A stretch of 64,000 bases of DNA from Deuterostichococcus epilithicus (lineage: Eukaryota; Chlorophyta; Trebouxiophyceae; Prasiolales; Stichococcaceae). The stretch spans positions 310,001 through 374,000 of the forward strand of contig JAVTLE010000018.1 of assembly GCA_033439295.1 (NCBI GenBank). Direction: 5' to 3'. The translations under genes and the position numbers were made by a program. Under the pieces are notes generated by a model that was not told the DNA's origin, searched no databases, and saw only the letters and a program-made list of their open reading frames with translations. This document shows positions 1 through 64,000 of this stretch, one piece after another. Within the stretch, counting starts at the first letter, position 1; every line of letters starts with the position of its first letter.

Positions 1-1513
1 TCGTGGGCATCAGGCTGACATCGCCACTTTGCCTGCATCCGCGCAGGTGGCAGCAAGCCGGCGACGCTTGAAACGGGCGCAGTGGTCGAAGTGCCGCTAT
101 TCATTCAGGTCCGATCCGTCCCCGCTTCTGCCCAGCACGACCTTGGACCAGGGCTTGTGTGTCTCATTTGGCCTGCAGACCACGAAATCGCGAAGCCCAG
201 GCAGCTGCAAGTGGATGCTGATCGGGGTCTCGCAGGGGCCAGTTTTGCAGAGCAAGACCGTGTGCACTGTGCACAGGTGGGCGAGGTCATCAAAGTGGAC
301 ACCAGCAGCAACAAGTACGTCGGCCGAGCCTGAGTGCCGCTACAAGGGCCGTTCGATTGTTGCTGATGGACCCCTGCCGGCATGCGGGCGCCAACCTGCT
401 GGCGCTGCGGCGCGCCGGTGCAAATAGCATGGACGCCAGGATCCGGGTTTGGACGCCCTGGGCGAGTTGTCAGCTGGCTCTGCTGGGCAACACAGAGACA
501 GCGCGGAGGCAATAGCTGCACAGTGCCTGCATTGGCGTCATGCATGGCTGAACATCGGAGTTGCAGCCTGTGTGCAGGCAAGGCAGCACAGGCGCACCAG
601 CAGTTTGCCAATCAAACACCGCCGCAGAGCTCTCGGCGCTGTTGCCATGCCGAGTATCTGCTTTGCCCTGTTGGCACCATGGTTCCAGGAGGTCCTGAAA
701 TCTTAGACTTCTGATCAGGTATAGACTGTAGAGTGCATTAGACAACCAACGGGCATGAGGCACTGCAGTCCGGTCGGAGCTCTGGGTCTGCGTAGACCCT
801 TCGTGGACAGCATCCGTGGACACAAGGGCAGAGAGGTGCAGCATTGCCAACCTGGGAGACTGGAAACACTCGTGTTTCGGGCAGAAAGGCCAGTATGCGA
901 GGCCGAACACCGACTGATGCAGCCCGAAGCAACACCGGCTGGGTGGGCGCCGCGCCGACAGCGTCACCTACCTGCTGCCTCTCTGGCCTGACAGACTCTG
1001 CCTCCCACAGCATTCGAAGCAATACCGAAGCATGATTCCTTAGTAGAGGGCTGGCTATACAGCTAGAATAGTGAGGGTGCGGCCGCAAGCGGCGGAAACG
1101 CTGTAATAACGCCAAGCCGCTACTGCGCTTTGCACAGCATTACATCCCAGACTCAGCGAAGCATAAGCAACTGTCAGTATTAGGGGTTTAGCAACTAAGC
1201 TGAAACGGCGAGGGTGTGGCGGCAAGCATGAGAACGCTGTGGTGACAACAAGCCGCTACCCGCTATGGCGGCAGGCTCACAGGCTGAGTCGCTGTGTTGG
1301 TGATGAGGGCTTGTATGCGGACCACTGACCATGAGCAATAGCCAAACTTGGCGTCAGGGCAGCAGAACTCGGCCACAAACGTGCTTTGCAGAACATTACA
1401 CCCCTGGCTCATCCCTGGCGAAGCATGAGCACCTACGGCGACAGAATGAAATTGGCGCACTTTTTGGCGGCGTTTGGCCGTTGTATGAGCTGAATCGATA
1501 GGTTTTGACACTT
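1..1513. other. No recognisable gene
   Basis: Open frames here are short, overlap on both strands and show no family motifs. No repeat, RNA gene or splice-consistent exon chain was recognised. A gene off the left edge could contribute untranslated sequence. Confidence 0.4.
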
Positions 1514-1638
1514 GCCCGTATAGCTCAGTGGTAGAGTCCTGCACTTGTACTACTTCCGCCTCCCGGTGCCGGTATTCCAGTGCACCCAGGCACACTCTGG
1601 GAATGCAGTTGTCCTGTGTTCAATCCACAGTGCGGGCA
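1514..1638 (+). tRNA. tRNA-Thr (anticodon UGU) with a 53-nt intron
   Basis: A cloverleaf can be drawn. Acceptor arm 1514-1520 pairs with 1631-1637 (one G-U), the D arm follows TAGCTC/GAGT with loop AGTGGTA, anticodon stem CTGCA pairs with TGCAG, and T stem CTGTG/CACAG closes loop TTCAATC. Base 1638 is the discriminator A. The anticodon loop reads CUUGUAA once the segment 1550-1602 is removed, so the intron sits after position 37, the canonical place for nuclear tRNA introns, and the anticodon at 1546-1548 is UGU. CCA is not encoded, as expected for a eukaryotic nuclear tRNA. The internal A and B box sequences lie in the D and T arms. Intron borders are inferred from folding; a covariance-model search would settle isotype and intron. 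Confidence 0.8.
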
Positions 1639-3388
1639 GATTTTTGCTCCATTCACTTACCCTGCGGTGCCTCGATTGCCTTGCTCTGGTCGTCTGCGTC
1701 ATTGCAGGATGGCAACTTGTTGCTTGCGGATTGCGGTTGTCTACTTACCTACTTATGATCAACCGGAGAGCACACCAGGGTGGATGCCAGTTGCTACAAG
1801 GTGCCCTTACGAGGAGGGGCCGATTGATCGATGCAAGCTTGCTTGCAACAGAATGCACGCCTGTAGGGCTTCGAATCGCCTGACACAAGTAGGTATATAC
1901 CTTCTTGCTAAGCAAGTGCATGCAGAGGCACGGCGCTATGATGGAAGGTAGCTGCAACATCACGTATTGTTCAAAGCAGTGCAGTGCGTGCGCAAGGAGA
2001 TATCTCGAGGGCCAGGCCAGCGCGAATGGCGCCCTTTCAACGGTCATAGGTAGTTTGGACCAAGGTGACAACTTAGCTAGCTACCACAGTCTGCACAGCA
2101 TCGCTGCTGCTCTAGGGGTGTTACACCCAGATGTACATGCCTGGCCATTGCCGGGCCTTTAATTTGCGGCACACTGATTTAATTTCCAGCAAGTAATTTC
2201 CAGCAAGTAATTTCCAGCAATTAATATGCAGAGCACCCTACAGCCCGCACACCTAGCGAAATCAACAGCAACAACTGCGCCCACCTTGCCTGCCGCGCGG
2301 ATACTCGATGTACATTCAGGCGTCGCAGTCACTGCTGGGCGGAATCTGAGCAGATCATCAAGCAAAACACTCCGCATGTCGCCTCCCGCGGCAGCACAGG
2401 AGTTTCTAGGTGCACCCCTGGCGCGATGCCGCAGCTGCATGTCTTCAGGATGCGGCGCAAGCCATCGCAGCGGTGGCGGGCGTCAGCGCCCCAATGCAAG
2501 AGTGCGGAAGCCAGTGAGCCCGGCGGGCAGCTGCTTCCATGCTACGCGTGCCTTCCCCGTAGGTCCCTATCTGCAGACCCGCAGGAAGCCTGCACACAAC
2601 CCACAAGATCATGTTGGCAAGCAAAACTCCTCGCCATTTCGGATGCATCATGCAACAGAGGCGCCTCATCTGCCAGTGGACAGCCGGGCCGGCATTGAAG
2701 TATCTGGAATTCACGAATGGCTGCGGGGCCCGCCCGGCGGCAGCTTCGTTTGGGGGGGAGGGGGGCGGCGGCGCAATGCAGCATGTGTGGCTTGAGGCAG
2801 TGGCAAGCGCCAAGTCTGCTGACTGCTCTGATCGCGAGAAGACAGATCAGCACTGGCTCGATGCGGGGAGCGGAGAGCAGCGCACTTGTGAAGCAGAAGG
2901 CCTTCAGGCTGCCGCGCTGGATGACGCCGGTCACCTGCACCGTCTTCCCCCTTTGCTTCCTGCGTGGCATCAGGAAACAGTGTCGGTCGGGCAGCATGGG
3001 CACAGCTACCGCCGCCGCCGTGCCACCTGCTGACAGGACTTCAGCAGTGCGCGCAGCACCATTGTCCCTGCTCCTGCCGTCGCAGTGCGCACTTGACCGC
3101 GTTGCTCGTGCCGACGCACCGAAGACGGCTGATGACAGGGAACACGCGGCAAGCAAGCAAGCGTGAGACTGAAACGCACTTCAGAACGCCGAATCTGTCG
3201 ACGAACTGTACGATGCGCCTTGTGCCGCTCCTGATAAAGAGGACGCGGCCAGGCGCGCGCGGGTCGCGCCGGGGAACAATTGAGCCTGCAAGTCAGGAGC
3301 GGAGAAATGCTGATTCATGCCCAGCTGCTGGCTGGCAAGACCACGACCGCTGAACAGAGGATTGGGCCATCAAATACATCTTGCGGTG
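1639..3388. other. Intergenic, no recognisable gene
   Basis: Several overlapping frames of 100-200 codons exist, but none shows a domain, a signal peptide or a consistent exon chain. They look like chance frames in GC-rich DNA. The only structure seen is the short tandem repeat at 2181-2222. Confidence 0.4.
2181..2222. repeat. 14-bp tandem repeat, three copies
   Basis: The unit AATTTCCAGCAAGT occurs three times head to tail, the last copy with one or two changes. It is AT-rich against a GC-rich background. No function is apparent. Confidence 0.85.
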
Positions 3389-3393
3389 TTACA
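3389..3393 (-). terminator. Polyadenylation signal UGUAA for the matrix-protein gene
   Basis: TGTAA on the minus strand lies about 90 nt past the stop codon of the gene ending at 3481. UGUAA is the usual poly(A) signal of Chlamydomonas-type green algae. Position and strand fit; no transcript evidence is available. Confidence 0.5.
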
Positions 3394-3480
3394 GCGACGT
3401 TGCTACGCCATGATGCGACAAACACGCTGAGTTCCTAGCATGATGCACATCTGCGCTGCTGGGGCTGACAATGCGGCCGG

Positions 3481-6400
3481 CTAGGCGCGTCGGACGGCGA
3501 GCTCACCCGCGAGGCGCAGGGTCAGCTTGACGTAGCTGCTGGCGCTGAAGCCCTTGACCAGGCTGGTCCTGGTGGGCAGACGGACGGAGACCGTCGACAC
3601 ACGGCTGCTGATGCAGCCGCCTGAGACTGATATCGGCAGCACCAGCGGAGCTGCGCCAGCACACAGGGCTTAATATCGCTGCATGGGCGCCCCAGGACCT
3701 GCTGCCCTCTTGCAGCAATTGTGAAAGCCGGGCCAGCTCCGCTGCAGCTTGCATCGTCGTGGCCAAGCAAGACAGTAAAAGCGAAACAGTGAACACAAAG
3801 CACGACGAGACGCACTGCATTTCGTGGACTTGGCCGACAGCGTCGTCGGGTTGTAGCACACGCGGCCGGCGAGGGTGCGGCGGAAGGGGCTGCCCGTCCT
3901 GACGCAATCCCGGCAGCCGAACAGCGTCCGGTACTGACTCGTCTTGGAGCACGTCTTCGGGAGCATGCGCCCCTTTGTTGGCTTCTTTGTCGGCTTTTTA
4001 GTTGGCTTTTTAGTCGGCTTCTTTGTTGGCTTCTTGGTGGGCGCTTTGGTTGGCGTCTGCAACACAAGCAGTTTGTGAGAGTGTGCAGCGAAATCTCACG
4101 TCCGTGGCAAATGTGCCTCCAACCCGAACACTAGCGCCGCATGCGTGTGCCGGCAGAACAGGCCACCGTGGCCCCCTGTGATGGCACGTCAATGCCATGC
4201 CTGGCGGATGAGCCGTTCTTGTCATAAGCTTGCGGCTGCATGGCACTCCTCCACAGAGTCGGCATCCATGGCCCTCAGACATCAGCCACTGGGTTCGGAT
4301 CACGATAGCAACACATGGGGGGAGGGAGGGGGAACATCAGTGCGGCGGCCTGTCAAGCCCCGCTGCAAACCATGCAAGAGGCACGACATAGTGGAGAGTA
4401 ATATGTCACCGCTGTGGGCGCCGTTGTCGGTGTGCCAGCGGGGGTCGGCACGGTGGTCGGCGTGCCGGCGGGAGTCGGCGCTGTGGTCGGGGTGCCAGCG
4501 GGAGTCGGCGCTGTGGTCGGGGTGCCAGCCGGCGTAGGCGCGGTGGTCGGCGTGTCAGCAGGGGTCGGCGCGGTGGTCGGCGTGCCGGCGGGAGTCGGCG
4601 CTGTGGTCGGGGTGCCAGCCGGCGTAGGCGCGGTGGTGGGCGTGCCTGTCGGGCCAGGGGTGAGTGAAATACTGGGAGCAGGGGTCGGCGTGGTGGTCGG
4701 CGTGCCGGCGGGAGTCGGCGCTGTGGTCGGGGTGCCAGCCGGCGTAGGCGCGGTGGTCGGCGTGTCAGCAGGGGTCGGCGCGGTGGTCGGCGTGCCGGCG
4801 GGAGTCGGCGCTGTGGTCGGGGTGTCAGCCGGCGTAGGCGCGGTGGTGGGCGTGCCTGTCGGGGCAGGGGTAGGTGAAATACTGGGAGCAGGGGTCGGCG
4901 TGGTGGTGGGCGTGCCTGTCGGGGCAGTGGTGGGTGAAATACTGGGAGCAGGGGTCGGCGTGGTGGATGGTGCGGCAGTGGGCACGCCAGGGGGCGGCGC
5001 GGCCGCGACTGCTACTGCAATCGCGAGGTCCGAAATGGCGAAAACCAAGTCCTCATCGGCGGACTTGGCCTGCATGCAGCGAAGGGATCAACTGACAAAG
5101 CATTGTTGCCGCAATGCAACGGCAGGCTTCTGAGCCCGACACGGTCCAGCCAGCGCGCTTTGGGGGAGCATGCTGTCAAAGGCAGCTTTCGACAAAGCTG
5201 ATATGAGTAGAGCAGCAGAAGAAAGGCGGCGGCCCAACCTGTGCGAAGGAGGCGGCCTGCAGCGTGCGGCTGGCAGCCCCTGAGTCGCCGAGGAGCTTGC
5301 GGCCCGCTGGTTGCGTCGGGGAAGGCGTGAAGACGGCCGTATCAATGTCCTCGAATGTGGAATCGAAGGAGACGTCTTGGGGGTCGGCGCCCGGAGCCAG
5401 CGTAAGCAACTGCAAGCGCATGCGCACAGCAATAGTTGTGTAATGTGTGCTTGGGCGACAACAGCGTCCTGGACACCCACGGGGCAGGCACTCACGGCAC
5501 GGTCAGTCATTGCGCATGAGAAGCCCGCCACTTGCATGATGGGCCCGGCAGGCAGGGCTCTGGGGTGTGCAAAGGGACCAGAGTGCAGCAATGCCGACAA
5601 GGTCAACTTGGTCACCCGGGAGCCCCTGGGTGTGCCGCGGACAGAGGCTATGATGAGAACGTAGAGGGTCACGCTGCCGAGCGTCCTGATCTTGAAGCCG
5701 ACAAGGCCGAAGGTCGTCCCGTCAGAGGTTGTGAGCGTGGCAATGCCACCGCCGCTGTTTTCCAGGACCTGCTCAGCAACACCAAACCGGAGTCGTGCAG
5801 CCGGAGTGCAGGCTACTACTGGCGGCTTGTGGCAAGGTTTTGCTACACCATGGGCGCTCATCTGTCGACCCAGGCCGCAGCCACTGGCACAGGCGCGCCT
5901 CGTGCACGAGTGGCTCAGCAGCAGGCAATGTGGATTTGCTCCTGGGAGCAAGATTCCAGCTCGACTGCGGTAGCGTAACAGCGTAACAACAACACACCTT
6001 CAGCCCAGCTATGGTCTGCGCAAAGAAGCCGGGGAATTCCAGCGTGGGGAGCGCGGGCACTGTGCCCGGTGGCGGCTGTGTGCCATCCGGGACGTTATTG
6101 AAGTTGATGATGATTATGATGATGATTGTTGTGCCCGTCGGCGCGGCCGTCGGCGCGGCCGTCGGCGCGGCCGTCGGCGGCGGCGACGGGATGACCGCGG
6201 GTGGCGGCAGGGTCGGAGCGCCAGTCCCGGCGGGGTCGACCTCAATCATCACGCGGCCGCGCTGGCCCTCACCGGCTCCGATGACCGCCTGGATGGCGCC
6301 GGTGGCGCTGCGGTCGGCGCACTCAAATGAGCGCCTGCCGCCGATGACGTTGGGCAGGGCGACGGAGAAGGTGAAGTCTGGGAAGTGGGCCAGCGAGGCG

Positions 6401-7674
6401 CCCTGGACCGCCAGCGGCGCGCCCTGGTCGAAGCAGGTGACGGTGCGGCTGCCGGTGGGGCATGGAGCCACACCGTTGCGGTCGGAGCAGGTGATGCTGC
6501 CGGTGATGGTGACGGTCTCGCCGGCCATCGGGCCCACAGGCAGCACCTGAGACACACAAAATGAGGCATTGAGTCAGCTGCCAGCATCAGCAAGCTGTCA
6601 GCAAGCGTCATGAGTTGGGTGCCACGGACTTGCGTACACTCTCCGGTCTGGAGTGCTAAAGCACTGCAGGACACAGGCAGGCTGGTACATCACGCCATCG
6701 TTGGTGTGTGCGAGACTGGGCAGATCTGTCTGCAGCGGTCTGATACCAACGGACGGTCAACTGCAGAAAAATCGTCGTCTCGCCTATCGCACAAAGGCGC
6801 TGTCGCGCTCAGCAGCATATAGGCACTGCAGATGCGGTGCCCGGGGCGGCGGCCACTCGCCGAAAGGCGGGGGCCAGCGGTGCAGTCAGCTTGCCACCCC
6901 CGTGACACGGCAGGGCTGCAAAGTCGAGAGCCTCCCGCACGTATCCGGGAGGAGCTTCACAGGAGACCAACGGCTAATATGAGCGTCCTTTTACAAGAGG
7001 ACTGCTTCAAAGGAACGCCTGATGATCTGCAGCTGGCTGGACAGGCTGCGGCAAACCATTGTAGCTTCTCCTCTCCCTTACGCCCTCCCCCTTGACCGCT
7101 TGGCCAATCGAGTGCACGGCGTCCTGCCGCATGCCTCAACGCTGACTCCGCAGGAGCCAGCAAAGCCAGGGTGTACAGGACACCAGCACACACAAGGTAG
7201 ACCTCTATCCAGTGAACCCGCCGCAGATGCTGCTGTTTCCGCGAACGAAGTTAACACACGGCACTGAGGCATCGGTGACTCCTACACGCGTTCTGCCGTC
7301 TGAAGTGTTTCACTGCAGCAGGATCTTCATGCGAGCGAACAACACGTTTTGAATTTCACGTGACACTCACTGACCTTCACTGACACCCCCTTCCACCGCT
7401 GACACCAGCGGTCGCTGGGGCCAGCTGAGCGCACGGAAACGCGGGTTCAGACAGGTGTAACAGCGTCGTCTCCCGCCGTGAATCAGGGCCTTGATCCGGT
7501 AGTGGGGTTTGGCCCCATATGGCTAGTTCAAGACGCCCTGCCGATTCAGGAACAAGGGATGGGCAACCGATCGGGGCGCACCGATGCGATCGTCATGGTC
7601 GTGGTGACACGAGCGGCCGCTGCGCTTGCGTTGGCCAGCACCACCAGCGCCACGAAAACCGGTAGTAGCTTCAT
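3481..7674 (-). CDS. Secreted Pro/Thr-repeat extracellular matrix protein
   Basis: Seven exons give one frame of about 697 aa: 7674-7582, 6546-5998, 5825-5616, 5409-5239, 5069-4410, 4056-3816, 3650-3481. Exon 1 encodes a signal peptide (MKLLPVFVALVVLANASA, then AAR). A Cys-containing module follows (residues ~32-140), then a short APT repeat and a run of seven isoleucines (~183-190). Next comes a unique region with a KLLGD segment. Exon 5 is a ~200-residue array of TPTTAPTPAG-type repeats. Exon 6 holds a PTKK repeat and a Cys cluster (KTC..FGCRDC..VCYN). The last exon ends SYVKLTLRLAGELAVRRA. The repeats resemble mucin-like or hydroxyproline-rich cell-wall glycoproteins, so O-glycosylation is likely. 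No pherophorin or other named domain was recognised. The exon 3 acceptor (CACAAG) is the least certain junction. Confidence 0.75.
4414..4985 (-). repeat. Coding minisatellite (TPTTAPTPAG array)
   Basis: A 30-bp-class unit is repeated about 18 times inside exon 5 of the matrix-protein gene, with interspersed PAPSISPTPAPTGTP variants that themselves recur three times. It keeps the reading frame throughout, so copy number can vary without breaking the protein. The plus-strand complement also reads open as Val/Gly-rich sequence, which is a by-product. Confidence 0.9.
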
Positions 7675-9079
7675 CGCTGGCACCTGACGCCCACGCACCA
7701 AAACGGACTCAAAGCGTCTCCTTGCGCAGGCGATACAACGGGAAAAACTGACTTCGAGGTGATGGGCAGACCAGCAAGACCTCGAAAGCCCGAAGGAAAG
7801 GTTGGCCTGTTGGGTGCCGTGCGAGCGGCGTCGACGCAGCCCTAGTGCAACTCACACCCTGGTTTGCAAAGTAGACCTCAGCAGCCCTCAGCGACCCCAC
7901 AAGACTTCCGATTCGATTCGGAAATTTTGTGATGCAGCAAGCGGTCGCGCGTGTGTTCGATCGCAACGCGGGTCACCGGGCGTTCGTCCGGCTTCCGCGG
8001 GCACCAGGCCGTACACGTCCCTCCGAGCGACGCCGCTGTGCGGGCAGAGGCCCCAGCCCAGCTGCAAACTCAAAGCAGTCTCTTGCGCCGTGGTCGTGCT
8101 GCGATGGAGCGTACCTTGAGAAAAATGTGGTGTTGGGCCGCTGCGTGTATGTGGGACCAGCCTGGCAGGGGACGACCAGTCTGGCGGCGGCGGCAGTATG
8201 AGCTTTGTGACGGCCTCGTCCCCACAGATGTGACGACGCGCCTTGCCGGAGACTTCCCCTACACTGACGCCGGCTGCAAACGGTCTGCCCCACGTTGGCG
8301 CGTCGTGTTGTCCGGGTTCGCGAGATTCGTATATACCCTTGCGCTCACCTTTGCTCACGTGAGGGGAAACGGGAGTCTAGATGTCCAGAAACATGAGCTG
8401 CATCGTTCAACGTCCTCAAGCGGAGCAATCTCCCTTGCTGCCTCCAAACTCAGACCGATTTAGGTGTCGCTTGCTATTGATTTGTATGCCAGAGAGCGAG
8501 GCCCCGCTGTCATCGTACGTAGTTGCCGCGCCGCCGCTGCTCCTGCTCAACTGCGCTGTATGTCCGCTACAGCACCAACCAGAGCAAGGCCCGCCTGAGG
8601 ATTTGAAGCGAAAGCTGCCTTCCGCAATTCTTCCCTCAAGTGAGCGCCTCTTAGTCAGGTCTTGGAACGACATGCAGCAGCAAACAATGTCCACACGCGG
8701 CTTTCGGTGTGTGTGTGTGCTCAATACCCTAGAGCGCAGTAGCCGCTGGAGGACCGCTCCGTATCATGCCGCTCCACCATCTGATGAGCGAGGGCATAGC
8801 CATTGGCCTTATCGATGTGGCGCAGCAGCGCCCACGTTATGGATGCCTGCTCCACCAGATTTACCTACGCACCAGCAGGTGTCATCATGTTGCGCCCAGC
8901 GGTGTCTCGTTCTGCAGAAAACCAGAATGTTGAAAGTGACTTTCGGCATGCAAGTTGTGCAGTGAACCACGACCAAGGTGTGATGCACGGCTGCAGTTGA
9001 AAGACAAAAGCTTGGCTTGTGGACCTTCCCCAGGCAGTGGTACCCGAGGATACACGGGCTGGGTGTTTGGGTTTCGGGC
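7675..9079. other. Upstream region of the matrix-protein gene, no gene recognised
   Basis: The first kilobase should hold the promoter and 5' leader of the minus-strand gene starting at 7674. A TATATA-like stretch lies near 8328-8335, too far to assign. No family motif or exon chain was found in the remainder. Confidence 0.35.
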
Positions 9080-9250
9080 CTTGTTGGACAGGGGATGCAT
9101 GTGCGGCAGGCCAGGGTGCAGCAATCAGCACCAAGCGCAAGCAGACAACTTGGCCTCGCCTTGGACAGGGCGTTGACGTGCGGCAGGCCCAGCTGCAAGC
9201 ACGGTAGACCGCTGCCCAAGTGCAGCACGTTGGAGAGTGCGCACGCTGGA
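9080..9250 (-). repeat. Three diverged copies of one exon edge (exon-edge echoes)
   Basis: On the minus strand the segment near 9250-9225 (CCTGTCCAGCGTGCGCAC) is followed by two further versions near 9211-9160 and 9128-9080. The two latter copies share CTGCCGCAC then CCTGTCCAA and clearly match each other; the match to the first is about 70%. Spacing is roughly 70-85 bp. The same arrangement of decayed exon edges is seen in the introns of better-understood genes in this window. Confidence 0.55.
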
Positions 9251-10335
9251 CAGGCTGAGCGCTCGAGCAGCGCGGCCGCTAGGAACTTGTCCGGGTTCTG
9301 CCGTCAGGCGCGCGTCGACCAGGTCCACCGCCAGCCTGCGCAGACAACTCTGATAATCACCTGAACGGTTGCCGCAACGTCCTCTGCACCACGAGATGTG
9401 CGTCCACCACACGCACCATCACAGGCTTTCACTTCGAGATGCCGAACGGCACATCGAGGTCAACCACCAGAGCTGCTCTGCATTCCTGCGTGCAACAGAG
9501 CTGCTTGCCCCTCCTCAGTCCTCATCCCTCTCCGTCCCGTCCCCAGAAAGCAAGATCCCTGTGCTGAGGGAAGGGGAGCTGTACAGGAGCAGGATGGTCC
9601 TCGACTCGCCACGCAGTCGGCTATTGACTGCCCAATCGATGACGCGCGGTTGTGCCCCAGTCTGCGACCTCTCCGGCAGTAGCTGCAGCAGCAACATCAA
9701 CAGACTGCCCACCTGAGGTGCCGTTCTTCTGTCATGATTCTCAAGATCCTGAGCAGCACGCTGCACGGCGCGCTTCGCCTGGCCGTTGCAGTCGAAGCAC
9801 GGGTAGCAGCCCTCTGCGCACAGAGGGGATGCCAGCTCGCCTCACTTTTCCCTGAAGTAAATGCGCCGCGCCGTCATGTCAGTGATGTCACGGAGACCGG
9901 CTCGAGCGCAGGAATTGGCAGTGACAGTTGCCAGAGCCTGCAGTGCGTGCCGCGCAGCCTGCAGTCTGTGCTACATTGCGGGTGAGGAACGCGGGGAAGG
10001 GAGGAAGCACGTTCCTCCAGCGGCTTCGCCCGCTGGCGCAGCCAGTCCTAGTTCATGCAGTAGACGAGCCCTCCGGGGCGCAGCAGATGGGCCATCTTCC
10101 CGTACAGAGTGCCGCTCCAGCGCCGCGCATGGCGTGCGACCTCTGAAGCATGAAACAACGGGTTTCGAACCTCATCACCAGCAAGTTTGCAGATGGAACA
10201 TCAGTATATGCCGTGTCCACTATGATGTCCGTTCGCCAGCGCTCGAGGTTCTGCACCTCCTCCAGCTGCACCTCCTCCAGCACCTCCTCCAGGGAGATGA
10301 GGGCTCTGACGTCCACCGCACAATCGTACAGCACT
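9195..10335 (-). CDS. Possible SAM-dependent methyltransferase remnant or divergent gene
   Basis: Three minus-strand segments look like exons. 10322-10210 reads VDVRALISLEEVLEEV, then VQNLERWRTDIIVDTA, resembling a motif-IV strand. 10120-10050 reads LYGKMAHLLRPGGLVYC, the typical post-motif of class I methyltransferases. 9960-9865 reads GLRDITDMTARRIYFREK before a stop. A further stretch at 9325-9230 (NPDKFLAAALLERS) may belong to the same or another gene. I could not join these into a phase-consistent model and did not recognise the substrate family. It may be a real gene with unresolved introns or a decayed one. Confidence 0.3.
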
Positions 10336-11184
10336 CAGCGCACATTTCGCGGAATCCAGATGACAACTGCAACGCGACGCCCCAGCAGCTGAAGGAAATG
10401 ATGCATGCCACTGCTGTAGGTGATCCTATAGCGGGCTGTTGGCGTTGGGGAGACCACGCAGTGACCTTGAGTGGCATGCGCGCTCCCGGGCGTTGGCTGT
10501 CAGCAAGCTGGCTCTGAATTCCGCGTTGCCTTTTGATGGTTTCCAGCGGCTCAGCTTGGTCGAAAATTCGCACTTTTGAATCTGTGTCGAAAAGATTGAT
10601 CGTGCGCACATCCTCAGTGCTCAAGCCTTCACGCTTTACTGCTGTGCAACTGCGATGAGTCTCGGAAAGCAAGCTCGCGCTGGCAAATGGCATATGGCCT
10701 GCACGAGCCCCTGCTGCTCGTCATCACACTCGTACTCCGAGGCCGGTCACGCATCAACACAGGTACGGCAGCAAAGTAGACCCAACGGGTTGAGTGTTGG
10801 GAACGCTTATATACTGTCAACCCGGCATACGCACAATACGCCATATCCCGATCGGTCAATCGCGGCCAGAGACCCAGACACATGTTTGTGCTTGCGAGTG
10901 TACGAACGCTGCACTCGCAGCCTTCGTGGGCCTCAGTGCCTGAGGCGCCACCCCTCAGAGACAGGCCTCCATCTGAACGTGGCGCACCTGGCCAAGGTGC
11001 CTGTGCTTGCGTCGCCCGGTAGTCACAGCGCCAAGGGTTGCTTTGCGCGCGGGCATTCTGGCGCCCAGGCAGCTGCAAAGGCCAGGCCAACCTGACATTC
11101 GAAGGCGTCAGACGCGCCGACTTCCGCAGCCCTGTCGCTGCGTCGCGTGGGGCCTATCGCACGACGGAGATTTCCCCGTCCTAC
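10336..11184. other. Intergenic, nothing recognised
   Basis: No family motif, repeat or credible exon chain was found on either strand between the methyltransferase-like segments and the repeat cassette. Confidence 0.4.
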
Positions 11185-11368
11185 GCACCGTACAAATTCG
11201 GTACGAGATTTCAGGCGTAAGACACTTTCCACCGTCCGTTTGTACCTCAACGACTTTGAAAGAAAGGGAACGATTCCAAAATTTCGGGAAGAAATTTACC
11301 CTTGTAGAGCTGACTTAATCAGGGCCAAACACCCCTACTGGCATGGAACCTACTGGCATGGTTAATCG
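11185..11368. repeat. Left direct repeat of a palindrome cassette
   Basis: About 170 bp from GCACCGTACAAATTCGG to GGCATGGTTAATCG. It matches 12382-12550 almost base for base; the differences seen are two substitutions and an extra 15-bp ACCTACTGGCATGG-type duplication near its right end. It is AT-richer than its surroundings. It has no open frame of note. Near identity implies recent duplication or gene conversion. Confidence 0.9.
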
Positions 11369-12381
11369 AGCAGCAAAACTGGCAGCTCGGCTTGTCGCCC
11401 GTGGCTACTTTTTCATTTTCCCCCTCCCGTCCGGATGCGAGCACCAACCGATCGCGCTCGGACGGGAGGAGAAGGTTGGAAAAGTAGCCACGGGTGACAA
11501 GCCGAGCTGCCAGCTTTGCTGCCGCCCTCCTCGCTGGTTGCGGCAGGGCCTTCTGGTTCACGCCTAGGCTGCTTTTCCGGGCTGGTGGCGCTGCCTGGAC
11601 GGCGGGGCGCGCGCGCGACGGGCGGTCCCGGGCAACCCATAACTGGAATGTCACGAATCGGGCAGCGAATATATATGCTATAATTGCACTTCTGTTTGGG
11701 NCAAGGGGCACCCCCCCCCCCTCCNNCCCCCCGCCTCCGGCGCCCCGGGGGCTACTGAAAAGCCCCATGGCTACTTTTCCAACCTTCTCCTCCCGTCCGA
11801 GCGCGAACGGTGGCCTTCGCATCCGGACGGAAGGGGAAAAATGAAAAAGTAGCCGCGAGCGGCAAGCTGAGCTGCCAGTTTTGCTGCCGCTCGCCTCCGA
11901 GTAGCCCCATGGCTACTTTTCCAACCTTCTCCTCCCGTCCGAGCGCGAACGGTGGCCTTCGCATCCGGACGGGAAGGGGAAACTGAAAAAGTAGCCACGG
12001 GCGACAAGCCGAGCTGCCAGTTTTGCTTCTCCCCTCTTCGCTGGTCGCCGGGAGGGCCTTCTGAGTAGCCGCGTGGCTACTTTTTCATCCTTCCCCTCCC
12101 ATCCGAGCGCGAACGGTTGGCCCCGCGCTCGGATGGGAGGAGGCAAATGAAGAAGTAGCCACGGGCGACAAGCTGAGCTGCCAGTTTTGCTTCTCGCCTC
12201 CGAGCAGCCCCGTGGCTACTTTTCCAGCTATCTCCTCCCGTCCGGGCGCGGAGGGCCGCCGTTCGCCGCCGGACGGGAGGGGAAGGATGAAAAAGTAGCC
12301 GAATGGGCTGCAGGCGCAACTGTAGAAAGGATGGGAGGAGGAAAATGCAAAAGTAGCCACCGGCGACAAGCTGGGCTGCGA
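11369..12381. repeat. Array of long GC-rich palindromes between direct repeats
   Basis: Five to six units of about 90-110 bp each open with GTGGCTACTTTTTC and close with its complement GAAAAAGTAGCCAC. The arms also contain CCTCCCGTCCGAGCGC or GGATGCG and the complement. Units lie at about 11398-11495, 11760-11858, 11903-12002, 12066-12165, 12212-12300 and a partial one near 12335-12360. Between hairpins the spacer GACAAGC(C/T)GAGCTGCCAG recurs. Each unit could fold into a long hairpin as RNA or extrude as a cruciform. The region has ambiguous bases at 11701 and 11725-11726, probably because it is hard to sequence. With the flanking repeats it may be a small non-autonomous element of terminal-repeat type, but no coding part, priming site or target duplication was found. 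Confidence 0.8.
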
Positions 12382-12550
12382 GCACCGTACAAATTCGGTA
12401 CGAGATTTCAGGCGTGAGACACTTTCCACCGTCCGTTTGTACCTCAACGACTTTGAAAGAAAGGGAACGATTCCAAAATTTCGGGACGAAATTTACCCTT
12501 GTAGAGCTGACTTAATCAGGGCCAAACACCCCTACTGGCATGGTTAATCG
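12382..12550. repeat. Right direct repeat of the palindrome cassette
   Basis: Direct copy of 11185-11368, same orientation, about 98-99% identical over the shared length. It ends about 140 bp before the start codon of the pyruvate dehydrogenase E1-alpha gene, so it probably forms part of that promoter or 5' leader. Confidence 0.9.
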
Positions 12551-12691
12551 CGCGTTGCAGTGGTTTTTACATTCCACGCTCGTGTCCCCCAAGCGTGTCG
12601 AAGTGCAGTTCTCCAGTCAGATTGCACCCTGTGTCTAAAAGTTGTGGAGCTGACACCACACGAAAGTGCAGCCCTTAGAAACCGGGCTGCA

Positions 12692-15600
12692 ATGCTTAGG
12701 GCAGGCGGCCTGCTGCCTCGCCTGCGATCTGCACAGGCGGCAGCGGGTAACAGATCTCTACAGAACCTGCCACAAGGCCATGGGGCACGTGGCTTTGCCG
12801 CTGAGGCGGCACCAGACACATCAGATGATCCCAGCGTGACTGTGCAGGTCGGACTCCATGGCTTCACTTGCAATTGCAGCAGCATGCAGTGTCGCAATAA
12901 GCGGCCACTCTGATCGCGTGGGTCGTCGGCTTGCCATCATAGGCTGCCCGGCTGAGCATGCCTCGCACACCTTCCCGCTTCCACATCAGCGCGTTCACCA
13001 TCACAACTCCACGCGTGTAGTCATCACAGGTAGCAGAACATCAGCCCGGTCCCCTCCTCCGGCACAGCATGGCGAAGCCTACGAGGCCCGCTCTGTGCAG
13101 CGGCAGCGGCACAACAGCATGCTGCCGATGTGCAACATCCCTGCCCCTCCGCAGGTGCGTGACTACATGGGGCACCGCATCGAGCCGCCCAGCACCACGG
13201 TGACGGCCACCAAGTCGGAGCTGCTGGGCTACTTCGAGACGATGTACAAGATGCGGCGCATGGAGATCGCGGCGGACATGCTGTACAAGTCAAAGCTCAT
13301 CCGCGGCTTCTGCCACCTGTGAGTCTTGTCATTGAGTCGCGCCTGCAACGCTCGACAGCCTCGTCGGCGCCGCAGTCGATGTAGATCTCGCGGCGCTCAG
13401 CATGTGGATCCCCGGTGACTTGTCATGAACGCAAAGGTCATAAGCTCATGCAGGCTCATGGGCATTGCTACTTGAGCGGTCACAGCTTGCTGAGGTCTCA
13501 CAAACGAAGGGTGGCCCTCGCAAGGTCACTTCAGTCCTGCCAGCGGCAGGGTTCCACGCTGCTCATAACGAACGTCGATCAGGCGCGCTCAGCAGCGGCC
13601 ACACCAGAACCCCTGTCAATCCCCGCATGCTTCCTGCGCAGGTATGATGGGCAAGAGGCATGCATGGTGGGCATTGGCGCCGCAACGACGGACAAGGACA
13701 GCATCGTGACCAGCTACAGGGACCATTGCACGCACCTGACAAAGGGCGGCACGCTGCTGGAGGTTATGGCGGAGCTGCTCGGCCGAGTCGATGGCGCCAG
13801 CAAGGGCTACGGCGGCTCTATGCACATGTACCGCAAGGTAGGCTCTCTGCCACACGGAGGGCTGCATTCCGCAGGTGGCGTTGCAGTGCATGAGGGACGA
13901 GCCCTTGACAGAGTTCAATTCTGATGGGATCAGCAGTAGGTCGAGTTGAAAGGCGCGGAACTGGAGTGCGCATGCCCAGGGCGCTGCCGCACGCAGCAGT
14001 CGCCGATGTCCGAAAGGCGTTGGAAGGTCGCTGATGTAGTCGCTCAGCTGCTGGCACGGCATGCGTCAACTGCGTCAGAGGCGGTGCAAAGGGTGCAGAA
14101 TTGGGGACTCCGGCCCTGACTGCACAGTGCACGGCATGGTATTGCCCTGGCACATCAACAAACCATCCAGCCGCAGCTCCCACCGAACAGCTTCGGTTCA
14201 GCTCAAGACGAGGTCCTTGCGCTTGCTCACTGTCGTACCTGATACCACAATCGCCTGCAACCCACTCCAGAGATGTTCCTCGCCCACAAAACTGGTGTCA
14301 AACCCCTGCAGGAGACCAACTTCTGTGATGGCAACGGCACCATGGGGGGTACACCCATGCATTTCACTTGTCGAACGGTGTCTGATGTTCCGGCTGCCCT
14401 TTCCTTTGACCGCAGGAGAGCAAACATGCGATGCAGTATGGCGTTGTGGGGACGTGTTATGCTTCTCGCCCTCTGGAACAGTGCCTGACGCTGCTCTCAC
14501 ATGGCCGGCCCGCAGAAGACCAACTTCTACGGCGGCAACGGCATCGTGGGGGCGCAGGTGCCGCTGGGCGCGGGCATGGGCTTTGCACACAAGTACCGCA
14601 AGGACGGCAGCATCTCCATGACGCTGTGCGCATTCCCCGCATCTCTTTGGGAAAGAATAGAGTGCCGAGCTTTCCACAGGGTCGCTGTGCTTGGCAGGGT
14701 CAGCAGGCAGCACGTGGGGTGTCTGCATGCAAACTTTCAAGCGCGCGGCCCAGCGGGCCCTGCATTCGTGTGCTGTTCCTCTCCAGCGCTGCCGCAGCAT
14801 GCCAGCGCTGTCAGTCTCGACGGTTGAGCTTGGCCTTGCTGAAGTCTCACGGCACTAGTGACCGCTGTACCTCGACAGTGACATGGTGGTCAGGGGCACA
14901 CGCAGGAGAGCCGCCCAGCCTCACTGTATGACATCTGCTTGGCTTGCAAAGCAATTTGCAGGCGTCGAAGCTCCCACCAAAAGCGACAAGAACCGCCACA
15001 CCTGCTGATGCAGGTATGGCGACGGCGCGGCGAACCAGGGGCAGCTCTTTGAGGCGCTCAACATTGCAGCGCTGTGGGAGCTGCCCACACTGTTTATTTG
15101 CGAGAACAACCACTACGGCATGGGCACTGCCGAGTGGCGCGGCTCCAAGTCTGCGACCTTCTACTCGCGTGGCGACTACTGCCCGGGCCTCAAGGTCGAC
15201 GGCATGGACGTGCTCGCCGTCAAGCAGGTGCCCACAACCCGTCATGTCTTTCTGTCTTGCCGGCTTGAGGAGGGTGTGACAGCGTGTGGCCCATGCTCCT
15301 CCCCTATTTCGAGCACGAAAAGGAGCTGGCAGCTTTGCCACATGCTTCGTGGCTGTTGGCTCCGGCTGCACGCTTCATCTCTGCGGTAGCACGAGAATGT
15401 AGCCCTGCCGCATGCACGATGTCGTCGGATCCACCATCAGCGTGGATGCCATGCTCCAGGGTGATACTCTTTTATGGAGATCATGGCGCAATCACCCCAC
15501 CACATGGCTTCCGAGTTTCGGACGAGTGTGGCGCCCCGCTTTCCGGCCAGCACCCGTCGCCTCTTCCCCATCTATTGCCATGCAGGCGGTCAAGTCCGTC

Positions 15601-16517
15601 AAAAACCATGCACCGGAGCATGTCACGCTGGTCGTGGAGCTGGACTCCTTACCGCTGCCGTCAAGCCCCGTGATGCTCCAGTTTCCCGCCAGCTCCCTCC
15701 TTCCTCATTGTTGCGCCACCTCGTACAATTGCAGGCTTTCAAATTCGCCAAGGAGTATGCCCTGGAGCATGGCCCTCTGGTAGTGGAGCTTGACACCTAC
15801 CGCTACCACGGGCACAGCATGAGCGACCCCGGGTCCACCTACCGGACGCGCGACGAGATCTCGGCGATGCGCACGCAGCGGGACCCCCTGGAGCAGATCC
15901 GCCGGCTGCTGCTGGACAACGACTTCGCGGACGCCTCGGAGCTCAAGAAGCTGGAAAAGGTGGGTGGTGGACTCGCCCTTGAGCTCGTACAGATTTTCTG
16001 TGTGATCCCCTGGTCGAGAGTGGCGGACTCCCGGCTGCTGCTGGAACAGCAGCTCTGCGGGCGCTCGGAGCTCATGAAGCTTGGAACTGGTGGTATAGGA
16101 GGAGATATGAAGGAGAACCGGAATTCAGCAGGCCGTCTAGCCAATCGCATCCCAACCGTCTGGGGCAACTTGCATCTCGTAAAGGTCTGAGCGGGCGGAC
16201 AGGCGTCAGGATCGAGGTCCCGCTGCCGTCGGCGAGGCTGGACTCCAGCAAAGGGGAACACTTGGCTGCTCAACCTTTGCGCAGAAAGTAAAGTGGTCAT
16301 GGCAGCCGACTGCCTGCTGTTCTGTCAGCAGCCACGATTTGCAGAAATGCGCCGTGTTCCCCTTGCGCAGAGCATCAAGAAGGACGTGGACAACGCGGTG
16401 GCGCAGGCCAAGCAGTCGGCCATCCCGCCGCCAGAGGCGCTGTGGCGCAACATCTACCGCGACCCCGTTGGCTCCTCCGTGCGCGGCCTGGACTCCACCG
16501 TCAAGGTCGCGCTCTGA
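12692..16517 (+). CDS. Pyruvate dehydrogenase E1 component, alpha subunit, mitochondrial
   Basis: It encodes the thiamine-diphosphate-dependent decarboxylase subunit of the mitochondrial pyruvate dehydrogenase complex. Seven exons join with consistent phase into about 403 aa: 12692-12847, 13155-13318, 13642-13837, 14516-14625, 15014-15227, 15735-15959, 16371-16517. The N-terminus is Arg/Ala-rich with RGFAAEA, a typical mitochondrial presequence. Family blocks follow in order: [37 protein letters not shown]; the ThDP motif [10 protein letters not shown] through [10 protein letters not shown]; and the regulatory loop [22 protein letters not shown], whose serines are the PDH kinase targets in other eukaryotes. 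Similarity is to mitochondrial rather than plastid E1-alpha. Several introns contain decayed copies of the adjacent exon edges (listed separately). The repeat cassette lies directly upstream. Confidence 0.95.
14304..14460 (+). repeat. Two echoes of the E1-alpha exon 4 edge
   Basis: The real exon 4 begins at 14516 after CCCGCAG (AAGACCAACTTCTACGG). Copy one at 14304-14355 has CCTGCAG then GAGACCAACTTCTGTGATGG and GGCAACGGCA..TGGGGG, roughly 78% identical. Copy two at 14411-14460 is weaker but still reads QYGVVGT against NGIVGA after its own CGCAG. Offsets from the real exon are about 204 and 100 bp. Both are in an intron and keep an AG acceptor. Confidence 0.7.
15581..15670 (+). repeat. Echo of the E1-alpha exon 6 start
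   Basis: After TGCAG at 15581-15585 the sequence reads [20 protein letters not shown], against [20 protein letters not shown] in the real exon starting at 15735. DNA identity is about 70% over 70 bp, offset 149 bp. The copy loses the TYRYHGHS block, so it cannot substitute for the exon. Confidence 0.85.
15998..16095 (+). repeat. Echo of the E1-alpha exon 6 end
   Basis: CGGCTGCTGCTGGA and GCCTCGGAGCTCAAGAAGCT of the real exon (about 15900-15955) recur as CGGCTGCTGCTGGA and GCTCGGAGCTCATGAAGCT, followed by GTGG at the matching donor position. Offset is about 120-130 bp. It lies in the intron downstream of exon 6. Confidence 0.8.
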
Positions 16518-17566
16518 TTTCCGTGACAGGTATCTGGCAGCAGCGCGCCCGAGCCGCGCCGCACTGGCACGCTGGCGAGCAGGCAGAGTCGGCGATTGCC
16601 GTCCTGTCCTGGGGCGCCGGCACGGGAGCAGCGCCTTGGGCCGCCACAGTGTCGTGCGCAGCAGTGGCAAGCGGCAACGCTTGGGGCAGTGAGGTGAATT
16701 AGGGCGCGACGGGCTAGCGGGGAGCAGAGCAGGGCTGTCAGCTTGTTTGTGGGCGGGGAAGCTCACAAGCTTGAGGCTAGATTAGGTAGATGAGAAGCGA
16801 GGCTTACCAGCATTGCATGAAGGCTGACTCGAAAGCGTATGTTCCAGCTCATTCTGCAGCGTCCGCCCTTATGCGTTGAGCAATTACTTTCCGGGTTTTC
16901 TTGGTCTGTCATGAGGATCATCATGTTATAAACTCCTCGCTGCTTATGAGATGAGACGCATGTACACAATACCTCCGCGCGCGGTGCTTGCAATCCGTGC
17001 GCATGACTTGTACAATGCTCTCCGCCACGTGGCATTGCTCATTCCTACAGGCTGCTTGCGCAACACGCATTCTGATATGCGGATCATACACAGGTGCACC
17101 GCCTGACCTCTGCAGCTCGCGTGGAACAGAGCTGGTGTAAGCAGTTTTTGGTGGTCAGCGTTGGTCCAACACGAGCTGAGACTGGATTTTGACAACTATA
17201 CAGACTTGTAACGTCTACTGGAGTGCTTCTGGCCCCGATTTTACGACCTCGAGGGTGTTACAGCAGTGCTGCAGATGTAGAGGATCGGACGGTCGCCAGC
17301 CTCGGGGTCGCCTCCGGCTGGTCAGCAGACAGAGTGGACAGCCCGACAAGCGAGGGAGCGGCTGCACGATCCCGGGATCTGAGTCTCTTTTGGGCCCGGC
17401 GAGCCGTCTGCGCACCGGCACTTGCAGCCCAGGAGGCTCAAGCCACGCCAGGCAGCGGGCCGCTACGCCGGATGCGCGGCAGGGTCGCCAGGTGTTTCTT
17501 GCGAGCGGACAGACGCCATGTGAACAGCATCCAGCTGGACTGCCACCACAGCTGCGGCAGACCAAC
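16518..17566. other. Intergenic between E1-alpha and the exchanger
   Basis: No motif-bearing frame was found. It should hold the 3' end of the E1-alpha transcript (a TGTAA lies near 17205) and the promoter of the exchanger gene. Nothing else is recognised. Confidence 0.4.
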
Positions 17567-20500
17567 ATGCGGCGGCCGGTGACCCTGGGCTTCCTGACAG
17601 TGGCGCCTGCAGGTAACTGTGGCGCCCCTTGCGCTCATGCCGCCTGAGAACACATGACCTGCTGCACGAAACTCTTTGCTCAAGGCTGCTCTCGCTTGTG
17701 CAGCTCACAGCATGCAGCGAGCACATGCCAGCTTGCCTTCCATTTGATTGCACTGATGGCCACCTGCGGCTGTGCCGCAGGAGCAATGGCGCAGCGGCGC
17801 GGGCGCAGCCTTCTGGCGCAGCCCGAGTACTGCAGCGTGCGGAGCTGGGAGCAGAATGGTGAGTGCAGTGCGGGCTCCCTTTGTGTCGATCTGCTGATGG
17901 TGCTGCAAGCGAGCGGCATCCCTGCGTATTGAGAGCGGCAGCACATTACATTGAACCGAGCGCTGCTCGAGTCTGGTCCCATCACGATGCGATCTGAGTG
18001 ATGCAGCTCTGAGCCACGCCATCACAGACTTGCATTTTCTCTGTGCCAGACTTGGACTCAGACTCGGACTCAGACCGAGGAATTCCCCATTCCCCGCATC
18101 ACCCGACGTGTGATTGAGCTCTGATGCCAGCTGTCCCTGTGCATGCCCAGGCGGCGTGGCGCTGTATGCGCTGGGCGTCGCATACCTGGTGCTGGGCCTG
18201 GTCATCATCAACAACCACTACTTCATGCCGTCGCTGCGGCGGCTGTCGCGCCGGCTGCGGCTGTCTGACGATGTGGCGGGTGGGTTTCCTGCCCTGGCTT
18301 ACCCCTGGACAGCGTCCTTGGCTGAGCTCTTGCATTGCGAGCAAGCTGCACCGCAGCTTTACTCCTGAGCACAGAGTGCTAATACACTTACAGTTGCGTG
18401 CTGCGCCTTCCCGATGGGCGACCAGGACACCTGCTCGACATCTTCCTCCTGGCTCGATGGGGCCATCTCGGCCCCTGAGCCTGCGAACCCAAAGACGCGG
18501 GTGCCCTCCCGTCCGCAGGCGCCACCATCTTCGCGGGCGGCTCCTCCATGCCGTTCGTCTTCTTTGGCTTCTTCTCGCTGCTGGCACCGTCGTCGGCCAT
18601 CCCAACCGCCGCTGGCATCGCCTCCACCGTCGGCGCCGGCAACACCAATGTGGTGTGCTGCTGGTTCACACCATTCCCCTCGGCCTGCTGACGGACTTTG
18701 TGTACGGCGCACGCATGACATCAGATGATGCATGCGCCTCGACCCCCATCGTTTGGGCCGCAAGAGCTGGTCTGCGGCTCTTCCGCAACAAGGAACACAG
18801 TCGCCGCGCGCCGCAGGGTGTGACATGCGGTGCTGGACTCTGAACCTTGCGCCGGCCTGACCGGGCGGCACGCGGCCTGCTGCACTTGCTCTGCGACGGT
18901 CACACAGCGCCCATAACCACACTGAAACGCTAAATCCCATCGCAGCTGGGCGTCCTGGGCGCAGCGGCGGTGTTCTGCCTGCCGCGGGCCGCGCCCGATG
19001 CCGCGCGCCGGCTGCCCTGGTACCCGCTGCTGCGTGACTGCGCCTGCTGGGCGGTCACGGTGCTGGCGCTGGGCGGCATGGCGTCCGACGGCCAGATCCA
19101 CTGGTGCGGCTTCTGCGCCACTTTCAGAATGCTGTTTGGAAGTCGCTGGGGATTAGCAGTAGGTGTACCCTTGGGTGGACGCAGCAAACGGAGTCTGATC
19201 GCTCAATCGTTTGTCACTGTTCCCAGACAGGGCCTGGCATCCCGGACCTGTCCCACTTGGCGGGGAGGTCCAGGAGCGCATGCACGGGCAACCTGCACCT
19301 GGCTGCCGAAGACCTTTCGACGAGTGCGCGGCAGCATGTTTTGCTTCCGCCTCGCAGGTGGGAGGGGCTCATCATGGTGGGCATGTACTGTTGGTACGTG
19401 GGCCTCAGCGCGGCAAACCCGTGCATCCTGGCAGCCCTGGAGCGGCGGTCCGCAGCCCGCAAGGCCGCCGCGCGCCCGTCGCNGCCGTCGCGCCACGGCC
19501 CCGCCGCCGCGCACATGGCCGACTCTGCCATGGTGCGCTGCGCTGTGCCCCCGGCATCGCTTGCAGTTCTTGCAGTGTCTCTCCTGCCGCTGCGCCTGCC
19601 CTCCTGGCAGAACGGCCGCTGTATGGAATGCGGATGCCACTCCGACAGAAGCCGTCGCCAACATCGCGTGATGCAACCGTCACATGCAGGATATCGTGGA
19701 CCCTGAGCTCACGGCGAGCGAGAAGCAGGCGGCAGACGGCCGGCATCAGCAGAATGGCTCGCGATCCTCGGGCGCTGCACAGCATGACGAGGCGTCCGGC
19801 AGCGATATACAGGCGCCGCCGCAAGCGCCTGTGGGCAGCTCCGGTGCGCCGGCGGCGCCTGTCGCGGCACCCGCCAATGCGGTATCCTTGCAGGCGGCTG
19901 CGCGCAGCGGCGGGGACGCAGCCGATGCCGAGGAGCGGCCGGCGTTCTCGCAGCTGCGGCCGCCTGCCGGCTGGTGGCACCGCGCCTGCTGGGCGGCATG
20001 CCTCCCCTGGTGCGCGGTTCTCCTGTCTCGGCGGTTGGGGCACCTTGCACGACAGGCAGCCTGCCGGGAGCCTTGTGACGTTGCTGATTGAGACATAGGA
20101 ACTCCAAGCCTTGACCCCTGCTCGCAGGTACACGGTGCTGGCGGTCACGATACCCGACTGCCGCGCGCCGCGCCTGGCGAGGCTGTACCCGGTCACAGCG
20201 GCAATTGCAACAGCCTGGGTCGGCTTCGCCTCCTGGTTCCTGCTCGTCTGGACGCTGAAGGTGTGTGCCTTATCTTATTGTTGCAGCACTCGAAGGCACC
20301 AGTGCAGGCAAGCTGCATGCGGCACCAGCTCTGAACCTCTGATAAACAGTGTCCCCAGGCTTGAACCAGGCTCAGCCGCGCCCAATTCAAGCACATCATC
20401 GCCACCAACCTGTCCGGAATGTCGTCGCAAGCGCTTTCGATGCGCTCGATCAGAGTTGGTCATGCTCCCCCCGCAGGTGGGCTGCGTGGCGCGGGCGCCG

Positions 20501-21361
20501 CTGACGGTGATGGGCGCGACCGCGCTGGCCGTAGGCTCTACCATGCTGACAGCGCTGGTGTCCTTCGTCGTGGCCAGCCAGGTGGGCAACCAGCAGCTAA
20601 AAAGCTAGCAGCTTCTGTGGCGACAGTCTGCGATCAGGGCCTCCCTACATGGCGGCAACCCTGCGATTGTCTGCGACGGCATGAGGCGGCAATTCACTGG
20701 GCTGTGCCGCCCCTCGCATCAAGCAGGGACGTTACCTGCTGTCAGTTCCCCGTGCCTAGCGGGGTTGCTCTTGCAAAGCAAATATGAACCTGCTGCTGGG
20801 CAGCGCGAGCGTGACCCTCCACCACTGTCGATGCCACCATATGAATCCTAGCAGCCAATGTACTTTCGACGTTTCCTCCAGGGCAAGGCGGGCATGGCGG
20901 TGTCGAATGCCCTCGGCAGCAACATCTTCAACGTCCTTATTGGCCTGGGGCTGCCCTACTTCATCGTGCAGGCCGCCCGCGGCCGCCCCGCATCGGTGAG
21001 GGCTGTGCTATGATGCTGCAGGCTTTGCTGTTGACTGGTGAAGCTTTATAGCAGCTATCTTGGCCTGATGTCTCACCCTCTCATAAGCGCCTGCCGAGAA
21101 GTCGAAAGCGTCCTCAACCAGCCCAGTGCTGTACCAACTTGCTGGGCGCGTACAACTACGCAGATCTCGACGGCGGGGCTGTGGGCAGATGTGGGGGTGC
21201 TGCTGGCGGGTCTGGGCTGCTTGATGGCGCTAGCGGCGGCGACGCGGCTGCGACTCAGCCGCACCATCGGCTGGCTGCTATTGGCACTCTACGCTGTGTA
21301 TATCTTGTATGAGGTGCTGACCATCTGGGTGTTCGACATCTTCGCCACGCGCGGCGCCTAG
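17567..21361 (+). CDS. NCKX-like cation/Ca2+ exchanger (CaCA superfamily), divergent
   Basis: Eleven exons join in phase to about 528 aa: 17567-17612, 17781-17858, 18151-18279, 18519-18649, 18946-19103, 19358-19532, 19690-20009, 20128-20260, 20477-20581, 20882-20995, 21164-21361. NCKX landmarks are clear: the TM segment ending MPSLRRLSRRLRLSDDVAGAT before alpha repeat 1, WYPLLRDCACW, WEGLIMVGMYCWYV, a Ser/Gln/Ala-rich cytoplasmic loop (exon 7), TIPDCR, then alpha repeat 2 MAVSNALGSNIFNVLIGLGLPYF and a final TM pair. The transport-site acidic residues are missing: alpha-1 reads GGSSMPFVFFG where NCKX has SSAPELF, and alpha-2 reads STMLTALVS where NCKX has TSIPD. The Asp of SNVFD is Asn. Transport of Ca2+ may therefore be altered or lost. 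One ambiguous base lies at 19483. Confidence 0.8.
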
Positions 21362-21710
21362 AGTATCCCTGACAAGACAGGGAGTATGTCCTACCTACAC
21401 TGCACCGGTATGTGAAATTGTCGACATGGGGAAGGCATAGCGCTCTCTGGCGCAACAGCCTTTGCCCCTCCGCCGACCAGCAGGAGAGCTGCGGGGAAAA
21501 GTTGACACGCTGGGAGGGAAGAAGGGGACAGGCATTTGAGCCTCCTGGGGGGGCGAGAGAGAGAGAAGGCCCCTCGTGGCTGCTGCTGTGGGCGACATAC
21601 TAGGAGAGGCAACAGCAGGAACGGTCGCTGTGGTAGGAGAAGGGCAGCAACTACCACCTTGTCAACCTATCTGACGGGTGAATGACTTCTATCTCAAGTG
21701 GATAGTCGAT

Positions 21711-21715
21711 TGTAA
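21711..21715 (+). terminator. Polyadenylation signal UGUAA of the exchanger gene
   Basis: TGTAA about 350 nt downstream of the exchanger stop codon, the only plus-strand copy noticed in the convergent gap. Confidence 0.5.
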
Positions 21716-21751
21716 GAAACTGGTGAAGGCAATCTCTTGCACATGATCACT

Positions 21752-21756
21752 TTACA
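21752..21756 (-). terminator. Polyadenylation signal UGUAA of the TCP11 gene
   Basis: TGTAA on the minus strand about 325 nt past the TCP11-family stop codon. Confidence 0.5.
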
Positions 21757-22079
21757 CTCTTGCATGCGACAGTGTGGTGCAACCGCATGCACGTGTCCAG
21801 AGAGGTGACAGGCCACAAGTATCACAACGCAACTCTGACGAACCATCCATGTCAGTATATGGCAGCCATGCACCCATCATAGGTAGCGCACAAGATGTCG
21901 AACACAAAAGGTCGAAAAGCTTGTTCAGCGGCAATCGAAACATAACAACGATAAACTACAACTGCTGTTCTCAAGCCTAGAACGCTGTGCGGCGCAGCAG
22001 TGGAGAAACAAAAATAACGCTACAACCAGCTAGCCGCGCCGCACTGTCGCCAAGCCCATCGCGGAAAGCGCAGGATGAT

Positions 22080-25000
22080 TCATTCCGACTGCGCGGCAAG
22101 TACAGAGTACACGCTGCCGTGCACCGCCTCGGATATGGCGGCCACGCGGCTCAGCTCCGCGGCCAGCGATGCAACTTCGTCGGCATATGCGCTGGCGCCG
22201 CAGCGGCGCAGCACCGCCACGGCTGGTGCACTGACGGCGGCAGCGGCGCCGCCGCCGCCGCCGCCNNCNCCGCCGCCGCCGCCGCCGCCGCCGCGCAGCA
22301 GCTGCAGGCTGAGTGCGGTTGTCAGGCCGCCGCTGATCGCCTGCGCGGGCATGCAGGAGGCCTCAGCCGTTGGGTGAGAAACAGCAAGCCGCTGCCAAAT
22401 TGAGTTTGAGAATACAGGCTGCCGGCAGCGAGGTTGCGCCACATCTTGGTGCTGTGTCAGATTCCGGTCTGACGTCTGGACCAATAACATCAGCATCGTC
22501 ACACGCAGCCCGCAGGAGGGTCGGCTCCGTCCTTCCACCCTGCACCAAGGGCTGTGCATGATTTGATTTTACGAGGAACACGAGCATGCACTAAATCGCT
22601 TAGGGTTTCATGGCGCACCCTGAAGCCGGCGCTGGAGCGCGCCAGCAGGCGGCGCAGGCCGCTGCGCAGGGCGGCCTCGGACGCGGCGTCGCCGGCGGCG
22701 CCGGTGGNAGCGGCCAGCTCGGCCGCGAGGTGGGCCAGCCCTGTGGCGGGGTCCGCCATCAGCGCGGCAAGCCGCGGGCGGGTGGCCTCCAGTGCGCCTG
22801 CAGGCTTCAGCGGGCAGGGTTGAGTTCTTCTGCGGGTATTTAGCACAGCAATTCCCCTGCTGGTGTGGTCTACAGTCAGCCGCAGGCTGCAAAGCGCAGC
22901 CGGCGCAGCATTCTGGTGAGTCCCGCGCAAGCCCGGTCATGCGCCCGGCCTGCCACGCGGACCAGACACTTGTGGGCTCACCCGGCGGCAAGTGCCTGTT
23001 GCATGCGGCGGCGTGCTCGCGCAGCAGCAGCGCCGCGGCGGTGCCGACCAGGAGGCGCTGGAAGGCGGCCTGAGCCGCCGCCAGGCGCCTGCCGTCCGCC
23101 GCGAGCGTCTCCGGCATGCAGAAGTCGCCCTGCGCGTCCACGGCTGTTGCAGTCTTGGCATCCTGCTGAATTCTGTAGGCATATTTCTTCAGGCATATGA
23201 GCGGAGGCGCAGCCTCGACTGATGCAAGCGCTGATTGCAGCCCGGTGAGGAACCACTGCAATAGCCTTGCATTGTGTGTCACAACGTGGTATGGAAACAG
23301 AGGCACGGACAGGAAACCTGTGCGGTGCGTGTGACGCCGAGAACGCCCAGCGGCGCCTCGCCGGCGACGAGCGCAACGAGCCCCACCCGCACCGTGCCCT
23401 GCCAGCCGCGGGGCGGCACCGGCGCCACCAGCCGCGCCGCCGGCTGCGGCAGCAGTGTAGACGGTCCGCCCGCCGGCGGCGGTCCACCCCTGCCTGTCCG
23501 CATGGGCGCCACCGGCAGTGTTTCGGAAGGGGCCGCCGAAGGAGCAGCCGCAGCGGGTGCGGTCGGCGTCGCCTGCAGCGCGGCCTCGAGCGTCGGTGGC
23601 TGCCTGGCGGCGGCCGCAAGCCAGGCTGCGGTGTGCGGCAGCGCCGCGGCAAGGCTGGCGGCCTCCGGCACTTGCTGCGGTGGCAGGCCGTGGGCCTCCA
23701 GGAAGCGCGCGCGGGCGTGCCTGCAATATCCGCACGCACATCAGCGCCCGTAAATATGCAGTTTCTCACCACCGAGTCACGAAGGCGAGGCGCATCCCGC
23801 GCACATCGCCCTTTCAGGGCAGCCGACAGCTGCGACGCAATGCGCAACAGCGGGGCACCGCGCAACACTGGACGGCACTAAGCGATTTCGGCCGCAAGTA
23901 GCGCAACACTTCGCGAGCTGAGCCGCACACACCTGACGCCGGCGGCCCCCCGAAGCGAGGCGGACAGCATGCGCAGGTGGGCGTTGGCCGTGTCCAGCCG
24001 CAGCAGCTGCAGCTGCGCAACCAGCAGCCGCACTGCGCGCGCCACCGCCGCAGCGGTCTCGGCCCTGCGGGCACAAGGGTATTGCGGACGTCAGCCTCGA
24101 GGCTCACTGCGTCCCCTCGGGCCGCGCAGGGGACATCGCGATGCCTGCTGTGCTGGGGGAGCCACTCACATGGCAAAGACTTCCCCCGAAGCGCCACAGT
24201 GTGACTCGGTCGGAACCAAGCTCGATGACAGCAGACATGTGTGCTGCAGCCCCTGATGGAGGGCTGCACGTGCTGCGCGCGTTGTTCCGAGCGTTCCCTC
24301 GGATTGGGCAACTGCAGCAGGGCCGGCGGCCACCTGTCGCCCGCGGCCGCAGACAGCTCGGCGGCGACGGCGGCTTGCGCTGCGGCGGCGGCGTCGGCGC
24401 GGGCGGGGGCGCCCAGTTCCGCCAGCAGCACGGCGGCATCCCGCAGCACCTCCAGCAGCCCGCCGACGCCCTGCATGAGACATTGCCACCCTGCTGAACT
24501 TCCATTGGTGTGCCGCTGGGTGAGATGCATGACAGGAGACGACGGGTGCAGGACCCTAAACCCTGACTTCAGCGCCCGGCAACACAGCTCGACCTCAGCG
24601 CGGGTGCAGGCGCCGCGACGGTGGCAGTGAGCAACCACCAAGTGCAGCACGGTTGACAGAGGAGCATCAGCGCTCGCATCCACTGGCCTTGTCCAATGCC
24701 ACAGCTTGGCGAAACTGACCTCGGGGCCGTCGAGCGTCAGCGAGCCGCGCAGCCGCGAGGACAGAGCCGCCGGACCCATCATGGCAGCAACGCGCGCCGC
24801 CGTCGGCCCCTCCGGCACAGCGTCCAAAAAGCGGCCGCCCAGATCGGCCAGCAGACCCGCCAGGCGGGCACCGGCGGCCGCTGCCTCCGCGCCGTCGCTC
24901 GAGGCCAGATCCTGCTTGCAAGGGGCAGGCTGTCGTCAGGGGCCCTCACCGAGTGGCGACCACAGGAGCTCCCGAAACAGTGGGCGGGGCGGGCGGTGGC

Positions 25001-28000
25001 ATCCAGCGGAATTGGGGGCAGCCGGGAGCGGCTGCCTGCAGGATCACAGCATTCCAGGGGCTGCCCTTCACGCGGAGCGAAAACGTCATCTGATGTCGCA
25101 GGGGTGCCGTCTGAGGCACGGAATCCCCAACAGCTTTCTCCGCTCGGGTTGGCCACCACCAAGTCGATAGAAACTGCCCGGCACCTGCAGAGGAGCACGG
25201 CATCAATCAGCTCATCCTTTGTGAGGCAGTCACCTGCGCCTGGCAGTCCCAGAAGGCCTGGTCGGCGATGCGCCGCACACGGCGGGCCACCGCCGCCGCC
25301 GCCGCGCTGGGGTCCGCTGCGAGCTCCTCGCCGTCGAGCGACGACTCCTGCCGGTAACAACAGAAGTTTCACAAATCAGAAGCAGCACAGGGGAGTCTGT
25401 CCACATTGGATTCCGGAACATGCTCGCAGGATGCCATCAGCCTGCTTGCCCGCCTGCAGCTAGAGGTGGTGGCTGCAGCAGGACAGACGCGAAACTCGCT
25501 GTGCGCTGCGTAGCACGCGGATGGAGTGCAACCGCGTGCCGGTAGATGCATCAGGCAGGAGATGTCAGCGACACACCGTCATCACGGCTGTGGCGCCGGT
25601 GGCGTCGCCCCAACAAACCTCAGCCTCCTCCCCCGGCAGCTGCCAGTGCGCATCGTGCAGCAGCTCCCACAGCCTGTGGCGAGGAGGCACACACAATGCA
25701 GTTCAAGGCGCTGGTCAGCGCAGGCAGCCGACGGCGTATGCTGGGACCGTTCTGGGGGTCCATCATACATGCCTTGAGGCATGGCCTTGAGGCATGGCAT
25801 TGTGCGCTGTCAGTGCCTTGCTCAAGCAGCAAGCTCCATCATGTCAGCACTCGAGCACTGGCACCCGGAAGCACCAGACGAGCACTTGTGTCACATTTGA
25901 ACAGGTGTCGATGCTCATCGATGCAACACCCGTGCGGCCGACTCACATGGCATCCCGCTGCGCCTGGGCCGTGTCGGGTCGCGGGCCGGGCGGCGGCCTG
26001 CTGACTGGCGAGGCGCTTGGGGGGCGCGACCGTAGCGGCTGCGGCGGGCGGCGCGGCGGAGTTGTGGGACCCTGCTGCGCACAGCACCACCGCAGACCTT
26101 CAGATGCCGTGGCTCACAGCTGGCGGAGGGCGCAGGCAGGGGATTCTGGCGGCCGGAGGCAGCTTCCCTGGGTGGAGGCTGGAGTCTAATGCCGAGCGCC
26201 TGACGTGTCGCCAGTCACGCTACCCTCAAAGCGAGTACATTTGCGTGATGCAAACCTGAGACCCAGTGCCACCCGGTCGAATGCCTCGAGGCCTGTGGAG
26301 CATGACGGCACAGAGAGGCAGCCTCGGTGCAGCCCGCACCGCGCCGCGCCGCACCTGCAGCGTCGGCGCGGCGCCCACCCCGCCGCCGCTCCCGCCGCCG
26401 CCGCCGCCGCAGCGTGCTCGGCGGCCGCCGCGGCGCGAGCCGCCGCCAGCGCCGCCTCCATGCGGGCGGCGCCCTTGGGCCCCCGCAGCTGGCCGCACTT
26501 GGACCGCAGCAGGCCCTGGTCCTCGCCGACCTGCCGCACTAGGATCTGCAGCGCGCGGGGCCGCGGGTTTCAGGATGTACAGAGAGGGTTCACAGATGGG
26601 CGGGGCCAGCGTCCGTCTCACGGGCCGGGGCGGGATGCGCAGCAGTCGGCGTGGGGCACGGCTCTGGCCCCGCAGGCAGCTGCCAGCCGCGCCGGGAAGG
26701 GGCTTGGCCGCCCCGCGAGGTAGTGGGGCGGAAGCCGGCATCATGGAACGAAGGTCGGCAACACGGCGACTGCCCTTGCCTCGCACACTGCAGGTGGAAA
26801 GTTGGGTTGGGTACTGCACCAGCCCTGGGGGATGCCCCTGCAAGTCTGCTAAATGACACACCGCATTGGCGCCGCCCGGCGGCAGCACATCGGATGGTCC
26901 TTCCATAAAACCTTGAACTCCCTGACCCCAGGCTGTGCCCACACACCTGCAGGTCCTCGTTGGCGGCGACGCGCGCCGAGTCGGGCCCGCCCAGCGGCAG
27001 CACCTTGCGCAGCATCGACCGCTCCAGCTCCACCGCCGCCCGGATCAGGTCCGCCTGCGTGGTTGGAAAAATCACCACGACATGTTACGTGCTTGATAGA
27101 TTTGATTGTGCAAGCCGCTCAACAGAGCATCTCGTTGCCGTCGGATCGGGCCGGCCTGCGCGGTTGCAGCACAAGGTCATGGCGTGACCACCCCCCGATC
27201 TCCGACATACGGGCACCGCATCCAGCCGCCGCCAGAAATGTGTCCGCCTTGCATGGTCGACTGAGCAAGCTTGCACGTCCCTCGACCTCGCCTCCGAGTC
27301 TGCCGCTGCAGGCGCACGAGCCTCTGCCCGCAGCATCTCCACCGGCAACACGACCGCAAACTATGAGTGTGCACACCACCCAGGGCCGCCCAGCCGGCTG
27401 CTCCGTGCCCTCCCTTAAGCCCGGACGCACCTCGAGCGCCGCAGCGTCCTGTCCCTTCCACGCCGCAAAGAGGCCAAGGTACTGGACCCAGGCGGCGTCA
27501 AAGGCGCCCAGCGCGGCGGCGCGCGGCGCGCCGGCCTCTGAGGCGGAATCCGACGGAGGCGGCGCTGAGAAGCCTGCCAGCAGTCCCTCCGTCGCGTCCG
27601 TCAGGCGGCGCGCAGAGGCAGCGAGGGCGGCCTCGCGGTCGCCCCAGGAGTTGAACAGCGTCATCGGGTGCTCCTGCGCCCAGGGTTTAGAGTTGAGGGT
27701 TTGCGAACCACACGTTCCGAGTTCCGGGCTGCTACCGCAAGTCAGCAGGGAGCAATCCACCCCCCACGGTTGCCGCTACGCATGCTCCTCCTGTTGCCGC
27801 GCTGTGCCCAACGGCGTCGAGCGCGAGCGAGCCAGCAGTGCCAGTGCCCACGCTCCGCATAGCTTCTCGGCTGCGGGGCCGTGTGCAGTGCATGCACTGC
27901 ACAGGCGCACCCGGATCATGTAGGCGGCCAGGAAGACGCGGACGGGGTAGCGGCCCAGGGCCTTGCCGGCGCGGACGGACCTGGGGAACAGCGCCGCCAG

Positions 28001-29612
28001 CGCCGCCCGGACTGCGGCGCCGCCCCTGCCGCGGGCGATGCCGGGACTACCTGAAACCCTAGACCCTGACGCCTGCAGCCGGGCCTCCAGGCGGCGCAGC
28101 AGGGCCTCGGCGGCAGCCAGCGTCGCCGGCGAGTGCAGCAGCGCGGCAAACGCGTCGAACGGATCCTCTGGCTCCCGGCCGTGCTGCGCCAGAGCCAAGC
28201 CAACCTTCGCGTGCCTGTCATACGCTCAAAAGCGTGGAGCGCTGTCTTTGTGCACGTGCGGAGCAGCGCCGACCGTGGGGGCTCTTACATTGATCTGCTG
28301 GCGCCAGGTCCGCAGAGGCTGGAGGCTGCAGGTCGGAGTTTTCGCCGAGGTGTCTCGCGCAGGCCTGGGTCGCCAGGCTGATCCGTGCCGCGGGCAGCGG
28401 GACTGCGACAGCTGGGCCCCAGATCGCCAGTTCTGCAGGGACGGGACAGCCAGTGCGCACCTCGGCGCCGCCGATGACGACGCTGCGCGGCCCCATAACC
28501 GCAGCGGCGGGCGGCGGCACCGCACGAGGCGCACTCGCCCGGACGGCCGGAGGCGATGGCACACCGTGACCCGGCTGCAAAGTGCAACCAGCACACAACC
28601 AATGTTTCTGTGGCCACGCATCGCGTGGAGCGTCTTCAGCAGGGGTGCTCGATGCAACCCCACGGCATCCAGCCACAGCAGCGCAGGACACGCATGAAAC
28701 ACTGCAGACATCGAGACAACAGGATCACCTACAGCTCAAGCTTGGCAATGCGGCAAGCGGCAGGCCGTCCAGCCAGCGTGCGCCCACATGCAGTTGGCAC
28801 CTGCGGCGGCGTGCCGTCAGGCAGGCCCGTGCCCACAAATGCGGCCGCCAGCTGACGGGTGGACACTCCCGCCGCCAGTGCCACCCGCCAAAACCGCTGC
28901 ACCCGCGCCGCGGCCCGCTCGCAGCGCTGTGCCGCACGCCGCGCGGCGTGCTGCTGCAGGAAGTCGCTGGGCGACTGTGGACACATGCACCAAGGGTTCA
29001 GCTGCCAGCTGCTGCTTGTGCATGTGCCACTGCCACCGGGAGCTGGCGGCGATACAGGTCTCAGCTATGTGACTCACGACTTTGTGCGAGATGCACAAGT
29101 GGCATATGTAACGTGTGTGACGAGAATGTGATGCCGGCTCTGTGATGTCGTTGCCCCTGCTGGGCACACAATGTGCGACCCTGCATGATGTGCAGGCTCG
29201 CTTGAGACAGAAGATAGTCAGATGGTCGCCGTCGTGCCCGGCAGGCAGTGCAGAGCTCCGCTCGGATGGAACAAAAGGACTGATGCGCAGGGTTGCCTTC
29301 GGGAAGTGTTTGGAGTCTCACCGCGGGCTGGCTGAACACCTTGGCCGCAAGGCTGGCCCAGCGCGTCGCAGCGGCGCGGCTGAGCCGCACGTTCAGCGCC
29401 GCCTCCAGCTGGTGAGCCTCCTCCGCTGCACGAGCCTCAACCGCGGCCTTGACGGCGGCGGCACGTTCCGCCGCCGCCGCCGCCCGCGCTTGTCGAGCAG
29501 CTGCAACCGCCGCACGTGCAGCCTCTGCCGCGTCCAGCCGCTCCTGTGCAGCAAATTCTGCATCGAGTGGCTGCTTCACATGGCGCTGTAACATCCAGAT
29601 GAAGCTGAGCAA
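22080..29612 (-). CDS. TCP11 (T-complex protein 11) family protein
   Basis: Many minus-strand exons match the plant/algal TCP11 layout in order. About 29580-29320 is an Ala-rich coiled coil (ERLDAAEAARAAVAAARQAR). Near 28960-28850, AARVQRFWRVALAAGVSTRQLAAAF matches the VIQRCWRRF..LAKAFV block. Near 28180-28085, DPFDAFAALLHSPATL and [13 protein letters not shown]. Near 27970-27910, GRYPVRVFLAAYMI. Near 27665-27430, MTLFNSWGDREAAL and FDAAWVQYLGLFAAWKGQDA. Near 27060-26950, RAAVELERSMLRKV. Near 26530-26440, VGEDQGLLRSKC. The last exon is about 22340-22080 with a poly-Gly run and ends SVYSVLAAQSE. Plant TCP11 proteins have no established enzymatic role. Internal exon borders and the start are not fully resolved; ambiguous bases occur at about 22266-22269 and 22708. 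Confidence 0.8.
22258..22292 (-). repeat. GCC/GGC triplet run coding poly-Gly
   Basis: A run of GGC codons on the minus strand within the last TCP11-family exon gives about 12-14 glycines. It contains ambiguous bases, so the true repeat length is unknown. Confidence 0.8.
24553..24567 (-). other. Telomere-like motif at a splice donor
   Basis: On the minus strand the exon reading CCRALK is followed at once by GTCAGGGTTTAGGGTCCTG, so the presumed donor is part of a GGGTTTAGGG motif. One of several such motifs at intron ends in this window. Confidence 0.55.
28052..28068 (-). other. Telomere-like motif at an intron border in the TCP11 gene
   Basis: The minus strand reads GTCAGGGTCTAGGGTTTCAG, almost the same words as the motif at 24553-24567 in another intron of the same gene. 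It interrupts the exon coding EARLQ. Confidence 0.5.
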
Positions 29613-31325
29613 AGGTAGCTAGATGGTCTGATCTGAGGCACGGTTGGACCATGGACCTTGCAGCTCAGCATGCAAGGATGCTGCGGCAGCGGCGACATTG
29701 ATGGCATTGCCGTAATGCAACTGCAGCATGGCTTCCGAGGTGCGAGTAGTGCGTGGCTGTGGATGCAACCCACACATGTCAGACCGCAGGAAGCACCTGC
29801 AAGTCTCGAGCCACGCGAATTGAGCGCTCCTCATCAGAGCGTGGCGATGTGGGCCTACGGCGCGCCCGCAATGCCTGTTGCCTCTCCTGCGCCTCCTGTG
29901 GGTTGAGCCAGACCGGACGTCAAATTGTGTTTTCTGGCGTATGTTTGACAGCCGTACGTCGGGCAGCTGACATGCCAACCGCCGTGTTGTTGCGACCCCT
30001 GGCGCCGGTACAAAGCATGACGAGCCCCAAGGGCTTTTCAGGCTGCTGGACTTGGCGAGACAAACCGAGTCCCCACTGTCTCGAGCGCGAATGCAGAGCA
30101 GCGCCAGGAGGATCGTCGCGCTGCGGTCCACCGATGCAGACAAAGTCTCGGAGCTTGCGTTCGCAACCCCGACCTCCGAAAGCCAAAATTGACTTCTCGC
30201 GTGCAGCCACTGGATATGTCCACATGGTCAGCAGCATCAATGTAACCGAGCACTGCAAGAAGACTAGTCGCTCGGAACATTGTGCCCTGGGACGCAAAGA
30301 CATACCAGGCGTTTCCGGCAGGCCTGTTGCAGCCGGCGCTGAATGCTCTCAAGCGTGACCAGCGGCCGGCGTCTGGAGTGCAGGCGCTCCTTGATGCATT
30401 TCGGAAGGATCTGCGACGGCACTTCCGCATCCAGCTCCAGCAAAACACTGGGAGACCCTGCCATACCGGACAGGGATCACGCTCGCAGGCGGTGCGACCA
30501 GCGCGCCACGGCAGCCCGTAGGCACAAATGAATCTTGCGATGTTCCTGTGCTGGCGACCCAGGCAGAGTGAACAGTGCAAAAGGTTAGGATGGTTGCACT
30601 CGCTTCGGATGGCACGTGACCTTGACACGGTTGACAAGGACAAGCGATGACAATTTATCAGGGTTTTGGAAGTGACTACGCCAAAGGCATTTAGGCTCCA
30701 CCATGCAGGTGAAAACATCTTCCTGCGGCTCCTGAGCCCTTTATGCATTTTCTGCAAGACTGGTGATGATCGTCCCTGATTGGTGGGGAGGAGCGCATGC
30801 CAAAACCTGCGCTGCCTTCTGCCGAGCGACAGACCTGCCGCGTGGCGGCGCAGCGATCAACTGCAGCACAAATGTACATATACCAAGATCCCTAGCGTAC
30901 GAAAGTCCGCAAGAGGAAGTGGCAACTACAGAGCCTCGACCGATGGCCGAGTCACTGGATGTTCAGCAGTGCGCCAGATGCGCGATGCGCGGCTGCGCCT
31001 AGCCCAGGACCGTGGCTGATGCAAATTGCAAAAACTCTCGACTCTCTCACAAATGAAATTGACATCCGCACGTACACTGACTTGGTCCTGCCAGGCATTC
31101 AGTGTGCCTTCTGCAGCTGCAGGCTCACCCAGCTGCTGCGCTGGAGACCCCACACCCTGACATGTGCAGCATGACCGGCGTCCGCAAGCGCACAAGCCCC
31201 GCTCGCAGCGCCTCCGTGTTCCCTCAAAAACTAATAGGGGGCTCGCAGGGCAAACGACAGCTTGGCCCCTGCGCCATCCGAGCGCTGCGCCTCCTCCGTG
31301 CCCCTTCGTTCCCGCCAGCGGCCGC
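29613..31325. other. Gap between TCP11 and deubiquitinase genes
   Basis: It should contain the TCP11 promoter and the deubiquitinase 3' end. Apart from one small plus-strand frame (30282-30521) nothing with coding character was recognised. Confidence 0.4.
30282..30521 (+). CDS. Small uncharacterised open frame (79 aa)
   Basis: It starts ATGCCCTGGGACGC and contains VQALLDAFRKDLRRHFRIQL, a plausible amphipathic helix, then ends at a stop. Composition is more protein-like than the surrounding frames, but there is no homology I recognise, no splice or promoter evidence, and chance cannot be excluded. Confidence 0.2.
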   Translation: MPWDAKTYQAFPAGLLQPALNALKRDQRPASGVQALLDAFRKDLRRHFRIQLQQNTGRPCHTGQGSRSQAVRPARHGSP

Positions 31326-34300
31326 TCACGACAGCGGCTGCGACGCGAGGTCGGTGCGTGCGTAAAACAGCTGGAAGGCCTGCGCAGAGCGGACCTCGGG
31401 CGCTGGCACGCGGCCCACCCAGCCGTCGTCGCACAGGAACCACTCGCCACCCGCCCTGCGCCATTGCAGAAACACATGTTCTGCAAAAAGTGCGTGGCTG
31501 AGCGCTGAATGCAGACACGCCGTGCTAACTTGGGCATTGCCGCAGCGTCACGAAATGGCCCTGGTCTGATCCTCCAAACGCCCAGGGACCTGTGCGTGCT
31601 TGGCTCTCGACAGTGCCGCTTGCACAGCGATCGGGGTCGCTCGGCAGTGTGCCGGAACCCACATAGTTGGTCACTGCAGGCAGCAGGGGAGGCAGCTTTC
31701 CCAGAGAGCCGAGACAGCCTGTCCAAGTGCCTGGTCGACAGGGAAGCAGGCTGCTCACCGCACGTAGGCGGTGTAGTGGCCGCCCTGCATATTGCCGTGG
31801 TGGCACACAACGGCGTACGCACGGTACTGCGCCGCTGCTTCCGCTGCTTCTGCTGCCGCCGCCGCATCCGCCGAGTCCCCCACCCCAGCCGCCGCCGCTG
31901 CCGCCGCTGCCGAGGCGCCTGCAGCGCCGTCGCGCAGGCCGTAGCGGCGCGCGAGCACGGAGGACGAGAGGAAAGGACGCATGTCCAGAGGCGCCTCCAG
32001 CGGGAAGGACAGCGGCGTGGCCAGCTTGCGCGGTGCCTGCGGCAGGGAGTGTCGGGCATCTGATCGACCACAGGGGCAGCAGCAGCAGCGGCAGCGGCAG
32101 CAGCGCGGCCCTCTGGCTGCATGCCCAGAGCCCCCAGCCTCCGCTGCAGCGCTGGGGTTTGCGAGCAGTTATCTCGTGGATACGACTGCGGTTTCCGGAG
32201 TGACCTCAGCACCTGGGCGCGAAGGCCGCCGGCCTCAAAGCGCTTGACGTGCAGCGCCAGCACCGGCGGCAGCCGCGCGATGCTCATCTGCTTCACCGCC
32301 CGCTGCCGCGCCCGGCACCTGCAGCAAGACAGAGGCCATCAGCACACGATACGCATGCCGGACCTGAACCGGTGTCCAGCTGTCCTTCCCCGCGGAGGAA
32401 CAGTGCCCAACAGGGCAGCGCTGACAGGACAGCTGACAGGACAGCTGACATGTGCATCGACACACTCGGACGAATGCACATGGTGTGGGCCCCGGCACCA
32501 GGCACGCGTCAAGGTAAGAGATCGCAGGGTGATGATCCAAACCAGTCGCGATCGACATGACATGACATGACATGACATGTTCCCGTGCACGTTCAGCGGC
32601 TGCTATGTGCAGAAGTCCGCACTTGGCGCACTCCCAGTGGTCGCGCGGCCCCAGTTTTTCAGGCCGCACGAACCGAGCGAGGCAGCCCAGCAGGCTGGCG
32701 CCGCCAACAGCCGCCGCCGTCGCAGCGCGGCTGACCGCTCCGCCGCCGGCGCCGCCTCCGGCGGTGGCAGCGGGCCTGGAGGCGGTGCCGCTGCCGCCGC
32801 CGCCGCCGCTGCCGCCGCTGCCGGGGTGGCCGCCGCCGGCAGTGCTGCCGCCGGCGCCCGAGGTGCCGGTATGGCAGGGCTCTGTGCCGCCGCCCTCCGT
32901 GGTGGCAGACACCTGCGGCACGCAGCACAGCAGAGTTTAGGGTTTCAGCACAGCACCATTCGGTCATCGATGCTGAAGGCAACATTGCAGCAGGCTGACG
33001 GCGGTGAGTCTGCAACGCTGCACGCAAATGCGTCTTGGCGAGCTCGCAGCCTGGAGGTGTCAGCATCAAGGCTTGTTTTCGTCGCCACGCAGGCGCTCCG
33101 AGGAGGTCATGTGCCCCTCACGTCCGCGTGCAGCCCCTCGTCGGCGCTGTCGCGGCTCTGCAGCCCCGGCAGCGGCCGGTGCGGCGGCCCGGGGTCGGNC
33201 GCCGCAGGCGCCGCGAGATCGGGAGGGCACGGCTGCCCTGCCGCCGGCGCCGGCGGCCGCGGGTTCAGGCAGGCCTTCTTGAGTGCCGGGTGGCGGCAGT
33301 GGCGGCACGCGCCGCACCGGGAGATGCGGCCGCCGGCGCGGCCCCCCTTGCGGGCGCCCTTACCGCCCCCGCCCTGTGCCGCCCTGTGCGCCCGCAGTCC
33401 TGCGGAATGAATTTTCATATATCAACTCAAGTATATTCATTCAGAGATCAAGTGTGAAGCTGCCTGCCCGACGGCTTCGCATCACAAAACGGCGACCGCT
33501 CACTGAAATGTGCTGCAGCTGGACTGGACGGGGCTTCACAACCCAAACACCGTGCACGCAGTCATCTCGTTGCATGGTGGCAGCAACACTTGGCTGCGAC
33601 GACAACCCACCCGCGACGGCCTTCGGCAGCGGCGGCGACTGCGACGAGGCCCCGAGCTCGACGGCGCCGCCGGCCGCCGAGGCGCTGAAGCTCGTGGGCG
33701 CGTCGGCGCTCGCGCCGCCGTCGCCGGCGCCGTCGTTGACGCTGCTGGCCTCACTACCCCTGCGGGCCCGGATTGCAGTGGGTGAGGCTGCGCCAGGGTC
33801 GCATGTTGCGTGTATGGGGAGGTGATGCAGGAAGGGTGACTCGAAGCGCTGTCGTGGCGTTGACTGGTCTGGCGCCACTCTGCTGCCTGCATGCTGCAGC
33901 GCGTGAGCGCGAGTGCACTCGAGGCTGGCTTCGTGATGGACTCGAAGCCTCGATCCCGCCCCCATGTGGCAGCAGCACCAAGTCGGCAGGCTTGCAGCCT
34001 TGGGGTGCCGTGCTGCCGTAGCATCGCTCAGCGCTGGCTGTTGCTGCCCTGCTCGATGACCAACTCAGACTGGAGCCATCTGCTCCCTGCCAAAAGAGCC
34101 AGATAGAAAGCATGCATGCAGCAACCGCCATTGCGCAGCACCTACCGGCATGGCGGACTCGGTAAGCAAGCCCTGGCGGTCTGAGCCCATCTCTTCGACA
34201 CGACCGGAAATTACGCTTCAACCAGCACCTGGGCGAGACGGAGGAGGCGTCGCGATAGATGCTCTGCGAGCCGCCGCTGCTGCACGGCGTCGCCGGCCGC

Positions 34301-37300
34301 GTCACGCCGCCGTCGCCACCAGCGGCGCTGCCGAGGTCCGATTCCGGCGTCGTGCCGGCGCCGCCGGAGGTGTCTGTGGCGGCGCCTGTGTCAGAGGCCG
34401 CCGCCATGCCTGCATGCATACCTGCAGCCGCCTCAAGACCCACAGGTGCATACGCAGCTGCAGCTCGTGCCCAGGTGGTCTTTCGGCCCGGCGCGGGAAG
34501 GCTGCAAAGAACGGGTCTCTGGGCTTTGGCCTCCCATCTTAGACGTCTGTCGTGCCCGGGCGGGCCACAGCTGCTTTGGCGCAGGCAACTGTCCGGAAGT
34601 CGTGAGCAGCGCACCGTCTGCCGCCTTCTCCTCCGGCTCGGGCGACGAGCGCTTGCCCGCAAGGCGACCTGCACGCGTCACCCCCTCGTCAGGGCGGGAG
34701 CAGTGCCTCCAGACTGAGGGCGTGGCAGGCCATGCCCTCACACTGACTCATCGTCTGTTTGACACCCAGACGATCGACATGCAAGGCGGCTGACACATTG
34801 CCGCTCATGCACCGGCAGTCAATGATGTTCGACCGGCTCGATGTCAGCCATGAGAACAGGGCGGTCTGTGATGTTCGGGGTTCCACAAGCGAGTCTGCCA
34901 GCGGAATCACCGCTTGCGGCGCCACGCAGCTGGGGGCCGCCGACGCTGCCGCCGCCGCCAGGGTCGGTCGCGGCGGCTGAGGCGGAGGGCACCCGCGGCG
35001 GCAGCGGCGGCCGCGCCGCGGCCATCGGCGCAGACGCCGTGGGCCGCTGCTGCTTCAGCGCGCTACTGCGCTGCCATACCTGCAGCAGAATACACCGTTC
35101 ACCATCTTGACATTGCTGCAGCTAGGCAGGAAAAACATTGACGTGGCCCCAGCCGAGGTTGACTGCAGCCTCATATCGCCTGCAGGCAGTGACACCTGTG
35201 ATGTGTTCTCACTGGAGAAGGTCAAGACTTAGAGACTTCCTTTGCGACGCACCTGAGGCGGAGGCGGCGGCGGCGGAAGGTCCAGGCTGAGGTCCAGGAA
35301 CGGGTCGAAGGCCGTCGACGTGTGGCCGCAGGCGCGGCAGGTCACGTCGGAGCGAAGGAGCCCGCCAAAGGCGCGCTGCACAATGCCGTCCTCCTCGCCG
35401 TCTGCGCGGCGGCACAGAGGGGATTTCCCTGGAGGCTCAAGTGCAGGGAGGGGGGACGGGGGAGCTTGACGGTGTGGACATCAATCTAAAGCGGCATGCG
35501 GTGCACAACAGCTGCTGGCATCGTGCCAACATCTGGAAGCATGCTCCTCCGGACTGAGGTGCGCCCGACAAGCAGCGCGGCTGGTGGGGCCTCGAACTCT
35601 GCGACTTATGTTTCAGGTTTGCACAGTCAGATGGTATAACCTTGGCGCCGCCCGCAGCGCGCACCGTCTGAGCACAGGCTGGAGGCTATCGACATGACCG
35701 ACGGTGCCGGCCCCAGAGCATCATTCGCCGCCATCAAGGCCGGAGCGCCGTTCGGCCCCGGGAAACCCTGCAGCTGAAATGCCGCCTGCGAACCAAGGGA
35801 TCGCATCGGAAGCTTGGCTTCAAAAAATGCTGGGGGACCAGTGCCTGGCACGTCGGCAATGCTGAGTTTGCTACAAGCCGCCGCCAACTTGGCTCTAGCC
35901 CCTCAAATAGAAAAGAGGTGGCAGGGCTGCCGGTGCAGCCTGTGGAAGCTATAGCTGAATGCAAATGACAGCGCTGTGATGCTGGCAGCTTAGACAAAGC
36001 GTCAGGTCAAAGGACTGGCTCTCGAGAAGCGTAACTGCATCACTCTCACCGTACGCAGAAACCATCAATCAGGCGGCTTCAGAACATTTGATTTCCCGAC
36101 GGATGACGCCTGGCAGCAAGACGCGCACCTGAGGCTGCCGCGACGCATCCAGCAGCAGCTCGGGGAACGGGTCGCGCCCCCAGCCGCTGTCCGGCGGCCC
36201 GGCGTGCGGCAGCAGCACCGGGCTGGTGGGGGCGAGCTCGGGCTGCTGCTGCCGCCGCGGCAGCGAGGATGCGCATGCGCCGGTGCCTGCACATGAATTT
36301 AACCACAAAAACCTGCTGGAGGCCCTGCAGAAATGGAGTTTGCACCAGGGGACGCGGCTCATGCTGGTGCGGATGTGCTTGCTCCGTCTCTGCAGCAGGC
36401 ACTAGGCTCCCTCAAAGCAACGGCTGACGGCATTCCATCGCCTGGCCGGGCGGCACCGCGCATGGGTCGGATCCAGTGAGGGCGCACCCACCGTTCAACA
36501 GCGGCGCTGGCGCGGGCGCGGAGCCTACCGCGGGGTCCCACCCCGCCAGCCGCACCTCCGTCTGCGCCTCGCCCGTGTCTGATGCCGCCGGCGACGCCAG
36601 CGACGAGCTCTGCGGGCGGTCACGGGAAGATATTGCTCACCTCTCTTCCACGCCCAGTGCTGACTGCTCCAGGAACAGCCTTGCACAAGAAGCCGGCTCT
36701 TTCTGACTGCGCGTGACGTTCCGCCGCCAAGGCTTGCAGAGGCGCCCTAGGCCCGGCAGAGCGTCGAGGTGAACCTCGCGGGCGTCCTGCCGATCTCTCC
36801 CATAGGAGCGCAGTGGGGATTGTGGGTTCTGGCAAGCCTTTCTAGGCCCGCAGCAGTCCTGACAGCGTGCTGAGCCCAAGCCTCGTGGGCGTCCTGCTGC
36901 AGGCAGGTTTCCAGGTCACCGGGAGAGGAGGCAACACCGCATCCCAAATACACAAGACAAGTCGGGGCACAAGCCACACACCAGCCCCGACAGCGCGTTG
37001 AGGTAGAACTCGTGCGCATCCTGCTGCTGGTAGCCTTCCAGGTGGCCGCCGGCGGAGCGCCACCAGGCCCTCAGGAAGGCGACGGGGCTGACCGCCGTGC
37101 GCCCCCCGCCATACGCCTCGCCGAACAGTGCGTCCTGCGCCCGGCGGCAGTTGTGGGGTCCGCGGGAGTCTGGCGGCAGCGGTCGCCATGGCAGCGGGGC
37201 GGCTGACCAGGGCGTGCTGCGGCAGCGGCCCGGCTGCGACAAGGGTGCACAGAAGGCAGGCGCACAGGCAGGCTGGGGAATCCCGGGCGGCTGGGGATGG

Positions 37301-38940
37301 GTGTGTCGGAGGGAAGGCTCGACTGCGCACCAGCTCGCAGGAGAGGCAGGGCTGGGCGCCAACGCCGGCGCGGCCGCAGCAGCCCCGTTGGTGGCCTTCT
37401 CCCAGGAAGTACTGCCGCAGCAGCGGCGCATGCAGCAGTGCCTGCACGCACGTGCACCGCACACGAAGGTTGCACATCCAAGGAGATGTCTCGAGGCTGG
37501 CCACTGCTGCCGCGCTTCCACAGTCAGGCTGACTGCCGTACAGATATGACAGGTGCATGACGAAAGCATCCTCGATGCTGTGCCCCAGGCTGTGAGCAAT
37601 GCGCCTGGAACCAAGCAACAGGACTGGCCACTCCCATGCCCGCCCCGGACTCCTCCCTGCGCTCTCCCCAGCTGCACGGCCCCGGGGCCCTCCACCTGCC
37701 TGCAGCACGCTGTTCATGAAGCAGGTGTTGCCCAGGTTGTTGAGCCCGCGCAGGCCCGGCGGAAGGCCGTCTGCGTCAACCGCTGCCGCCGCCACTGGCC
37801 CGCTGCCGAAGCCGCCCATGCCGGCACCGGCCGCGCCGCCGGCGGCGCTGCTCGCTGCGCCGCCTGCGCCGTCCCGGCAGCGCGCCGCCGCGTCTGCGCC
37901 GTAACATCACAATGATTGCACAGGGTTTCGGGAGGTGATGACACCGCATTTTCCAGTCCGTGACCCATGGCCCTGCGTCAGTGTGATCCCTGGCGCCTGG
38001 AGCTTGCGGCCGTCTGAGCCGCCGGTGTGCGGGGGTGGCGATGCAGCTGCGGCTCTGGGTACAGCGCTGCAATAGCCGCAGGGCAATCAGAGCCGCAGGG
38101 GCTACTGCAGAGTTCTCTCGTTTTGTTGTGGTCTTCTGTGAGCAAAGAAGGTTGGGGCACCAGCTAGCGGCGGCGGCGGCGGGCTGGGCGGCCGCACAGG
38201 CTGCCGGTGCTGCATCGCCACCGAAGTCGGCCGCGTCGCTGCCGCACACTGCGCCGCCTGCGCAGACAACGCGGCACGGAACGGTCTCAGCAGGCGCGTC
38301 CCTGCCGTGGCGAGAGAGCGGCATGCGGCGCCGCAGGCTGTGCCTTCTTCAGGGAAAGCAGGGACCAGCCCACGGCGGACACAGTCGTGCACAGGCTGCC
38401 GCAAGCCCGCATCATTCAGGCGGGGAACCTCCAGTGCATTCACTGAAACAACGAAGCAGCTCCCGCAGCGAGGAGAGGCTCCTCGTACCGAGACTGCGGC
38501 GTCGAAGGCGGCGTCAAACACGTAGTCGCGGCAGGCGCAGCAGAGCAGCTCAGACCTCAGGGTGTCCAGCGCCAAAGCATGGCCTGTGGCGCCAAAGCAG
38601 CCACTCGATCGTTGCAGGCTTTGTGTAGGGGTGCCTCTTCAGACCTGGCCCCCAGACCCACAGAGCTCGCAATGACCTGCTGGCAGACTGTTGCAACCGC
38701 CTCGCGGTTTGCGCACCAGCACTTTGCGCAGACTCGGGTGCACAGATCCGTACCGGAGGCGCCGTGATGGGCCGCCGCCGCGGCGCGGCTGCCGAACCCT
38801 GCTGCGCACGTGCCGCACACAAACGTCGGCGTCGGCCGCGGCGGCCGGGGCGTCACCGGTTCCTCCAGCACCTGGCAGCATTGGCACGCGGGTCGGTTGC
38901 GAGCCAGGATGCTGGCGCATGCGGCATGGCCGCTCGCACT
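31326..38940 (-). CDS. Ubiquitin-specific protease, USP22/Ubp8-like, with CXXC-type zinc finger
   Basis: It is a cysteine deubiquitinase resembling the SAGA-complex enzyme that removes ubiquitin from histone H2B. The N-terminal ZnF-UBP lies in exons 38940-38754 and 38583-38489 (RPACQCCQ..FVCGTC..SELLCCACRDYVFD). The Cys box at about 37770-37700 reads GLRGLNNLGNTCFMNSVLQ. Then ALLHAPLLRQYFLGEG, CLSCEL and YQQQDAHEFYLNALSGL (~37050-36985), LRSDVTCRACGHTSTAFDPFLDLSLDL (~35370-35255, in two pieces) and LARFVRPEKLGPRDHWECAKC (~32700-32625) follow. Next are IARLPPVLALHVKRFE, HHGNMQGGHYTAYVR and WFLCDDGWVGRV near 31420, ending at a TGA at 31326. Between the VTCRACG and WECAKC exons lies RCGACRHCRHPALKKACL (~33315-33255). 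The 5' end upstream of 38940 and several linker exons are unresolved. Confidence 0.85.
32425..32451. repeat. Short tandem repeat CTGACAGGACAG
   Basis: CTGACAGGACAG occurs twice and then begins a third time within an intron of the deubiquitinase gene. Confidence 0.8.
32553..32579. repeat. CATGA pentanucleotide microsatellite
   Basis: About five tandem CATGA units in an intron of the deubiquitinase gene. Confidence 0.9.
36120..36180 (-). repeat. Echo of the DPFLDLSLDL exon of the deubiquitinase
   Basis: Minus-strand GRDPFPELLLDASRQPQV followed by donor-like CTCAGGTGCG parallels AFDPFLDLSLDL..PPQ and its CTCAGGTGCG donor at about 35330-35253. Shared words include GAACGGGTCG and GCACCTGAGG on the plus strand. 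It lies about 0.85 kb upstream of the real exon, further away than other echoes. Confidence 0.55.
36751..36921 (-). repeat. Two echoes of the QQQDAHEFYLNALSGL exon
   Basis: The real exon end is at about 37050-36985. Copy A at 36921-36855 reads QQDAHEAWAQHAV with about 70% DNA identity. Copy B at 36800-36751 reads DAREVHLDALPGL. Offsets are about 130 and 235 bp downstream in transcript sense, i.e. within the following intron. Confidence 0.85.
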
Positions 38941-40104
38941 CTGATGCCGAAGGAACCGTTTTGGTGGGTTCTTGGCACGTGCAGCCTGGTTTTGTGCTGC
39001 AGTTCAACGAAGACTATTGTGCCCCCATTGCGCCGCCGCATGAGCGTGCATCTGGTGCCAGCCAGCTGATCATTCGCGGATCATTGTTTGCTGAATTGCG
39101 TCGTCAAACACGATGTGCATCGCGAACTACCAGCATCGGAAGAAAGGATCAGTCCCACAGCGGACTGCACGCTGGTACAAGCATGGCCTGGCAGCACGGC
39201 GCATGGCTGGCAAAAGACTGTTGACTTGCAAACATTCAGCGCGCGTTCCAATGATCCAGATGCCGCTCTGGAAGAATACAATGAGGGCGTCACGGAGCAG
39301 AGGAGGCCCAGAGCGGGCACTGGCAAATACACTGGCAAATACTGACCCGAGAGGGCTGCACGGAAGAGGTGCGAATGGCGCGTTGAAGTGCAGATAGCTG
39401 CTGTGCGCCATTGCTGCTCGTGATAAGCGTCTGCAGATGCTCGCAGGCATCGGCGCTCATCGTAACGCACTGCGGGTGACCTCAGCAGCTCATGCCTGTT
39501 GCATGATTTAGAATCGGCGCGATGTTGCGCACGCGTGGCAGGCCTCGTGAAATGTAAAGTGAGACTCTGAGAGACGATTGAAGCGAGAAACACGACGGAG
39601 GCGAATGTGATGAAGCCGTGCAGGTGCGCGCAATCAACCCTCGCGTGCTGTGTTTTCCAACACCCCTGATTGTTCTGCACCTTCATCCCCCTTGGCCCCT
39701 TGGTGCTTCGAAACCAAGTCCTGCTGGAGTGTTGGTGCAACCAGTGCCGTGAATCAGTGCTGACCCGCGAGAGGTTTGACCAGACTGAGCAGTGAGCAAG
39801 ACAACCCGCACCGAGGGCGCTCCGTTGGCGCCGCGACAAAACCGGCAGAAGCAGGCCTCCATATGTTTGAACGGGGCTGCCTGCAGTCGTGCCGGTGTCT
39901 GGAGCCTCGGCTGCTCGGTACACCCTGATAATCCTCGTTAGACTTCAGAGCTGCTGCTGGGCGTTGCTGGTCAGTTTCGAATGTTCGGCAGCCGGACGGA
40001 AACGAAGGGATGACGCACAGAGGGCCGGGCACAAGGCCGTGAATCCTCGGCAGGAGGCGGCATCTCAACTGTCAGTAGGATTCAGTCTGCCGCGGAGGGC
40101 GCAC
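38941..40104. other. Divergent gap between deubiquitinase and RAD21-like genes
   Basis: It should contain both promoters and first exons or leaders that I could not place. A 12-bp tandem duplication (ACTGGCAAATAC) lies at about 39319-39344. No other structure is recognised. Confidence 0.4.
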
Positions 40105-42173
40105 CTGCATGTCTACACCGCGCAGAACCTGGCCCGTAAGGGGCCGCTGGGGATTGTATGGATCGCCGCGCAGCGTGACAAGAAGTACCTCAAAAAGCAG
40201 CAGTCGTCCGGCACCGATGTCCCGGAGTCCTGTGGTAGGTGCTCCCTTGCCGCAACCCCCTGCTTGCTGCCATAACTGGACCGTATGCTACCATTTGCCG
40301 CGCGCGCATGTCCCGTCCGTTCACCCGCGCGGCGCTGCACCTCCGACGGCTGAACATTCACGGAAGCACAGAAGTTCCAGACAGACGACGCACGAGCTCA
40401 ACGCCACTGCTGCCCGGCCTCACAGACCGCATCATCTCGCCGGATGCGCCGCTGCCGCTGCGGCTGTCAGGGCAGCTGATGCTGGGCGTCGTGCGCGTCT
40501 ACTGCAAGCAGGTCGACTACCTGGCGCACGACGCCAGCGGCGCCCTCGCCACACTGCGCCAGGTGTGTGCCGATGCCCTGGACAATGTCACTGCCTGCAG
40601 CTGTTGCAGCTCACTTGATGTCATGCTTGGCGCGGCCTCCTTGTTCATCGCACCAGACTTGCTGCCTGCTGCCCTGGCCCTGCCATACAAAAGAGGGTGG
40701 GCCACTTTGGTCTTGCGGTCCTTCATGTAAGTTGCAGCGGCGGGACGGGGCGCAGCTGGGCTTGCTGCGCCGTCGCTGCTCACAAGCACGAGGGGCCTGG
40801 CGCTGCAGTTTGACCGCATTGAGCAGCAGCAGCACGGGAGCAAACCCTTCAAGTCCCTGAACGCCCATTTCGTTGGTTGACCACAAGCAGGTCGTCAAGC
40901 CGGCAGGTGTGGACCTGCCGCCAGGGAGCATGGCGGCGGCGCCGAACCATGTCAACCTGCCGGACACCTCGTATGACTACATCTTCCAGGACAGCTCCGG
41001 CATCGACTTTGACACGTGCGATTTTTCGAGCCCTGTGGAAGTGGCGACCTGCGTTTGGTGTCGTCAGCTGCCTCCACGTGACACGACATGGCGCGGCGGC
41101 ATGCATGTCGTGGCCCAGCACTGCTGTGCCACTGTTGTGCGATCGGAGGTTCCATGCCGGACACGGATCGAGAGCAGTTTCAGGCCTGCTGCAGCTTTGG
41201 CGAGACGCTAGCATTCACGCCATGGGCGGTGACGCCGCGCGGCCGCCGCTCCTCCATCACCTTCATTGAGGTGGAGCACAGTCAGCTGGGCAGCGGCATG
41301 TTTGGCAACAGCCAGCAGTTTGGAGGTGCGTGCATGCTGCTGCTCCGTAATGATACACGCAGCCAGCACCCAGGCGCTAGTGCAGCAGGCTTCGAGGTTT
41401 ACTCGAATGCAGTGGTGTCAGGCGTGCTGCAAGTCCAGGCCACATTCAGGCTCACCCTCAGCTTTGCGGACTTTCGTGTCCTGCCTTCTTGCTGCCTTGC
41501 CAAACCTGTTGCGCCATTTGCCGAGCCTGGCGCCCACCAAGGCCTGGCCGGTGTTCCTGCCTACAGCGCCTGAGAAGTCCGAGACGGTTGACGATGCGTT
41601 TCTGGACGCGGAGTTCCATGCGGAGGAACGGGAGCGTGCCCGAGCTGCGCCCGCGGACGGCGGCGCCGCCGGCTTGGACGGCGCCATGCTGGACTCGGGC
41701 CTCGACACCACCCCTGCAGCGGCGCCGCTGCCAGATGGCGACGGTGCGCAATGGCTGTTCGAAGCATCTGTCTGTCTACACGTTCATGACGCATCTCCGA
41801 TCCCGCAGGCGGCGTGGCATTCTGGCCTTCATCCTTCATCCTTGCGAGGCATGTTGCGGGGCTCTGGATGCACACTGAGCAGCCTCGATACAACAACAGT
41901 CGCCAAGAGAAACGGTCCAAACTGGAGCCTGGAGCTGACCAGCGGCCGGCTCCGACTCCAGCAGCACGCTGGGTGTCAGACCGGCTTCTGGACACTGCGG
42001 TCCAGCACCCCGCCCTCAAGCCCACTGGGCAGCAGCTCCCAGGCACGCTCAGGGCGCAGAGGCTGCGTTGGATTTTGTGCATTGGTAGGCTAAAACTGTG
42101 CAACTGCTTGTTCCAGCAGACGGAACTCACGTTACGTCCTTGCGATGGCACGTCGAAGAAACTGGAACATTGA
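40105..42173 (+). CDS. Cohesin kleisin, RAD21/REC8 N-terminal domain protein
   Basis: Kleisins close the cohesin ring by binding SMC3 with the N-domain. Exons joining in phase: to 40234, 40381-40562, 40891-41015, 41195-41325, 41567-41743, and probably about 41811-42173. Exon 1 reads VYTAQNLARKGPLGIVWIAA, matching the family start MFYSQFILAKKGPLGTIWIAA, so the true start codon (perhaps in an upstream exon) is not identified; 40105 is only where similarity begins. Then PLPLRLSGQLMLGVVRVYCKQ and VDYLAHDASGALATLRQ correspond to the ALRMSGHLLLGVVRIYSRKV block, and VDLPP..HVNLPDTS to the VDLPP..ITLPE block. The C-terminal winged helix that binds SMC1 is not seen; the last proposed exon ends GTSKKLEH without family similarity. 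It could be a short kleisin, a truncated copy, or an incorrectly joined 3' end. Confidence 0.7.
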
Positions 42174-42951
42174 CGTCTTATATTTAGCGTTGAGGTACCT
42201 ATCTAAGGCCCTGCCCAGCGCTGCTGGGCAAGCTGTGTCAACTGCCTGGATACAACTCCGGAGCTTCTTGGTTTACCTACCTATCTCGAAAACAAACTTT
42301 TCCATGCAAAAAAAGCGCGCTGGAGCACAGCAACAGGAGATATGCTGTTGGCCAGTCCTGGCAAAATCTATTCTGAGGTTTCCACATCTAGAGGCGCACG
42401 TCCATGCTGCTCGACGCAACGGCTGCACAGCAAAGAAACAGACTGCCAAAAACAGAAACTGAGGAAACACAGCCACACGGTCGTGCTGACAGCGGCGCAA
42501 GCCTGCAGTACCGTTGCCGCGGAAACTGCCACCCAAGAGGGGCCTACCCACTACTGTGAAGCTGAAGCACAGAGCGATGGCGCAGCTATCCTCAGTGCAA
42601 TGCTTGCATGAGCGGATGCACCTCACTGCTGCAGTGTGCAGTCACACGACAGCTTAAGCCAATCCGGTTCACCGACTGCGTCAACGCTGCCAGCTCACGC
42701 TTGATGATCTGATGCAGTCGTTGCTTGGGGGAACACCGCCTGGCGCAAAGGGAGCCCTCAGGGATGCGCTCATTGCCGCTGACGACGTCACTGCCGCCGC
42801 TGCCGTGTGGGAAACGAAACTGCCGCCACGGTGCTGCCAGCCCAGCTGCTGCGCGGGGGGCAGCGCTGGGTTGGGCGGCCGCCTTCGGCGGCGTTGGCGC
42901 GGCGACCGGCATGTGCCGCGCCCACGAATGTCCCCCAAAGCCCGCGTCGCG
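42174..42951. other. Convergent 3' region of RAD21-like and CG-1 genes
   Basis: Open frames here are weak and antisense to each other. It probably carries the two 3' untranslated regions. No poly(A) signal was assigned with confidence. Confidence 0.4.
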
Positions 42952-45900
42952 TCAGCCGCCACCAAAGCCAGAGCGCTGCGGCTGCGCGGAAACTTCCTGC
43001 TGCCGCTCGGCCTGCACGCCCTCCATGGCCTTTGGTCCGAGCGCCGCGGCGGCGGCAAAAGCCGACCTCGACCGCGGGCCTTGCACCTGGCGGGCGGCGG
43101 TTTCCGAGTGGTGTTAGTCGAGGGCGGCGGTCAGTTTAGGGGTATCTGCACACGCTCTGACGATTCGTGGGCGGAGCGGCTAGCCTGGCTGCCTGGCCAC
43201 CTGCAACGGAGCAGCCACGCGTACCCACCCCCATGCAAGACTGTCGCCTGCTCGTCAGCGGGGGCGGCATACTCTGCTCCCACACAGGCTGTGCACAGCG
43301 CCTGTACTCGGGAAGCAGCACACCTGGGGGGCCGCAAATGCAGACACGCCTGCCGCCGGCAGGCGCGGCCGCGGATGTTCCAGGCCGCTCATGCCGCCGT
43401 AAGGATGCTGGTGATGCGGCGGCGGCTCCTGGCCCGGCTGGTGCTGCCTCCAGCCGTGATCGGGCGGAGTCTGCACAGGGCAGCGGGCACCTAGCATCAT
43501 GTGCATCACCTCGCTGGTGTTCCGAGATGCCCGCTGCGGAGCAGAGGGTCAGCCGATGCAGGCAGCGCCACACGAGGCACCGTGCGCGACCGCTGGCTGC
43601 CAGGCCTGGCTGTTGGGCTGGCGGCACAAGCCAGGGTGTGCAGCATAACCATGCACTTGGGCATACGCCAGCGACGGAGCCTCTTCATGGCGCTGGCCCT
43701 GCTTTCCCCCCTCACATCTGGACCGCGGACGGCAGGCAAGCATGCCGGGAGATGGCGGTAGCCACAGCAAGCGCCATTCCCTGGGGTACAAAGACTCCCT
43801 GGGCACCCGATTGAGAAGACGCGCCTGCCAGGGCAGCGAGCCCGCTGAAGGCGGCAAGCCGCCACCGGGGAGCCCGTTGCCGAGCTGCTGGAGGCCTGCC
43901 AGATCGAGCTGGAAGGCGCTGGCTCGCTGGCCTCCGTGCGGCTGCTGCTGCTGCTGCTGCGGGTGCACCGGCGGGTTGTGATACTGCTGCTGCACAGTCA
44001 GCGCCGCCTGAGCCACCGCCTGCTGCTGCAGCTGTTGCTGCTGCCATGCCACGAGCGCAGCCGCCGCCTCTGCCGCAGCGTGGTTTGGGGTCTGCTGCAG
44101 GATCAGAGGCGCAAATCAGCAGACCAGCCTCTGCAATCGCATGGGATGTGTGACATGCCCGATTGTCGCCATGCTTGGCATTGGCCAGAGCCAATCACTG
44201 CAGAAGAGCTTGCCAGAAGTCCGTCTACTCATCACAATAGCAGCAGCTGCTCTGCTGCGCCAAGTCGCCCGCTCTGATATGAGACGGGAGGCGGGAAAAG
44301 TGGACAACACAGACAGCTTGCAAGGAAATCGTGAAACGTCAGGTACCTGCCCCTGCTGTACGGGCCAGCCGCCGGGCGGCCTGCTTCGATATGTCGTCGC
44401 CAGCGCCTGCTGCTGCTGGGCCTCCGCTGCCGCCGCGCCACTCAGCTGGTCACGGCCGCCGCCGCCGCCGGACGCGCCCCAGAACCCAGAGTTGCGCCCG
44501 GCGTTGCCTGGGAGTGGCAATTCACATCCACTCCACACTACTCCTCTCCCTGTCTGCACTCGAGCTACTTGCGGTGCATGCAGCCGCAGACAGGTGGCCA
44601 CGAGCCCCGCCCCAAGGAACCACAACACCGCTTCCAAATGCACAGATGTGCCCCATCCGCCCACCTGCGAGCTGCGCCATGTGCTGCTCCAGCTGCGCAC
44701 GCTGAAGCGCCTCCCCCAGGCTGCCGGGCAGGCTGACGGCGCGGCCGCCCGGCAGCGGCAGCGCGCCGTCACCGCCGCCGTCACGGCTGCCGCCCACGCC
44801 AGCTGTCGCGCCGCCCAGGCCAAGCATCCCCATGCCCTGAGCACGCCGGCACAGTGCAAGCATGAGTCCTACCTGACCTCACGCTGAGAACGTTGCAGTG
44901 CAGTACAACAGCAGCCGAGGAGTGTTGCAGCAGCTCCGCAGGCGCGGCATGCGCAACAGTCGATGGCAAGCCTCTCCACACGGCTCACACGGGTGCGCGC
45001 AGCATGCTGCCTGCAGCCAGCCCGCGCAGAGTGCAGACTTCCAGCCTGAAGGCAAAAGGTCACTGGGGCAGAGATCCCCTCAGTCACAAAGGACCGCACA
45101 GCTGAGGGGCCGAACCAACGGAGAGCTGCACGAGTTGCCCTGTGGAACATGTCGGGAGACTGCACCTCCTGCGCCAGCGGCATGGCGTCGGGCCCAGGCC
45201 GCGTGTTGCCCGTGGTGATGGTGAAGTGGCACCGCCCATCGGACGCCCGCCGCACGCTGCCGCTGCCAAACGTGAAGCTGCCCAGCCGCTCCGGCACCGA
45301 GCCTGCGGGGGTGGTCGTAAGAGTATGGAGACTCCAGGGGTCAGCGGGATGCAGGTTGCCCATCGCTTACGTGAGCCAAACAGGGCATGAAAGCGAGGCT
45401 GGCTATTAAAAATCGACAGCCGCACACCCTGACCCAGTTCAGCCTGAGTGCCTCCAGCCCGTGCTGCCGCAGAGGACTTGCAACACCAGTGACGCCGGGC
45501 CCTGCACCGGGTTGTGCGGCTCTCGCCAGGACCAGCGCCCGAAACACTGCAAGGGCCGACTGATGCGCGATGGTTTAGAAATTTAGAAATCCCACCTGCA
45601 CGCCCAAAGTCGCTGAGGTCCGAGTGGCTGCTCGCGGTGGAGTGGTGGCTCTCGGAGCGCCCCCCATGGCTGGACTGGCTGGTGGCGTCGCTGCTAGAGG
45701 GCGGGTCTAGGCCGCGAGGCTGCATCGCCAAGTTGGCGGCCGTCAGCGGCGCCGCGCCCGGCTGGCGCAGCCGTGCGGCGGCGTTCGCGGCCAGGTAGTG
45801 CACCAGCACGATGGAGTCGTCGCCTTCCAGCATCCAGTAGCAGCGGCGCTGCAGGGTGGGGAGGTCGACAGAAGACATTGGTGTTCAGAACGATTGTGTC

Positions 45901-47411
45901 GAGTGGCGCGGCCAAACAGTGCACCGGCACAATGGAGCGCCGCCTTCTAGCTTCCGACAGCACCGGCGCTGCAGGGCGGTGATCATGGCAGAGATTTGGG
46001 TAGCATGGCGAAATGAACCATCGTCAGCATCCAGTAGCAGCACGCTGTGCAGTAGGGCGGATTGGCGGCATTATGTATCGCGTTACGTGTGGCGAGCAAG
46101 ATGCCTAGCACGACGCTCGGCTCGCAGGCAGGGAGCCATCGTGCCCCTCCCTGGAGCTATATCGAATGGAAGCGCGATGCTGCCGCCACGTCATATTGCA
46201 GCTGCGGCGGCGAGCGCATGACCCTGAACCCTCGAGCAGCTGCAGGACCGAGCGCCCCTTCCTCAGACCGTCTGCCGACCTGGAAGCGGGAGAGTCTTCC
46301 CGCGCCGTGCAGCAGGATCGTGAAATTTGCTCGCTCGTGGAACTTGTCCACTTGAAACCCTTCCCACCCTGGAGCGGAGCCGCACCTGCAGCTGGTCCTC
46401 CTGGTCCGCGTGTGCATAGTAACAGTTGAGCGCCTCCTTGTTGCCAACCTGCATGCAGCGCCGCAGAAATCGGCAATCAGGGCGAGGGCGGGGCGAGTCA
46501 TGTCAACCGCTGAGCGGGGCTTTGGCTGCGATGCCAAAGCCACAGCCTCCCGGATCCGGCGGCGCTGAAGCCCGGGCCGGGCGCGTGCTCCTGCAACAAC
46601 ACGCAAGGCCTGGGCTGTGACCCACCAGGTGGCGTGCACACGTGTTGCAGGAACATAACTCGCCTTAAGCTTTTCATGCGTCTCCCGGATCGTCTTCCCG
46701 TCCGCCTTCTTGCGCCAGTTGTGGCCGTCGCGCCTGCGGGCAAGCACGAGCACAGTCCTCAGCGAGGCTGGCGCTTGCGTGGGTGACTCATGCAGTACGC
46801 GCCTCTGAATTGGCAGCCGTGGCGTTGTAGGCCACCTTCCAGCGTGCCTCGGCAGCAGCAATCTGGAGGTTCCACCCCAAAACTGACCTGAAGAAGCGGG
46901 TGACTTTGCGGTTGAACAGGTAGAGGGTGCCGCCTGCACCCGGTTGCAGGCATGTGATGTCAGCGAGGGGTTGATCATGAGGCTGCCCTCCAAATGCGAG
47001 TATCGGAATACATGAAGTATCATGACATACAGGGGTTACAGATGCGGCCGGCCCACTTAGGGCAGAAGCAGTGCCTTCCGACGCAGCAGACTGTGAGGGT
47101 CTGTTGAGGGGTGCAACCAGGCGCAAGGTCCAGCGTGGCGGCGCTCGCAGCGAGGACACGGCGTGAGCCCAGCACTCGCCTGGGGGACAGATGGGCGTCT
47201 CCCGGTTCAGCTGGAAGCGGTACTTGGAGTAGTTCTGCAGCAGGTCCAGCACCTCTGTGTTCTTCAGCCAGCTCGTGCGGGCCTTGGTGATCAGGTCACG
47301 CACGGGCTTAGGCAGCGGCGCCTCTCCGCCCCGTTGCAGCCCCCGGGGCGAGTCCCCCGGCTCCATGGCTGTGCTGCCAGCACGTGGGCGCTCCGTGAGC
47401 CGGGGCTGCAC
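42952..47411 (-). CDS. CG-1 domain (CAMTA-like) transcription factor with Gln-rich tail
   Basis: The CG-1 DNA-binding domain spans the first five exons. 47411-47180: ARTSWLKNTEVLDLLQNYSK, then YRFQLNRETPICPP. About 46938-46895: GGTLYLFNRKVTRFFR. About 46735-46664: DGHNWRKKADGKTIRETHEK. About 46445-46388: VGNKEALNCYYAHADQEDQLQ. From 45854: RRCYWMLEGDDSIVLVHYLA. This is the order of plant CAMTA proteins, which bind CGCG boxes. Two introns use GC donors (CAG|GCGAGT at 47180, AAG|GCGAGT at 46664). Downstream exons are Ser-, Gly- and Gln-rich, e.g. WQQQQLQQQAVAQAAL near 44040 and a proposed last exon ending SGFGGG at 42952. The TIG, ankyrin and calmodulin-binding IQ regions of plant CAMTA were not found. 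Exon borders after 45600 are approximate. Confidence 0.8.
45902..46056 (-). repeat. Two echoes of the CYWMLEGDDSIVLVHYLA exon start
   Basis: The real exon start lies at 45854. Copy A (45977-45902) and copy B (46056-46016) on the plus strand repeat GTGCACCGGCAC, GGCGCTGCAGGG and CATCCAGTAGCAG against the real GTGCACCAGCAC, GGCGCTGCAGGG and CATCCAGTAGCAG. Spacing is about 120 and 80 bp. Both lie in the intron just upstream of the exon in transcript sense. Confidence 0.85.
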
Positions 47412-48340
47412 CTACGACAAGGCCCTCCTGCAGAGCGCGCGTCACGGCGGGCCTCAGAGCCTTGGCACGGGCGGCGCGCCTGGGCGGGGATTCAGCGAGC
47501 AGCCAGCAGCCCCACGGCCGAGGCGAGCACCCAGCGCCTCTGAAAGCGGCAACGATGCAGCAGTGCGTCGCTGAAGGCGGCCTGGCTCCTAAGTCCGACA
47601 GGCGAGGGCGGAAGCATTGCAAGCTTACACTTGCATTGACGCCAAGCAGCCAGGCGAGTACGGCAAAGCACAGATCGCACATGCAAGGAAACGATAGTGG
47701 TGCTGCAGGGTCAGCACCTGACGCCTCCGCTGCTCGACTGGCCGTTCACAGCTTCGCGAGGCCAGCAACCGGGCGCTTCTGGGACTGCCGCTGAGTGTGT
47801 CCGTCTGAAACCTCAACGAGTGGAGGCTCGACGACCGGACGCGTAAACTGCTGATGATGCATTAGGTTTCAAGGCCGTGTACCAGTGTCACCGCCGCTCT
47901 GGCGATCCGAACGTACGTAGCTGCTCTCCAGTACGGATCTACAGTCTGCACGCTAAACCCGTGCGTGGGGCAAGCGTTGAGCGAGCAGCACAGGAGCAGC
48001 AGAGGGACTCTGATGCGAGGACGAGGCACGTAACGTATTGCAATTGGCCAAACTGCACAGAGTGGCAAGGAGGCAGCATCATTTAGCCAGGCGGCTGCTC
48101 GGATGCCTGCCCCATAAAGGGCTTGCTCTATTCAACAACGAATGTCAACGAGCTGACCACAGTAATCGGTGCTCTGCTCTCGGGTGTGTAGAATGCCCAG
48201 TCGGCGCAGTCCAGCGCGCGCCCCGACTGGGCAAGCTGCAAGTCTGCATTTCCCAGCACTGGTGCCCGCGGCATGACGGCGCCCACAGCCACCCATCTGG
48301 CCGAGGATGGGCCACGCCACAAGACGCAAGCGCTGAGCGC
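47412..48340. other. Gap between CG-1 and petC genes
   Basis: It should hold the CG-1 gene promoter and the petC 3' untranslated region. Nothing else is recognised. Confidence 0.4.
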
Positions 48341-50143
48341 TCAGTTCCACCATGGCTGCGACATAGATGCACGAGAGTCAGAGGAGGTATGAGTCTCATC
48401 GTCAACAGGTATGCATGCGACTCACAAAATATCTCAGCAGATGCCCTACTTCTCTAGCACAAAGATTGCAATTGGCCTATCATGACTCGTAAGACTGAGG
48501 TCACCTTCTCGCCAGTGCGGAAGTCCTCCTCCGTCCAGGTCTTGAAGGAGACGATGTCATCATCGATGTTGACGTGCGCCAGCGCGAGCGACTGCAAGGA
48601 ATAAGTTATGGATTTGCTGGCGACCTTTCAGCTGAGGACAGTGCTCGACAGCCTCATGGCATGACAGCTATTTATGCTGAGTTGATTATGTCGAGCTTCT
48701 CGGAATTGGCAAAGACTATATCGCATGGCACCATGCAGCACCCCAAAGACTCCCACGGTGGAAGGACGCACCAGCGGGGCGGGGCCACGCACGACCTTGC
48801 CCTGGAAGTTGTACTGCGAGCCGTGGCACGGGCACGCAAACTTGTTGAGGTTCTGCGCAGGCAGCAATGAGGCCTTGTTAGAGCAAGCTAAGGAAAGTTG
48901 GCAAGCCGATTGGCCAGTGGACTCACAGGTCGCAATCACTAACACGCTGTATTTTGGCGCCAAAATTTGGCACGATCGCATGCGGCATAGGAACTCACGC
49001 TGTTCCACGGCACGACGCATCCCAGGTGTGTGCACACAGCGTTGAGGCCAAAAGTCTCGATCTCGCCCTGGTCTGTGACGATCAGGTACGTGGCGTCTGA
49101 CTGCGTGCATTTAGATTGTCTCATCAGTGACTGCAACCCACACGTGTCCGGCGTGCCACCGTTTGCGCCATATCTGCATGGTTTGCAGACTTGCAGAAAT
49201 GGCACGCACTAGTAGGGATGAAGCAGAGCGTCACGAGCCTTTTTGCAGCCGATGTGGCTAATTATCCAAGACCCAGCAGCCTTCCTCTGCGGCGTCTAGG
49301 GCGCAGATTGGCAAACACGCGCACATCCGGGCATCTAAGCCTGTACCTTCAGACCCTGTGTGAGCGACCGGTCGCCCTTCTTGTGCGACGACAGCCACTC
49401 GGTGGCCTTGACGTCATTGCCCAGAGCGTCCTTCGCGACGGTGCCGCCAGTGCCGGCGCCAGGGCTGCAGAGCGCGCATGAACGTCCGTAGGCATTATGC
49501 ACGGGTCCAGATTTTGGGCAGAGCGACGCTAAACGGGCCTGGCCAACCTAAGCAGATGAGAAACTTGACGTCGCCCAAACAGACCAAGTGAGGCCAACCC
49601 CGCTGCTGGTGCTGCCTGCGAGGCTGATCCGACAGCTCTCCGAACGGACCCATATGTGGTGCAGCCGCTGTCACAGCAGCCGACGCTGGCGCTTCCGCCT
49701 CAGCTCGCCCCACAACACTGGTTGCCAGCCATCTGAGGGCATCAGGGTGAACCAGCCCAGTTCCATGTAAACCTGCTGCAACATGCAGCTCGCCGGCGCC
49801 CAACATGTCTGCAGAGGTGCCTGCAGGATCGTAGGGCTCCTCCCAGAGCGCCCGCCCGGGACTGCGGGGCCCCAGGCGGATTGCTGGCTCACATGTTCGG
49901 CTTGAAGAAGTAGGCGAAGGGCCCCAGCATCGCCGTGCCCGGCAGGCCCAGGCCGCCCACCAGCAGCCAGTTCATCGTCGTCCGCTTGCTGCGGTCCGGC
50001 ACCATCTCATTCAGCGCTGTCTCACCCGCGGAGGCCCGCGTGCGGATGGGTGCACTGCGAGCTGCGGCTGGCTGCCGTGCGCGCAGGCTGCCGGTGGTGC
50101 ACCCCAGCTTGGCCTGGCCCAGAGTAGATGTCATGGCGGCCAT
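48341..50143 (-). CDS. petC: Cytochrome b6f Rieske iron-sulfur subunit, plastid
   Basis: It carries electrons from plastoquinol to cytochrome f in the thylakoid b6f complex. Six exons close exactly in phase to 217 aa: 50143-49893, 49464-49347, 49100-48999, 48852-48772, 48591-48505, 48355-48341. The N-terminal ~45 residues are a basic Ser/Ala/Arg-rich transit peptide. One TM helix follows ([22 protein letters not shown]). The 2Fe-2S ligands are in CTHLGC and CPCHGS. Conserved [10 protein letters not shown] and [14 protein letters not shown] are present. The last exon is only 15 nt and codes PWWN plus stop, restoring the conserved Pro-Trp-Trp C-terminus. The start chosen gives MAAMTSTLG; an upstream in-frame ATG would add residues. 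It is divergent from ferrochelatase across 586 bp. Confidence 0.95.
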
Positions 50144-50729
50144 GTTGGCAGCGAGGGCGCGGCGACTGGAGCGACGCAGCGACAGGAAGGCGATGTTTGG
50201 CCACGACAAAGTTCGGCCTTGCGCTATCATCCGCGGGTTTGCGATAAAATTGCTAATGTGAGTAGCAGCCAAACTAGGAGACCTATGACGTGCTATTCAT
50301 CCACCATCTTTCAACTACTGTGCGATGTGTCTCGCACGGCCACGCATGCGAGGCTGTGACAGGTTCCGCTGCCCGCCACATCAGAGTGCAGACCTCTTCA
50401 CAGCCTGACCAGGACCCTGAAGCACAGTCTGAACCGCCGCCGCTGCGCGTTTGCCTTTGAGAACTCAGACGGTTCCGCAGGCGCGTGTGCACCCGTGTGG
50501 TGCAGTCGCGTCCACACAGCAGGGTTCATCCCGAAGGGCCTCCGGCCGATTGAACATGACCATTGGGCACGCCCTGTAGACGGCTTCAAGCAGCGGCCAG
50601 ACTTCAGCAGCTCCCATCAACTTGGCTTGCAGGTCGAAACCTTTACGTGGCTTTTTCGAGCCAACTCGGTCAGTCTCAGGCTGCGACCTGGTACTCCTGA
50701 CTCTTTGATCGGGCTGTTGCATTAGCGCT
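50144..50729. promoter_or_regulatory. Bidirectional promoter region, petC / ferrochelatase
   Basis: 586 bp separate the start codons of petC (minus) and ferrochelatase (plus), so both promoters and leaders must lie here. I see no clear TATA box or named element. Shared control by light or tetrapyrrole status is an inference from gene function only. Confidence 0.5.
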
Positions 50730-53700
50730 TTGCTGGTAACCTGTCGGATTCGCTTCAGCTGCAAACCCCCCCGCGCCTGGCGCGCAGCACTCCTCGTTGC
50801 CGGTGTAGCGCCTTGCACTCAGTGGTGGAGCAGCCGAGCGTCCAGCCATGCACAGCGGCCTACACGCCAGCAGGAACTGCACGCCGGCCAGCTGCAGTGG
50901 GCGACCGTCAGTTCCAGACAGCTTGCTCACGCGGCACCCCCATGGGCAGCAAAGCCGCAGCGGCAGCGCTCCAGTGCGGTGCAGGTAGGCTTTCGTAAGC
51001 ACTTGTAGCTGGTTGCTTGCACAAAGACGCTCGGTTGCGCACGCATGCACACAATTGCGCTTGCATGCTTGATGCCGTGCATTCATGGCCTCTGAACTGC
51101 TCTGGAACTGACAGCTGTGTGCACTATCCACCAGGCAAAACGAGCAACCGCAGGGTCAGCCCAACAGCTGGCGCAGCGGCAGCAGCTACACAAATGCACG
51201 ATGGCAGCTAGCGGCGAGCGCTACAAGCCTCCAGAGCCCAGCCGCGCCGCTCCGCACGCAGCCCATCCAGCTGGTGAGACGCGCTGCACGTCTCATATGG
51301 GTTCAATGTCCTGCCTTCCCTCTACTGCAACACCGGTCCAGGAGTGCCAGCCAGGCTGGACGTCCCTGTCACGATGCACTGCTCAGCAGGCCCATGTGGG
51401 GACTGCGCTTCCTGCAAGCGCCCTGCAGACTCTTTCACTGTGTGCACAGATGGCTCATTGCCGCAGACCATGCATGGCCGCTCGCGAGCACCTTCTTAGC
51501 AGACTTTTCAGAGTCGTCAGCCGCTCTTCTCCAATTCCGCCGCAGGTGGACGAGAAGGTTGGGGTGCTGCTGTTGAACCTTGGCGGCCCAGAAACGCTGG
51601 ACGACGTGCAGCCCTTCCTCTACAACCTGTTTGCCGACCCCGACATCATCCGGCTGCCTGGACCCGCCAAGTTCCTGCAGCCGCTCGTTGCCCAGGTGGG
51701 CTTCCGCCGCCTGCGCCCCTTGCGACGCGAGTGCCCCTTACTGTGGGCTGATGTCTGGAGGACGATTGCCGGTGCAGTCGTTCCGGCATGGTGCCTGTCT
51801 CGATGCAGCAGCTCCTGTCGCAGATGGCAGCCCATGATGTTGTGCGCTGCATGTGCTGGCTGCCCACACATTCTGGGCCCGTGCTCCAACCTCGTTAAAT
51901 CTGCCCACTCGGCTCCCCCTCGTCGCCATTCACCAACGCATCTGCCTCTATCCCTGTCTCGGCCCTCCCTGGCGCAGGTGATCTCCTCACTGCGGGCACC
52001 GAAGAGCTCGGAGGGGTACCGTGCCATCGGCGGCGGCTCGCCCCTGCGGCGCATCACCCTGCAGCAGGCGGACGCGCTGTCGGAGGCGCTGTCGGCGCGC
52101 GGCCAGCCCGCCAGCGTGTACGTGGCCATGCGCTACTGGAAGCCGTTCACCGAGGACGCCGTCGCGCAGGTGTGGCAGGGGTTCCTGGAGCAGGGTGATG
52201 TGTCCTTGCTGCCGATACAAGTGTTCCAGGCACTCGTTTGCGGTGCGGCAAACGCGGTCATACTTGCTGATGCCGATGGCGCTCTGGCGACCACACCCAG
52301 TGGCGGCGTTGAAGGACTTTCGCTAAACGTATATACTCAGCTCATGGCACATAGTATGTATCCCAATACCTACGAAGCATTCTCACGATGTCGGTTCATG
52401 TCATGCGCAGCTCAAGGCGGACGGCATCGGGCGGCTGGTGGTGCTGCCGCTGTACCCGCAATTCAGCATATCCACTAGCGGTAGCAGCCTGCGCCTGCTG
52501 GAGGCACTGTTCAAGGCAGACCCCCAGCTGGCCGCCATGCCGCACACTGTCATCCCCTCCTGGTACCAGCGCCGCGGCTACATCACCGCCATGGCCGACC
52601 TCATCCAGGTGAGATGTAGGGTTTTTTCCAGGCTGTGCCAAGGCAACAACAGGATGCTTTTGGCACCGCCGCCGGCGCGCGGCGGCTGCGGCGTCCAGCC
52701 ATGGGACGCAGCTGCCGAGCAGCTGCTGGCATCGGCAGAAACTTGGGTGCAAGACGCTCGGTTGGCATGCGGGTGCTGGCAGGAAGCAGGCGCCGTCTGT
52801 GCAAGTGCAGCCAGCTCAGCAGGCAGCGGCTGCTCTCGTTAGCCAGCTGGCGGCCATTGGTCTCCGCCTGTCACAGAGCCTCAGGGACGATCGGCATCCG
52901 AAATCGAGCTGCCTTTGCCTCGCAGGAGGAGCTGGCAAAGTTCTCGAAGGAGGCGGGCAGCCCTGAGATATTCTTCTCGGCGCACGGTGTGCCGCTGTCC
53001 TACGTGGAGGAGGCGGGCGACCCTTACAAGGTGCAATCCCTAAACCTTGACCTTTTAAACCTGAAACGAAGGATGCTGCTGCTCCTGCTGCGGCGCAGCA
53101 GCAGCAGCGGCAACAGGTCCACACACCTCGGCCTTTGGCGGCCGTGTTGTCCATGCCTTGTGCACGCCAGCTCATGCGCACCGCAGCGCGAGTCGGACAT
53201 CAGCACAGCACCCTGTTTGCGACCGGGCTGGTGGTTGCCGCGCAAGTCGTGCCTCCGCATGCCTTCCCCTTCCCTACATCATGCTCTCCCTCCTGCCTCC
53301 GACTCCAGGAGGAGGCAAGGGAACGTGTTGCGGCCATCATGGCAGGGAATGTGCTGCGGCCGCGCTATTGTTTCGTGACCCTTCTCTGTGGCTGCACCTC
53401 ATCAGGAGGAGATGGAGGAGTGTGTCGCGGCCATCCTGGCAGAGCTGCGGGCTCGCGGCGTGACCAACAGCTACACCCTGGCATACCAGTCTCGCGTGGG
53501 CCCTGTCGAGTGGCTCAAGCCGTACACCGACGAGTCCATCAGGTGCCGCCCCGGGTTGAGAGCCGCCACTCCCTGCCGGTGCTTTCCCGTTCCTCGCAGC
53601 TGCGCCACTTGTGCATTTCTACAGTCCCTTCACTGCTGTGCACAGCACAGGCGGTAGTGGCCTCGGCCTCCGAAATGTTGCAGGACTGCCTTGAGTCACG

Positions 53701-54882
53701 CACAGCTGGGCCCTCGTCCCGTGTCGCAGGGCGCACCCAGCGAGGCTGCCCCCCCCCTTCATCTCTCCCCGTCCCCCTCCCTCCCCCCGCNTGCCCCCCA
53801 CACAGGCAGCNGGGCAGGAACGTCCGACCCGAGGCTGACCCCCCTTGNCCNCCCTCTGTACCCCCGCTCACAGGCAGCTGGGGCGTAACGGCTGCCGCTC
53901 GATGCTCGCGGTGCCCGTCTCCTTCGTCAGCGAGCACATCGAGACGCTGGAGGAAATGGACATGGAGGTAAGCAGCAGTTTCCGATTTCATGCACATAGT
54001 TTCATAAGCTCGCAAAGACGAATTGGCATTGTGTCCATGAACGATGGCAATACAAATATTCACCAAGTTTCACACAAAACTAACAGTATCGGGAGCTGGC
54101 GGAGGCGAGCGGCATCCGCGCCTGGCGCCGCGTGCCCGCGCTCAACACCAACGCCACCTTCATTGGCGACCTCGCGGACGCGGTGCTGCAGGCGCTGCCG
54201 TTTGCGGGCAGCATGGCGGGCTCCAACCCGGGCGACTCCCTGGTGCCGCTGGGTGCGACCCCCCACCACCGCCAGAGCAGCCCCCCTTGTCTTTTCTGGG
54301 TGTGTGGCGCTGCCGTGTGCTGGCAGCACGGTGGGCTCTCGATTGATGGGACCGCTGTGTGCGCCCTTCCGGCTGCGCCGCTCCACTTGTCGCTGCTGAC
54401 ATAAGTGCTTGTGCGCACGGCGGTCGGTTTTGTTTCTATGTTAGGGGTCTGGTTCTGAGGGGTTTGGGGTTCAACACACTCCTTCGTCCACTGGCCTGAG
54501 CAGCTGACTGGCAGCATGTGGTGGTTGCGGACGCGCTGTCAGACCAATAATCGCAGTGCTGCTGAGTTGTCACCTCGTGGGCAAGTCGGAGGGGCACAGC
54601 TGGGCGCCTGCGACCACCTTGCCTGGTCACGGCCTTCCACAAGGCAAAAAAGGCAAAACCAAACGCTCACCAATGAACATTTCTGCAGGTGACGTCGAGG
54701 CGCTGCTGGGCACCTACGACCGGGAGCGGCGGGTGCTTCCGATGCCCATGGCGCAGTGGTCGTGGGGCTGGACGCAGTCGGCCGAGACCTGGAACGGTCG
54801 CATCGCAATGCTGGCCATCGTAGTCGTGCTGCTGCTGGAGGTCATCACCGGGCAGGGCGTGCTGTCGGGTCGCCTGGAGTGA
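50730..54882 (+). CDS. Ferrochelatase, plastid, with C-terminal chlorophyll a/b-binding segment
   Basis: It inserts Fe2+ into protoporphyrin IX, the last step of heme synthesis. Ten exons join in phase to about 518 aa: 50730-50984, 51208-51273, 51546-51695, 51978-52169, 52411-52608, 52926-53030, 53406-53542, 53874-53967, 54087-54252, 54689-54882. The first two exons give a transit-like leader ([19 protein letters not shown]). Core motifs: [51 protein letters not shown], the catalytic [30 protein letters not shown], and [20 protein letters not shown]. The tail [24 protein letters not shown] is a light-harvesting-type helix, as in plant FC2 and cyanobacterial enzymes, which places the protein at the thylakoid. 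The ATG at 50730 is the only in-frame start seen in exon 1. Ambiguous bases lie in the intron at 53792-53851. Two introns hold exon-edge echoes. Confidence 0.93.
53308..53372 (+). repeat. Echo of the ferrochelatase exon 7 start
   Basis: After CTCCAG the sequence reads [14 protein letters not shown], against [14 protein letters not shown] at the real exon start (53406). DNA identity is about 79% over 38 bp, including the block GCGGCCATC. Offset is 97 bp. An AG acceptor is kept, but the continuation is lost. Confidence 0.85.
54307..54380 (+). repeat. Echo of the ferrochelatase exon 9 end
   Basis: GCTGCCGTGTGCTGGCAGCA at 54309 copies GCTGCCGTTTGCGGGCAGCA at 54194-54213. The first 31 bp are about 87% identical and similarity fades towards the donor. 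Offset is 115 bp, inside the next intron. Confidence 0.85.
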
Positions 54883-56310
54883 TTTCGGCGGCGGCTGAAG
54901 GATGGCTGATTGATGATGGCTGGAGCGGCGGCGGCTGCCCCCCTCGCGGGGTGCCTGAGGAGGCATGCGGGGGCTCTCAAGGTCATCTCAGAGCAGGCTG
55001 GAGTGCCGCCGTGCCTTCAGAAGGAGCCTCTCTCATGGTCGCACTAGAACAGGCATTGGGTGTGCGATGTCATATGTGCGGCGGTCAGGCAGGCTGTTGG
55101 CAGGTCGGCAGAAGCAGCAGCAGCAGTCGCTATTGGGCTTGATCGGCAGAGGTTCAAGGAATCACGACCTTTCAGCAGTGTTCTAGAGGCTGGTGACCCC
55201 TCAGCCATATGCAATCTCTCAGCTTTTATGCGGCAGGCAGCCAGCGAGTCTTCATGGTCAGCGCCACTGAGATGATTTCTCCACATTATCTGGGAGGGCG
55301 GAATCAGCGCCCTTCCCAGACAGATTTGCATTGCCTGCTCCAGTGTTTTGCAGTATAGCGATGACCGTGTTGTGTAATGCGGGGGATGCCGCTGCGCAGA
55401 CACATGCCTGGACTTTGGTGTCCTTAACACGTTCGCATTCTCGCAACTGCCAACGTCTGTCATGATCCCTGAGAGCAGCGTGTTGCAGGTTCCTCATCGT
55501 TACCCATTGCTCAACCGACTGTGTGATGGACCGCCGCATGAGATGATTGCATGTGTCGCAGCCTCAAAGCACTTGCGTCCCTCAGAGTGAACAAGCCGTA
55601 AGACAGGCAGATCCTCTCTAGACCGTGTTTTCCAGGTTGGGTGAGTATGGCATCGTCGAGCACCTCGAATCAGGTAGGTCGTCAGACAGAGTGTTTCTTT
55701 TCAACAACGCCTACTTCTGTGGGCACCCCCCCTGTACATGCGTTTTAGGCGCAGGAATAAGACCCATGCTTTAGACAGTTGTACCACACCAAACTCAGTG
55801 CAGGAGGCTGCCATCAGACCAAGCAACGAAACCCAATGTGGTCGACAGCAGTTCGTGGTATGTCTTCTGGAGCGCCCATGAACAACGTGACGAGCGGCAG
55901 GTGCCCGTCGTTGCCGGCAGTGCTGTGCGCACACACCCTGCGGTTTGCTCTCGGCGCCGTAAACACGGCCGATGTCGTGATGCGTCGTGCTGGTCTGCAC
56001 CCCTGCCACCGCCCGAAACCTGGCTGTCGTGGCGGCCATGCAGCTGCAGTTCTGACCACCGCATGTGCCGCCGCTGCCCCTGCGCCTTGCGTTCCCAGGG
56101 CGGAAGCAAGAGCTGCAGCCCCGTCTGATGGGACCGCGCGGCCCGCAGGCTGCAGGGTGCCTCCGGGGGCTATGCACGAGGCGCCGCCGTCCACCAGGCC
56201 GTCCAGTCGCCGATGCCGCGCCCCACCTGGTGCCGCCGCCGCGCAGCAACACCCCCCCTCTTCCACCCAGAGATCGGGGGGCGCACGGGTCAGCACGGAC
56301 GCCGCCGCGC
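54883..56310. other. Convergent 3' region of ferrochelatase and kinase genes
   Basis: A plus-strand TGTAA at 55373-55377 may end the ferrochelatase transcript, 490 nt after its stop. No motif-bearing frame was recognised on either strand in the rest. Confidence 0.4.
55373..55377 (+). terminator. Possible polyadenylation signal of ferrochelatase
   Basis: TGTAA 490 nt downstream of the stop codon, the first plus-strand copy noticed in the gap. Distance is long for an algal 3' untranslated region but within range. Confidence 0.35.
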
Positions 56311-59300
56311 TCACTCCTCGGCCAGGTCGGCGAGGCCGCCCCCGCCGGAGGTGGGGTTCTGCACCACCGCGGCCTCGCGCAGGTCGATGCGCACCAGCTC
56401 CCCGCCGCCGGCCGCCGGCCGCTGCCCCGCCTGCTCCACGATGTCCTTCAGCTGCTGGTCCCGCTGCGCCTTTGCCGCCTGGGCGAACAGATGCGACATA
56501 TGCTTTGGCTTCAGTGACTGGCTGTCCGCGTGACCAGCTCGTCGACGCCGGGCACGCGCGAGCGGCTCGAGGCCGGGTTTCTTCGGCAGGCCAGGCGCTC
56601 GCTGCTGCGGCCGCGCAGCAGCGGCAGACGGTCAGGTCCCCGCGCTCCCCTGGCCCGGCGCCCGTCGCACGCCTCTGTGCCACGGGCGCCTACCGGCCGG
56701 CACCCAGGGCAGCGACTGGGAGCTCCTACCGAGCGCCGGCAGTCCAGCGGCGGCAGGTGTTTGCCAGGTTGCGGGGTGTCAGGGTTCAACACAAAGCGCA
56801 TTGTGCTGATGCAGCAGCTGCAGACGTAGTTCGCCATGGTACGGGCCTAATTTGATGCTTCGATCCCCAGCTAGAAACAAGAACCGACACAGGACCCAAA
56901 CTCACTGTGCCGATGGAGCGGCTGGAGACGTAGGCCTCCTTGATGCGGGCCTGGTCCTGTGTTTCGATCCCCAGAGACGACAAGCGAAGAAAGGAGCCAG
57001 AGACAAGAGGCGACAAAGGAGCAGGCTCACTGTGCTGATGGAGCGGCCGGAGACGTAGGCCTCGACACGGGCCTGGTCCTTTCTGAGCGCCTCCTCTGCG
57101 GCGGCATACTCCTTCGGCAGCTTCTGGCGGTACCTGCGGCAGAATCAAGATGAGCGCAAATGCGTCAGTTCACTACTCGAACCATAGGGTTCGGATGGAG
57201 CTCAGACTTGCTGAGATCTTAAAAGTTGCTACCAAAGGCTGTTGGATTGCTTTGGCTGATATGTGTCTTCTGCTGACAAATTTGAAGTCCGCTCAAGGTC
57301 GTTTGCGGTGCCTGTGCGGCGCACGGGGCGCGGCCCCGGGCTGGGCATGCACGATGGGACGGCAGGAGGACAGCCTCCTAAGCAGCGCCTCGGCACCAAA
57401 CCCACTGCCGCTTCGGTGCGCGGCGGCATCTGGGGGCACTGCCGCTCCACTCCTGGACTGCCTGTCCGGCCTACTGTTCGCCAGTCGCCAGCCAGAACGA
57501 CACAGCAGCACAAGTGCAGGTGTGTAAGGAACGGATGTGCGGAGGGGGGTAGGGGCGTGCGGGCGCGCTCACCAGGGGTGCGCCTCGATCTCGGGGATGG
57601 TGATGCGCTCCTCCTCCTTGGGCACCAGGATGTGGTCGAGCAGGTCCTTCACCTCAGCGCTCAGCTGCGGCGGCAGGACAGTCAGCTGTGAGGCGACAAA
57701 AGTTTGTTGTGTCAGCTGGCGGGTTTGGTGCCCTGTCCAGGCACCAGGATGCGGGCCAGCAGGTCCGCCTCGGCGCCCGGCTGCGCGGCGAACATAGAGG
57801 GAAAGCATGCGTATGAGCTTGCTTGTTGGGACAATATCGGCACCAGGATGTGGTCCATCAGGGCCTCCGCCTCCCTGCTTAGAGACACTGGGTACCAAAG
57901 AGCGGCAACGAGCCAGATTGTAGCTACGGGCTCTCAAACGGCACCTGCACATCACCCAGACACGCGCCGTCCACGGGGTGACGCACCTCCTGCGCCGCAT
58001 TCTTGATGTGGGGCACCTCGGATGCCATTTCGATTCTGTAGAGTGTACGAAACCCTCTGATTGGAGCAGCTTGAGGATACTGCGCACCTTCTGCACCGCC
58101 TTCTTGATGTGGGGCACCTCGGACCAGGAGCCCTTCGTCTGCTGCGCCCACACCTCCGTGTGCGCCTCCTTACAGTTGGGGTCCGGGTTCTCCGTGTGGT
58201 CGAAGGGGAAGGTGCCTGCGAAGGGATACGGCATCCAGCTTGCGATGCCAGCATTCGGTATGCTCGAAACAGCCGTGCGCTCTGCCTTCTCGTTGCTTTG
58301 GACGGTTGGAAGGGGAATGGTGCCTGCGCGGAGGCCCTGCATACACATGGCCTGTGGGAAAGCCGCCAAGATGGGGCACGACAAGATGGTGACGAGATCA
58401 GGTTTTGGTCCTAGCACAGGCAGGTAGGCAGGCTGGCTGGCTGGACAGCGCAGCGGCACCCAGCTGGCCGACTGGCCCCCTTCCTGGGACGTGCACGCTT
58501 GCAAAGCGCAGGGTGTACAGCACACATATGGCTTGGCATGTTTAGGGCATGCCGCTGGCCGGCTGTCGCAGGCTAGTGGGTGAACTGCTGGCTGCTGCGA
58601 GCGAATGGACTTGGCGGCCCACCCAGCAGCATGACGATGAGCAGCACGCCGGCGGCCCACACGTCGACGGCAGTGCCCAGGTACCCCTGCCCGTTGGTGT
58701 CCCCGTCCTGCAGCTGCTCCGGCGACATGTACACCGGCGTGCTGCATTGAAGCAACAAAAGGAGCTGTCAACGACGACGCCAAGTGCAGATGCGGGGGCG
58801 GTCCCCCACTGGTGTTCCGTCCTGCAGCTGCTCCGGCGACATGACACTGGCGTGCTGCGTCCGAGTGACAGCAATTACTTTCAACAGGTGTGTCGAACAC
58901 AGCAAAATGTGGGGTCCGGAGCACCCCTGCCCGTTTGCGTCCCCACCCTGCAGCTGCTCTGGCGACATGTATACCGGCCAGGGTGGTGCTGCCGGGCGAG
59001 TGGCAGCACAGGGCACCGAGCGTATCTTGTCCGACTACAGAAACGAATGTTCAGGGTTGCCAGGTGCACATGATCACATTGCAGGCAGCTAAGAGGGAGT
59101 TTGCAAGCCAACACAGCCGCTCATACAGCAGCAGGCGCATGCCGAAACTACCCATGTACGCATCTGCAGCGCGCGTGAGTTTGTGTCAGGGGCGCCTGAG
59201 GAAGCAAGGCGCGCACCTGATCCATCAGTGACTGTGTACCTGACTTTGAGATGTCGTTCAGATTCACAAGCCGGGCCGCACCCAATGTGGGTGATCATGC

Positions 59301-61684
59301 TGCGTCTGGACTCCTCCCACTGCTGCACGCCCGGTTGCAGACGGCCCAGAAACGTTTCTAGGTTCGACACGCGCTGTCAGAGGCCCTGTGAACAGCATCG
59401 CACCCGATGTGGGTGAACATGTTGCGGTTGGACTCCTCCCACTGCTTGGCGAAGCCAAAGTCGCACAGCTTCACGCGCCCCGGCGTCTTGCCGTCCAGCA
59501 GCGTGTTGTCCAGCTTCAGGTCCCTGCACCATGCATTACGTTACACATTGGTGAACCCAGGACCTCAATGTTTCCAACCACAACTCCATGAAGCCAGGGC
59601 GTCGTGCCGCGTCAGCATGCTGCCCGACTCCAAGCGGACCCGCCTCAGCCGGCCGGCTGGGAGCCCCAGCAGCTGCCTGGCGGCTCCCCCGCTGCCGATG
59701 CACCGCAGCGTGCGCGCCGCGTCCCATACAGCTCTGTCCCTCACAATGCAAATGCACAGGGAACCCATCCACATCGGGAAAACACAGGACCTACACGCAG
59801 CCGCACCTGTGCGCCACATTGTGCGCGTGGCAGTAGGCCACGGCGGTGACGAACTGCCGGAAGTAGTAGCGGGCCTCGTCCTCCGACAGGAACAGCCCCG
59901 TCTGCTGCGCGTGCTGCCACTTGTCCGCCACGTAGCCTGCAGGGGTTCGGGTTCAGGGTTTGGGGACCAGCGAGGCGACACATCATGCCGGGCCAGAGCG
60001 GCCGCCTGCGGGGCTGGTCCAGGCCGGCTGTCTGAGACACAGCTGGAGCGGCAGCGGGGTCAGCGACAGGCCATTGGACATTCCACCCACTGCGTCGCAC
60101 GTCGCGCAAGTGGGCATGCTGTCTACCTCCGCCTCCCCCGCATCTCCTGCTCTGCTGTGCTCTCTGCTGTGCACTGCTCCCTGCTCTGCTCTGGCCCGCC
60201 AATGCCGCCGCCTCGCACTCTGGTCGCTCATCACGAAGCAGCCCAGCAGGCAGCCCTACCGCGTGCAGCAGAGGTGCCGCCTGCCACTTGTCTGGCGACT
60301 CCCCCAGTCGGGGCGACTCTCTCGGGAGGGAGCGCAGGGGAGAAGGGTTGGGGTTCCCACCTGTGAGGCTGTTCCCCGCGGCGTACTCCATGACGAGGCA
60401 CAGGTGGTGGTCAGTGAGCAGCACCTCCTTGGCCTCGACGATGTTCACGTGGCCCTCGCCCAGCTCCGCCTGGATCTGCGGCACAGTGGGGCATGGCGGC
60501 GGCGGTCAGCAAGGGGCCAGCGGTCGCGGTGGTGGTCGCAGACCGCGAACGGCCGGGCGGCGGAGGCCCGCGTGGGGCCGGGCGGCAGCGCCGCGCCACC
60601 CGGCTGGATGCAGGCGCGTTGGCCGGAAACGCGCTTGCAGCGCAGGCCGCCGGTCAGCCGCACCGGCTGGGAGTGCCACACTCCAGCCTCCTTCCTCGGC
60701 AGTCAGCCGCGGAGCGATCCGGCACAGCTGTCAGCCAGCCCGCGATGCATGCAATGTATGCCCGTGATGCAGGCCGCAGGCCGTCCAGCGGAGCTCCAGC
60801 GCAGCGCTGCGGACTTTGAACCATCGCCCATCGGGCCGGCTGCAAGCTTCTAGGCTCCCAGAGACTCCGTATACGTCATGCACCTGACAGACCCCGGCCC
60901 ATACGTGCAGGTCAAGTACAGGTCAGGCCTGGTGGAACCCTAGCGCGCAGGCTGGCGACCCATGCAAACTTCTTGTGAAGCCTTGCACGCCAGCTTGCCC
61001 CAGCAACCAAGAGGCTGAAACACATGATGCTGCACACAGGTCCGTGACGAGCCGGATCCGATTCGTGCACTGCAGATCAGTTGGCTGTGCAAGGCCATCG
61101 CATGATTTTGCGAGCGGTTCTGCCCAGTTGGGGCCGGGTCCAACGAATGTTGCATTGCATTGCTAAGCACCATACGCAGTCTGACCATCGTCCCTTCGTC
61201 GCTGCCGGCCAGCTGTGTGGCAGAGCTACAACATCCGCGACGGGGAGCAGTGCCCCTCCGACTACCCGCCCGCCTCTGTCGAAGCGGCAGAGGACAAGGG
61301 TCGGCACTACGAGCCGTCTAGTGACCCGCTGCAACTGCCCGGCGTGCGACTCAGCAGAATCGTACACACTGCTGAGTAAGAGGGGGCTAGGCGCACCGTG
61401 ACTTCCCGCAGGATGTTGGGCATGATAACCTTCGGCAGCGGCCGCTTTATGAGCTTGATCGCCACCTCTTCGCCGCTCTGCAGGTCCTTGAACAGCCCTG
61501 TGTCGCCGGTGCCGCCCTTGCCCAGCTGCTGGATATACTCGAATGACTTTGCGAGCATCGCGTCTGGCGCTGCGGGCTTGGGCTTCGTGTGGCCCCCGCC
61601 ATGGTGATGTTTTGCCGCTGGCTTTGAGGCGCCGCCAGTGGTGGGCGCTCCGGCGTGCGACTCCTTAGAATTAAAGCAGCCCAT
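56311..61684 (-). CDS. SnRK2-like serine/threonine protein kinase with MGC acylation motif
   Basis: Nine exons join in phase to about 420 aa: 61684-61397, 60475-60361, 59936-59807, 59523-59404, 58741-58623, 58215-58088, 57664-57573, 57133-57031, 56478-56311. The start MGCFNSKES fits N-myristoylation at Gly2 and palmitoylation at Cys3, suggesting membrane attachment. Kinase motifs in order: [10 protein letters not shown] loop, [91 protein letters not shown]. The CDFG and DHIL..RITI..I..HPW pattern is closest to SnRK2 (OST1-type) kinases. The tail is a charged helix ending LADLAEE, without the acidic ABA-box of plant SnRK2. At least ten exon-edge echoes occur in its introns, one of them a possible extra exon (56906-56956). 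Confidence 0.9.
56800..56850 (-). repeat. Decayed echo of kinase exon 8 end
   Basis: Minus-strand [15 protein letters not shown] against [14 protein letters not shown]. The donor GTGAGC has become ATGCGC. It sits 106 bp beyond the better copy at 56906-56956, which itself is about 125 bp beyond the real exon end. Confidence 0.8.
56906..56956 (-). CDS. Candidate 51-nt cassette exon duplicated from kinase exon 8
   Basis: Minus-strand ACAG is followed by 51 nt coding [17 protein letters not shown] and then GTGAGT. It copies [16 protein letters not shown] at the end of the real exon 8 and would add exactly 17 codons in phase between exons 8 and 9. Identity to exon 8 is about 90% over the last 35 nt. 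Both splice sites are canonical, the donor better than that of exon 8 itself. It could be an alternatively spliced or constitutive exon; only transcripts can tell. Confidence 0.5.
57739..57885 (-). repeat. Two echoes of kinase exon 7 start
   Basis: The plus-strand word GGCACCAGGATG occurs in the real exon at 57621 and again at 57739 and 57839, spaced 118 and 100 bp. Translated on the minus strand the copies read [13 protein letters not shown] and [13 protein letters not shown] against [14 protein letters not shown]. About 80% DNA identity each. Both lie in the intron between exons 6 and 7. Confidence 0.9.
57983..58030 (-). repeat. Echo of kinase exon 6 end
   Basis: Minus-strand [13 protein letters not shown] followed by GTGCGT copies [12 protein letters not shown] followed by GTGCGC at 58128-58088. 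About 87% identity over 38 bp; offset about 105 bp. Confidence 0.9.
58300..58336 (-). repeat. Echo of kinase exon 6 start
   Basis: The plus strand GGAAGGGGAATGGTGCCTGCG matches GAAGGGGAAGGTGCCTGCG at the real exon start (58215). Offset about 107 bp. The acceptor GCAG is kept. Confidence 0.8.
58810..58990 (-). repeat. Two echoes of kinase exon 5 start
   Basis: The real edge at 58741-58680 codes [18 protein letters not shown]. Copy one (about 58858-58810) is about 95% ident over 50 bp but lacks one base within it, so it is out of frame. Copy two (about 58990-58920) reads [18 protein letters not shown] at about 87% identity. Spacing is 113 and 127 bp. Confidence 0.92.
59277..59326 (-). repeat. 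Echo of kinase exon 4 end
   Basis: Minus-strand [14 protein letters not shown] followed by GTGCGG copies [14 protein letters not shown] followed by GTGCGA at 59449-59404. About 90% identity over 48 bp; offset 124 bp. Confidence 0.92.
59941..59965 (-). other. Telomere-like motif beside the kinase exon 3 acceptor
   Basis: On the minus strand CCCCAAACCCTGAACCCGAA runs straight into CCCCTGCAG, the acceptor of exon 3. Confidence 0.6.
60225..60310 (-). repeat. Echo of kinase exon 3 start
   Basis: Minus-strand [23 protein letters not shown] resembles [17 protein letters not shown]; the plus-strand word CTGCCACTTGTC is shared exactly. It sits in intron 2 about 365 bp from the real exon, with a small insertion. 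Confidence 0.65.
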
Positions 61685-62017
61685 CGCCAGATGGTTGCCC
61701 TCTGCCCCGGCGTGTGCACGCCGATCGCCTAGCGCGCCGTTGGCCTCAGGGCTTCCAGCTGTGGTATCTACAGCAAAGCCAGTTTCTTGGCTGCAGCGCG
61801 GGTGCCGGTGTGCCAGCTCATGTGCATTCGTAAGTGTCCACTGTCCAACAGACGCTATCTGTTCTGCAAGACGAGAGTCTTCCCTGTCTGACAGCAACGA
61901 TCAACGCGACACACGAGTGACGAGTGAGCATCAGAGCCTGTACAAAAGCGCCTCTAGCTTCCATTCAAGTGTGCTGCAGGCGTCGACCGGTGCTCGCTCA
62001 CTACCAGCTGCTGCCGT
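61685..62017. promoter_or_regulatory. Divergent promoter region, kinase / glycosyltransferase-like gene
   Basis: 333 bp between the kinase start codon and the proposed start of the plus-strand gene. Both promoters and leaders should lie here or in the first exon upstream. No specific element was recognised. Confidence 0.4.
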
Positions 62018-64000
62018 TTGAACCGGGCCACCTCTTTGGACATATCACACCCTTGTGCTACCTCCGTCATCCTCACCCCGTCGCTGAAACTCAACCGGCG
62101 GAGTGGACAATCTTTCACCATCCTCCCCTCAAGGCGACCAGGCCGTCGCACAGCTGCCAGCGGCCCCCGCGCGGCTTTCAGCATTGCGCCGCAGCAGTTG
62201 CGGAAACGTCTGCGCGCCTTCAGCGGCCTGTGCAGCCGCCGCTGGCTGCTGCTGCTGCTGCTCTGCGCCGCCTGCTGCGCGTCATTTGCACCTTGGTGGA
62301 CGGCATCACCTGGCGCCGGCGCCACTGGCGGCACAGACCGCGTCGGCGAAGAGGCACTTGACGTTTTTGGTGAGAGCAACTGCTGTCTGATCCATGTGCT
62401 GCCTACTGTCTCTTATGTGAGCGCATTGAGGCCGTTTGCGAGCCCTGTGCAAACCGCACATAGATGCATGCTCGCTCTGCAGATTATGGCTCAGCCGCAC
62501 CGCCGCATCCAGCGTGCAGGAGAGGCCACCGCCATAGCGACTGGGCGGCAGAGGACCTTCAAGAGCATCGCACAGCCTCCCGCTCAGGCCTGAACGCGTC
62601 TGGCCTGTGCAGGCGTGGCGGTGAAGCCAACATGCATCAACCGGGCGGCGCTCGCGGCGCTGCGGCGCCACCTGCGGCCACGCAGCATCCACGTCGTCAC
62701 CGTGACGGCGCGGCAGTGCGTCGCCTTCGAGTCCTGGGCGCCCAACATTCGGTGCCACCTGCAGGTACGTGCTCCAAGAGCATTGCGCGCCCCGCGCTAC
62801 CTGTCGGCTGCAGAGCGGGCCGCGAGTCCATGGCGGTGCGGCCGATCCGAATGGGCGCATCTCATCAGGAGGCAGCAGCAAGGGGCCAGCAGGAAGGCAG
62901 CTCCTGGCGCTCGCAGAATAGCAGTGGAACTGCGCAGGGCAGCACCTTCAGACAGTTCTCGCTTTGCGCCGTGACGTGCCTCGACCACAAGCCAACCCGG
63001 GCATATGAACCAGCCAAGCCTCGATCCGTGCTCAACGCCGCAAACCTGCAGGACAGCTTCCTGCCGAATGTGACCAAGGCAGCGGTGGCGGCGCGCCTGG
63101 ACGCGCTGCACGGCGCGGACGGCGGCGGCCGGTTCCGTGGGCGTGACCTGTCCGGCTGGTACCTGCAGCAGGTGGGGAGGTTCGAAGAGGCTTCGCTAGG
63201 TTTTTCACCACAAGGTTTTTTACCGCTGGGTTTGTGAACGCCTGCTGGCGCCAGCCATGCATGCACACACCTCGCTGCTGCCTGGGCACAGCTGGCAGCC
63301 CGTCCAGCTTTGCCTGCTCGCCGTCCCACGGCCGCGGCGCTCTGCACGCCGAGTGCCAGCGCACACAGGCCACCAGGTTGCTGCACCGAGCTCGGAGGGC
63401 ATTACCAGCCTGGACAAACCCTAAACCCTAAAACCCAAAACCACCTCACGATGCACGCAGTTCCTCAAGCTGGGCGCGGCTGCGGCGCTGCCGGGACTCT
63501 CGGAGCGCTTTCTGATCTGGGACCTGGACATGGTGCCGCTGCGGCGGCTGCGCCTGTTCTGGCCGCCGCCACCCGGCGCCCCTGCCGGTGCCCCCGTGCA
63601 GGTGAATGTACCTGCAAGCTGGTCGCATGAGCGTTGATTGCCTCATGCGTTCGCTCACTCTGGGCGATGTTCATGTCAGACCTGCCGCCATCGCACGCCG
63701 TCACGCCTGGCTGCTGATGCGCCTCGGCCAGCGCTCCTGGGGCCTCGCCTAGACCGTCTGCACAGGCTCACAGGACCAGAAGCAACCACAAGTGACTCGT
63801 CTCAATGCGCGCAGAACATCGTCAACATAGGCGGTGCACACGCCGAAAGCTACGCTGGCACATACAGCCGCCTCTTTGGGAAGGAGCTGCTCGCGGCGCC
63901 GGATGGTTCGTCCTTTGTGACCCACTGGATGGTGGGTTGCGCATTCTGCACCAAACACTGCTCCACCCTACACTACTGTCTGCAAGCCAGCCTGATGCAA
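62018..64000 (+). CDS. Putative type II membrane glycosyltransferase-like protein, incomplete at the right edge
   Basis: Five exons join in phase: 62018-62369, 62613-62764, 63052-63171, 63461-63601, 63815-63931; the gene continues past the window. Exon 1 encodes basic residues then LCSRRWLLLLLLCAACCASF, a signal anchor typical of Golgi type II enzymes. Exon 2 has IHVVTVTARQCVAFESWAPN. Exon 3 has DSFLPNVTKAAVAARLDALH and GWYLQQ, exon 4 FLKLGAAAALPGLSERFLIWDLDMVPLRRLRLF, shown here only in part, where WDLDMV is a DxD-like GT-A metal site. Exon 5 has NIGGAHAESYAGTYSRLFGKE and SSFVTHWM. This pattern resembles DUF6492-type putative glycosyltransferases. Substrate unknown. The start at 62018 is the first in-frame ATG; a later one is possible. 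Confidence 0.6.
63345..63415 (+). repeat. Echo of exon 4 of the glycosyltransferase-like gene
   Basis: GCACGC at 63346 begins a stretch that loosely follows the real exon 4 (acceptor at 63455-63460). GAGCTCGGAGGGCATTACC and CCTGGAC correspond to CTCTCGGAGCGCTTTCTGA and CTGGGAC. About 65-70% identity, offset about 105 bp. Confidence 0.5.
63416..63437 (+). other. Interstitial telomere-type repeat in an intron
   Basis: AAACCCTAAACCCTAAAACCC: two perfect CCCTAAA units plus a degenerate one, 23 nt before the acceptor of exon 4. Confidence 0.85.

What the first reader, a model, noticed from the sequence alone, without database searches (positions are those of the whole stretch)
9080..63415. Exon-edge echoes: introns carry decayed tandem copies of the neighbouring exon borders
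In at least seven genes (E1-alpha, deubiquitinase, CG-1 factor, ferrochelatase, SnRK2-like kinase, glycosyltransferase-like gene and the 9.1-kb locus) an intron contains one or two diverged copies of the adjoining exon's edge. Copies start at an acceptor or end at a donor as the real edge does, sit on the intron side, and are mostly spaced 100-125 bp. Identity ranges from about 95% to barely detectable, as expected of repeated events of different age. Tandem duplication across an exon border can create introns and exons, but such a pervasive, similarly spaced pattern is not one I know to be described. It may show that introns here grow by serial short tandem duplication, perhaps with a preferred unit length, and leave decoy splice sites that the spliceosome must ignore.
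Basis: partly seen in the sequence, partly recalled or inferred. Interest (0 to 1): 0.93.

Follow-up and report, generated by a model that had tools for sequence, protein, structure and literature searches.

The report
Introns holding decayed exon-border copies
In this alga-like genome about one in eleven of the tested introns carries a worn copy of the last or first fifty or so bases of the exon beside it, best explained by repeated short tandem duplications across splice junctions that lengthened the introns.

Summary
Same-strand repeats at offsets of about 100-160 bp are common in the window and in 16 other 10-kb stretches; one dinucleotide shuffle of each gave none. With home-made gene models, the terminal 60 bp of exons match their own intron at score >=36 in 25 of 640 cases against 1 of 3840 swapped-intron controls; exon bases 60-120 match in 0 of 428 (controls 5 of 2568), exon edges against the wrong-side intron in 0 of 266. 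Echoes decay like free DNA, with frameshifts and nearly flat codon-position mismatch. Echo-bearing introns are longer (median 440 vs 254 bp).

The one young case (L015) is a tandem duplication across an acceptor, 74 bp intron plus 59 bp exon, with an older in-register copy upstream. Most other echoes have no recognisable intron half; simulated neutral tandem duplication fits part of the data but not the sharp stop at the splice site.

Best reading: serial tandem duplications across splice junctions, mostly old. A known kind of event, unusually pervasive and junction-centred here. The glycosyltransferase-like case was not confirmed.

The parts
14305..14348 (+). E1-alpha: acceptor-side echo; exon copy 14509-14552, exon starts at 14516, offset 204
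15581..15659 (+). E1-alpha: acceptor-side echo, called as an exon (15586-15669) by my gene finder; exon copy 15730-15807, exon 15735-15959, offset 149. Solved E1-alpha chains skip the extra residues exactly.
16031..16093 (+). E1-alpha: donor-side echo; exon copy 15902-15963, exon ends at 15959, offset 129
36851..36916 (-). Deubiquitinase: donor-side echo; exon copy 36979-37043, offset 128; a second echo at 36749-36790, offset 234
   Evidence: UCH match in the preceding exon, 23.8 bits against a cut-off of 23.9
45907..45982 (-). CG-1 factor: acceptor-side echo with its own AG, partly called as an exon; exon copy 45786-45862, exon 45596-45848, offset 121; a further 17-base exact copy at 46025-46041, offset 197
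53306..53345 (+). Ferrochelatase: acceptor-side echo called as an exon (53309-53350); exon copy 53403-53442, offset 97
   Evidence: extra unaligned residues against solved ferrochelatases
54306..54338 (+). Ferrochelatase: donor-side echo; exon copy 54191-54223, exon 54087-54252, offset 115
56789..57080 (-). SnRK2-like kinase gene: tandem array of three units, offsets about 105-125, similarity covering exon and intron parts (192 columns, 69%)
57740..57873 (-). Kinase: two acceptor-side echoes (57740-57789, offset 119; 57839-57873, offset 218); exon copy 57621-57674
57982..58022 (-). Kinase: donor-side echo, partly called as an exon; exon copy 58083-58123, offset 101
58810..58978 (-). Kinase: two acceptor-side echoes (58810-58858, offset 115; 58923-58978, offset 240); exon copy 58683-58745, exon 58623-58741
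59277..59324 (-). Kinase: donor-side echo ending in its own GT; exon copy 59399-59446, exon 59404-59523, offset 122

Best explanation
Tandem duplications of about 120 bp (80-170) that span a splice junction, roughly 50-60 bp of exon plus 60-75 bp of intron, have been fixed many times in this genome. After each event splicing keeps using the splice site that leaves the protein unchanged, so the spare exon piece with its own AG or GT becomes intron and the intron grows by one unit. Later events can use the existing repeat in register, giving a second echo near twice the spacing. The spare piece then decays freely. Its exon half stays recognisable because the partner is a conserved exon; the intron half diverges from both sides and soon vanishes, so old events look like exon-edge-only copies. 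SHOWN: the copies, adjacency, border specificity, spacing, free decay, longer introns, one young full tandem unit with an older in-register copy. INFERRED: that most other echoes began in the same way, and how splicing chose between the two sites.
For: L015:9410: two abutting 133-bp units, intron part 71 of 74 and exon part 53 of 59 identical, and an older copy upstream in the same register (0 of 500 shuffles as good) whose alignment starts only 11 bp before its acceptor. Kinase array with exon and intron parts alike. Intron-half similarity at p<0.02 in 7 of 41 pairs. Copies only in the adjacent intron, on the correct side: 25 of 640 against 0 of 266 wrong side and 2 of 1616 non-adjacent. GT/AG retained at the echo edge. 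Ordinary substitution spectrum. Simulations with echo divergence 0.2-0.4 and indel ratio 0.2-0.3 give exon-intron to intron-intron ratios of 17-35 (observed 41 to 3) and median identity 0.79 (observed 0.79).
Against: With L015 set aside, donor flanks are no more alike than swapped flanks (45.0 vs 46.1, n=20) and acceptor flanks barely (57.2 vs 48.8, n=20, p=0.024); simulated tandem flanks average 64-122. 23 of 41 matches end within -8 to +3 bp of the splice site, against 0.15-0.38 simulated. 1 of 41 runs more than 15 bp into the intron, against 0.04-0.59 simulated. Exon bases 60-120 are never seen copied (0 of 428), which random unit placement does not predict. In L004 two echoes are 97% alike over 35 bp and unlike outside it. 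In the young L015 pair the exon half differs more (6 of 59) than the intron half (3 of 74).
Confidence: 0.6

Rival explanations
1. Junction-bounded copying: only the exon end (about 50-60 bp) plus some 5-14 bp of intron is copied and placed about 65 bp away in the adjoining intron, for instance by templated repair or template switching coupled to transcription or splicing. The spacer was never part of the copy.
For: Sharp stop at the splice site, no donor flank similarity, limit to the last 60-70 bp of exon, hard ends of the L004 echo pair.
Against: The young L015 case and the kinase array carry the intron half; 7 of 41 pairs keep residual flank similarity. No known machine does this, as far as I recall.
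Confidence: 0.2
2. Gene conversion from exon to echo after tandem duplication keeps the exon half alike while the intron half drifts away.
For: Would explain an exon half better kept than the intron half, and the alike core of the L004 echo pair.
Against: Mismatches are not patchy (25 alignments, combined p 0.95).
Confidence: 0.07
3. Echoes are kept by selection, as alternative or poison exons or as splicing decoys.
For: My gene finder called several echoes as exons; of echoes with an intact GT, 8 of 10 score above the 5th percentile of real donors, of those with AG 5 of 9.
Against: Near-flat codon-position mismatch (0.163, 0.196, 0.218), 41 of 45 indels break frame; echoes cover part of the exon only; solved E1-alpha chains skip the called echo.
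Confidence: 0.05
4. RNA-mediated copying (cDNA or reverse splicing), or a mobile Introner-like element.
For: Exact splice-site boundaries in many copies.
Against: No exon-exon junction beyond the echo edge (34 tested, 11.8 vs 12.0); copies only next door; a 401-bp CG-1 echo region found elsewhere in the genome only an exon match; no echo intron matched another locus in the window.
Confidence: 0.05

Closest known systems
Tandem genomic duplication across an intron-exon border in the potato RdRp gene (PMC4974935; abstract and Results section read)
   Same: Duplicated stretch crosses an acceptor and carries 3' splice signals plus the start of the exon; part of an exon copy becomes intronic.
   Different: One gene, recent, and a new intron is made; here an existing intron grows, on donor and acceptor sides, in many genes, mostly old.
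Exonic tandem duplication with a proto-splice site as a source of introns (Drosophila, PMC2891723; abstract and passages seen)
   Same: One copy of a duplicated coding piece is intronised.
   Different: There the duplicated piece is exonic with AG/GY; here the young case straddles an existing junction and no new intron position is made.
Exon duplications with degenerate copies in introns (Exonize, PMC12343006; outline and abstract seen)
   Same: Within-gene exon similarity to introns, including degenerate copies.
   Different: The abstract speaks of full-exon duplications in 4% or more of vertebrate genes; here only the last 33-70 bp of the exon, at a near-fixed spacing.
Introners (PMC9860276; outline and abstract seen)
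   Same: Genome-wide growth of intron sequence in aquatic eukaryotes.
   Different: Introners are families alike between loci; echoes resemble only their neighbouring exon.
Long introns of Chlamydomonas relatives (PMC8226300; passages seen)
   Same: Median intron length 198-343 bp there, about 246 bp here; why introns stay long is left open there.
   Different: The passages seen say nothing of exon-border copies.

Membership tests
Tandem duplication across an exon-intron border | Two abutting copies, each with intron and exon part | tested here: inconclusive
   Met in L015 and the kinase array; flank similarity at p<0.02 in 7 of 41 pairs; not recognisable in most
Tandem duplication across an exon-intron border | Copies in direct orientation and next to the parent | tested here: met
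Tandem duplication across an exon-intron border | Single-copy state in a relative | not testable with these tools
   no related eukaryote genome is held
Tandem or mutually exclusive exon duplication | Whole exon copied with reading frame kept | tested here: not met
   partial copies, 41 of 45 indels break frame
Introner element | Similar introns at many unrelated loci | tested here: not met
   one 401-bp region searched genome-wide and window self-comparison; other echoes were not searched genome-wide
Introner element | Target-site duplications or terminal inverted repeats | not tested
   -
RNA-derived copy | Exon-exon junction in the copy | tested here: not met
   34 echoes, 11.8 vs 12.0 in controls

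The most novel reading that the evidence does not exclude
A duplication process in this lineage is centred on splice junctions: it copies about 55 bp of exon end, with little or some intron, and places it one near-fixed spacing into the adjoining intron, on donor and acceptor sides alike. It would be a splicing- or transcription-coupled engine of intron growth and not the visible tail of random tandem duplication.
Probability: 0.2. Interest if true: 0.88.

Novelty: new variant of a known kind. Interest (0 to 1): 0.62.

Why it matters
How introns reach and hold their lengths is open; a comparison of Chlamydomonas relatives says the advantage of introns well above minimum length is unknown (PMC8226300, passages seen). 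Here introns carry readable traces of growth in units, each tied to an identifiable parent exon, so intron growth can be counted and roughly ordered in time. Each echo is also a natural pair of a real and a spare splice site, useful for asking how the spliceosome chooses. It warns gene annotators too: my gene finder took several echoes for exons, and solved E1-alpha chains show one of them is not in the protein.

Tried and rejected
Chance and composition: shuffles, reverse complements and swapped introns do not give the signal; further inside the exon (-160..-100 and +100..160) it is 1 of 124 and 0 of 121, near controls (2 of 744, 3 of 726). Misassembly: echoes with 10-30% divergence occur on many contigs. 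Error-prone copying at birth: the spectrum looks like ordinary decay (220 transitions, 161 transversions, CpG excess). That script divides non-CpG changes by all bases and overstates the CpG excess; by hand, on C and G only, it is about twofold. Gene conversion: no patchiness. Duplication of whole minimal introns: considered; echo-bearing introns are too long for it alone. CG-1 paralogue in L002: no echo above chance (p 0.52). One search used gap costs too low to trust its alignment ends.

Simulations: uniform ages with random placement give too few exon-intron pairs per intron-intron pair (1.6-1.8) and too much flank; older ages fit better, and the oldest, most indel-rich setting even matches the flanks, but with too few pairs above 85% identity (0.09; observed 11 of 41). 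No setting reaches the observed share of matches ending at the splice site. All settings rest on assumed indel sizes, exon constraint and age range.

Rows left out: 54 exon-exon pairs of 116 rows (many from two coding minisatellites, but some are echoes called as exons) were not used; L015 was set aside in flank tests and; 159 of 479 introns were too short or had short flanking exons. The 41 pairs come from fewer borders, since several exons have two echoes. Gene models are home-made; apart from five genes with Pfam or PDB support they are unverified, and UCH lies just under its cut-off. Species not identified: a green alga is my inference from recalled plant-like gene names, GC and intron structure.
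Full report
What was checked. The window is C16:310001-374000 of a 46.8-Mb genome of 21 contigs. I fetched 16 stretches of 10 kb, at the same fixed position on 16 other contigs, later four more, one of them next to the window. An ungapped scan of all offsets from 20 to 1000 found direct repeats piled up at 100-160 bp: 24 of 45 clusters at score >=22 in the 16 stretches and 14 of 52 in the window; one dinucleotide shuffle of each gave 0 at that score; inverted pairs at these offsets were 0 and 2. Two coding minisatellites and one repeat array contribute to these counts.

Gene models. No gene finder was at hand, so I wrote a hidden Markov gene model, seeded with a few window exons and trained on the data: 46 genes, 412 introns, median intron 246 bp, mean exon 143 bp. 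Solved structures support E1-alpha, ferrochelatase and the SnRK2-type kinase, Pfam the CG-1 exon and, just under its cut-off, UCH. In E1-alpha the solved chain runs from query residue 227 straight to 255, skipping an echo that my model had called as an exon.

Where the copies are. In 224 kb, at offsets 60-320, 41 pairs join exon and intron; 3 join two intron places, two of which are echo-echo pairs; 7 are intergenic, 5 of them in one array at 11.7-12.3 kb. In 264 kb, with the known arrays masked, exact repeats of 14 bases or more at offsets 100-180 are exon-intron 13, intron-intron 4 (all in two echo families), intergenic 1, mixed 2, exon-exon 3, although introns make up half of the DNA. The first and last 60 bp of introns against the rest of the same intron give 1 of 253 each, against 0 of 1518 each; at score >=30 they give 6 and 3 of 253. 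Exon edges against introns two to five away: 2 of 1616; against the wrong side: 0 of 266.

Anatomy. Single-unit offsets run from 83 to 172 bp (28 pairs, median 119), then 204-289, with one at 343. In a gapped search with 70-bp exon edges, 40 hits in 28 of 320 introns reach 33-70 bp into the exon, 3 of 40 at the limit of the query. These introns are longer: median 440 vs 254 bp. 23 of 41 ungapped matches end within -8 to +3 bp of the splice site and 1 of 41 runs more than 15 bp into the intron. A GT is kept within 2 nt in 10 of 18 donor echoes and an AG in 9 of 16 acceptor echoes (chance 0.25 and 0.28); of these, 8 of 10 and 5 of 9 score above the 5th percentile of real sites.

How they decay. 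Mismatch at codon positions 1, 2 and 3 is 0.163, 0.196 and 0.218, and 41 of 45 indels break frame. The substitution spectrum is ordinary and mismatches are not clustered (25 alignments). So the echo looks unconstrained. Third positions of the exons have changed little; with GC3 of 0.83 I take this as codon constraint, and it makes dating unsafe.

Origin. L015:9410 shows a young state: two abutting 133-bp units, 74 bp of intron (71 identical) and 59 bp of exon (53 identical). Upstream lies an older copy in the same register whose exon part is readable and whose intron part is lost beyond the last 11 bp. That is tandem duplication twice at one border, and shows how an older event comes to look like an exon-only copy. 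The kinase array at 56.8-57.1 kb keeps both parts, and 7 of 41 pairs, L015 included, keep some intron-half similarity at p<0.02; the two groups as a whole reach only p 0.057 and 0.17 there.

What does not fit. With L015 set aside, donor flanks are as unlike as swapped flanks and acceptor flanks barely better. I simulated random neutral tandem duplication with selection on exons. Uniform ages predict 1.6-1.8 exon-intron pairs per intron-intron pair; echo divergence of 0.2-0.4 with more indels predicts 17-35 and fits identity and match length. But matches ending at the splice site are 0.15-0.38 in every setting, against 0.56 observed, and with the exon part limited to 30-70 bp mean flank scores are 64-122, against 57 and 45 observed. 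Random units also fail to explain why exon bases 60-120 are not seen copied. For acceptors a need to keep the branch point and tract in the copy that is used could do it (inference); for donors I have no such reason. The L004 echo pair, 97% alike over 35 bp and unlike outside, stays unexplained.

Print. Eight searches and six papers opened, of which I saw passages, abstracts or one Results section, gave isolated cases of border-crossing or exonic tandem duplication (PMC4974935, PMC2891723) and tools for exon duplications (PMC12343006), but no account of a genome whose exon borders are echoed in introns at a near-fixed spacing. The library lacks most subscription journals, and the Chlorella NC64A genome paper was not held, so this does not prove absence. 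I file the finding as a new variant of a known kind.

Noticed in passing
window 11185-12543: 162-bp direct repeats (98.8% identical) at the two ends of a 1.36-kb stretch that holds 142/164-bp tandem units and inverted copies: looks like a small young mobile element with terminal repeats.
   Followed up: no
window 4414-4993: Minisatellite with a 30-bp base unit (higher periods 60-270) inside a predicted coding region.
   Followed up: no
window 1514-1638: Rfam tRNA match of 49 bits over 125 bases, not reported by ARAGORN in its bacterial setting: perhaps a tRNA with an intron.
   Followed up: no
window 1028-1434: Echo-like direct repeats at offsets 136-137 and 256 where my models call no gene: perhaps a missed exon.
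   Followed up: partly
window 63416-63442: Telomere-like AAACCCTA array inside a contig of 1,058,402 bases, far from its ends.
   Followed up: no
window 22000-36000 against L004, L014-L017: Echo density differs strongly between genes: two marginal ungapped matches and one gapped hit over 14 kb of one intron-rich model, 2-3 echo-bearing introns per 10 kb elsewhere.
   Followed up: partly
L015:9203-9469: In the young tandem unit the exon half differs more (6 of 59) than the intron half (3 of 74), perhaps because the younger event was an in-register exchange with the older copy.
   Followed up: partly
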